Shown one piece after another: positions 1 through 52,018 of a stretch of DNA of 52,018 bases. Each line of letters begins with the position of its first letter. Position 1 is the stretch's first letter. The translations under genes were made by a program, and so were the position numbers. Under the pieces are notes generated by a model. That model saw nothing but the letters and a program-made list of their open reading frames with translations. It was not told the DNA's origin and did no database searches. The DNA is from Sistotremastrum niveocremeum HHB9708 (lineage: Eukaryota; Basidiomycota; Agaricomycetes; Sistotremastrales; Sistotremastraceae): assembly GCA_001630475.1 (NCBI GenBank), contig KV419415.1:269912-321929 (forward strand). The letters are read 5' to 3'.

Positions 1-118
1 AGCCTTGTCTAAGGACTGCTACTACATAATGCTATTTGGAACAGAAAATCCAACAGACCGGAAATATAAACCAGTCTTCTATCCACTGTTGCAGCTAATA
101 GTACTAGTAAGGTTTCCA

Positions 119-261
119 AGTCATGACTCATGCCAGTGAGTGGTCTGCCAGTGATTACCACTGGCACCTGCAGCTGCTTGCAGTCTAAGGCCCGGGGTTT
201 GGCCTATTGCCCAAGCAAGCATTCACAGAAAGACCATCAACTGAGGTCATGAGTCATGACT
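119..261. repeat. Small inverted repeat
   Basis: The 14-bp arm AGTCATGACTCATG at 119-132 recurs as its exact reverse complement at 248-261, with about 115 bp between the arms. The size and form suggest a degraded miniature element inside the larger GT-rich element. No target duplication is clear. Confidence 0.4.
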
Positions 262-1355
262 GGTATAGACTGTGGCTGTATTGATTTTGGGCTTAGTATA
301 TATTGATTTTGAGGCTTATTTTGCTCATATGGTGTCCATTGACGCATGGTATCCCAAACACTGTATTATACTACAAGACTGCCAGTTCTGGAAGAGTTTA
401 GGCCCTGTTTCAGCTCTACAGTCCTTGTGCAGTCCTTCCTTGGTCCTCTAGAGGCCAAAAAAGCTATAAGAGGACCTTTTGTTATTTTATTTTTTGCAAA
501 AGGGCAATATAATGGATGGGTGACTGTTGTGCTCACTTGACACACAATATAGTACCCCCTGACCAAGGAGGCCCAAGCATCTTTGAAGACCAATGGGTCA
601 TGAATGCAGTTGTTCCCTATCCATTGTGGCACATCCACACTCCAAATTGTCTTTGAGTTTTGCCAGACTTGGCAGCCAACGTTCCACCACTTGTACTCAA
701 CCATCATGCTCTTATTTTCTTCAACCTATTTAATGTTTCACTCCAGAGCACTCAAGAGTCAAAATAGGAGGTCTAATGTTTTCTGAAGTTACCAATATGC
801 TGAGCAACTTAGTTCAGTTAGTGTTTTGGAATTGGGGCTAGGAGAAGACTGTCTTCAACAGCTTTTGTGTTGGGTCCTGTTGAAACAACAGGTTGCTGAG
901 GCCTTGGTGACTTATATATCATTGCTTTCCAGAGCTTGTGGACAAACAACTCTTGCAAATACAAGAATGAAGTGGGAGGAGTACCCATAGAGGTCATTCA
1001 TAGGGAATGGATATGGAACATCCCCAAACCCACACTAGGAACTTTCAAGTTGATTGAAGTTATGTCACAATTTCTCAAGAAACTTGGCACAGAGTGTCAA
1101 GCAGAATTTGAACTTTGAAGATTCTGTGGAGGATATTCCAATTTGATATCAAAAACTCCAACAGAAGACAAAGCTGGGGTGCTTGCACACTGTCAGAGCT
1201 TGAATGGCAAGAGCTCCCATCTCTTTTGTGGGCCAAATTTGTGACCTGCATCACCAGATTCCAGGACCTGCTAGCTGAGATCAACTAATGTTCTTGGGAT
1301 ATCAAGAGCTTTTGTCACCACTTTGTTTCATCTTGAAGAGATGAAACTCATGGAG

Positions 1356-1459
1356 ATACATCAGGAAAAATAAGCAGTCCTTTTTCGACTTTAGAGGACT
1401 TGAAAGTACTCCAAAGTACTCCAAAGTTGAAAAAGGACTCCTTATTTTTCCTGATGTAT
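1356..1459. repeat. Near-perfect 104-bp palindrome
   Basis: A 37-nt arm at 1356-1392 (starting ATACATCAGGAAAAATAAG) pairs with 1423-1459 with two or three mismatches, leaving a loop of about 30 nt that itself contains a short direct repeat (GTACTCCAAA). It could form a long hairpin in RNA or DNA. It is most likely a small fold-back insertion in the transposon. Confidence 0.6.
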
Positions 1460-1619
1460 TACAAGATGTTTGAATTCATCCTCTGAAAACCATGAAGATT
1501 GACTGTACTGCCAGCATCCTAGCACAACCACTGGTGATAGATGAAGATCTAACCAGAAACAAGCAAGATCAATGGTGAAAGGAATCAAATGTCCTTTCAG
1601 GCAGGCCCCAGTACTAGCC

Positions 1620-1722
1620 CTCATGGAGAACTGGATAAGTGCTTGCCAATTTTGGCACTTCTGGGAAGTCACAGGTTCAATTCTCACTAAGGCATTTCGA
1701 TTTTCTGATTACATAAGCACCT
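1620..1722 (+). repeat. tRNA-like (SINE-head) segment, copy 1
   Basis: An A-box-like stretch (CATGGAGAACTGGATAAG) is followed about 45 bp on by a B-box-like GGTTCAATTCTC (about 1674-1685) and the tail GGCATTTCGATTTTCT. The same order and tail occur at 47940-48040 (minus) and 48797-48895 (plus). The spacing is that of an internal RNA polymerase III promoter from a tRNA, but no good cloverleaf forms. This is read as a tRNA-derived module carried in the arms of the GT-rich element, not as a working tRNA gene. Confidence 0.5.
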
Positions 1723-2272
1723 TCAACTTTGTTTACAATGCCTATATAGCTCTTTCTAAGTTGCTGCCCCTAATCCTGATATCCTGCCTACTCGGGCATT
1801 GCAGACTTTCCTTTTTGGGAAAATGTGACATGTGTGTGCAAATTTTGTCCCATGTGTGTGTTTGCCTTCTTTTCATCTGTGTGTGTGTTGGCATCATCTG
1901 TGTGTGTGTTTTTGGATTGCACAAAACACGCACATGGTTGTTCCACACACGCAGACCACTTTTGCACACACATGACTTATTAAGTTAAGTACTTAACTTA
2001 AGGTACCTTAACTTTTGTGTGTGGAAAGTGCATGTGTGCGTGTTTTGCAGCACAGCATCACGCACATGGTTTTTTTACGCACACACATTGCAAAATTGCA
2101 CACACAAGGACACTTAAAGGACTTAAGTATTTTTGGGCCCAAAAAATCAAAATATATTTGAATATGACAATGTGTGCGCAAAATGCTGTCCCAAAAAGGA
2201 AATTCTCAGTCTGTGTGCGTAGAAAAGTGCATGTGCGTGTCAAAATCTTTTTTGTTGACACGGTCCACTATA

Positions 2273-2349
2273 ATGACCGCTATTTGATTTATCTCCAGTC
2301 CTGGAAGAGGGGGCCCAACATAATTTGGAACATGAATTACGCACGATGA
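2273..2349 (-). pseudogene. Helitron helicase, displaced 3' fragment
   Basis: On the minus strand this stretch continues the helicase frame that stops at the MITE. When the MITE and its duplicated 8 bp are ignored, the frame runs from ...GGERHA into a segment containing HVPNYVGPPLPGLEINQIAV, the conserved C-terminal region of Helitron helicases. Coding then breaks again at 2272, where the GT-rich element begins. This shows that the two insertions are separate events in one helicase gene. Confidence 0.85.
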
Positions 2350-2357
2350 CGCATGTC

Positions 2358-2657
2358 TAAGGTTTAACACGAGTCCATACTTGCCATACCTGGGTACCTG
2401 TGGCAGGTACCTCCCTGCTTTTTTTAGGGCCTGAGCTCATACTTGCCTCCAAAAAACCCCCAAAATCAGGTACTCATACCTGGGTACCTGCCTGTTTTCC
2501 CTACTAAAAACAGCAGGTACCTGGTCCAAGTACCTGCTTGGTCAGTGTTTTTTCCAAAAAGTTGATACTTGGTACTTGCCCCTTGCTTAGTAAGCAGGTA
2601 CCTTGCCAGGTATACCTGCGGGTACCTGTTTTTTGCCTGGACTCGTGTTAAACCTTA
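2358..2657. mobile_element. 300-bp hAT-type MITE in the helicase
   Basis: Perfect 20-bp terminal inverted repeats, TAAGGTTTAACACGAGTCCA at 2358-2377 and its complement at 2638-2657, are flanked by the 8-bp direct repeat CGCATGTC (2350-2357 and 2658-2665). The TARNG start and 8-bp duplication are hAT hallmarks. The interior has no ORF and is packed with GGTACCTG/CAGGTACC motifs. The first bases of the repeat create the TAA that ends the helicase ORF at 2655. Confidence 0.9.
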
Positions 2658-5600
2658 CGCATGTCGTTCACCACCGATGACAGTATAGCGAACGCTAACG
2701 AGTGTTCCACGAGTACCATTCACTGCACCATTGTGAACATCAAAGTTGTGTGTCATTATAACAGGCATACCTTCAACTAACGGCAGCCGACCGAGACGCT
2801 GATCGGATTGTCCAGAATGCATGTTCCTTAGCACAGACTTGAGATCATCTTGAGTAACAAAGACACCTTGTAGTCGATCCAAAGCAACATACCAATGTAA
2901 CGGTTTTCCATGAATTCGGGCATACTCTTCCACACATTTTACATTTAAAGAATCCTTCAAAGCGTTGTCAGATACGATATACGGCGCAGTGCACCAGGTT
3001 TCGCGTGCAAAGTAAGAAGATCGAGAGACATTACTCAACAATCTTGAATTCAAAAGAGCGATATCATGCTCTGTACACGATCCTGTACGTAAGCGCTGCA
3101 GAAGAGAGACAAACGATTTGTTTCGTTCTCCCGGTTGGCGCATCGGTTCTGATAACATGACAACAGCATAGATTGAAAGCCATAAAAGCTGTCCTTGCGT
3201 CTCGAGTTGGGACCGGGGCGTGGCTGCTGTACACCCGTTGTTAATGTTAGAAAACAATTTCTTTTGACCAACGGGAGGTAGTTGTGCGAAGTCACCGGCG
3301 GAAATCACATTCATACCACCAAACGGCTCGGTAGATCCTTTTGCATCGCTAAGAGCCTGATGAACATCAGCAAGAAGAGCACATCCTACCATAGAGATCT
3401 CGTCGATGAGCAGATAGTCAACACCATCCCACATTCTCATCATATCTGCGTTGGCATTTCGTTTTGCAGACGCACCGAACGACCGTTGGGTCAACATCAA
3501 AGTCGAATGCAGAGTCCCTCCTTGAATATGAGAAGCAGCAACGCCAGTATAGCAAGCCATGCGAAGACGTCTTGATTGTCCCTTGCGTTCAAAGAAATTG
3601 GCAATAGCATGAATAACTCTAGATTTGCCTGTGCCTCCAGGCCCTCCCAGATACATACGTAATGGTGGTTTAGTGTTATGTGAAGAAACACTATGCATGC
3701 ATACCAATCGGAAAGCGAGGCTCTGTTTTTTATTAAGTGTGTGTTCTCGTGCGATTGTATCAATGAGCGTTTTATCATCGATGGACAAATCGTCAACGGG
3801 AAGCACACTTCCAATCAGAGCAAGCGGTCGCGACGACTCCATACCGCGATCAATCGTTGAGACGTTGATCTCAGCCGATGACTCATCGGTAGGTTGTTGA
3901 AATTCTGCGGCAGACACAGACAGGCTCGTTAGAAAGCGTTTTTTTCGCGTCACATATTCGGCACTCCATATCGCCTCGTAATCGGGCGTATTACCAGTTA
4001 TTTCGTACGAAGGATCACGAATGTTGTCGGGAATAGAAGCGTTAGGATTTGTATATTGAAAATCGCACAGTCCAGCTGCTTGCATTTCATGAAGACACTG
4101 GTTTATACCACCACAGCGTCGATCATTAAGTTTTATGACTTTCATCAAGGAATCCACGATTGTTCCGTCGCGCTGCTCATCAGCGTCATCTGGAAAAACA
4201 TCATCATCTTCAGTAGGATTCTCAGGCATAAAGAGGTTACGAGGTTGTCGTCCTGAACGGTATTGTACTACGTGAGCATTTCGCGCGTCTCTACACTCAG
4301 TCAGAAGCTGTATATTATCAATGATTCTAGATATGCGAGAAGAACATACGTTCAGAAAATCAGAAAGAGCGTCTGCATGAGTTGCAAAAGTGTGCAATAA
4401 GTCCGTTGGCTTTCGCCAGGGTTTAAATAGCAAAAGGACTGTTATGCAGTAGTCGTCATAAACATCGGGCGAGTCACGTCGTGGAATGGCTGGACCAATA
4501 GGAACAGGAGTACATCGACTTACATATTTTCGCAGTGATAGAGCATAGCGCTCTGCTTCGGGATGTTCCGGATGAAGACGACACGTGGGTCTCGGCAAAA
4601 ATGAACTCTTGAGAAGCTTCTCCACGTCACCTGTACGCTGATCACTCGTAAATCGAGTCTTGTCGGTTATCCGCACTTTTTTGACTTGTGCAACAAAATC
4701 CCAGAAACTCAACTCCTCAAATATATGTCCTCTCATCAAGTAGTCGGTCAATTGACCTGAGGAATAAAAAAAATCACCTTCAGGGGTAATGTCCATCACG
4801 ACTTCTTCAGTGTTTTCAGATTCGATCAACGGTTCATCACTATCCGCAGACTCTTCTGCTTCTTCAACAACAGTACCAGTGGATGCGCTATCTGTGACCA
4901 TGGATCTGGCTTGCAGCCAGTACAGATTTCGAAATCTATCAGAGGTAAAGTGATCCTCCAAGTCCAACAATTCAGACGCGACTTGTTGAGCTGACATCTC
5001 TTGATTACTCAGCATTGAGAACGCGCACCGTTGAACTAGGCTGGCCGCTGCACTGTCAGACGACGTATCAACTTCTGAATTTGATGCATTGGTGCCTTTT
5101 GTACTCTCTTTATCTTTTAGACGTTTGACTGCAGACTCCAGGGCCACATAGGACGCATGTGCGCTCAGCGGAGATTTCGTCACGTAATCCGTGATATAAT
5201 ACATTATGGCTTTTGCGTCAGGACCCGATGCTATGAACTTGACATCCATGTTGCAACGTACGCACTCCAAAATTGTTCTATTATAGTTATTAATCATTCC
5301 ATCAACCGCTCGCAGAAGTATATTGCCGTTGTCATCGATTTCACTTGCAAGTTTCACATTGTCGGGATCAAGATCAAATCGACATTTCTTGGGTTCAGGT
5401 GGGCCCTTCCAATACTTGTAACATGTTTTTTCGTGTCTATGGGTTTGGCATTCCTTCACAAGGTTATGAATGTCAAGCTGACGGGCTGGTTCTTCATCAG
5501 GACACGAATCCCCAAACCTTTGGCACGGATGGCCGAGTGGATTCTGATCTTCACTAACGTCAGGAGGTTTTGGCGGCACTTCATTTATGATACAGTCGTC

Positions 5601-8093
5601 CAGGTATGTTATTAGACGCCGGCAAAATTCCTCGTCATGCAGTTCGTTAATCCGCTGTCTGATCGCGTTAGGATCCATTCCCCCTTTGATCCAAACCATC
5701 ATATGACAATGCAACGAGCCTCTTCCTTGCGCCTCAACACATCCGTAGTAGGCCGCTACTTTACCAAACACACCAAGCTTCTGACGATTCGGTGAGTGGC
5801 CTAACACATGTTCTATGAATGTCTTCATGTATAGGTTAAAAAATCGCGCCGGAATAAACGGGTTTTTAGCAATCAAAGACGCCTGATCCCAGTAGCTCAA
5901 GATCTCTCCCGGTATATACTGCTCAGGTAACAACGGTTGCCGAGACATAATTCGAACGATTGGAGTATAAACATCGGCCGGATTGATCGTCACATAAAAA
6001 GTAGGAAAGCCATGCGTAAGTATCAAAGCACGAGTCTCGTTTCTCATAGTCATACGTGCAGTTGAGGATCCGGGAACGTTAGCAACCACCAGTTTAATTT
6101 GGCGCATCAGCCGCAAGACTGTACGTTCTTCTTCGTCATCACATCGAACCACTTGTTGGGAGCTAAATTTTCGTGCAACTCTTTCGATAGAGGCCAACGA
6201 CACGGAGGCAATCTCTCGCGCAACTCTTGCAAACGATGGTTTCGAAACCTTGATCTTGGTATGCCATAATACCTTACGTCGTTGGATAATATTAAACGCC
6301 ACGAACAGGAACGAATAATGTTCCTGAAATCGTTTATCAAACAGATTACAATAATGCTTAACTTGTCGGGCAAATGATACGTTGGCCGCACGGTTTTGGT
6401 CCTCAAATCCTCCACTACCATAAGGAAATAAGGTAGGATAAAGCATAGGAAAAAGGTCTGGATTAAAAAATTCGTTTGCAGCATATCTCTCATGTGGAAT
6501 CTGGATAAACGCCCCCCCTTTGACTTTCATGTGTTTCAAGGCAGCAGCACGCAAATCGCTAATAGATGCTCTGCCATCAACATCAGTAATTGTTACGCGT
6601 TCAAAGGCAGATTCTCTTTCCGACTCAGTCTCCACAGGAGGAAGGTTACTGTCGTATCTTGATTGCAGCACATCCGAATCTATACTCGAAATTGGTCTGC
6701 ATTCTATATTGTAGTCAAAAACATGCTGTTCGTCTAATGTATCGAGTGTCCCATGGTCTATATGAATGTGTCTGTACAATGGATTATTATCTTTCAACCA
6801 AACCAACGCCGCTCGTACTTTCTCTCTTCGTGCGACTAGCGGTGCCGCCTTATTCTTAAGCCATTCTTTGGTGGGCGCACTTGACCCTACAAAAATCACA
6901 CAGATCGGTGTCACAATATCATGAATAGACGGCGGAAGCACATCTAGTAGTTTTTCCGGCCGCTGAGGAAAAACAATGATGTTTCCCTTGAAGCCACGCT
7001 GAGTCGGCGGACGTCGCGAAGACTTTTCTTCTTCTTTCAAATGTATTATCCAAGACTTGGCACGACACCGAGCTATCATTGTCTCTTCAACGAATGTCAA
7101 ATTTCGCAACTCCGGTGGAACAGTGTCTAGAGACATCCCATTTTTCAAGGACAACGGGGCAACAGTACCTCGATTGCGATGAAGATTGCATTCTCTGCAC
7201 AAGAGGACGCGACAGCCTTCTGAAGTTTGCTTAATCCCTTTCTCTAGCAAAAGACACCCTTGGAATAAAAAGTCACAACGACGAAGGGCCGCTTCATCGG
7301 CATGGAAGAAGTCTGACAACCCCGTAGAATCAAAAGGAACCTCACAGACGGTCCTCCAACTATACAGCCCACCACAAGAGGCACATACAAATTCTTGCAA
7401 ATTCTCTGGAGTCAGAGCGTTTCGAAAATTACGTACGATATCTTCTTTTTCTGGGGCAGTACGAATGCTGAGCCAATCATAGTCACTCTCCCCGGGGTCT
7501 CCTACTGGGACATATGATCTTGGGCGAAATTGCTCAGGAGAAACAAGATCAACCGAACCGTGAGCGTATATACGAATGCGATCGCAATCTTGGATGATTT
7601 CCGGAAGTACCGAACTAACGTAACCCAAGAGAACGGCCCTTCGATCGGCGAGAGTCAGCCGCAAATCAAGTGTTATTTCCAAGAAAGCGAACAAACGAGG
7701 ATACCCAGAAGCCCGAATCTTGAATATACATAGATACAGAACCACAGCAGACAAAATTCTAGGATCAAGGGCACGACCACATGAAAACGCATTTGCCACG
7801 TCCATAATGGTACGACAACTATCACTAGCGTGATAGTGCTCAAAGCAGTGACCACCCAATATATGGGCAACAAGATATTCTCGAAGAGGATCTCTTCGTG
7901 TTACACGTTCAGCAGAGTACCCATGACGCACAGCTGTTTCGTGCAAAGCTCCGAGTGACATCTCTTCAACTCGGCATAAATCATCACATACCCTGCCAAT
8001 TTCAACGCGGTAGCGTTCTGCCAACAAGACGAATGAAGGGAATCCAGATGCTGAACCAGATGCGACTGACGACAACGGGGCGTGCGCATCCAT
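2655..8093 (-). pseudogene. Helitron Rep-helicase, 3' end disrupted
   Basis: This is the rolling-circle transposase of a Helitron, which nicks, transfers and unwinds DNA. About 1,810 residues are open from the first in-frame ATG at 8093; the frame is open further upstream without an ATG. In order there are an N-terminal Cys-rich region (FVCASCGGLY, LLCRECNLH), the Helitron-like N domain, the HUH motif GSLHCHMMVWI near 5700, the YITDYVTK tyrosine motif near 5190, then a Pif1-type helicase with Walker A LGGPGGTGKS near 3640, Walker B YLLIDEISMV and the QLPPV motif. The C-terminal helicase motifs are missing because of the MITE at 2358-2657 and a second element from 2272 leftwards. The ORF is otherwise open, so the damage looks recent. 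The ends of the Helitron (5' TC, 3' CTRR) could not be placed. Confidence 0.95.
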
Positions 8094-8180
8094 ATCGGAG
8101 AAGCAGAAAGACAAAAGCCGGACTTTCAAACGGACGCTACATTGATGAGGCTTATTATCTGAATTGTTTTTGGAAAACAC

Positions 8181-8501
8181 GTCACGGGAACAGTGGGGTG
8201 GGTAAAGATTTCCAATAAAGGGAACGTTAACATTTCGACGTATATAGGCATTTTTCTAAGGTATGCTCTCAAGGTCCGGGGTACACAGACCCGCTTTACT
8301 AATTCTTAGTAGCGGGAATTAACACGCCCCTTTGCTATTGTTCTGGAAATGTTCTTGAAGACACGATAATAATTCTCATCCTAAACGCCTCCGGAACGAA
8401 GTGCTGGTGGAAATGCGGGCTCCCAGAGATGACATCATTCCCGTGGGATGGAAATTTGATCCCGTCTCAGCACTCGCACAGGCTGGAAACGATCGACCAT
8501 C
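8181..8501. other. Helitron 5' flank / AKR1 upstream region
   Basis: No gene is seen. A hairpin lies at 8290-8316, with CCCGCT...AGCGGG arms extended by ACTAA/TTAGT. It might mark a Helitron terminus, but no CTRR end is identifiable. The rest should hold the AKR1 promoter. Confidence 0.4.
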
Positions 8502-9782
8502 ATGCCTTGGTCGACTATCAAGCTCAATGATGGTCAGAGACTCGTTTCGGGCTCAGATTGATTACAGTGGACTGACATTGGATCGCTGATAGATACCGTT
8601 ATTCCGAATCTTGCATTCGGAACGTGGAAATTGGGGAACGCGCAGCTGGGGCAGGATCGAGTGATTCAGGCTTTCGATGCGGGCTTTACTCACATCGGTG
8701 AGCGCAATTACCCCCCTTCCGATGCCCCTATCTGACCAAGAAACGTGGATGACAAGATACAGCCCAGAATTATGGGAACGAGAACGAAGCTGGAGATGCG
8801 CTACACAGATCGGGCATATCGCGTGACAAAGTCTATATCACCACGAAATATTCTGGACGAGGAACGATCAGCGATTCCATTCGTCAAAGTCTCATCAAGG
8901 TCCGCTATAATAATCACCCTTTATCTAGTCTCATTAATCTCACACCTTGTCTTCAGCTCCGTGTAGACTACGTGGATCTATACCTGCTACATGCGCCCGA
9001 AGTCTCCAAACCGGATATCCAGACTGCTTGGGCTGAAATGGAGAAGCTGCAAGCTCAGGGACTTGCCAAGTACGTCCTACACCACTCGCTAAGGATAAGG
9101 AAGCCGAACTTGACTACTTGTTGCGCTCAGGAGCATCGGTGTGAGCAACTACGAGCCGTCAGACCTCGATACGCTCCTCAAGACTGCCAAAATCGTCCCC
9201 GCCGTGAATCAGGTACGCTCTATGCTAGCCATGACAAATGACAAACGCCGCCATTTAAGTTACATTATCCAGATTCTTTTCCATCCCTATGTATACGCCG
9301 AAACGCTCCCTCTCCTCGACTACTGCGCCAAGAAGAATATAGTGATCGAAGCATACAGTCCCCTCATGTATGTCCTCCTACATCAGCCATCGCTCCTGCT
9401 CGACTCATGCATATATCCCTCAGTCCCATTACATCCAAGCCCGGCGGTTCCGTCGATAAACCCGTCGCTCGTATCGCAGCTCGCGAACACGCTACACCCG
9501 CCCAGGTGTTGTTAGCTTGGGCGAAAGCCAAGGGTACCGTTGTGATTACGTAAGGCATTTATGTTGCTTCGGAGAAGGTCCAGTTGGCCAATGTTATTTG
9601 TATAGGTCGAGTCGGGAGAGGGAAAGGTTGGATGGGTATATTCAAGCTGGTGATCTGGGTACGTTTCTCTCACGGACATAATTTGTTGAACATATTGGTT
9701 GACATTTTGTCTTGCAGAGCTGACGAAAGCTGACATTGATGATATCGATGTTGCTGGCGCACTCGGGAGTACAAGATTTTGA
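8502..9782 (+). CDS. Aldo/keto reductase (AKR1)
   Basis: This predicts an NAD(P)H-dependent cytosolic aldo/keto reductase of 270 residues that reduces carbonyls; the substrate is unknown. Nine exons were inferred: 8502-8532, 8593-8697, 8757-8899, 8957-9069, 9131-9212, 9273-9367, 9424-9549, 9606-9658, 9718-9782. All have GT-AG borders and sum to a whole number of codons. The catalytic tetrad is visible as Asp and Tyr in HIDTAQNYGNE, Lys in ITTKYSG and His in YLLHAPE. SIGVSNY and IEAYSPL are typical of the family. Exon lengths 143/113/82/95/126/53 are identical to those of AKR2 at 27267-28690, so the two are duplicates. AKR1 lacks the C-terminal membrane tail of AKR2. Start: ATG opening MPWSTIKLND, aligned with the start of AKR2. 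Confidence 0.93.
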
Positions 9783-10608
9783 AGTCCAGATTCGCGTACT
9801 CAGAACAGTCTACGAGCCTCCTCTAGCGTTGCGACATCTGTCAAGAAATTGATCGTTGAGCCTTCCTGAATGCGAAGGAGCATTGGTCCCCGGGCCGGGC
9901 TCGCCGAGATGCCGTGTGATACACCACCACCACCGTGTGAGATTCTTTCCAGTGTTTACAACTCTTGTAGTACAACTCTTGATACTACTGCCACTACTAC
10001 GCAACTACAACGCCAGTATTATGTCCGATATTCGACGGCTGATACGGCAGACTGAACTGTCTATGGATGCGAATGTCAAATACCCTCGTTTGGTGTTCAC
10101 ATCTCATTTGTTGACTCGGCAGTGTCGGCAGTGATTATAGTGATCCACATTTCGTACCTTCTTGGTACCTCTACCGTAATATTAGTCGACTCGTATCAGT
10201 TTGACCCCTTTTCTACTCGTAAATTGGCAACTGTATTTCGGTGATTCCTGGCAACTACTGCGGACATTTGCTTTGAGAGACCCCTCTTGATCGTTCTCTG
10301 ACACTCTTTGTCTCGGCTTGCAACCGTTGATACTGAATTACGGATTACGGAACCGTCACTAGCTGCCAGTCAAAGCTCCATCATTGGCGAGACTATATAA
10401 AAGGGGGCAGCTGAGCATGTTTTCAGCTGTCCCTTTTCGCTTTTCCTGCAGGTGCGTATTGACTTGTATGTCTGGCTCTGAGCGCATTAATCTCTGACTG
10501 TCAAACTTTGCCCCCATGGGCTCTGGACAGGTCAGGCTCGAAAGCGTGGTACTGCACATCCAGTCTATCCCTTATCTCAGACAATAACCGAATATCTACT
10601 TACTCGTC
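9783..10608. other. Intergenic, AKR1 to SSP0
   Basis: No convincing gene is seen. A short open frame (9870-10055, 61 codons, Thr-rich) has no family resemblance and is not called. The stretch before 10609 is the promoter and leader of SSP0. Confidence 0.5.
10394..10402 (+). promoter_or_regulatory. TATA box of SSP0
   Basis: TATATAAAA lies 215 bp before the SSP0 ATG, in the context CTATATAAAAGGGGG. Similar TATATA boxes precede SSP1 (14720-14725, 163 bp before its ATG) and SSP3 (26325-26330, 149 bp before its ATG), which suggests shared promoter design with strong, regulated expression. Confidence 0.5.
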
Positions 10609-11091
10609 ATGAAGCCAACTGTGATTTATTCTGTATCATTGCTCATCTTCTCAGGCATTCTTGCCACTCCTGTCTCCAACAGTTTTTATGAAGCTCCCAC
10701 GAGCCTGAATCTTGAGTCTGAGGTAACCTCACCGGCTCGCGCTCAGGAAGCTTCCACGAGTAAGGTTTCCTACATACCATGACCCGTAATTCTTTGACCA
10801 GCCAAGCTAGTGATAATATCTGCTGCATCAGTGACACAGCACGCTAGAGACGTAGGTGGTGCTGGGCATGTACTCACTCGCTGCTTGCCCATCTCTGTCT
10901 AGGAGCAAGCACTATATAGTCGTAACGACATCTATTATTATTATGAACCCTCGGAGACTGGTTATGTCCCGACATTGCCGGTAAAGGCTTCTCTTCTCAG
11001 CTTCCGCAAGTGCTCAATGATTTTTCAGCAAATCCAGTGCACGTCGTCTGCGGGCCTCGATGAGGCTGGAGATTCTGATTGTGCTTCCTAG
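10609..11091 (+). CDS. Small secreted protein SSP0
   Basis: A predicted secreted protein of 103 residues, function unknown. Four exons were inferred: 10609-10759, 10832-10851, 10903-10980, 11029-11091, with introns of 72, 51 and 48 bp. An N-terminal hydrophobic signal (VIYSVSLLIFSGILA, then TPVS) is followed by a polar Ser/Glu-rich middle and a Tyr run (YYYYEPSE). The last exon starts QIQC and ends DCAS. That phase-0 start with Gln-x-x-Cys and a second Cys near the stop recurs in SSP1-SSP5. The second exon is only 20 nt, so the middle of the model is less sure than its ends. The gene faces 7TM-A, whose stop is about 510 bp away. Confidence 0.6.
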
Positions 11092-11601
11092 AGCTGTAAT
11101 TCGTATTGAATCTCTGCCGTGTATGGTTGATTAATATGAGTAACAAAAGGAACATCGTGAATGATGGTAACTGACGAGCGCTGAGTAGCAGCAGCAGAGA
11201 AGTAGAGAACAAGGACTCTAAGAAGCTCCAATCATGTCCCTCGTGAATGTTTGATCAGTATTGTACTAGTATAGTATTGGGACACCGATCGTCACCAAAT
11301 TGGATTTGCTCGGAGGCTTTGAACACTTTGGTCATGAACATGTCATATGATAGAGTACACCGTCTTGTTTATCCACTGCTACAGACCAGTGCGAATTCGG
11401 ACCTGGTCAAGAATTCTGGTTACAAGCCGTTCACCTGAGATTGCACGGCGTGTTGGACCCATGAGAGTCGGGATGCATCATACAAGTTGCTTATGGCGAC
11501 CATTAGCTAATAGGTTGCCCCTTTTCGATCACGACTCAATGAAGCGCGAGCTGTTGTGAGATCGATTATCTCACATATACACATTTATATATCACCTGAG
11601 C
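11092..11601. other. Intergenic between convergent SSP0 and 7TM-A
   Basis: I see no gene. It should hold both 3' untranslated regions and terminators. Confidence 0.5.
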
Positions 11602-13132
11602 TCAGTTGATGCCGTTGACCCTGGTTCGCTCGCTCTCTTCGCCAAGTGTTGCCACCTCCTCCATGTTTCCTCTTGGTCGCACACTCTCAGACGCTTGTTC
11701 TTCGTCAATTTCTTGCCTCTGATCGACCGTATCGCAGATGCAACTGGCTCCAGCTTTCATGGCCCGGGCGTTTTCGCATGAGGCATAATGTGTCCTCCAT
11801 CGGTCTGGTACACGTATGCCCCAGACCGCCAGAACATCCTGCAAGATACAGTGAACACACTTTCACAGAGTGGGCAAATATACCCACAGATTTAGTGGCG
11901 AGCACCAGAAATGCCACCAGCGCAGCTTCAAGCCACCCGATCAGTGGCAAATTTGGAAAGATAAAAAAATGCTCACTAGCAGCTTGCACGTATTGCACCG
12001 TAATACCCAAGGTTTGCAAGGCTCTCTCGGCATTTCCATGAAGAGACTGTCCGCTTTCTATCGTCATAATGATATACATGACAAGATACACCGCTCGATA
12101 TCCGCTGAACAACGACATTCTGACAATGATGTCACGGAGATGTCTTACTTCAGCTGCGCGATGAGCCCGGTATCTGAAGAGGAAACAAAGAATGAGGCCT
12201 GTCAATCGATAACATGGTCAGAGGATACATAGCGCGCAGAGGCAACGCTACCATCTAGTAAGGTTGCAACACCCAGAACCCCGATGGCAAGGAAGTAAGA
12301 TGGTACCCAGATATTCCTGGATTACAATGTGTTTGAATGTCAATGGCCTCGGATTGCAAACGATCAAGTAAAACGTCACCCTTTTGTAGTACAGAATTGT
12401 GCGTTGAATGTACTTGTAGCCACTTCACCAGATACTGGAGCACTCCACTGACGATCCAGATCAGTGTAACCCGGAAGTATTCTCAGCTTACTGGGCTCAA
12501 CACACCGCATATGTTTGGAAGAAAAATATCCCAAAGCCGAAGTAAGGCGTGTAAGCTAGCTGCTCATCCACATTCATTTCCAAGCGATAATAGGAGAAAT
12601 AAGGAAGAGTTTACCGTCTTTTCGACCCAGCGTTTGGAATTAGACTTCACGAACCAGGAAGGACGAGTTAAGCAGAAATAAAGCTGGACGACGCATGCGT
12701 CATATCGTTGCCGCTTTTTCGAAGATATCAATGACGTACGTTCAAGAGAAGGCTGAGCGTCGCAAGCGCAGTCCTACCCGTCTTCAGAGTGAGCTTCCGT
12801 GCAATCGAGAGTGAAGGCTTACATAATTGTGGCACCGTCATCTGCTGCCTGTGAGAAAAGACAGAGGCCTTGACTAGTGATTGTGGTTGATGAAATCGGG
12901 ATATAAGACCTGAGAGAGATGTTTCTCCAGAAGTTCGTCCGTTCCACGTTCAGTTCAACACTCACAATAAGGATCCTGCCACGGAGAAAACGATCCAAGA
13001 GATGCAAAAGTGAATCACGACAATGGATCTCTTTCTCTTGACAAATAAAAACGTGACCAGAAGAACAGGAAGACCGACGTGACCCCCAACAATTTGCAAG
13101 GTCAGAAGAACTGGTCGGTTGGCAGTTGACAT
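11602..13132 (-). CDS. Seven-transmembrane receptor-like protein A
   Basis: A predicted plasma-membrane 7TM protein of 346 residues. Ten exons were inferred on the minus strand: 13132-12966, 12909-12823, 12773-12740, 12683-12615, 12559-12506, 12447-12380, 12316-12252, 12198-11977, 11925-11888, 11838-11602. The lengths sum to 347 codons. Segments: TM1 around GGHVGLPVLLVTFLF, TM2 HFCISWIVFSVAGSLL, TM3 MTALATLSLLLN, TM4 YTPYFGFGIFFFQTYA, TM5 SYFLAIGVLGVATLLD, TM6 YRAVYLVMYIIMT, TM7 ALVAFLVLATKS, then a polar, acidic cytoplasmic tail. Basic residues after TM1 (KRKRS) and before TM6 fit the positive-inside rule. Exons of 167/87/34/69/54/68/65/222/38 nt match 7TM-B exactly. I know similar multi-copy GPCR-like families in basidiomycetes but recognise no named family. 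It does not look like STE3. The ligand is unknown. Confidence 0.8.
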
Positions 13133-14882
13133 AGATTAAATAGACTAATAAGATGGGACTGTGAAGCCACCAGGGTTCACGGCGTCTGCGGGTAGGAAAC
13201 GACGGCTGATTGGCAGATTATCTTATGGGTGGCAGCAGGAAACTTGCGCGCAGCGCTGTGAAGACTGGTGATAAACTTCCCTCCCAGATCTTAAGTACGG
13301 AGGTGCAAAGATTGGAGCATCAGGGAGATGAATCGGGATCTATAAGTCTTGATGTCGAAGTTTCTGCGGCGATTATTGCGAGGGACGAACAGCTGCGGGT
13401 GAGAGAAGAAGACTGAACATTGGTGGTGTCAGTAATAGCGGCAACGGAGAACATGAACAAACGTGCCACCATCATCTCTATCCGTATCGAGAAACGATGA
13501 ACAAGGTGATAATGTCTACCTCTTTCGGGTAGACGATGTCGTGATTCTTGAAGCGGACTAGCGTAGTTGAGGTGACAAGTGAGGTCAAGTCGCATGCGTC
13601 CGATATTCAGAACTGAACCCATGAAACTCGCTCACAGTGACAGCGATTGCTAAGACTTGAGAAGGTATACTCAGGAGAGAATCGAAATTGAGAAAAATTC
13701 TCGAAAACGTACACGTACTAAATGTGGAGATCTGGTCATGGTGGGCTTTTCAAACTCCGAATTCTTTGTCGAGCTGATCCGCGATCGCAATTCACAGCTC
13801 TTAGGCTCTCCAGTGATTTACAGCCCAAGTGCCTGATGGACCACAGTTGAGCGTCCTTGTGAAATCTCTTACTCGAATCATGGAGCTAGAAGGCCATTCA
13901 ATATACAACATAATGCACGCTCAGAACAACGTGAATTAAAGACTCAGAATGAGTTTCGCACCCAGAACATAACGATCTATTACGACGACCGCACTGTCAC
14001 ATTCTAGATCAATTAGAATTGAAGATAAGTGGTAAAATCAACACTGAATCTCTACCCCAGTTCAGCGTGAAAGGGTCATTTTCGTTCAAAACCGAAAGTT
14101 GGTTCGTAGGGGATGCTCGGCCGATGCCCGAGCCGTGACTTGTACAGTACTCCATGACGCGTGATGTCACACTATTCTTCGGACTTTCGGAGGCAAGCTT
14201 GCTGGAAGGACTTGCTTTCGTGTGTACGACTACCACTGTAGTACCAGTGCGAGCAGATGACCAGCCCTCTCTCCGGGCAACGACTATCGTGTTGAAACGG
14301 TGAGCTGTGGTCTCTCATATTGGAAGTGATTCCGATGCATAATCTGTGCTTAGTTCACGCCGCAGAAATATCCAAGGAATATCTTCAAGTGACCTTGTAA
14401 AACCAACGGTTTGGCAGTTCAAGTGGCAAATCGAGGAAAAGCTCTGGCCCCTTTCCACCCCTTTCATCGCATTCGTGAAGAAACCATGTCAAGCTGTTCT
14501 ACGTCTATGGAAAATGCAAGCTCCACAGCTGCTCAACCTGCATCACCGACTTTCACCGAATTGAACCTGGTATGAAGGGTCTGATGTCGGAAAGCGTCTC
14601 AACAACTGCACATCTTATTGATCCGACTGTTGCTAGCAAAAGCCGTGCGGATGTAGTATCTCAGGCCGCCTTTCACCGAGGCCTGTTGTTTCATGCGTTG
14701 CAATGAATTGAACGAGCGATATATAGGTGGGCCACTATCATCGTTCTGCCGTGTTCCGCTAAATTGGAGGAGCTGGTCTCTAAGACGTTGAACTGAAAGC
14801 AACCTGAGGAACTCTCCTGATCGCCTCGAGAACTGGTCTTCAATAATCATCCTATCAGAACGTTCACCTTCTTTTCGATGAC
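13133..14882. other. Upstream of 7TM-A and of SSP1
   Basis: No gene is called. The part upstream of 7TM-A (about 13200-13650) resembles the region upstream of 7TM-B (about 23200-23700), including the shared motif CAGATCTTAAGTA, so promoter DNA was duplicated with the gene. Short open frames on both strands (13320-13622, 14009-14236, 14346-14564, 14599-14850) show no domain or signal. A TATATA box at 14720-14725 precedes SSP1. Confidence 0.5.
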
Positions 14883-15274
14883 ATGCGACTTTTCCTGACT
14901 GCCCGGTTCGCTATAATTGGCGTTTTCGCTTTGGGGGTGCAGGCCCACCCTCTGTTTCTCTCAGATATTGTTAGCTGGATCGATGCAGAGGTCGGAGCTT
15001 CCACTTCCACTTTGCCAACATATACGACGGAAGCACCCAGCAGCAGCACAGTTGTAATGTCCCTCTATTTGCTCATATCACTTCGTTCTCACATCTGCCA
15101 AAGAAGCCATCATCACCATTATTCAAAGATGCTAAAAATCCAGGCCACGTCATTACGTCCGAGGTACCTATATCCCCACAGCCCCAAAATTCCTCAAGTT
15201 CTAACATTTTTTATTAGCAGGTGATATGCAACATAGAGGCCACTGAGGATCAGGACGTCGGGTCATTCTGCTGA
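14883..15274 (+). CDS. Small secreted protein SSP1
   Basis: A predicted secreted protein of 95 residues, function unknown. Three exons (14883-15053, 15104-15163, 15218-15274), all phase 0. The signal peptide (IIGVFALGVQA) is followed by HPLFLSDIVSWID, nearly the same as QPLFLSKVIDWID in SSP3. The middle is Thr/Ser-rich. Exon 2 ends GHVITSE in both proteins. The last exon gives VICNIEATEDQDVGSFC, so the chain ends on Cys. The two Cys of the mature protein are in this exon and could pair with each other or between chains. It is a clear paralogue of SSP3 (26474-26869). Confidence 0.7.
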
Positions 15275-16076
15275 TGCGGTCCACTTTTTTTCGGGAGCTC
15301 GCTTGACCTTGAGACTTGCCGGATAGGTCAATATGAATGAGATACACAAAGCAGCGGGGATTCAAGCTCATAATTCGACATCCCGAGCTACACCTGGTGC
15401 CACAAATATTTCATTAATAGCGCCCATCTGCTCGGAATAGAATATTTGAGATCGCACTGCTGGATATTTGACGTTTCAGAAATATATATATGCGGTAAAT
15501 TGAGGGGCGCAAAGTACAGATTGTTATTCTATGTCATCGGCGATGGTTCACCGATGACTTTCATTGAGAGATCTCGAGAGAGAGAAAGTGTGTGTGTCAA
15601 GTGTTCGGCCGAAGATTCGGAGATCTGAGCTTGAAATTTGGTGCCGTCACATCTGGATCGCGCCTGCTGCTGTCGCTGTTCGTCGCTGACAAGATCAACA
15701 AGGACTTGTGGAACTTGGATAAGAGACCTTCCTACGCACAAAGCTACAAATTGCCTCCCTGCTTAGAAATCACTACATTAGCGGAGTCGGTGAAACTGAT
15801 CGGTCAAAAAAATGAGTCGATGCGCCCGGCCTTTGACTCTGGATCTCCTGGAAGCGAGAACAACAACGCGACAGACTGTCGAATGAACGTATGCTACTGG
15901 AGGACGACATGATGAAGGTTGAAATTACTTCAGGTGCCAGCGACATCTATACATCCGTTCGTCGGCTTCACGATAAGCTCCTTTCTGAGAAACCAACCAA
16001 TCCTTACATTATTGCGGAGCTGGTCTTTCGCATACTCTCTAATCTACGCACCCTCGGAAACTTCTTCTTGAGAAGA
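15275..16076. other. Intergenic, SSP1 to SSP2
   Basis: No convincing gene is seen. An open frame at 15592-15912 (plus) has no signal peptide or recognisable motif and is not called. Confidence 0.45.
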
Positions 16077-16518
16077 ATGCGATTCGGTGACTGGACTCAT
16101 ATTTTGACTCTGGCATCTGCGGCTCTCCTTGTACGCAGCGCTCCAACCGACTTGATTGACACTGGTTTGTCCAATACAACCCTTTTGTCAGATGCCTTTC
16201 TTCCAAAGGTTGCTCTAGACAATAAACCAAGTCAAACACAGGTATGTTATATGTAATGGTTCGGAAACATTATCCTTCAACCTTCTTGATCACAGGCTCC
16301 TGGGTCAATCCGATCATCGGCCCTCGCAGAACTTGCGGCACAGGCTACTGGATTTGAGCGAACGGGATTGTCCTTCACTGCAGTGGTGAGCTGACTGACT
16401 GAAAATCTCTCGATAGTGTCAGCATGCTAAACCTGATTTTTGTTCGAAGGATTCGATATGCACGGAGGCGCGCCTGGAGTCCTACAAAACCGGTCAAAGT
16501 CTGCCTTTGTTTTGTTGA
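16077..16518 (+). CDS. Small secreted protein SSP2
   Basis: A predicted secreted protein of 107 residues. Three phase-0 exons (16077-16241, 16296-16385, 16450-16518). It has the signal peptide HILTLASAALLVRSA, then a polar middle, an Ala-rich stretch (ALAELAAQATG) and a last exon opening DSICTEA and ending LFC at the stop. The C-x-x-EA...FC ending resembles SSP1 and SSP3 (C-x-x-EA...SFC), although the rest is not alignable by eye. Its stop lies only 36 bp from the stop of the convergent 7TM-B gene, so the two transcripts almost certainly overlap at their 3' ends. Confidence 0.65.
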
Positions 16519-16554
16519 CGCATTATCATTAAAGACCACTTACAATTCGGGCAA

Positions 16555-19500
16555 TTATCTGATAAACAGAACGACACTGCTCTCCTCTCGATGTACACCT
16601 ATCGTCGCCTCTGTGTCCTGGCTTGATTGCACATTATCAAAACCTTCTTCCTCTCTTTGTTCAAGGTCATCACATATACATGTACTTGCAGGCGTTATTT
16701 CCCGCGCTTTGTCGCATGATGCGTAATGAGTCTGCCATCTCTCAGGAACACGAAGACCCCAGACTGCCAAGACATCCTGTGGCTAAATATCAGTGCACCA
16801 AACACACCATATATCACATGAGAACCGACCGATTTAGTTGCGAGAACCAGAAATGCTACCAGGGCATCTTCCATTCTATTTGATTATTGACGCTTTGGTA
16901 AAAGTGAGATAGTACTCACTAGCGGCTTGAACATATTGCACTGTGACGCTCAGTGATTGCAGTGCTTTCTCGGCATTTCCGGAGAGGTGTGAACCACTTT
17001 CTATCGTCATGATGATATACATAACTAGATAGACCGCTCGGTAAGCACTGAACAAGGACATTCTGATAATGATGTCATGAAGATGATTTGCTTCGAGCGC
17101 TGCACGGGCACGAGATCTGAAGAGGGAACAGAGAATGACGCCTGCCGAACAAAAGATCATCAATTATCATCGATCACATAGTTGGGAGAGGTCGAGGTAC
17201 CGTCTAGTAAAGTCGCCACACCGAGGATTCCGATTGCTGAGAAGTACGAAGGGACCCAGATCTTTCTGTATCACCTTGAGTCCGACGGTCTTGTATTTCA
17301 AAGGCTGAGAAAGACTCTACCCGTTCGAGGTACAGAATTGGACATTAAATGTGCTTGCGCCAACTTCGCCAGACAGTGGGGCACTCCACTAATTATCTAC
17401 ATAAGTAAATTCTTGAAATCATCAGCTCGAGTCATGTAGACACACCGCATAGGTCTGGAAGAAAAATGCCCAGAAGCTGACATAAGGTATGTATGCGAGC
17501 TGGTTATCTCGAGTCAGTTCATAGCATTACTGTTGAGAATATCGAGCCCGTATAGGAGTGCAGGGGGAGCTGATCCGGACGCTATGCCACTCGGGCGGAG
17601 TCCCAATCGGAGACTCTCTACTGTACAGTCGTAGATAAGTAGTATGTCGGAGTTTCATGTAGACCTCAGTGTTGTACCCAACGACTGAGGTCAGTATCTT
17701 TCTCATGTATTTCTTTTCACTTGCTCATTCCTTTCATAGCTATATTTCGCACAGGTAGTTTACATCAATATACTTAGTGTTGTACCCAACGACTGAGCTA
17801 TATTTCGCACAGGTTATGAGCCCTGCGCTCGAAAATTGATAGTCCAAGGTCCCTCACTCATTTTCTCTCGACATCCTTCCATTTTTTTTTCAAAACATCA
17901 TCGTATCCCGACATGTCTTCGGCAAACGATACACTAGCGAACGCGTTCAAGAACTTGCCGAACCTTACCGGCAGCGAAGACTACAGTGTCTGGAAGGCAA
18001 AACTCTCACTTATATTGGATATCAAGGGACTTCTGGGCTACGTCGATGGCTCAATTACAGAGCCTACTAGCACCATCGCCGATGTCACAGACAAAGATGG
18101 CGCAGTTACAGGGACAAAAATCGTCCCACCCGATGCCACTCTCCTCGAAGCATGGAATCTCCAGAATAAAAGGGCCAAACTCGACATTATGTTCAGCGTC
18201 AGTAAACCGTTGGTGCCGATTGTCAATGCTTGTACCACGGCACGAGAAGCTTGGAGGAAATTCGAGATATCTTACGAAAATCGTGGAGCACCTCAGATCA
18301 CATCCCTTATCCGAAAACTCTTCACTACGAGATACGTCGAGGGCACAGATATACAAGAACATTTCAACAATCTCATCACAATGAACAATGAAATGGCCAC
18401 CCTCAACTTCGTCCTCACGGACTTCATGTTCTCCTGTACCATCCAAGCATCCATGCCAGAGTCTTTTGGTGCTTTTGTCAGCATGATGAGCGTCCAGCCT
18501 CGTACAGTCGATGAAACCTGCAGCCTACTCCGTCAGGAAGTCGAACGGCGGAAGGAATCAAATCATATAGGTACCCTTGCCACCGAAACCGCATTAGCTG
18601 CACAGAGGGCTTCCAGGCCTCGTTGTGGGAACTGCGGGATGGCTACACATTCCAAAGAAATGTGCTGGGGTATTGGAGGCGGTAAACAAGGTCAGGGTCC
18701 AGCCGAACGACCGTACGGGAACATCAAAACACCTGAGCATCCCAACGGGAAACCAAGAGCTCGTGTTGCTCAGACTCAGGCAATACAACCAGTGGCTACT
18801 CTAACGCCCGTCCCTACTGTCCCCGTACCAATTCCACAAGCCAACATTGTCGACACTCGTATCGATCCCAGGGCCCTAGTTGCTGCCTTTAGCGCTGATA
18901 TCCTGGATGGTTACATTATAGATTCCGGCGCCACTAGGCACATCAGCAACAATCCTGCGGATTTTGTTGAACTTCACTCAACAAATATTGCTATCCGAGG
19001 TCTGGGTGGTCATATGGAGCAAAGCTCTGGTGTTGGCACTGTCAGGATAAAGTGGCTTGACACTGGTCGGATCATCGAACTCCAAAATGTCCTATACTCT
19101 CCAACCGCCGGTGTACGACTCATTTCAAAGTCGGAGCTTGACCTCCTCGGTTGGGAGTCTAGATCTAAAAATGGGATCTATAAGTGGTTCGATGCCCATG
19201 GTCATTTCCTTGGGACCGCTCACAAACAGAATGGAATGTGGCCCATCAATGCTACTATCGAAGGGCCTGTTGCCAACATCGTCTCAGCTCCTGGAGGGCC
19301 AAAAGCGAATAGGTACCTGTGGCACTGTCGCACAGGTCATCAGGCCATCTCTGCCATCGAGTCTATGATTCGGCATGGCACTGTGGATGGTCTTGATGTC
19401 GATATGACGGATCCCATACCCATATGTGGTCCCTGCATAAAAGGGAAACATGAGCGCATTTCGTTTCCTCGATCAGAAAATCGTGCCACTGCTCCTCTTG

Positions 19501-22500
19501 AGCGTATACACGCTGATCTCTGCGGCCCTTTCAGCGTTGCGAGTCGAGGTGGTCACAAATATTTTTTGGGACTCACCGACGATTACACTCGCATGTACTG
19601 GGTGTTCTTCCTTCGAGATAAGACAGGCATTCTCCAGATCTTCAAGGACTTCAAAGCTATAGCAGAAAATCAGTCCAATCATTCTTGGAAACGCCTCCGC
19701 AGCGATAACGGCGGTGAATTCGTCAATACCGAACTCGAAGAATGGCTCACTTCCCAGGGTATTCTGCACGAAACCACAGCTCCCTACACCCCTGAGCAAA
19801 ATGGCGTCGCAGAGAGGGCAAATCGCACGATAATGGAACGTGTCCGTGCCATGATCTATGCTCGAAATGTGAGCCTATCCTTCTGGGCCGAAGCTGTGAA
19901 CACTGCCACTTACCTTCGAAACCGTAGCCCCACATCCACATTGCCTAAAGGCAAGACACCTCATGAGATGTGGCATGGAGTCAAACCTAATGTGGGGCAT
20001 TTACGAGTTTTCGGAGTAAGGTGCTGGGTTCACGTACCGGATGAATTGCGTAGAAAACTCGATCCTAAATCCATTGAATGCATTTTCCTCGGTTATTACG
20101 ACGATTCGAAAGCCTACCGGTGCTATGATCCCAAAGCTCATCGCTACTACAAGTCTTGTCACGTCATTTTTGACGAGACCCTGCACAAAGTTGTCGAAAC
20201 TCCATTCTCTTCGCCTGCAGGGGGAGTTAAGCTGCTCGAATCGGATATGGAAGACTCACCTGATGAAGTCATGACCAATATCAACGAGGACGATGATATT
20301 AGTCCCCACGAACACGATGTTCAAGTCCCAGATCACACAGAACCTCAGCAGGATGATCAACGAGTAGAACTCGGCGAGGAGAACCAAGATGGAGAAAATA
20401 CAGAGGCAGACAACAGATCCGACGAAGGAGGCAATGCCGACGAAGAGAATCGAGCAGAGGAAACTAGACCCAGATCAAGAGCACCTAGACGACGCATAGA
20501 TTATGGACCACCTTCAAGAAAGTCACGCCGTAATGAAGGACTCGAAGCCGAACATTTCGTGCCACTAGAAGGAGCGCCCGTCCCTAAAACCACCGAGACG
20601 AGGCAAGACGATTCCGATAATGAATCAGAACTCTCGGAGGTGCCATCAGGTGCTGGATATATGGACAATGATGAAGAGTACGCATTCAATGCCCAGAAAG
20701 TCACAGTTTTACCATCAGGCATGGAGCCGAAATCGTATGAGGAAGCAATAAACAGCGAAGACAAAGAGCATTGGATTGCTGCCATGCAAACGGAAATTGA
20801 TACTCTTCATCAATACGGAACCTGGATTGTTGGACCACGCAGACCAGGAGTACAACTGGTCGGATCCAAATGGGTTTACCATATCAAACACGATGAAAAA
20901 GGGAAAATACTCAAATATAAGGCCCGACTGGTGGCACAGGGGTTTTCCCAACGATTTGGTGAATCATATTTTGATGTTTTCGCACCAGTTGGGCGATTTG
21001 AGTCCCTCAGGATGGTGATAAGCCTAGGAAAGAAGCTAGGATGGGTTATAAGGCAGGGAGACGTCAAATCTGCGTACCTGAATGGCCTTTTGGAGGAACT
21101 CATCGATCTGAAACAACCTGAAGGGTTTACAGAAGGCAACCTGGGCGATGTGTGCATTCTACGAGCACCATTATACGGCCTCAAACAAGCAGGACGAGCA
21201 TGGTACCTACACATCAACGAAATCTACAAAGAACTGGGCTTCGTACGAATTCACGTTGATCATGCTGTGTATGCTCGGAAAACCGAAACTGGTGCCAGTA
21301 TCGTTAACATGGCTGTAGACGATCTCGTCATGACTTCTAGTTCCAATTCTGAAGCGGACCGATTGGAAAAGGAACTCGGGGACAAGGTCAAAATGATTTT
21401 TGGTGGCGAGCTACATTGGATCCTAGGTATCGAAGTGGTGAATCAGCCAGACGGCTCATGTATCTTGACGCAACGGGCGTACATTGATACTCTCCTTCGA
21501 AGATTCAACCTTGACGGTTTCGAAGTTAAACCTGTCGCCACACCCCTCGATCCCTCAGTCGTAATCGACGCTTCTATGTCTCCTGCGCCAGATGACGTCA
21601 AAACCATAGCTGAGATGCGACGGGTTCCCTACCGTGAAGCTCTAGGAGCTATCAATTATGCGGTACATGCCACTCGACCCGATATCGCTCATGCTGCTCA
21701 GAAATTGGCCCGGTATTCTTCAAACCCTGGTCCAGCTCATTGGACAGCTGTTAAGCGAATCTTGAAATACCTGAAGGGAACACGAGATTTTGGAATCAGA
21801 TTGGGTGGAACAGACTCGGATGTGCCACTCGCCATTTATTCCGATGCCGACTGGGGTGAAGATCGTGACACCAGGAAATCAACTTCGGGCTATGCTGCCT
21901 ACTGCTTTGGTAGTTTGGTAAGCTGGAGCTCCAAGTTACAACCAACTGTCGCATTATCCACACTCGAATCCGAGTATATGGCTGCATCGCACGCCGTACA
22001 ACAAGCCCTATGGATGCAGGAATTTCTTAAAGAGCTTGATCTTCCTGGCCTGGGTTTACGTCCATTAGGACCTACACCACTATACATCGATAACCAGGGG
22101 ACTATCGCCTTTGCCAAAGGAACTACCAGTTATGGTCGCACCAAACATATCGATATTCGCCACCATTTCGTCCGAGAACAACTTGAAGCCAAACACATTA
22201 CTATCGACTACATACCGTCCAAAGAAAATGTTGCAGATCTATTTACCAAAGCTCTTGCACGACCACTTTTCGAAGCTCACTTGAACACCCTGCGTATCCA
22301 CGAGCTCGAGGGGGAGTGTTGAGAATATCGAGCCCGTATAGGAGTGCAGGGGGAGCTGATCCGGACGCTATGCCACTCGGGCGGAGTCCCAATCGGAGAC
22401 TCTCTACTGTACAGTCGTAGATAAGTAGTATGTCGGAGTTTCATGTAGACCTCAGTGTTGTACCCAACGACTGAGGTCAGTATCTTTCTCATGTATTTCT

Positions 22501-23144
22501 TTTCACTTGCTCATTCCTTTCATAGCTATATTTCGCACAGGTAGTTTACATCAATATACTTAGTGTTGTACCCAACGACTGAGCTATATTTCGCACAATT
22601 ACACCGCTAACGAATGACGTACAGCCTTCTCGATCCAAGGTCTATAATTGGGGTTCACGAACCAGGAAGGACGGACCAAGCAAAGATAAAGCTAAACAAG
22701 CAATAGATAAGATTGATCATCAGGAATCCATGATGTCGCTCGGCTGAGTATACGACTGACGTTCAAGAGAAGACTAAGAGTTGAAAGCGCAGTCCTACCC
22801 CGTAGTCAGAAACAGTACCGTCGAAGGGGTCAAGACTCACATGATAGTGGCCCCGTCATCTGCCGCTTGCGATAGAAGACAGAGGCCCTGGCTAGTGATC
22901 AAGTGCAATGGGATAGGAGTGTACGATCTGTGAGGCATCAGTAAAGTAATTGTGCCCATGTTCCGGTCAGCACTCACTGCAAAGATCCAGATATGGAGAA
23001 AATGATCCAACTGATACAGAAGTGGATTACGACCATAGATCGTTTGCGCTTGACAAAGCAAAAAGTGACGAGGAGAATGGGAAGACCGACATGTCCTCCC
23101 ACGATCTGCAGTGTCAGAAGAATAGGTCGATTGACTGCTGACAT
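16555..23144 (-). CDS. Seven-transmembrane receptor-like protein B, intron holds copia
   Basis: The paralogue of 7TM-A, 341 residues. Ten minus-strand exons: 23144-22978, 22927-22841, 22794-22761, 22691-22623, [copia], 17499-17446, 17388-17321, 17265-17201, 17141-16920, 16867-16830, 16776-16555. Exons 1-9 have exactly the lengths of 7TM-A. The fourth intron has a good donor (GTACGT) next to 22623 and a good acceptor before 17499. Without the 5,067-bp element and one copy of its 5-bp duplication it would be 51 bp. No stop or frameshift appears in the exons, so a normal protein could be made if the 5.1-kb intron is still spliced; otherwise the gene is silenced. The seven hydrophobic segments line up with 7TM-A, including GGHVGLPILLVTF and YRAVYLVMYIIMT. 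Confidence 0.8.
17526..17530. repeat. Copia target-site duplication, left
   Basis: ATTAC here and at 22598-22602 flanks the element, the 5-bp duplication expected of copia integrases. Confidence 0.95.
17531..17811 (+). repeat. Left LTR
   Basis: 281 bp, TG...CA ends. It contains a repeated internal block (TGTACCCAACGACTGAG, twice) and should carry the promoter and polyadenylation signal. Confidence 0.95.
17812..17823 (+). promoter_or_regulatory. Primer-binding site, half-tRNA type
   Basis: GGTTATGAGCCC begins directly after the LTR. It is complementary to the anticodon stem-loop of initiator tRNA-Met (around GGGCTCATAACC), as in Drosophila copia, where a cleaved half-tRNA primes reverse transcription, and not to a tRNA 3' CCA end. 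Confidence 0.75.
17913..22322 (+). CDS. Copia gag-pol polyprotein
   Basis: 1,469 residues, one frame, from the ATG 102 bp after the LTR to a TGA that lies 4-6 bases inside the right LTR. Order: gag (UBN2-like), zinc knuckle CGNCGMATHSKEMC (about 236), aspartic protease IIDSGATRHISN (about 335), gag-pre-integrase, integrase core (HADLCGPF about 532, SDNGGEF about 597, VAERANR), an acidic linker, reverse transcriptase (SKWVYHIK about 984, VKSAYLNG, YGLKQAGRAWY, AVDD about 1133) and RNase H (YSDADWG about 1308, ESEYMA, HHFVRE about 1415). This is the copia order, with integrase before reverse transcriptase. The active site reads A-V-D-D where copia elements usually have Y-V-D-D; both aspartates are present. 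Confidence 0.97.
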   Translation: MSSANDTLANAFKNLPNLTGSEDYSVWKAKLSLILDIKGLLGYVDGSITEPTSTIADVTDKDGAVTGTKIVPPDATLLEAWNLQNKRAKLDIMFSVSKPLVPIVNACTTAREAWRKFEISYENRGAPQITSLIRKLFTTRYVEGTDIQEHFNNLITMNNEMATLNFVLTDFMFSCTIQASMPESFGAFVSMMSVQPRTVDETCSLLRQEVERRKESNHIGTLATETALAAQRASRPRCGNCGMATHSKEMCWGIGGGKQGQGPAERPYGNIKTPEHPNGKPRARVAQTQAIQPVATLTPVPTVPVPIPQANIVDTRIDPRALVAAFSADILDGYIIDSGATRHISNNPADFVELHSTNIAIRGLGGHMEQSSGVGTVRIKWLDTGRIIELQNVLYSPTAGVRLISKSELDLLGWESRSKNGIYKWFDAHGHFLGTAHKQNGMWPINATIEGPVANIVSAPGGPKANRYLWHCRTGHQAISAIESMIRHGTVDGLDVDMTDPIPICGPCIKGKHERISFPRSENRATAPLERIHADLCGPFSVASRGGHKYFLGLTDDYTRMYWVFFLRDKTGILQIFKDFKAIAENQSNHSWKRLRSDNGGEFVNTELEEWLTSQGILHETTAPYTPEQNGVAERANRTIMERVRAMIYARNVSLSFWAEAVNTATYLRNRSPTSTLPKGKTPHEMWHGVKPNVGHLRVFGVRCWVHVPDELRRKLDPKSIECIFLGYYDDSKAYRCYDPKAHRYYKSCHVIFDETLHKVVETPFSSPAGGVKLLESDMEDSPDEVMTNINEDDDISPHEHDVQVPDHTEPQQDDQRVELGEENQDGENTEADNRSDEGGNADEENRAEETRPRSRAPRRRIDYGPPSRKSRRNEGLEAEHFVPLEGAPVPKTTETRQDDSDNESELSEVPSGAGYMDNDEEYAFNAQKVTVLPSGMEPKSYEEAINSEDKEHWIAAMQTEIDTLHQYGTWIVGPRRPGVQLVGSKWVYHIKHDEKGKILKYKARLVAQGFSQRFGESYFDVFAPVGRFESLRMVISLGKKLGWVIRQGDVKSAYLNGLLEELIDLKQPEGFTEGNLGDVCILRAPLYGLKQAGRAWYLHINEIYKELGFVRIHVDHAVYARKTETGASIVNMAVDDLVMTSSSNSEADRLEKELGDKVKMIFGGELHWILGIEVVNQPDGSCILTQRAYIDTLLRRFNLDGFEVKPVATPLDPSVVIDASMSPAPDDVKTIAEMRRVPYREALGAINYAVHATRPDIAHAAQKLARYSSNPGPAHWTAVKRILKYLKGTRDFGIRLGGTDSDVPLAIYSDADWGEDRDTRKSTSGYAAYCFGSLVSWSSKLQPTVALSTLESEYMAASHAVQQALWMQEFLKELDLPGLGLRPLGPTPLYIDNQGTIAFAKGTTSYGRTKHIDIRHHFVREQLEAKHITIDYIPSKENVADLFTKALARPLFEAHLNTLRIHELEGEC
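22308..22316 (+). promoter_or_regulatory. Polypurine tract
   Basis: GAGGGGGAG lies directly before the right LTR and would prime second-strand synthesis. Confidence 0.8.
22317..22597 (+). repeat. Right LTR
   Basis: 281 bp, the same as the left LTR by eye; followed by the second ATTAC (22598-22602). Confidence 0.95.
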
Positions 23145-24312
23145 AATTCAAAACACGATGGGAAAATAAGATGAAGCGGTTGGAGAATACGGAGGGCGGA
23201 AGCTTGGAAAGAACGTCTTGATGCGAGGCAACGAAGGCCAGTTCGAAGTTCGCCTCTGGGCTCTGTGTTTGAAGAAGAACTGCGCGCAGCGCTGAGATAG
23301 CGGGACGCAGAGGAAGCTAGCTTCCAGATCTTAAGTAGGGGAGTGAGACCAAGAGAGGGCTCTATCAGTGCGGCAGGGTGAGAGCCAGAGCATTTGATGC
23401 AGAATTAGCCTCGGCCATTCTTGGGAGTAACGGAACTGTCCATGTGAGTGAAAAGACTACAAATGGGATTTCCGGGACAAGAACAGTGACAACAATGGGG
23501 ACCAGGTTGATCGGGGGAGTCCGGAGATTCACGGAAACAGTCGAACACTTCTGTACTGTAGATCTCGTTCTTTGGAAGGACGGACAATATGTCAAGTCGT
23601 GAGTTAGAACCGGGGTAGTACAGGTGACATTGTCTTGATCCCTCAGTTCAATTCCAACTAAGGACATTGATCGCACCCAGTGGGCTGAGCTGTATTGGTT
23701 TCTGACGCACTGTAAATCGTAATCATACCGGTAGAGCCTCGGTTGCGTTATTCATGTTATGTGTGAGTCCATGGCACAGTTGTGGCCATTCATCATTGAA
23801 CCATTGATGTCGAAGCACCGATTCATTTTGATTTATAGTTGAGGTCGTTGCATGGTACGTCGTCGACACCACAGCTCCTTATCACTCTGGTAATCTTTGA
23901 TTTCCGGTCCTTGATGGAACACTTGAGTCGATCGAGAGAGCCTTAAACTGTGAAATAGCCTTCGAGGAACCCGGTGTGAACTGAGGAAGAGAAATATGAA
24001 GCACAGAAATCGTCCTGAGGCGGCAAAACGAGCACAATTGTTCTCGGCCGAGAACGATGAACGTGTGTGACGCGTTACGTCACGTTGCATGTAAGCGAAC
24101 TCTCGCAAGTCGCCCACACTTGCGCCCACAAGGTCCCCGAAGGCAAGTCCGCGCCGTTGGCCTCTTGGTTGAGACTGTTGTGGATTGAGTTTTGTGATCT
24201 AATCGTTGATCCATACATTTGGAGAATATAATCGGACATCCTAACCTGTATTCGCATCTATCACGTTCAAGCTGAATCAAGCAAGAGGCATAAATCAACA
24301 AACAGGGCGGAG
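23145..24312. other. 7TM-B upstream region
   Basis: No gene is called. 23200-23700 is related to the region upstream of 7TM-A. An open frame at 23378-23602 (plus) and one at 23365-23676 (minus) overlap each other and have no counterpart without stops in the 7TM-A copy, so neither is called. Confidence 0.45.
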
Positions 24313-25351
24313 TCATCTATAAAGGGATTCCAGCATCTCTACGACGCCTGCATCATCGATCTCCCTGCCATGCTTCTGGACTGCGAAGACCTTGCTATCG
24401 CACGCTCCACACATTTCTTGAATTTCGTAGAACATTCTGACTTTCTCAGCATCTGATGTTGCTGGCGCCATTCGTATGACCATTTCTGATATCTTCAGAA
24501 ATGTCGGGTAGATCAGACTGAGGTATCTTCAACATGGCGCACGTGGATAGACGGGCGATGAAAGCAACATACCATAATAACCTACCCAATACGTATCAGA
24601 TGTTTAATGCTTGGACCGAGACGCTAAACGGAGTACTCACCTTATGAGATGCAAATTATATTGAAGAGCGTTCGCTTTGCAATTGACTTTGGTCGGAGGA
24701 CCAAAGCCTACCAGACGTTCCTGAAAGACTGTTGCGATTTTCTGATGCAAGGCCACCATATCTCGGAGCTTTTTACGGCTGGCGTTTTCGATGGTGTTTC
24801 GTCTGCTTCGTCCCTTCTGGCATTCGGCTGCGTGAAGATAGGCACAATATCGGGACCATTGCTCCCATAGTCAAAACTTTGTCCGGGGAAGGTGTTTTCT
24901 GATGATACTCGTGCGTCCGCTGAATGACTATAGCTTGTCCCGTCGAAATTGTCGTGAGCGTGAGATGAAGATGTAGACGAAAAGAGTGGTAAAATCTTCG
25001 TGCTATTAGCATTATTCAGAGAGTGCTTCAAGATTATGAGTTGATCAGCGAACCGTAACGATGATAAGAATTATGGGCTACCTGAGATCCGGACGACGAA
25101 GGCACAGCGTTGTTATACATGGTCGTTTGGCTTACCCAGACCTCGTTCAGGGTAGGAATAGATGAAGGATCTGTAGGCCAGGCCTGAGATAGAGGCGAAC
25201 AACCGGCACCTGGCTGGAAAGGCCCATTGTTGCCTGCCGAAAATTGATACTGGCGATCAATTGGGGGTGTCCACATCAAGGAGTTCGATTCTTGCGCATG
25301 CTCGCCGCAGTTGTGCTGTAGATGTGAGTTCTGACTCCTGCGACGAGACAT
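24313..25351 (-). CDS. Putative bHLH-like regulator
   Basis: A predicted protein of 272 residues, five inferred minus-strand exons: 25351-25082, 25025-24878, 24827-24641, 24581-24573 and 24517-24313. The N-terminal half is Ser/Asn/Gln/Pro-rich and low in charge, as in many transcription factors. Exon 3 carries a basic stretch (QKGRSRRNTIENASRKKLRD), an amphipathic helix, a Gly/Pro loop and VNCKANALQYNLHLIRLL, which resembles the K-x-x-x-L...I second helix of bHLH proteins. The basic region is not a canonical E-box reader (it has ENASR, not ExxRR). The model needs a 9-nt exon and one weak donor (GTTTTG), but the introns are 50-59 bp and the frame closes. If correct it would be a nuclear regulator lying between modules 2 and 3. 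Confidence 0.42.
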
Positions 25352-25505
25352 ACAGATGTTTTGTATCGATGTCAGCGACCGTCGCAAGTCTGACACAAAG
25401 TTGCAGGATCCCAGTTCGCGACCGGTGAGTCCTTTTTAACCATCCTGTGGCCCTCCTGACGAGTTTTTTTTATTATTTTCACAGCTTTGTTGTCGACATT
25501 GGATG

Positions 25506-26060
25506 TCAGATAGGATGGAAAGTATGGCCTTCGAGGCGTGAGCGCAGCACGGATGGCTCTCTCGGGAGGATGCGGGGATCATTCTCCTGCGCGCTCCTTG
25601 AAGAAAGCATCCGATTTCGCTCGTGGTCGGGTTGATCAGGGGGATTTTCCGCTGCCAGAGCCGGAGAGATCTCACGCCCTCCCAGAAGATCATCCGAGAT
25701 AGCAGCGCTGCGGAGAAGTCGGCCGGAGTAGAGTTCCCCTGAACGGACATGAAAGTCGTGGCGGTAGCATGGCTACCCGAACGCCTCCAGACTCCATCTG
25801 AAGTCGCAGCAACCATCGGGGGCGGTCTCATTCTCCGAGCTTCTCTCCGATCCTGCTTCTCAGATATGCAAGAGATCCAGATCCATGCAAAAGTTGTTCA
25901 CTCTGATTTGAGTGTTTGTTGAGAGTCGGATCAGGTGCGTGATGGGCGGCGAGGAAAAAGAGTCAAGGAGGCACAAGCTTGCCGAGCCGGGGTTCTCCGA
26001 AGGTAAACTCCCTGATACCTCTGCATCACTTCGAGAACGCACTTGGTCTACCTTGTCCAT
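25506..26060 (-). CDS. Hypothetical protein, two-exon model
   Basis: A tentative 141-residue protein from exons 26060-25902 and 25772-25506. It starts MDKVDQVRSRSDAEV and is hydrophilic (Ser, Arg, Asp, Glu, Pro), with no signal peptide or membrane segment. The 129-bp intron is longer than others in the window. It could be a 5' part of the bHLH-like gene just downstream, or not a gene. No family is recognised. Confidence 0.25.
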
Positions 26061-26473
26061 CGAAAATTCCGTGAGCTAGAGGGCTGCGCGTGCGCTATTT
26101 CTATACCAAGGTCGGCAGACCGGTTGATCCGCACGACTGGCAGTTGGGACTTCCCAACGCCGATCTTCACCGAATTGGATCTTCTCGGACCACAATCGCC
26201 ATTAAAATTGTCTTGGATACTGCGTAGTAGTCTCAACACGACTAACAGGGCGTATCTGTCCCTGAGGCACTGGCTCACCGAGAATCCACGTTGTTGTTCA
26301 CGCCTCTCGGCCGTTTGTCGAGGGTATATAGGCAGGCAGGCATAACATCTCTTGTAGGTACGCTGGCGTCAAGTTTGGACTTTCAGTTATTCAGTGTCAT
26401 TACTCATTAGTGCCTGTACGAAATACTCGACCCTCACGATCAATCTTCGCGGACATTTGCTTCTTTTGGGACG
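26061..26473. other. SSP3 upstream region
   Basis: No gene is seen. It contains the TATATA box at 26325-26330, 149 bp before the SSP3 ATG. Confidence 0.45.
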
Positions 26474-26869
26474 ATGCGACTCTTGGTTTCTACCTCTTTT
26501 CTGTTGCTCTGTACTAGAGTTTTGGAGGGGCTGGCCCAGCCCCTCTTCCTCTCGAAAGTTATCGACTGGATCGATAACGAAGCTGGACTTTCAAGTACCT
26601 TTTCTCCATCTCGTACGGCGGAAGCAGCCAGCAGCACAACGGTGATAATCTTTCGATTTTCGAGGAAGATGAGAAAACTACGTAATGCTGATCTATTTGA
26701 TAGACTCCGTCAAGATTGACGGATGCCAGTAAGACTCTTGGTCACGTCATCACATCCGAAGTAGGACTCATCTTTCAACAATCGGGTCTCCACCTCACTG
26801 AGATTTTATCAGGAAGTGATTTGCGACGTTGAGGCTGAGGAGGGGCAATATTCTGGGTCATTTTGCTGA
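26474..26869 (+). CDS. Small secreted protein SSP3
   Basis: A predicted secreted protein of 93 residues. Three phase-0 exons (26474-26641, 26704-26760, 26813-26869). Signal peptide LVSTSFLLLCTRVLEGLA, then QPLFLSKVIDWID, a Ser/Thr-rich middle, GHVITSE at the end of exon 2 and a last exon ending VICDVEAEEGQYSGSFC. It is the closest relative of SSP1, with the same intron positions. Function unknown. It lies 400 bp upstream of AKR2 on the same strand. Confidence 0.72.
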
Positions 26870-27266
26870 TGAGAATCATCACGTGCCAGCTTTACCAGGA
26901 CCGGGACCGACTCAGTCCTTTGACCTCGCTGAAAGTTGCCACTGGTTCGAGGAGATTTTAAATTTATGATTACAAGCTACGATTCCGATAGCTTTTTTTC
27001 TTCGGATATGATTTGTGTTCATCCTGCAATCATAATCAGAAGAACACTTTCGCAGCTGAATCGTGCACGGACTGTCAACGAGATAAGTCAACAATAAACT
27101 CAACAAACTCTGAATATTGATGACATAATCCCCAGGACGCCGGCCGACATGCCGAGCACGATCTCGGCGACTGCTATCGCGTCAACCGGTTCACCACAAT
27201 GACCGCTCCCTCGTTCCCACCAGAGCCCATCTCTACCAGGGCTCCTCTAAGACTACTCCTGCAAGC
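26870..27266. other. Intergenic, SSP3 to AKR2
   Basis: No gene is seen; the AKR2 promoter is expected here. Confidence 0.4.
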
Positions 27267-28690
27267 ATGGTCTCGACTATCACATTGAACGATGGTAATA
27301 CCCAGAAATTTATCAGAAAAAAGTAGCACGGAGAGTTCAATTATGTTCGTTTTATTCTAGGCTCCAAAATCCCTATCATTGCCTTTGGTACAAGCAGTCT
27401 TGTAACGCAGTTGAGGCGGCGAAGCTGACTTTGATACAGGAACATGGACTGCTGGACATGGCCAGATAGTCACAGACCGTGTCGAACAGGCGTTGGACAC
27501 TGGATTCGACCACATTGGTATGAGAGTCGTGTCTCGTTTGCCAGGGCGTAACTGATCAGATGTGTCCTGTGAATGCACATCAGACACTGCACAGTCCTAC
27601 GGGAACGAAGAAGAGACCGGGAAAGCCATTCGGGAGAGTGGGCTTAAGAGGACTCAGATCTATGTTACCACAAAGTTTTCGGGACGGAAGGATGTTGAGA
27701 CGTCAATCAAAGACAGCTTGAAATATGTATGTCACTCCATAATTTCTCCTAGCTCTCTGATGTTGATACGCGTTTGAAGCTGGGTCTCGAATATGTGGAC
27801 CTCTATCTCGTCCACCACCCTCGTCTCGCAAACGGCGACATCCCTGGCCTCTGGAAGAAGATGGAGAAGATCAAAGCTGACGGCCTCGCAAAGTGCGTTG
27901 ATGCATCTTCTCGTCATCATTCAATACTGACACATCCTCAGGAGCATTGGCGTTAGTAACTTCGGACTCGAGGATCTCAAAATTCTCTACGAACACGCCA
28001 AAGTCCTCCCCGTCGTCAATCAGGTTCGTCGACGTCCCATCCTCAGCGCTCTCATCACAAGCTCACGACTAACCTTTCCCGCTCAGATCTACTTCAACCC
28101 GTATTCGTACAAGCAGCAACTCGATGCACATGCTTTCGGCATCTCTCACGGCATCGTCACCGAGGCGTATTCGGCTCTGGAGTACGTCTATTATATCCTC
28201 TGCTCGACCTGAACTCATAGAAATACTGTATCATCCAGTCCCATCACGCGTCGTCCTGGCGGTCCCGTAGATAGGCCGCTGGCAGTGATCAGCCGCCGTC
28301 ACAATGTCACTCCTGAGCAAGTCCTCCTCGCGTGGGTTCGTCAAAAGCACGCTGTAGCAGTCACGTCAGTGCACACCCTCGCTTCAGTTGACTATAGCTG
28401 ACGCGTCTTCCTTCACTCTTCAGGTACAGCTCAAAGAAAGAACGCTTGGAAGGATATCTTGACTCTTTGGAGCTCGGTGTGTACCTCTTCTCTGCACAAT
28501 AGCCTCGTCATTGACCGATGCTTCATTGCTTTCAGAGCTTCTCCCAGATGAGATTGCCGCTCTCGATTATGCCGGCGCGAAGAAATGGTGGCTTTCGACA
28601 TCCACCATCGCCAAGCGCGTCGTACCGGTTCTCGCTATGTCCGCCTTGGGATTGGGCGTCAGTTACTACACTGGTGTTCGCATGTGGTAA
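27267..28690 (+). CDS. Aldo/keto reductase with C-terminal membrane anchor (AKR2)
   Basis: A predicted NAD(P)H-dependent aldo/keto reductase of 299 residues. Ten inferred exons: 27267-27294, 27361-27387, 27440-27517, 27584-27726, 27780-27892, 27942-28023, 28087-28181, 28239-28364, 28424-28476, 28536-28690. The tetrad is visible: Asp and Tyr in [11 protein letters not shown], Lys in VTTKFSG, His in YLVHHPR. It duplicates AKR1 but has one extra intron, near FGT. The last exon is longer and adds a hydrophobic stretch ([14 protein letters not shown]) near the C-terminus, preceded by basic residues, so the enzyme may be tail-anchored to a membrane. Substrate unknown. It converges on 7TM-C, with 150 bp between stops. 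Confidence 0.93.
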
Positions 28691-28840
28691 ATGGAATGGA
28701 CAATGGCACGAGTCGCTGAGACACGAGCGACATGCAAAAATCTACACAGAACGATATCCGATTATCCGCCTAGGATATCCGATGACTTGTATCATACAAC
28801 TAGCAGCAATAACATGAATTATCTGGCCCCAATCCATGTC

Positions 28841-30317
28841 TTAATGACGCCGGATATCCAAGAACTGCGTACTCGCGCCATCGCTGCGCGGGGAGCCTGC
28901 CATTTGCGTTCCCTTTGAGCTCTCCGAAGGGGTGGCGAAGCTGGGCTGGATGTAATTGCGGTCATACAAGGTCTCGCTATTTGGATATTCGGTCGGGTAG
29001 CTCGGGTAGCTCGGATCGGATTTGATCGGAAGTTCGGAATCTTCGAAGCTGTACATTGACGATCGGCGAGACCGGAACGATAGCCATGATCTCCAAGTTT
29101 GAAGGACATCCTATATTCGACATTAGCAATAATGCTACATGAAGAAGGGTGGCGAACGTACCGATCTTGTACACAACATGAGGAACGCGACGAGAGGAGC
29201 TGCAACACACGTTAGTGAGGTTGATATACATCGAGGGTGGAAGAAGAGGCAGCACAAACCTCCTGTCTGGAGCAACGAAAGAGAATATTCGAGGTTGGCG
29301 AACGATAGGCTCGTAGTGTCTGATTCCATACCGTCGACCATGACCAACAGTACCAGAATCGTGGAGACAATTCGATAAGCACTGAACAAGGATAGCTTGA
29401 TGATCATTCGCCGAAGATACTTGATCTCCAAGGCTGGTTCAGCCTTAGCTCTTCGGAAAACGGACCAAAGAACGATTGCGTCTAGGATTGTCGCCAGGCC
29501 AAGGATGGCGATAGATATAAGATACACTGGGATCCACATATCACTGTCTATGGTGATTAGTGGACGAGAAGAGCGACACTATTTGACGTACCCGGAGTTG
29601 ATGCAGTAATCTTGCCCAAAAGTGTTATCACCCTGTTGGCCATCACTCGGCGCACTGAGCTGTACAAACATGAGCATGGTCATCTCGAAGTAAATTTTCA
29701 CCATTTACCGCATAAGTGACGAAGAAAGGGGCCAAGAATGCGATGTAAGGAGAGTACGCAAGCTGTAAGAGATTGAGACAATGATAAACAAAGTGGAAGG
29801 ATCATACCGAGAATTCGACGTTATGTCGAGAGTCCTCGTTCACATACCACGAGGGCCGTAAAATAGAAAACCAAAGCTGGGGCCTAATTAGGTCTCGCAC
29901 AGCCATACATTAAGAAAACCCACATTGAGAAGGAAGGTTAAAGTGGACAGAGATGTCCTGAAAGAGTTTCAATCTTCCGCGAAACATGTCGGAGGACAAC
30001 TTACATGACAACAGCTCCGTTAGTCATTGCTTCCGATAGTAGGCATAGCCCTTGGCTGGACTCGGCTTTAAGTGGTGTGGTACGGTACATTCTGAAGGTG
30101 AAGCATTAATAGGAATGTAATGATCAGTGAAGAAGACGCCTTACAATAATGAAAATGATACAGAGAAAATAACCCATGAGACGCAGAATTGGGTAACAAC
30201 GATAGACCGGGATTTCTTCATGAAGAAAAAAGTGATGATGAGCAGTGGAAGGCCAATGTGGCCTCCGAGGAGTTGGATGGCGAGAAAAATCTGGACTTGT
30301 TGGGAAGGCGAAAGCAT
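28841..30317 (-). CDS. Seven-transmembrane receptor-like protein C
   Basis: The third 7TM paralogue, 358 residues. Nine minus-strand exons: 30317-30145, 30091-30005, 29957-29924, 29876-29808, 29762-29709, 29659-29592, 29543-29260, 29199-29162, 29110-28841. Exons of 87/34/69/54/68/38 nt match A and B; the 65- and 222-nt exons are fused here (284 nt), so one intron was lost here or gained in A/B. Conserved blocks: LGGHIGLPLLIITFFF, FCVSWVIFSVSFSLL, SSQGLCLLSEA, LSLFSAYRIVSTILVLLV. The cytoplasmic tail is unlike those of A and B: a Pro/Ser/Tyr repeat (DPSYPSYPTEYP) with many possible phosphorylation sites. It is the most diverged copy. Confidence 0.8.
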
Positions 30318-30530
30318 CTTGATGGAAGAGGAAAATAGAATAAAATCGATGCAATATTCTGGAGGTTTGATTTCTTGGCACACCGTTAGAGATTAGAGAG
30401 ATAGTGAGTATGAGATTACACACATCGATACCGATAGTACCTGGCGACCAGCGCGGCACTTCTGCTCACTCCTCGGAGCGTCTCGAGGCCCCAGTTATAG
30501 CATGGTTCTAGGCTGTGTTCGGATCACCAC

Positions 30531-30540
30531 TTATATAATA
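30531..30540 (+). promoter_or_regulatory. TATA-like box
   Basis: TTATATAATA lies about 65 bp before the ATG of the tentative small gene at 30602. It supports some plus-strand transcription here. Confidence 0.35.
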
Positions 30541-30601
30541 CGCCCGCCACGACGGGAAATTGACTCACCAGTTGTTGACGATCGCGAGCAAAAGATTTAA
30601 A

Positions 30602-30840
30602 ATGCAGGGTCAGGTCTCGCCGTCCGACAGCATTTCCAATGATGCCATCAGGAATTTAGAGAAGCAGGTAAACGGGGGCTCCCTGGGTCGATGGTATCTA
30701 GGAGCGTTCTCGCTGAGTTCATGAACTGGTCTCCGCGGACATTGCGTGATATCTGGACAATCATGCAGCTGAGCAGTATCGGAACCACCAACCACGGAGA
30801 AAGCTGCCACGGCAGCTGCCACGGCGCGAGGAGAAGATGA
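30602..30840 (+). CDS. Tentative small Cys-ending protein
   Basis: A weak two-exon model (30602-30667, 30769-30840), phase 0, 45 residues. The second exon ends with a CHGSCHG-type repeat, faintly like the HGSC ending of SSP4. There is no signal peptide and the intron (101 bp) is long for this window, so this may be chance or a decayed relative of the secreted family. Confidence 0.15.
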
Positions 30841-32002
30841 AGTCACAGCGTGACCTTTGTGACGCAAGGGTGACACGACGCGTGTCCTCCGGTCGGCGTT
30901 CGGATGGCTCTTTCCCAAGGCCGCGGAGCTCCCTATCGACATCTGCCATCAATCTATCCAACTTGCTGTGCTTTCATAATCTCATCCTTGTTCAAATATC
31001 AAAGCTTATCCATTAAATGAAAACGCATAGCGATGAACTCGCGCTAGTCAACATCGCCTGTATAGTGCCGGAGTCAGCACCCACATTCACCGACGCAAAC
31101 GTCGATGACGGTCGATTCGAGGGAATACATCTTGCACGCCTCGCGTCGGACCCTTAATATCCAGGATATTATTCTACGTATTGTCCCCCTCGTTTTCTGG
31201 AGAGCAATCACTTCCAGCCTGTTCCGACCTGCTCCGACCTGATGTCAGTCTGCGATCCTGGATGACCTGGAGATCGCCCTGCATTCCAGCACTACTGTCA
31301 CCATACAGCCAGCCACGTCGTATCTATGTATTTCAAGATTAAAGTGGGACTTACTCTTGCGCAAGACCGCTATAGACTGGATTTGTCAGCTGTGCGTGAT
31401 AAGGTGCTCCAAGGACCTTTCATGGTCAACGTCTTGATGACGCTGTGCTCGACGTCAGGATTAAGGTCTACGTAGCGCTACCATGTACTTAGGCGCCTTT
31501 AACCGCAACTCACGCTGGTCGCATCAAGCCGATCCAAGTGGATCATACTCTTGGGCCTTATCTCACGGTCCATCATGTTTATCTGATGCACTGGCAGCAC
31601 TATGAAAAGTCTCTCAGACAATTTTAGAGGATCATCATTCATTCCAGCTCTATAGAATCATGTCTCCCTACCTCTGCGGGCATCGGACTAACTATGCCGC
31701 CATCGTTGATCGTTAGGATTAAACTGAATGAACCTGCTCGGCTACCTGTTTAGTGCCCTGAGTCGCTCTGTGATACGTGATCCAACTTAAAATGGCGAAA
31801 TCAAGTACCCTCAGCCTCGGTTTCCCAAGCTACAAGCTCGTCGCACGGCGTTCCACTCTTCTTCGAGCTGGCCTCGTCACTCACCTCTGCTGAAGTCGCT
31901 CTCCTCTCTTGACGATATCAAAGTCACCCCTGGACGCTGGTCGATCAACAAAGTGATCCCGATTTTCCCACCCTATTATCTGGGAACTGATCATTCTTCC
32001 AG

Positions 32003-32479
32003 ATGCACATTCATTTACGACTATTCATTGCTCTCCTCCTTCTCCTCCCCTCCCTGGCATTGCCAACACCGAAACTAGACGAAGACCCTCAAACTAGCAT
32101 AGGGGTAGAAAGCGGAAACGCATCCGAGATCCACAGCTTCCAGCCGCGCCAAGACAATAGTACTTCGAGCATTATCCCAGCCTCGAGCACCATCCTCCTT
32201 GTAGCAGCTCCCGAACCCACGGAGTCTGTTGCACCCCTGTTCACTCAGGTTCTGCACGCAGCTTTGGAACCTACGGAAACCATTTCATCCGCAACTCCTC
32301 AGACCACCCATGGATCAGCCCTTGGATCCGCTTCGACTCCGGGTGGTGTCATCCATGTAGGGGGAACGCAAGTCATACAAGCTTTTCCTGTGCGCTAGTG
32401 TTCGCTTCTTCTTACTGCATAGTATCTAATCCGTTTCTAGCAACTCGCGTGTACCTTCCATGGCTCATGTGGCAAATAA
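32003..32479 (+). CDS. Small secreted protein SSP4
   Basis: A predicted secreted protein of 141 residues; exons 32003-32389 and 32441-32479. Signal peptide (LRLFIALLLLLPSLA, then LPTPK), then PRQDNSTSS, with an N-glycosylation sequon, and a Pro/Thr/Ser-rich, mucin-like body suited to O-glycosylation. The 39-nt last exon encodes QLACTFHGSCGK, with the only Cys residues of the protein. If the intron is missed the protein would end without any Cys. Function unknown; cell-wall or effector-like roles are possible. Confidence 0.7.
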
Positions 32480-33081
32480 TCTGTTCCGACTTCAATCCTA
32501 GAATTGTAGCCGAGGAAGGAGATGACGTATGAGCCGCTTTTACTTTGGAACCCGGGGATGCATGTCTGATTGCGCTCAAAGCAGAGCGGGATGCCTAGAA
32601 AGCCGTTTTTGTACTCCCTTGTTGTTCCTGATATCATGTTGATCTGATGCACTGGCAGCACTACGAATTCTCATAGAGAACCTGGGTCAATCACTATTCA
32701 TTCTACGTCTATACTATCGTCTCGTCGCACCTAGCGGGCATCAGACAAACTATGCCGCCATCATTGATCGTCGGGATTAAACAGGGTGAACCTACTGGGC
32801 TACCTATTTAATACCCTGAGTCGCGCAGTGATGCGTGATTCAGCCTTAAATGAGCCTTACATGAAAGAATGAATCACTGTCACTCTGTATACCCCAAGCT
32901 CTAGGCTCGTCGCACAACCTCACTTTCATTTCTTCTTCGAGCTGGCCTCGTTTCTCATCTGGCTATTCACTCTTTTTCTCGACGATATTGAAGCTTCTGC
33001 TGGTCGCTGGTCGCTCAACGATACTACCAAAGTAATGCCTCTTCATGCAAGCTATTTCCTGAACACTGATCATTGATTCAG

Positions 33082-33592
33082 ATGCACATTCATCTGCGAC
33101 TATTTATTGCTCTTCTCCCTCTCCTCACTTCCTTGGCGTTGCCAGCACCGAAACTAGATCACGCAGCCCAAACCACCGTACAGGTCATCGAAAGTGGATT
33201 GGCGATCCAGACCCATATCTTCCGACCTCGTCAAGACAACAGTACTTCGAGCCTATTACCACCCTCCACCCTTGCCTCCACCACCACCACCACCACCCCT
33301 GTAGCAGCCCCCGAACCCACGGGGAACGTTACAACCCTGCTCACTCACCTCGAAGCAGCCTCCCCAAGTGTAGAACCTACTGAAACTGTTCCACCTGCGA
33401 GTACCCAGAGCGCTGAAGAATCAGCCCTTGAGACCGCTTCTACTCCGGATCCGGAAGCCCTCATCCATTTCTCGGGGAAGCACATTATACAAGCCCTTCC
33501 TGTACGATACCGTTATTTTCTTTCTACTGCTTGACGTCTCAATTCATTTATAGCAAATTATGTGCAGCTTTCGCGGCTCATGTGGTAAATAA
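33082..33592 (+). CDS. Small secreted protein SSP5
   Basis: The tandem paralogue of SSP4, 152 residues; exons 33082-33501 and 33554-33592. It has the same signal peptide, a shared PRQDNSTSS, a Thr run (TTTTTT) and the last exon QIMCSFRGSCGK. The ATG was chosen by homology to SSP4. The conserved C-terminal nonapeptide pattern C-[ST]-F-x-G-S-C-G-K against a drifting body suggests the tail is the functional part. Confidence 0.72.
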
Positions 33593-34100
33593 TTATGCTT
33601 TGATTTCGGTCTCGTGAATGAGCGAGTTGCATCTTATTATGACACATGGGTTATGACGTCAGTCTTTATGTGAGAAGTCAGGGTTGCATGTCTAATCGAT
33701 ATCAATCAATTTCTCGGTTCTCAACACGATCTCTCGAAAACAATATATTCCCACTTGTTTTTATTTTATTGTTGATATTTGTTGACTTTTGTTGGCTTAG
33801 CGATCCCAATATCTAATCCAGGAAGAGCCGCTGCCTCTCTTGATCTTATCTGATACCGTGAGATATCAAATAGTACGTTCCGCTCAAGGTCTCGAACGGC
33901 TGCATCTGGGATTTGCTATGTGACTTTTTGTCCTATCAATGGGTGTACCAAATCTACGAGGTAAGATATTTTATTCGTTCGGATACCAACCCTACGACTT
34001 GCTCTACGAGGGGACATGGGCATTGATTGGATCTCCGCATGACAGTCAGTCTGCTTAAGAAGCGAAACCCTGACGTTATCGAGGTCGATCTGCACCCATC
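33593..34100. other. Intergenic, SSP5 to PhzF1
   Basis: No gene is seen; AT-rich with T runs at 33755-33800. Confidence 0.45.
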
Positions 34101-35047
34101 ATGCCTGCCCCTAATACCGCTCCATACGTCGTCCTCGACGCATTCACCCAAAGACCTTTCAAAGGAAATCCAGCATGGATCGTCCTATTCCCATCATCTG
34201 CCGATGTTCCATCGGATGAGACACTCCATCACATCGCTTGCGAATTCGGTCAAGATACCGCGTTTGTCACTTTGCACCCCCATGCGAACGCAGATCTCGA
34301 GACGGCCACCTTCGGCCTGCGTTGGTTCACCCCCGCGGTCGAGCTAAAGCTTTGTGGACATCTGACGCTGGCTACGTCAAGTTACCTGTTCCAGTCGGGC
34401 ATCGTAGTTAAAGAAGTCAAACAGCTCCGCTACGAAACTCGCGCAGGGATATTGACGGCCGAGAAGTTAGCCGATGGGAAGATAGAGCTTGAGTTCCCGG
34501 GTAGCGGAGCTGCACCCGTAACACACTCTGTGGATATCATCATAAAAGCCGTCAAGGAATGTTTAGGACACGATGTCAAGGTTCTTTCGGTCAACGAAGG
34601 AGCTCGAGATGAGTTCAAACGTTTCGCCTTAGTCGAGATCGACCCGTCGGTCGATCTGGGGTCTATCAAAGCAAAACCTGAAGTCTTTGTCAGTATATGG
34701 AACTCATATATTGTTGTCTACTCAACTGACTGATACGTATTCAGGCGCAATTCAAGCAATATGAGCTATTCATCATCACCAAGAAAAGCTCAGTACCCAG
34801 CGTTGATTTCGAGTCTCGAGTATTCGGACCGAACATCGGCGTCGACGAAGATCCAGTCACTGGGTCGGCTCATTGCCTACTTGGGCCATATTGGTCGGAC
34901 AAGTTGAAAGTTGGATCCAAGCCATTGAATGCCAGGCAAGTTAGTCCCAGAGGTGGGGACTTGGTGGTAGTATGGAATAAACCTAAAGGCACGTGTCTTT
35001 TGAGAGGGAACGCATGCCCTGTTGCAGAGGGCAAGATATCTTTTTGA
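34101..35047 (+). CDS. PhzF-like isomerase, first copy
   Basis: A predicted cytosolic PhzF-family protein of 296 residues (diaminopimelate-epimerase fold); exons 34101-34688 and 34745-35047. It opens YVVLDAFTQRPFKGNPAWIV, the family's N-terminal signature; LCGHLTLA (His equivalent to His74 of bacterial PhzF) and DEDPVTGSAH (Asp208 region) are present. The catalytic Glu45 position, ETAF in most members and in the neighbour at 35884, reads DTAF here. That should shorten the acid-base side chain, so activity may be altered or lost. No phenazine genes lie nearby, so the substrate is unknown. The intron sits at the same place as in the neighbour. Confidence 0.93.
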
Positions 35048-35883
35048 TGAATGGTGCAATGTCTACTACTTTTGTACGCGATATCATGTCAGAAAATTTG
35101 TCAATGTGTGTAGCCGTTTAACAAAAATGAGACTGACCACCTGAACATCCGGAGCTGCCAATGCACTATATATCTGCGATCATTCACACTTATCAGTAAA
35201 TCGCATAAAAGCTGGGAATGAAAAACTCAGCAATATCAATCCATACAGGAGACCGGATACATGACGGTGCCTGCAAAGGAGCAGTTGGAGACCCGCCATA
35301 GCATCACAGCGAGTTGGATGCAAACAGTCCGATCTCCGATGCCGACCTGGTTCATCTTGACATGCTTGACACGCGACAGCAGTCCTCGCTGTTCGAATCT
35401 TGTTTACTGGAGATCAGCTATGTCTGTTTGCAATGTTTCTGGACTAATATCTTTGCACTGGCGACAATTCCGCAATAAATCTGCAAACTAAGTGAGCTTG
35501 GTGTTTACTAGTAAACTGTAACGCACAAGATGAAAGGTTGCTCGAAAGGCTGGACAAGCTGATGACTAAATCCATCACTTCAATGCGGTGTCTTGCGTTC
35601 AAAGTGGATCCTGTGCTCGTGTTATCATGATGTCCGCTGGCGCTGCCCTTATAAAGGCATAGCAACACCGCAAGAGAATTTAGCGTCGTCCCACTGACTT
35701 TTCATCGGTAATGGAGGCGTCATTTCGGCTGCACAGATCTCCTATATGTCTGAATAGTCTTTCGCATTCACTGGAAGGTCATTGTTCGATACCACGTCTA
35801 CAAAGGCAAAGCTTCTGTCTCATCTGCGCCGTTGCACCGAATTTGAACTCCGCTCCCCACAGCTTGACCCACGGACCCCCATC
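35048..35883. other. Intergenic between the PhzF genes
   Basis: No convincing gene is seen. A frame at 35261-35491 (plus) has no motif. The last 100 bp is the probable leader of the second PhzF gene. Confidence 0.45.
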
Positions 35884-36841
35884 ATGTCGACTCGAGCCCT
35901 CCCATATACAATCGTAGACGCATTCACAGACACACCTTTCAAAGGAAATCCTGCGTCTGTCATTCTGTTTCCACCCGACACTGAGATCCCAGCTTCCGAA
36001 ACTCTCCAACTAATCTCTCGCGAGTTCAACCTCGCCGAAACTGCTTTCTTAACTCCTCGTCCAGAAGCAAACTCGAGCACGACCACCGCCACGTATGGTT
36101 TGAGATGGTTCACGCCTGCTGTTGAAGTCCCTCTCTGTGGACATGCAACTTTGGCATCAGCCAAATTCCTTTTTGCATCCGGGATTCTGGCGGATGAAGT
36201 GACTCAGCTTCATTTCCTGACCCTGTCTGGAACACTGATGGCCACAAAATTGTCCGATGGGAAAATAGAGCTTGAGTTTCCTGGAAGTGATTCTGTGCCT
36301 CTGCACTTGAAGGGAGGCAAGCCTGAGGCACTGGTTGCTATTCGTAAAGCAATCAAAGGATGCCTTGGGGACGAAGTGGAGGTGCTCCACATCCATGTTG
36401 GGACCAGGGAAAAATTCGAGAAATTTGTTCTTGTCGAGATCGACGGTTCTGTTGATCTCCAATTGATCAAAGCAAAGCCACAAAATTTGGTAAATCATTT
36501 CTGTGCTGTCTTTCGCCTGACTGATCGTCTCGTTTCAGGCTTCTTTGACTGACTATTTCCTCTTTGCTGTCACTCAGAAAAGTTCCAAACCGGGGCTTGA
36601 CTTTGAATCTCGCGTTTTTGCACCAAATGCTGGGATAGACGAAGACCCGGTTACGGGAGCCGCCCACTGTCTTCTGACGCCGTATTGGGCAACCAAGTGG
36701 AACATGGCAGGGAAACCACTTTCTGCCCGACAAGTCAGTCCTAGAACTGGTGATTTAGAGGTGGTGTGGAATAAAGGCCGACGAACATGTTTTTTGAGGG
36801 GTGATGCACTGATAGTGGCAGAAGGAAAGATGTTTATTTAG
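35884..36841 (+). CDS. PhzF-like isomerase, second copy
   Basis: 302 residues; exons 35884-36489 and 36539-36841. It has the N-terminal signature YTIVDAFTDTPFKGNPASVI, the catalytic Glu in NLAETAFLTP, the His in LCGHATLA, and DEDPVTGAAH. All residues expected for catalysis are present. It is the tandem paralogue of the copy at 34101 in the same orientation, sharing the phase-0 intron and an identical second-exon length (303 nt). The start is the ATG opening MSTRALPYTIVDA; an open frame continues upstream but lacks the family alignment. Confidence 0.95.
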
Positions 36842-37180
36842 TTTACATGTAAATTCAACTTCAAAGCAAGTTTGACAATGTACTACATTCCTGAGACCAT
36901 ACGGAGCGCTGACACGGTATTCAGCCGTTCCGGATTCTAGGTTTTGATAGTGGGTCATAACATCGGGAGCAAATCAAACAAGTTCAAAAACACTGACAAT
37001 CATCTATACGTCTTTCGAGAGTTACATATAAGCTACAGAAACCGAGAATCTAAGGTAGTACAGACGGGCAATAAAAGATTAATGGTACAGCATAAAGAGA
37101 TACAGTCACGACATAATTTACATGTACTAGAACAGAATCATGAGACGACCGGTAGTGCGACTCTCGCAGAAACCGTTTCC
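36842..37180. other. Intergenic, convergent PhzF2 / F-box
   Basis: No gene is seen; AT-rich 3' flank for both genes. Confidence 0.5.
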
Positions 37181-39425
37181 TCAAGCAAAATCTAGAATAC
37201 CAACCTTGCAATCTCCGACAAGATAAACGACTCTCCCGAACCTCTCGTCAAAGTCAACAGTTGCGCCCCTCCCTCGTCCATATCTCACAGGCGACTCAAC
37301 GATTTCGTTGAACATTCCAATTCCGCCGTTCAGCTCTGCTTCAGTTCCTCTAAGGCGGGATCTCGAACGGGATCTCGAATATGATCTACGAGGATAACCG
37401 AAAGGATCGTTGAGAAGTGAGACCGAGTCTGTAGGAGGGAGGAGAATCCGTCCGTCCCACATCCGCCGACTATTCCCCGTATCAGGAATTTCAACTTTAA
37501 CGACATCTTCAAGCTCTCCTCTCGGAAGATTTCCACCTTCGAGTCCTGCAAATGGAGCAGGAGGTGCGGTCATGCCTGAGAATTGCGAGCCGACGCTTAT
37601 GTCGATCAACGTTGACGCTGAGAAGGTATACAGAGCGACTTTCTTCGTGGTTTGCTCGGATGTGACGGATGATAATGCACCTGGAGATTCGAGCCATATT
37701 CCTCTTCCTGATCGGGGACCGATGTGAACTGCGTGAATTGATGATTCAAGCGATCTGACGGGATGACGACGAAGAGTGATTGTATGCCAATCATATTCGT
37801 TTTCGGCATCGGTACTCTCTGTTGCACCATTCCCTTCATGTCCACTAGAGGAGGAAGATGACGAAGAGGAGCCGGACGAAGAGTCGGAAGAGGAAGGACG
37901 TTCGACACGCATGACAATCGTTCCAATACCGCCACCTTTCACTCTTGGCGGTTCGTCTGCTTTTCCGGGTTTGATTGTCGAATGGAGATAATGATGGACC
38001 ATTCCGTTTCCAGGCGTATTACGAGCGCATAGGATAGACAGGAGATATGTCTTCGTGCGAGATGAGGGCGGAGATGGAGGTGTGTGAAGGTGGAAAGAGA
38101 GGGGATGCGAGAGTTGGATGTGAGCGAGGCTGTACTCGGCGAACGGGGTTAAGCGGAAAGCCTGAGATAGGCCTATGTCCTCATCTGAGTCATAGGAGGT
38201 CGACGGAGACGAGGACAACGGGGAAGAGGAAGTACTGGATCGGCCTAAGTGGGAGGTAGAGAGGAAAGGGTTGGTAAGCAGTGCTATACGGTCTTTAGCA
38301 GCTATGATTATGTAAGTCGAATGAATATTAATTCCAAGGGCATCCTGGAGACCAACGGACATCAGTATCGCAGAATGCTTGCGAAGTGGATATAAAAACT
38401 TACAGAAGTGAAATTGGAAAGTATCCCATGTCTAGGTGGAGTTGTTTGATAATCTGTGAAGTGATAGTCACCCGACGGTGAACGCGAGATATAGAGTTTG
38501 AGGCCCAAGTTGGGTGAGGAGGGAGAGGAGGGATATCTGGTCAGCGTATATGCAGCACCCAGTGTCTTGAGTCGCTTGATAACAGTGAATATACGGGATG
38601 TAGTAGGATCGATTCGGATAATCAGTGTCTCTTGATCGCTATATGCGCACGTGGACATTCAGTAAATGAGCTACGATAATGATATAGGAGCACTCACGAA
38701 GAATAAGGCGAAATGGCAATTAGAACATCGCCTCCATCTTCTCTATCCACTTCGAACCCTCCGATCCCGCCTGCTCTCGTCCAGGTGGTCGGATAAGGTA
38801 CGTACTCCTCCATCAGGACGACATCTTCACCATGTCCACTCCTATCAACTTTCCAACAGGCGATCGTCGGTCCCGTGCGTGTGATGAGATGATCTCCTCC
38901 TGGAAAGAGGAATATGTCGTCGATTATTGGGCGACTTCCTGAGCCGACTGACGGGCCAGGGGAGACATCGACGACGAACTCGCGCACAGGACCTCGTGCG
39001 CATCCTCTCGCTGGGGTCATGGCTGGAGGTGCAGGTGAAGATCGACCTCTCGTCGACTGAGCAGTCCCTACACTGCCGCCTACCCATCGTCTCTTCAATC
39101 TCAATGCGTGCAGAGTCCTCCACTCTAATTCATGACTCTCAAAACAGATTGTCTCTTCTATACCGAGATGAGGTTGTTGAGGTGGTATACCCGGCAGAGG
39201 AAGTAGGTCAGGAGATTTCGTTATGTGGGTGTCGTGTATTTTGTGCCAGATGTATCGGAAACGTGTAAGATGGTTTAGACGCGTATTTGTCTGTGATACG
39301 AATGAGACATGAGCTGGTCACCCCAGCAGAGAACGTACCAATCGAAGAGATAATAGATCAGAGACTGATAGGAGCGATAGAATATGCAGCAGAATATCGT
39401 CAATTAAGGATGTCAGGGTCAACAT
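37181..39425 (-). CDS. F-box protein with long C-terminal region
   Basis: A predicted substrate receptor of an SCF ubiquitin ligase, 692 residues. Four minus-strand exons were inferred: 39425-39339, 39290-38698, 38638-38404, 38344-37181, with introns of 48, 59 and 59 bp; the sum is exactly 693 codons. The F-box lies at the N-terminus (LIDDILLHILSLLSVSDLLS, then LRLTNTRLNHLTRFRYIWH across the first intron). The rest, with motifs such as FLFPGGDHLITRTGPTIACW and LIAISPY, reads like strands of a beta-propeller, common in basidiomycete F-box proteins. A Ser-rich run (about 37830-37900) and an Arg-Ser stretch (SYSRSRSRSRLRG) are probably disordered. Target unknown. Confidence 0.8.
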
Positions 39426-40191
39426 GGTGGTCTTGGGGAAAGCTCAAAGGAGACTGTATATCAGTCTGGTCGCCACGTCTTCAACGTGGCCCCTGCTAGA
39501 TCGTCTGAAGCAGAGGAGATATGGACGCCGGACAGCGATGCAGCTGACTGAGCCAGCAGAAGATAGCGCTTACGTAAGAGAGCCTTTTGAGCCAACGAGC
39601 GACGATCACTGCTGCAATTCCGACGCTGCTTGAGTGGCTTTATACTCAATCATAGGTAAGCTGGTCCCCTGATTGTTGTCGGCATTTTAATGTATATTGA
39701 CAGAGGCCCGAGCTCAATCAGACTGCTGTCAGGAGCCTTAACTGTGCAGCGATGAATTTCGGGGAAGAACGACGGCGATGACGACTTCGAGCATCACATA
39801 CATGATAACGGTGACAAGCGGGTCGGCCGTGATACTCACGAAGCTGTAAGTCAATCGGGGAAACTACACTTCGGTCGAATTGCAGAGCTCGGAGTAGTGG
39901 CGAAGCCGCATCCACAACAAGCAATTATGATGGGAAAATCTGGACTAGACTGGACAACCTGGTCAGGATGCCGATGACGCCTAGACGAAAGTGCGATGTT
40001 CTCCTTTTTTGGGTGTGGTTGGCTCGAGGTCGAGATACTCTTCATCATTTTCTCCAGATCATTTTGTTTTGAAGTCAGTGAGATTATCCGGAATATTCAG
40101 ACAAGCAAGAGAAGCCTCGATACGATGGCTACGCTTCGAGTCCGCGTCCATAATTACTAGTAAGCCATCCCGCAACGAGTCATACAGATCC
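39426..40191. other. Intergenic between the two F-box genes
   Basis: No convincing gene is seen. Short frames at 39461-39649 and 39718-39924 (minus) lack motifs; the first may be leader of the F-box gene. Confidence 0.4.
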
Positions 40192-41787
40192 TTATGTGTG
40201 TTTCCAGTTATTAACAATATCGAGATGATCAACAAGCCGCTTCAAACGTTTCACATCACCATCCATCCACGCAGAATCAAGCTTCAACTTGCTCAACTTC
40301 AAACCAGCTGCCATCCTATGCTTCAAGCAAGACTCGATCATATTTCTCCGGTGTTGCCACATATAATGGCCAGTTCCAATCCCAGATCCGAATCCTGCTC
40401 CATCAGAACCAAGAGGCTGCGCTCGAGTAAAATCTTCATCTATTGCGTCGATGGAAAGTGAGGTTAGATGCGGGCATGGCGTCGTGTCTGTCGTCGTGCC
40501 TAAGAAGTCCAAAGCAGGGCCGACTATGTCCCCTGAAATGGAGAGATGCTCGAGCCACTCCGCCTCTGTAATAAATAATTCTGCGACGCCTAACGGCGGC
40601 GAAGATGACATGCTATGAAGCCGCGCATGAAGATGGAGGCTTCTGAGATTCTTGAAAGGCCTCGCGATCTCCGTCAGCGCACGGATTCGTCTGGCATGCA
40701 GTGAGGGAATCTCCGCGGGCAGTGTGAATTCCAGGACGTATTTTGTTTCGGGTAATCGTGTGTATAGGCATTTGATGAGAGAATGACTGAGATCTACAAC
40801 TAGATCTTGGGTCTCTGTCATTCCACGAATGAGAGATCGAGGCACGACGGCCGAGCTCGGGGATTCAGTTACCAGAATCCGCAATAAAAGCTGAGAGAGA
40901 TGAGGAAAAGTGAGGTTCTCCATTAAGACGTTAACGTCGTCAACAGATAATGTCCAGGGCTCTAAGATTTGTAGAGGTGTCATCACTGGTTTAGCGGGGG
41001 GAGAAGCCGTTTCGTCGTCATCACCTTGGATTAGATGTCGAGGTTTCAGGTTAAGCCAGCGGAAAATGAGAGATTCCAGATTTGGACATTGGATAATGAG
41101 GCGGAGTAGGTCATGAACATCGGAGAATAGTTCTGTCAATTCAATGACGATGTTCCTGAGCGAGTTAGGAAGGGAGTCGGCCAAGGATGACCGAAAAAAG
41201 CAACCGACGAGATTCAAAGTAGAAAGTGATGGGAAGTCGAGGCGTGCAGGAAGTCGAAGTTTAGGGGAAGCGACAGGCTGAAATACACGGAATATCAGAT
41301 CTGTGAGGCGAGTTAAAGGATTCTTCAATATCTCCAGCAGACAATCTATGACTTCATCCACCGAAGGGAAGTCTGGATCTGTTGTATTGGTTAGCACGTC
41401 GTGAAAATCGCCGCCAACAGCGAGATGTTGGATACGCGGGAGGTGCGGTCGGATCATGCTGATTTTGGGGAGGAGATGGGGCTCGTCCACGTTCAACCGG
41501 AGATATAACCCTGTGTCTCTGCTTCTTGTTAGATGTTCTTCGATTTTAGTTTCAGGCCAGGCCAGACTGATGAAACGCCAAAATCGACATTCACTATGAA
41601 TCACGGAGAACCAGTGGCGACAACTTGGAAGAGAGTAGTCAGTATACACCAATCAAATCGGAATGATTTCATCAAGAACCCACGTACACAAGCATCAAAA
41701 GCGCCCGTTGCCGCGCTAATTGAACATATTGTGCGTCAGGTGATGGCTCGAGGTATAACAGCAGTATATGAGCGAAGATCTCATTGG

Positions 41788-42432
41788 CTTCAGAAAAAAT
41801 TAGCTGCTATTTCTGCTATTTCCTGCTATTTTTCAGCTATTTAGCAGAAAAATAGCCAAAAAATAGGCTATTTATGCTATTTAGGCTATAAAACCTAGTG
41901 TTCCAAGGTCCAGTTGCCGTGACCGGTGGCAACCGGCAGTCACGACCGGACCATGACCGGACCGCAGTTGCCGGTCGCCTAGGTTCTTGGAAAATCAGGC
42001 AACCGGCAACCGCAGTCATGACCGGTCGTGACCGTGGTCGCAACTGAGGACCCTTAAGGGTCCCCAACCAGGGTACCCAGAGGGAATTTTGGGTCCCAAA
42101 TGGGCATTTATGGTGACATATCTGGCATATATTGGTCTCTATATGCATGTAACACATCATATGAGGTGTATATACAGTATATATAATATAATAATGATTA
42201 AAATATTGATCAAAGACCAGTTCTGACTGGAAAAAGTGGCCATGACTGGTTGCGCAACTGGTCGCAGCCGTGACCGGTTGCCGGACCGCAACCGCAGTCG
42301 CAGTTGCCAGTCATGCAAAATTTTGGATGGCAACCGGACCGGCAGTTGCCAGTCACACCCTCCAGAGGTCAAAAGTCCAGTCGTGACTGGACCTCAGAAC
42401 ACTAATAAAACCTGGCCTAATTTTTTCTGAAG
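41788..42432. mobile_element. MITE with CTTCAG ends, hosting the 509-bp element
   Basis: Inverted ends CTTCAGAAAAAATTAG at 41788 and its complement ending at 42432. The native element is only about 128 bp, rich in GCTATTT repeats; the remainder is the 509-bp hAT-type insert plus its 8-bp duplication. The flanks suggest a 2-bp CC duplication, unlike hAT; the superfamily is not clear. Confidence 0.7.
41896..42404 (+). mobile_element. 509-bp hAT-type element, copy 1
   Basis: Ends TAGTGTTC...GAACACTA with the 8-bp duplication ATAAAACC (41888-41895 and 42405-42412). It has no transposase. It is dense in CCGGTTGC/GACCGG-type motifs at both sides with an AT-rich centre (TATATAATATAATAATG). Short frames in it are the same in copy 2 and are not called as genes. 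Confidence 0.93.
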
Positions 42433-42531
42433 GGGCAGTTTATTGATATGTGTATCCATGTTGGACTGCTGATTGAGAGCCACCGTTGCAGCCGAGAAAG
42501 AGGCATTAATGTCTCGGCAACTCGATTGCAT

Positions 42532-42940
42532 CGCAGAGACTTTAGACCGCAGGACAGCGCTGGTATCAGTCCCCACGTCATCCGTAATCAGCGAGCTGAA
42601 AATTTCAAGAGTGTTAATGAACAAATTATGCTATAGTGTCAATTACACGAACACCAGTTGAAGGGTCTCCTGAAGAACGCTGATCAACTGAGTCAAAGAT
42701 TCATCTGCTGATCGAGGTTGGATGGGTTGAATTGGAGGGGTTGAGCTTGTGCTGTGAAATGCAGAAGTGTCTGATGCCATTACTGATATTCAGACCGGAG
42801 ATCTATCGGTGTCATCGGTTGACTGATCGATTGACCACGTCGTTGTGGGTTGAGGGCAACAACCTCGAAGTTGAAGTTGCTTACGTCAGAATTCGGGATT
42901 TACCAAGTGCGGCTTCTCTGAGCGCTTACTCGATGTAACC
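42532..42940. other. Region between the F-box gene and the LINE
   Basis: No gene is seen; it should contain the F-box promoter. The 5' end of the LINE is not sharply defined. Confidence 0.35.
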
Positions 42941-43489
42941 GGCGTCTGGACACCCTCTCCCTCTCATTGAGGCCCCTTTGCCTGCCCCTGTGCCAACTCC
43001 ACCCCCCGTATTCGCCCCCGCGCTACCGGCTAACGCTGCTGCGGGTCCCCCTCCTCCCCCTCCTCCCCCTGCCCCACCAGTCGCCGCCATACCCGGCCCT
43101 GAACCTGTGCCGGTTGTCGTCGCCGCCGATCCCCAACCCAACGGGCTCGTTATCGGTCCTTATCCTTGGACCGCGAGCCCGGGTGGTGCCTATGTTGCCT
43201 ACAAGAAGATGGTCAGCCATCTACCTCCTTTCCTTAAAAATCTCGCTGTCCAGTCTGTGCCCGTTCGCCCCACTAATAATCCCGAGTTTATTTCGGCAAA
43301 CTTCGCCAATGTGCCTGGAGCTGCAGTGCAGGTTGCGGATGCCTGGAAATTGTACATCGGGGGTGCTCGACGTGATGCGAAAGGTGTTTCGTTCATCCCT
43401 GTCATTGCGACCACGCCTCCCGCTGGTCCTCCTCCCCCTCCTCTGACTGCTGACCAGGCTACTGCCCTTTTCGAGGCGGCGCAGGCTTT
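42941..43489 (+). CDS. LINE ORF1-like Pro-rich N-terminal region
   Basis: About 183 residues without an ATG: a Pro/Ala-rich start (long Pro run near 43050-43075), then a globular part (WTASPGGAYVAYKKMVSHLP, DAWKLYIGGARRDAKGV) and a second Pro run. There is no CCHC knuckle. It ends 55 bp before the endonuclease frame. Either a 56-bp intron (43490-43545, GTAAG...TATAG) or a frameshift would join it to the endonuclease. It could be an ORF1 of unusual type. Confidence 0.5.
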
Positions 43490-43615
43490 GTAAGCCTCAT
43501 TTCCTATCGCATCGGACTACATGTCTTATTCCTTGTACACTATAGAGCTACCTCTTCTCCGGTGTATAATGTGCCTTCTGTAACTCGCTCTCGTAATAAA
43601 ACCCTGCGTCTTGCT

Positions 43616-44124
43616 TAGTGTTCCAAGGTCCAGTTGCCGTGACCGGTGGCAACCGGCAGTCACGACCGGACCATGACCGGACCGCAGTTGCCGGTCGCCT
43701 AGGTTCTTGGAAAATCAGGCAACCGGCAACCGCAGTCATGACCGGTCGTGACCGTGGTCGCAACTGAGGACCCTTAAGGGTCCCCAACCAGGGTACCCAG
43801 AGGGAATTTTGGGTCCCAAATGGGCATTTATGGTGACATATCTGGCATATATTGGTCTCTATATGCATGTAACACATCATATGAGGTGTATATACAGTAT
43901 ATATAATATAATAATGATTAAAATATTGATCAAAGACCAGTTCTGACTGGAAAAAGTGGCCATGACTGGTTGCGCAACTGGTCGCAGCCGTGACCGGTTG
44001 CCGGACCGCAACCGCAGTCGCAGTTGCCAGTCATGCAAAATTTTGGATGGCAACCGGACCGGCAGTTGCCAGTCACACCCTCCAGAGGTCAAAAGTCCAG
44101 TCGTGACTGGACCTCAGAACACTA
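43616..44124 (+). mobile_element. 509-bp hAT-type element, copy 2
   Basis: It has the same ends and length as copy 1, and appears almost identical to it. Duplication GTCTTGCT (43608-43615 and 44125-44132). It splits the LINE just before the first endonuclease motif (LRLA | SWNIHGK). Confidence 0.95.
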
Positions 44125-45963
44125 GTCTTGCTTCTTGGAACATACATGGGAAACTGCGCACAAAAGAGGATTGGGCTGAATGGTTGCTCATTTTACATTC
44201 GCACGATGTCATTCTCCTTCAGGAGACCCATTTTGTTCCTGGTGAGGGAACAGCGATGTGGCTACCAGAGCAATTTTCAATCATTGAGCAATCCCGCCCT
44301 CTCTCCTTGCGCTCGCAGCCTGGTGGCGGAGTCGCGGCAGTCTTTCGTAAACACCTGCCTATTACAAAGCATCCCGACCTGTGCTCAGACGATGTACTCG
44401 TTCTCGCTCTCAACGACGTTTTCCTGGTCTCCATCTATCTCCCTCCGGCATCCTCTCCGGCATATCGTGCGTACGAGGTCTCTCCTGTTGATCGTCTGCA
44501 GGAGCTTGCGGGGCTAGCTGCGACTCTCGATATGCCTATGATCATTGGCGGAGACCTTAATGCCCGGACTGGGAACCTCACCGCGGGAATCGATCCTCCT
44601 CCACGCTCTTCTCCTGATCTCACTGTCTGCTCCCGCGGACGCTCTCTCCTTCTATGGTGTCGCATTGCAGGATGGGCGTTAATGAATGGCACCTCTCGTG
44701 CATCTGAAGCATTCACCTGTTTTCAAGGCAACGGGTCGTCTGTGGTGGACTATTTCATGATCACTACCTCGCTCTTCCATCTCAAACGCCCTGTCATGTC
44801 GGTGCTTGCGAGAAACCCTTGCTCGGACCACTCAGCCCTCTCCCTTGCTATTCCAGATTTCCTCCCTCCAACTCCTCCCCCCGTCCCTCTCTTGTCCGGA
44901 TTCTCTCCCTCGAAATGGATGGCCGAAATCGACTATGTTGATAACAATATCAATTCCTTGCTGCGTCACGCATTAATGCAGCCGCCTACTCCCCCTGCCC
45001 GACTAGCCCAGCTCCTATTTGGTTGGGTGCCTATCGCAACTGGTCCTATCTTTGCATATGTTGGAGCACACACTGGCAACTTTCCTGCACCCTGGGCGGC
45101 CTCCGCTGTCATTTTCAATGCACCCTCATCCCAACACAACATTTTTGGTTGCTCGGGACGTCCCTCCACACTTCGAGCGACCCTGCTGGCTATTCTTGTC
45201 GCACTCTCTCTCGCGGAACCACGGCGTGCTTTAACCATTTTCTGCTCTTCCATCGACGCTATTCGTCACATCATGTACGATGTTGGCCGGTATGCTGAGC
45301 GTGGTTGGCGCTTGGAGAACTCTGATCTATTACAACATATTGTCCTTGCGGCTCGTGATCGTGGGGCACCTATCAATCTCCACTTTCTCGATAAGAACAT
45401 CCATCTTGGGTCCGCCCAGCGCCTCGCAGAGGCTTCTGACGGCTTAGCTGATCTCTGGATGCTTGCGGACATCCAATTTGTAGAACCCTTGCATCCTCGT
45501 GACTTTGCACCTTCCCCCGACCTTGTCCCCTGTCTCTCGTCAAACGTGCGAGAACGACAGGCTTCCCCTCAGCCATCACAAAAGAAGAATGCGGAACCCA
45601 CAACGCCTGATCCTAGTCTCGACGATCTCCCACAGTTCTCACCCTCTTCCTCTCGCTCTTCCTCTCCCTGCCCTGATCATTCACTCGCTTCTCATCGTGG
45701 TCGTGAACTTCTTCGTGCACATTACGCGGCGAAACGCTCTGAGATGCGCGATGCTGCTCGGGAGTCCCTGGCCCGCTTCTGGAAGTGGGCTAAGGCTCGC
45801 TTGCGCCCGAAGAGTCGGATTCTCCCCGCTTCGGTCTCCCTCACTGCGATTATGTCGATCATGGCTGACCGTATTAACCTACCTGATGTGGTTGCAAACC
45901 CCATTGTGGAAGGTCTACTGGACTCTGTGTTCCTGTTCAGCTCTGCAATTCCTCCTGCTTCAT
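44125..45963 (+). pseudogene. LINE endonuclease region
   Basis: Apurinic/apyrimidinic-type endonuclease, which nicks target DNA for target-primed reverse transcription. Motifs: ASWNIHGK, LLQETHF, VSIYLPP, IIGGDLNARTG, a VDYFMI segment and SDHSAL, in the expected order over about 230 residues, followed by a linker to the reverse transcriptase. It is open throughout, but cut off from its start and its reverse transcriptase by insertions. Confidence 0.92.
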
Positions 45964-47328
45964 TAGTGTTCTGAGGTCCAGTCACGACTAAGGATCTCAA
46001 CGGGTATGGGTCTAGCCCGGATATCCGTCCTGATACCCGTGGGAAAACGGATAACCGCGTGACGGATATCCGTGACGCGGATATGTCATGGGTGGCGGAT
46101 ATGGCCTTTGGAATTTCCGGATATCCGCGGTGAATATTTAAATGATTTATTTATTATTTATATTATTTATATTATTTATATTATTTATATTATTTTATAT
46201 ATTATTTATATATTATTATTTATATTATTTACATTACATTGGTGAATATTACGATGATTATCGACATTATTTTGATGATTATTACAGAATGTCCCCTGCA
46301 CATCCTTGCACCCAAGCCTACATCCATCCATCCATCCCTCAATCCATCCCAAATCCATCTATTTTCTTCTCCAAATGTGTTGCCAGTGGGTGTAGATGAT
46401 GTTGAACACTTGATTGGAGGTGGTTGTTGCATGGGAAGGGGGTGGATGCGTTGGATGGTGGCTGGATGAGGTGCTGGTGGAGAGCCGAGTGCACGAGCTG
46501 AGTTCGAAATGCAAGGTCTGTTGTTTGTTTGCGTTCGAAGTGCTGGGTTCGAAACGACGACGCGCGTCGTTGTTTGCGTACAAACAACGCAAAAACATTA
46601 AATATATTAATTTACAATAGAACGAATATATTTATTAATTTAAAACCCGCGGATATCACGGATATTACGGGTATCGAGACCCGAATACCCGAGACCCGGA
46701 AAACCCGCCGATATCCGCGTATCAGACCCGGCGGGTGGCGGATATGGCCTCTCGGGATTCCCGCGGGTCCCGGGTATGGCCTCGGAGATTCTCGCGGATA
46801 TCCATATCCGCGGGTGTATACCCGTTGAGAACCTTAGTCACGACTGGACTTTTGACCCCTGGAGGGTGCGACTGGCAACTGCCGGTCCGGTTGCCGTCCA
46901 AAATTTGGTGTGACTGGCAACTGCGACTGCGGTTGCGGTCCGGCGACCGGTCACGACTGCGACCAGTTGCGCGACCAGTCATGGCCAGTTTTTCCAGTCA
47001 CAACTGGTCTTTAATCAATATTTTAATCATTATTATATTATATATACTGTATATACACCTTGTATGATGTGTTACATGCATATAGAGACCAATATATACC
47101 AGATATGTCACCCTAAACACCCATTGGAGACCCAACATACCCTCTGGGTACCCTGGTTGGGGACCCTTAAGGGTCCTCGGTTGCGACCACGGTCACGACC
47201 GGTCATGACTGCAGTTGCCGGTTGCCTGATTTTCCACAAACCTAGGCAACCGGCAACTGCGGTCCGGTCACGGTCCGGTCGCGACTGCCGGTTGCCACCG
47301 GTCACGGCAACTGGACCTTGGAACACTA
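45964..47328 (-). mobile_element. 509-bp hAT-type element, copy 3 (inverted, carrying an insert)
   Basis: Ends TAGTGTTCTG...GAACACTA; duplication TGCTTCAT (45956-45963 and 47329-47336). Total 1,365 bp = 509 + an 848-bp insert + its 8-bp duplication, so the native length equals copies 1 and 2. It is more diverged than they are from each other. Confidence 0.93.
45989..46836. mobile_element. 848-bp hAT-type element nested in copy 3
   Basis: Ends TAAGGATCTCAACGGGTAT and complement of TAAGGTTCTCAACGGGTAT; 8-bp duplication GTCACGAC (45981-45988, 46837-46844). Both sides carry arrays of GGATATCCG-type palindromes; the centre holds a TATTTATAT repeat (46140-46230) and no transposase. Its TAAGGTT start resembles that of the MITE at 2358-2657. 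Confidence 0.9.
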
Positions 47329-47447
47329 TGCTTCATACGACCCGATGGCGGGCTGGAACCACCCCCTGTTCACTGACGAGTTCTCATACGCAGAAGTTGC
47401 CGAGGCGAAAGGGATACTTGCTGGGAAAAGCGCGCACCTTGCCTCTG
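47329..47447 (+). pseudogene. LINE fragment before the reverse transcriptase
   Basis: In frame with both neighbours: WNHPLFTDEFSYAEVAEA, then GKSAHLAS, which runs across the next insertion into GPDRLTYSKLL. This is the conserved (E)FT-x-x-EV...GKA-x-GPD-x-I lead-in of LINE reverse transcriptases. Confidence 0.88.
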
Positions 47448-47939
47448 TATAGTGGTTATTCTAAACAAAAAAAAAATTCGCAACACGCGAACACCCTGCA
47501 CACCGCACAGACCCTATGATTTCCTTTTTAGGAAGGTGGTGATGCGCACACACCACATTTTACTTGAATTACAGTAAATCTTTCAAATATCATTTGGAAA
47601 TCAAATATGTCATGTGCAGTGTACCTCCTCTCTGTGTGTACATCAATAGCTTCCGGTGTGTTGCAAGATGATGTGTGTGTGTTGTTGATGTTTCTGACAC
47701 ACACAGATGCCATTCCTTCACACAGAGCTTTTGGTGATGTGTGTGATGTGATGTGTGTGTGTGTTGCGCACACTACACTACACACACAGATCAAGTGACC
47801 AACACACAGACAAAAAAATCCAACACACACAGCCACATGCTTCTGTTCAAGTTAGGAATTTTTTTGACCCTAAGTCGCCCATATATAGATCCAAAGTGTT
47901 CTAATGTGTAGTCAAGTGTATAGGTTACAATCTGTAATG

Positions 47940-48040
47940 ATTACATAATCAGAAAAATCGAAATGCTAAGTCAGGAATTGAACCCTGGACTTACCCAAAA
48001 TCCCAAAACTGTCCAATGCTCTATCCATTCCACCATGAGT
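47940..48040 (-). repeat. tRNA-like segment, copy 2
   Basis: Minus strand: CATGGTGGAATGGATAGAGC (A-box-like), then GGGTTCAATTCCTGAC (B-box-like) and the tail GCATTTCGATTTTTCTGATT. It is the best tRNA match of the three, but the anticodon arm is not clean. Confidence 0.55.
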
Positions 48041-48796
48041 CACTTATTGGACATGAACCTTTAAGTAATTATGGGTGCCTTCTGGCAGTGGACAACCTGT
48101 TTTATGCTTCAATTATTGCTATTCAATTGTCAGAATATTATTTTAATTGACCATCTGAATATCCTTTGGCTTTGAAGTCTCAGAGTCAAGAGTTGGACTT
48201 GCAACTTGGATTGCCAGTGATCTAGCCCTGCCAACTGGGCTCAACAAATTGCATTGAATGCAGCTTTTTCACAGCTTTCTGGAGCCCTTTGAAGTATCTC
48301 AGCAGGACAAACAGTCATAGAAATATTCAATGATCTTTGTAATTTCTGAGTGAACTTTGATGAAACCAATGATGGCCTTTGATTCCAGGGCATGATCCAG
48401 GTGGAACATCCATTTATCATTGTATGAATCACTGATATTTAAACAAGGGAAGCACTAGGATAACTGATCCTTGGAATCTTAACAGCTGAACTCTAGACTT
48501 GCAACCTGCATTCCAAAGGACACAGCCAGGCAATCTGGGCTCAACAATTTGCAATGGATAGATATTTGGAACAGCTTTCTGGCACACTTTGAATCATCTC
48601 TGTAGCATCAGTTTTCAAGGAGAAATAAAGCAATCTTTCAAATTCTTCTCTGAATTCCAGTCAAATTGGGGGTTTTGAGTGTTTTCCAGGCATCCTGGCA
48701 GTTGATTATACAAATGGGTGAACAAATGAGAGGAAATGAACATGGTTTTGGGTTGCCAAGTGGTCAAAATCTTGTTGTGGCCTAGTCCAGAACTGG

Positions 48797-48895
48797 TTGC
48801 CATGGAGAAATGGATAAAGTATTGGAGAATTTTGGGTAAGTCCTTGGTTCAATTCCCCCTTAAGCATTTCGATTTTCTAATTATGTAATCATTAC
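48797..48895 (+). repeat. tRNA-like segment, copy 3
   Basis: CATGGAGAAATGGATAAAG, then GGTTCAATTCCCCC and GCATTTCGATTTTCTAATT. It is the mirror partner of the copy at 47940-48040 in the other arm. Confidence 0.55.
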
Positions 48896-49383
48896 AGATT
48901 CTGCAACTGTTCATCACAGGCCTTTATACTCTTCTATATACTTAGAATAGTATTATCTGGGTGACTTAGGGCAAAAAAAAATCCTTATGTGGAATGGCTC
49001 TGTGTGTGTATTTTTTGTCCTTTTTGTGTGTGTGACACTTTTGTACATGTGTGTGTGTCACAGTGTGTGTTGCACAAATACCTGTGTGTGTTGCGCATGC
49101 GACACGTGCAACACACAGGTGACTGCACAACACACACAAGTGACTCCACCACACAGATACTTAAGTCCCTTAAGTTATGTGCTCTGTGATAAACATTGGG
49201 TCCGTGTTGCATGTATCAGGTCCGTGTAAAGAACGCTAGTATTTTCTTTTTTGAAAACAGTTTTCCAACACACAGACCAGTGACGCAACACAGGTACCTT
49301 AAATAAGTGCTGAATATGGTAGATTAAGGTACCTTAAGCACTGTGTGTTGCAGATTTTTTTTTTGTTTAGAATAACCGCTATA

Positions 49384-50312
49384 CCTCTGGACCCGATCGG
49401 CTCACATACTCTAAACTCCTCAAACAGGACAACGAACTTCTACTTGAGTTGTTCAACGACTGCATTACACAGCAAACCGTACCGACTCCCTGGCTCGTGG
49501 CAACTATGGTTGCTGTCCCAAAGCCTGGGAAAGACCCGCGCGATCCCAACAGCTACCGACATATCTCGCTGGAGTCGTGTGCGTTGAAAATGCTCATGAC
49601 TTTGGTTGCCGCCCGACTATCCGCCTGGGCAGAGGACTCGGGTCGGATTCCTCATGCCCAGAACGGTTTCCGCTCTGCTGCTCGCACTATTGACAACCTC
49701 TTCACTTTGCGATGTGCCATTGACCAAGCCCGTATACGCAACGAAGCACTTTATGTGGCCTTCATCGATCTCTCTAACGCCTTCCCGTCCACCGTTCGCG
49801 AAGCGCTCTGGATGAAACTGTGGAACTGGGGGGTCCGTGGTCCCATCTTTGACTGGATCAGGATGGTCTATGATGAGCTGCTGTATTATGCCCGTCTCGG
49901 CTCCGAGACCTCAGACACATTCACCTCGTCTCGAGGAATACTACAGGGTGATCCCATATCTCCTCTCCTTTTCATCCTCTTCTTGTCTGATCTCGTGCTC
50001 CCTTCGATTGATGGTGACGTTACACTGGGCTCCCTGCGAGTCAACTATGTGGCGCAGGCTGACGATCTTGTGGCGCTCACCACTCTTATTTACGCCTTCC
50101 AGGCACATCTTGATGCCATCGCCGCCTGGGGCTTGCTGAATTTCCAGACAATCAACGTGGGAAAGTCCTACTGGACACCGTTCGCAGCTACACCCTCCCC
50201 CTACCCGCCCTTCTTTCTTGATGGACAGCCACTGCCAATGTGCCTGGATGCCACATATCTTGGTGCTATGCTTACCTCTGATCATCCTGACATTCTTCAG
50301 CCGCACGCTGAG
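49384..50312 (+). pseudogene. LINE reverse transcriptase region
   Basis: Reverse transcriptase fingers and palm: VPKPGKDPRDPNSYRHISL, PHAQNGFRSA, VAFIDLSNAF, SRGILQGDPISPLLF and AQADDLVAL (the catalytic DD, in the Q-A-D-D form), then the thumb region. It ends at HAE, where the 1,611-bp element is inserted, and continues in frame at 51932. Confidence 0.93.
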
Positions 50313-51923
50313 TAGTGATGCCGAAGTCCGGTTCGGTTCGGTCCTTGAGCCTTTGAGCCCGAACCTCGAACCGGACTTCGGTTCGGTCCTCCCTTCTGCG
50401 CCCGGACCTGAACCGGACGCGGCGTCCGGTCCTCAGAGCGTCCGGTTCGGTTCGAACGCGGTCCGGACGCTTTTCGGACGCCTCGCTAAAAAAAAAAATT
50501 CTCGAGGCAATCGAACGGCCGATGGCGGAGAAAATTTGATGCGAACGTCGACGTGTGAGTGGAGATAACACAGCCATGAGGCCAGGAATGGTTCAGAGGG
50601 TTTCACAGCACAAGAATAACAGTACAAGTTGTATTGAGACGACACTTGAGCAACGTACATCAAGGGTATATATGGGTAGCCAAGTCGTCGAAGAGCTTAA
50701 GCTATCGCAGGATATGACTGAAATGCACGGGAGACGTTGAGACGGTATGGTTGCAAACGGGGCTGGGTGTACAGACATGAGAAGATAGTGTGATAGCAAA
50801 GAATACCCAAGACTCACCGAAATAGTACCATTCAATCTATGACAGATGCCCAAACACCCCTCTCGGCATTCTCACCAATCCTTACAGGTTACTACGACCA
50901 AAACACTTCGCTAACAGAACGCGACCGAAGGGCCGTTGGTGTCGAGAGCGGAAGTCAGCAATGTTGAGCCGACAATGGCTGCTAGAGATTCGTTGGGACG
51001 TCGGCAAAAAAGAAGAGATGTGAGTGGATAGAAGGGACGGAGAGCAGAAAAAACGCACTTTCAGTATCCCCTGCAGCCTCGAAACATTCATCCCCATGCA
51101 CCTCGGAGACAACACCGGATCCGTCAAACTCTTCGAGAAACGACGCATAGTGACAGGTATCTGTCGGATGTTGGAGTCCATGAAAGACACTATGAGATGC
51201 GAAGGACGAGTGGAACGCGATATGGAGATTCCTTGATGGTCGCAACCGGCACGAGACATTGGAGCGGACATGGCGGATAGTGTAAACGAGGTGGCATTGT
51301 CACCGAAGGTCGCTTGTTGTCAGTGAAGCTAGTGACACCAAGTCACTGCTTCAAGTCTTGAAAGGAAGGGAAGGCAGATATGAATGACGCCAAGTCACTC
51401 ATATCACCCATGCGATCACAAGCACCAAGCTTGCAATGGAGAGCAGTTGTTGGAGGAAAATTGGGCGGTGATATCGACGAAGGCGTTGTCGTGGTGGTAG
51501 TCCAAATGAGGAGTTCGCTTGATGATAGTGTACTCGCGAGGTGTTGGATCGACAACGAAGGAAATGATGGCGAGAGCGAGAGACATGCTGATGGCGCGCT
51601 GACGCGTTGTCGTCGTTTGTTAGGCTGCGGAGATAACGGCCGGAAAAACAAACTTCGGTCGTAACAAGAGATATCTAACTAATTTCACTCTCTGTAATCA
51701 GAAATCTTGCTTGAGATCACTATTATTTCTAATAAATTTGAGCTTCGGTCCGCGGTCCAGTTCGGTTCGAACCGCGTCCGGGCTGCCAGGCAAACAGCTC
51801 GAACCGCGGACCGAACCGTTGGTCCCCCAGGTCGAACCGAACCTGAACCTGAACCGGACCGCCGGTTCGGTTCGGTTCGGACCGGGTTCGGACGCTTTGC
51901 CGGACCGGACGGCGGCATCACTA
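50313..51923. mobile_element. 1,611-bp hAT-type element
   Basis: Ends TAGTGATGCCG...CGGCATCACTA; 8-bp duplication ACGCTGAG (50305-50312, 51924-51931). Both sides carry dense arrays of GGTTCGG/CCGAACC motifs over about 200 bp. The 1.1-kb interior (about 50540-51690) has several open frames with no motif and no hAT transposase; it looks like captured host sequence and would be non-autonomous. Confidence 0.92.
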
Positions 51924-52018
51924 ACGCTGAGGCGCAAGCGCTGAAAGCGCGTGCTGTCTCTGGACGTATCTTCTCCCTCGCCAATGATGTCGCCTCACTC
52001 GACGTGGATGATGGCATT
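51924..52018 (+). pseudogene. LINE reverse transcriptase, continuing off the window
   Basis: After the duplication, the frame resumes as AQALKARAVSGRIFSLANDV, continuous with the part ending at 50312. Confidence 0.85.

Follow-up and report, generated by a model that had tools for sequence, protein, structure and literature searches.

Short secreted proteins with a two-cysteine tail adjoin seven-transmembrane genes in Sistotremastrum niveocremeum: a candidate peptide-signalling locus

We analysed 52,018 nt of Sistotremastrum niveocremeum HHB9708 (GCA_001630475.1, KV419415.1 positions 269,912 to 321,929, forward strand). This whole stretch, which belongs to contig C22, is called the window, and all feature coordinates are window positions. 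The predicted gene models at the locus comprise three intact genes for seven-transmembrane (7TM) proteins, all on the minus strand, and six genes for short secreted proteins (SSPs), all on the plus strand. The genes, order and strands given by the initial annotation were borne out by modelled exons, open frames and, in the 7TM genes, GT-AG introns. Its description of six short secreted proteins with three paralogous 7TM proteins also held (SSP0 to SSP5; TMA and TMB 76% identical, TMA and TMC 39% identical).

The 7TM genes are TMA (11602..13132, 10 exons, 346 aa), TMB (16555..23144, 10 exons, 341 aa) and TMC (28841..30317, 9 exons, 358 aa). A single exon of TMC is a fusion of two which are separate in TMA and TMB, and the other exon joints are common to all three. 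Introns are 45-69 nt long except for TMB intron 4, which holds a Copia-type LTR retrotransposon (17531..22597, plus strand; type assigned by eye). This insertion is recent: the 281-bp LTRs are identical to each other, a 5-bp target duplication (ATTAC) is found at 17526-17530 and 22598-22602, and the element carries one open frame of 1469 aa. Because the element sits in an intron (5123 nt now, 51 nt after removing the 5067 nt of the element and one 5-bp duplication) and the TMB frame is open, we rejected the possibility that TMB is a pseudogene. A Helitron-like frame also lies in the window.

Hydropathy segments numbered seven in TMC and six in TMA and TMB, where TM4 fell below the threshold, and the basic residues of TMC lie in the loops which would be inside for an N-out/C-in protein. 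All seven members of the close clade have a cysteine at the outer end of TM3 and another in the second outer loop (read by eye), which would form a disulfide; such a pair is a habit of class A GPCRs. Pfam scans of TMA and TMC, and then of 10 members from 10 of the 16 family sites in this genome, matched no model of the known fungal GPCR classes (as listed in PMC12842992) and no transporter family at a significant level. The best scores among the 10 members were for Mpv17_PMP22 (E 0.089, one member), 7TM_GPCR_Srx (E 0.1, one member) and DUF1218 (E 0.2, three members). Judged by sequence, these proteins appear to be an unnamed family with a GPCR-like pattern and putative G-protein coupling.

The SSP models, with signal peptides called from hydropathy alone, are SSP0 (10609..11091, 4 exons, 103 aa, last exon QIQCTSSAGLDEAGDSDCAS, C-x13-C), which meets TMA tail to tail and is the least certain of the six in its inner exons; SSP1 (14883..15274, 3 exons, 95 aa, QVICNIEATEDQDVGSFC, C-x13-C), head to head with TMA with 1.75 kb between starts; SSP2 (16077..16518, 3 exons, 107 aa, DSICTEARLESYKTGQSLPLFC, C-x17-C), tail to tail with TMB; SSP3 (26474..26869, 3 exons, 93 aa, EVICDVEAEEGQYSGSFC, C-x13-C), a paralogue of SSP1, head to head with TMB with 3.3 kb and a possible gene between starts; SSP4 (32003..32479, 2 exons, 141 aa, QLACTFHGSCGK, C-x5-C), head to head with TMC with 1.7 kb between starts; and SSP5 (33082..33592, 2 exons, 152 aa, QIMCSFRGSCGK, C-x5-C), a tandem paralogue of SSP4. 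The possible gene between TMB and SSP3 (24.3-25.8 kb, minus strand) gave no Pfam match in the two open frames tried.

The SSPs share a build, namely a signal-peptide-like N-terminus, a cysteine-free middle and a last exon whose two cysteines lie at the C-terminus or close to it. In all six window SSPs this last exon is short and separate and follows a phase-0 intron, and in all eight SSPs, including two found elsewhere in the genome (see below), the two tail cysteines are the only ones outside the signal peptide. The shared last-exon design was absent from the initial annotation. Outside the tail the sequences are mostly unrelated, and SSP0 gave no alignment above z 3 to any other SSP. By eye, Ser, Thr and Pro seem abundant in several middles, and four of the eight proteins have N-glycosylation motifs. 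The dN/dS values were 0.10 for TMA/TMB (at a dS of 1.39, near saturation), 0.42 for SSP1/SSP3 and 0.46 for SSP4/SSP5, and the SSP and 7TM genes therefore look coding.

The initial annotation had arranged these genes as three repeated convergent modules, a layout which is present. We rejected the modules as duplicated units because SSP0 has no match among the other SSPs, and because SSP1 and SSP3, which are homologous, lie on the far side, beyond the 5' ends of TMA and TMB. The sequences instead favour 7TM/SSP pairs on opposite strands, TMA-SSP1 and TMB-SSP3, as the better units.

Two aldo/keto reductase (AKR) genes on the plus strand are also present. AKR2 (27267..28690, end set by eye) matches Pfam Aldo_ket_red (E 1.1e-24) over the part which was modelled, 27267-28181, in which one exon is incomplete. 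AKR1 (8502..9782, start and end set by eye) aligns to the AKR2 model over 8511-9365 with no stops, and is probably a neighbour which has been carried along. An AKR and a 7TM gene occur together at three places on C22 (window 8.5k, window 27.3k and C22:241k). PhzF-like genes also lie near the locus.

The 7TM family was found at 16 sites in this genome, seven of them on C22, and a convincing SSP adjoins the 7TM gene at five of these (TMA, TMB, TMC, one site on contig C7 and C22:218k), representing three genome places. Two of these SSPs are new, at C7:131.7k and C22:218k. The former was found by a scanner which had been set using the window SSPs. It is head to head with the C7 7TM, at a distance of 1.9 kb, and this 7TM is the closest relative of TMC in the 7TM tree. 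For the latter, the last exon (QIFCEFQNACDL) was found alone at the edge of a scanned stretch (L023), and the DNA upstream then showed a matching signal-peptide exon. This SSP lies about 0.2 kb from a distant 7TM relative, ~31% identical to TMC and ~50 kb away from the window. We found no AKR in the 10.0 kb examined beside the C7 7TM or in the 8.8 kb examined beside the C22:218k 7TM, so that on a second contig the SSP/7TM linkage occurs without an AKR in the DNA examined. With a tighter scan filter, set in part after the C7 SSP was found, there were 2 convincing SSPs outside the window in 92,921 bases, compared to 0.011-0.013 expected from Markov sequence (9 matches in 71.6 Mb). A looser filter gave three chance-looking matches in the real DNA, which exceeds the Markov expectation. 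One of these is at C22:112.5k; the two in the window, at 4234 (in the Helitron-like frame) and 34983, were taken as chance. The scanner gave correct last exons for the known SSPs, but mis-spliced several further up.

At the remaining 11 of the 16 sites no convincing SSP was found, and the few pattern matches there were judged by eye to be chance; at C43:75k, C43:107k and C33:211k the scan extended about 1.5 kb to either side of the exon that had matched. Three of the 11 (C22:104k, C22:236k and C22:239k) belong to the close clade. The only strict-pattern match near these three, C22:112508-112567, was taken as spurious because its model start does not resemble a signal peptide, and relaxed-pattern matches were read as chance or as parts of 7TM genes. 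Lone last exons at C22:238193 (one) and on C13 (five) lacked a signal-peptide exon and were set aside. Independent expansion of the two gene types, which the initial annotation had named in advance as evidence against pairing, is thus seen in part. A homology search using five of the eight SSPs as queries (SSP1, SSP2, SSP5 and those at C7 and C22:218k) found, beyond their own loci and window paralogues, only weak matches: C6:1143k to SSP1 (E 0.37, with no SSP in the 3.2 kb examined there), C6:1025k to SSP5 (E 0.0019, within the low-complexity middle) and C19, C30 and C13 to the C22:218k SSP (E 0.06 to 1.7).

We also compared loop size, counted as the residues between the tail cysteines, with the neighbouring receptor group. 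Loops beside TMA and TMB have 13, 13, 17 and 13 residues and those beside TMC, C7 and C22:218k have 5, 5, 5 and 5, a 4 vs 4 split which was noticed afterwards and which holds provided that SSP3 is assigned to TMB. SSP-bearing members were not gathered in the 7TM tree (3 changes, a count which was not exceeded in 56 of 500 shuffles).

Because the same 7TM/SSP pairing recurs outside the window at C7 and C22:218k, the locus is a candidate peptide-signalling system apart from mating. The ligand-receptor idea of the initial annotation gains from this recurrence of the SSP design beside 7TM relatives, although the modules through which it was proposed are not the best units. Our tentative preference, held at slightly less than an even chance, is for a multi-copy, non-mating peptide-receptor system in which the binding and receptor roles are putative. 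The two tail cysteines would form one disulfide, and the loop which this closes at the C-terminus, with 5, 13 or 17 residues, would be the recognition end of the SSP; the neighbouring 7TM protein would be its putative receptor and would couple to a G protein, and duplication of the pair with a change of loop could give new specificities. An SSP with a 5-residue loop also accompanies the distant C22:218k 7TM, and for this reason that form may be the older one.

We consider it somewhat less likely, though plausible, that the genes adjoin for historical reasons: a stretch of one chromosome which evolves fast and is prone to duplication would have copied 7TM, SSP and AKR genes together, with the 7TM proteins sensing other things and the SSPs doing a separate job. 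Segmental duplication can link unrelated genes by carriage, since AKR genes repeat with 7TM genes on C22, and the seven sites on this contig, the three AKR places, the transposable elements in the window and the three close 7TM genes without a convincing SSP all fit this account. However, the SSP link persists on a second contig (C7) and at C22:218k, and no AKR turned up in the DNA examined at either place. The C22:218k 7TM is only ~31% identical to TMC, and loop size tracks receptor group. This tracking is also not predicted if the SSPs are outward effectors, surface proteins or antimicrobial peptides, co-regulated with 7TM proteins which sense the same outside partner with no mutual binding. 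We consider that explanation improbable, though fungi commonly have small secreted proteins and both the N-glycosylation motifs and the apparently Ser/Thr/Pro-rich middles are in keeping with it.

A ribosomal-peptide biosynthesis cluster would place the variable part at the precursor C-terminus, as seen here, with the SSPs as precursors with a C-terminal core, the nearby AKR and PhzF-like genes modifying it and the 7TM protein serving export or immunity. We regard this as very improbable: the DNA examined at C7 and C22:218k yielded no AKR, so that no constant enzyme is to be seen, and the 7TM proteins scanned match no transporter family significantly.

If the peptide-receptor reading is extended beyond this genome, mushrooms would hold a second, non-mating peptide recognition system, in which members of an unnamed GPCR-like family are each duplicated with a secreted protein bearing a single disulfide loop, encoded by its own last exon and of length 5, 13 or 17 according to receptor group; we think this possible, but would sooner doubt than assert it. 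Such a system could serve self/non-self or neighbour sensing. Most fungal GPCRs are described as orphans (PMC13308352), and a survey of 1357 fungal species left 141,666 seven-helix proteins unassigned (PMC12842992). The encoding of the loop by a separate exon marks the likely binding part and names ligand candidates which are short enough to synthesise, and the question of what such orphan receptors sense would become directly testable.

Basidiomycete lipopeptide pheromones end in a C-terminal CaaX box, with its cysteine four residues from the end, and precursors of the alpha-factor type have dibasic processing sites before repeated cores. None of the eight SSPs has a CaaX-type ending, and their last cysteine is either terminal or 1-2 residues short of the C-terminus. 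Dibasic (Kex2-like) pairs were found in one of the eight, the C22:218k SSP, at residues 42 and 54 of 131 and far from the tail, and no repeated core was seen by eye. The mushroom B mating-type loci are similar in that receptor and small precursor genes are clustered, with variable specificities (general knowledge; PMC13308352), but the SSPs have signal peptides and a two-cysteine tail in place of the CaaX end, and STE3 (PF02076) was not among the Pfam matches of the 10 scanned 7TM members. A STE3 profile search of the genome gave matches on contigs C35 and C13 only, and because these lie elsewhere we rejected the locus as mating-type B. The STE2/alpha-factor system of ascomycetes likewise has a secreted peptide seen by a 7TM receptor, but the scanned 7TM proteins had no STE2 match and the SSPs differ in the processing features given above.

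The DUF6534 proteins of Agaricomycotina are a large, lineage-restricted 7TM family also proposed as GPCRs (Liu et al. 2025, PMC12842992). However, none of the 10 7TM members scanned matched the DUF6534 model at E up to 5, and no secreted partner appears to be reported for DUF6534 in PMC12842992, where the word "secreted" is absent from the main text. The title of a preprint (Mendoza-Rojas et al. 2025, cited in PMC13308352) describes Um.Gpe1 of Ustilago maydis as part of a co-evolved peptide-GPCR pair tied to host entry; the likeness is that of a peptide-GPCR pair in a basidiomycete, which need not imply kinship to the TMA/TMB/TMC family. The Brl non-mating receptors of Schizophyllum commune differ in being pheromone-receptor-like (STE3-type) and are said not to be surrounded by pheromone genes (PMC8161036). 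They are, like the 7TM proteins described here, orphan receptors for which secreted proteins have been considered as possible ligands, and a role in self-sensing has been proposed for them (PMC8161036).

The three minus-strand 7TM genes of the window (TMA, TMB and TMC) were modelled by hand, as were its other genes, and the models were then checked by script; the window represents 52 kb of contig C22 in an assembly of 34.7 Mb and 111 contigs, and its introns are short. All three 7TM genes are intact and have their exon joints in common, except that two exons are fused in TMC. TMA and TMB share 76% identity, while TMC and TMA share 39%; dN/dS between TMA and TMB was 0.10, a rough value given a dS of 1.39. 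Intron 4 of TMB, which would otherwise measure 51 nt, contains a 5.07 kb Copia-type LTR retrotransposon (17531–22597) with one open frame of 1469 aa. Because its two 281-bp LTRs are identical, and with a 5-bp target duplication present, this insertion is recent, and it may alter TMB splicing. Other features of the window include an 1841-aa open frame on the minus strand (2655–8180) resembling a Helitron-type helicase by eye only, and two tandem plus-strand genes just past the secreted-protein cluster (34101–34733 and 35782–36552) which look alike by eye, the former matching Pfam PhzC-PhzF (E 4.5e-24). There may also be a LINE-like element, since a plus-strand reverse transcriptase (49449–50312; RVT_1, E 1.6e-23) accompanies a frame at 43956–45974 which looks endonuclease-like by eye.

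A genome search with the 7TM proteins gave 16 family sites, a minimum count, with three of them in the window, four elsewhere on C22 (104, 218, 236 and 239 kb) and the remainder on C7 (134 kb), C6 (112 and 157 kb), C43 (75, 107, 127 and 129 kb), C33 (211 kb) and C13 (147 kb), the distant C13 member indicating that the family extends further within the genome. TMA, TMC and 10 aligned members (10 of the 16 sites) fit no Pfam family, and a profile search of PDB found no convincing relative, the best match being synaptogyrin (E 0.02).

The initial annotation was sound in describing a gene cluster here, and the cluster has more structure than it recognised. The six plus-strand small secreted-protein genes (SSP0–SSP5) all have a phase-0 intron followed by a short last exon which starts with Q/E/D-x-x-Cys and stops at the second Cys or 2 residues past it. 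Beyond the signal peptide, alignments are clear only for SSP1/SSP3 (z 29) and SSP4/SSP5 (z 30). A scanner that looked for a signal-peptide exon joined through up to three introns to a phase-0 last exon carrying this two-Cys pattern recovered the last exons of all six in the window, plus two chance-looking matches. Scanning outside the window gave SSP-C7 (C7:131666–131966, minus strand; last exon RLQCLLYHRCS), head to head with the C7 7TM gene and 1.9 kb from it, and a gene at C22:217782–218225 adjoining the 218 kb 7TM gene. The last exon of the latter, QIFCEFQNACDL, was found first in a last-exon-only scan, and the upstream DNA, examined afterwards, held a matching signal-peptide exon; its protein scores weakly against SSP1 and SSP5 (z about 4). 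Signal peptide apart, each of the eight proteins contains two Cys and no more, both encoded by the last exon; one of the two proteins from outside the window has R as the first residue of that exon.

A tighter pattern (Q, E, D or R in first position, with R admitted only once the C7 match was known; signal score ≥ 2.3) gave 2 matches across 92,921 bases that lie outside the window, made up of 11 stretches around 7TM sites plus a 3.2-kb locus that has no 7TM gene. The expectation was 0.011–0.013 from a Markov model trained on those stretches (9 matches in 71.6 Mb), a background containing no real secreted genes. For the looser, first pattern, about 0.6 matches were expected (0.6 per 100 kb; 12 in 2 Mb) and 3 observed, while real sequence yielded three chance-looking matches in about 145 kb, exceeding the Markov rate. 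A strict match at C22:112508, 7 kb from the 104 kb 7TM gene, looks spurious. Beyond the C7 7TM gene, on the side away from SSP-C7, reading by eye showed a second gene with a signal-peptide-like start (MQVLLLVALLASSVFA; plus strand, about 7556–8666 of locus L071) and no two-Cys tail. The low-complexity middle of SSP5 weakly matches C6:1025229–1025444 (plus strand; 36% identity, E 0.0019).

Modules had been proposed in which plus-strand genes run toward each minus-strand 7TM gene; homology instead favours TMA with SSP1 and TMB with SSP3 as probable units, both members being paralogous, and a unit of TMC with SSP4/5 set beside that of the C7 7TM gene with SSP-C7. The tree places TMC as sister to the C7 7TM (support 95/89). 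In these four pairs the 7TM and secreted-protein genes are divergent, with starts 1.7–3.3 kb apart. A possible minus-strand gene lies between TMB and SSP3 (24300–25831; several short open frames), and a Pfam scan of two of its frames gave no match. SSP0, SSP2 and the C22 218 kb secreted-protein gene lie tail to tail with their own 7TM genes. The putative loop between the two Cys has lengths of 13, 13, 17 and 13 beside TMA/TMB and 5, 5, 5 and 5 beside TMC and the C7 and C22 218 kb 7TM genes. The split is clean if SSP3 is assigned to TMB, an assignment suggested by the relatedness of SSP3 and SSP1, and not if it is assigned to TMC as in the proposed modules. By simple arithmetic the chance of this split is one in 35, or about one in ten if each paralogous pair is counted once; noticed post hoc, it is suggestive only.

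The proposal of a ligand–receptor locus was strengthened by secreted proteins of the same design beside the C7 and C22 218 kb 7TM genes, and weakened by scans around the sites which found no convincing secreted-protein gene at 11 of 16 (coverage at C43 75 kb, C43 107 kb and C33 211 kb being about 1.5 kb each side of the matched exon). The close relatives at C22 104, 236 and 239 kb seem to lack one, as their flanks were covered at 97–114 kb and 234.0–244.65 kb. On the tree, 3 changes are needed to place the 7TMs with secreted neighbours, a number not exceeded in 56 of 500 shuffles. A putative ligand–receptor system is, tentatively, the best single explanation of these sequences. Ranking close behind in likelihood, the 7TM and secreted-protein genes could be co-duplicated neighbours: aldo/keto reductase genes likewise recur with 7TM genes on C22 (AKR1, AKR2 and a third, plus-strand gene at C22:241332–242159 adjoining the 239 kb 7TM gene), so segmental duplication carries genes along there. 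However, no aldo/keto reductase was found in the stretches examined at C7 and C22 218 kb, where the secreted-protein link holds, or at C22 104 kb. The secreted-protein link is thus the wider of the two, though not universal.

Hydropathy gave seven segments for TMC and six each for TMA and TMB, where TM4 is weak. Basic residues in the inner loops of TMC, the outer loops not being basic, suggest an N-out, C-in orientation. All seven close members conserve two Cys, one where TM3 ends on the outer side and one in the second outer loop, the same placement as in class A GPCRs. The pattern is GPCR-like, which falls short of proof of a GPCR. A genome search for STE3 pheromone receptors gave matches, in multiple copies, at C35:8–76 kb and C13:527–627 kb, which may represent the mating B region and another STE3 region, and none on C22. 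Together with the short introns, these many matches suggest a mushroom-type basidiomycete. The secreted proteins fit neither the alpha-factor scheme nor the lipopeptide one, because dibasic sites are missing in seven of the eight and a C-terminal CaaX box in all eight. Secreted proteins with a two-Cys tail encoded next to 7TM genes did not turn up in the literature searched, most preprints and subscription journals being outside its scope; orphan STE3-type receptors are discussed (PMC8161036) and DUF6534 7TM proteins of Agaricomycotina are proposed as GPCRs (PMC12842992).
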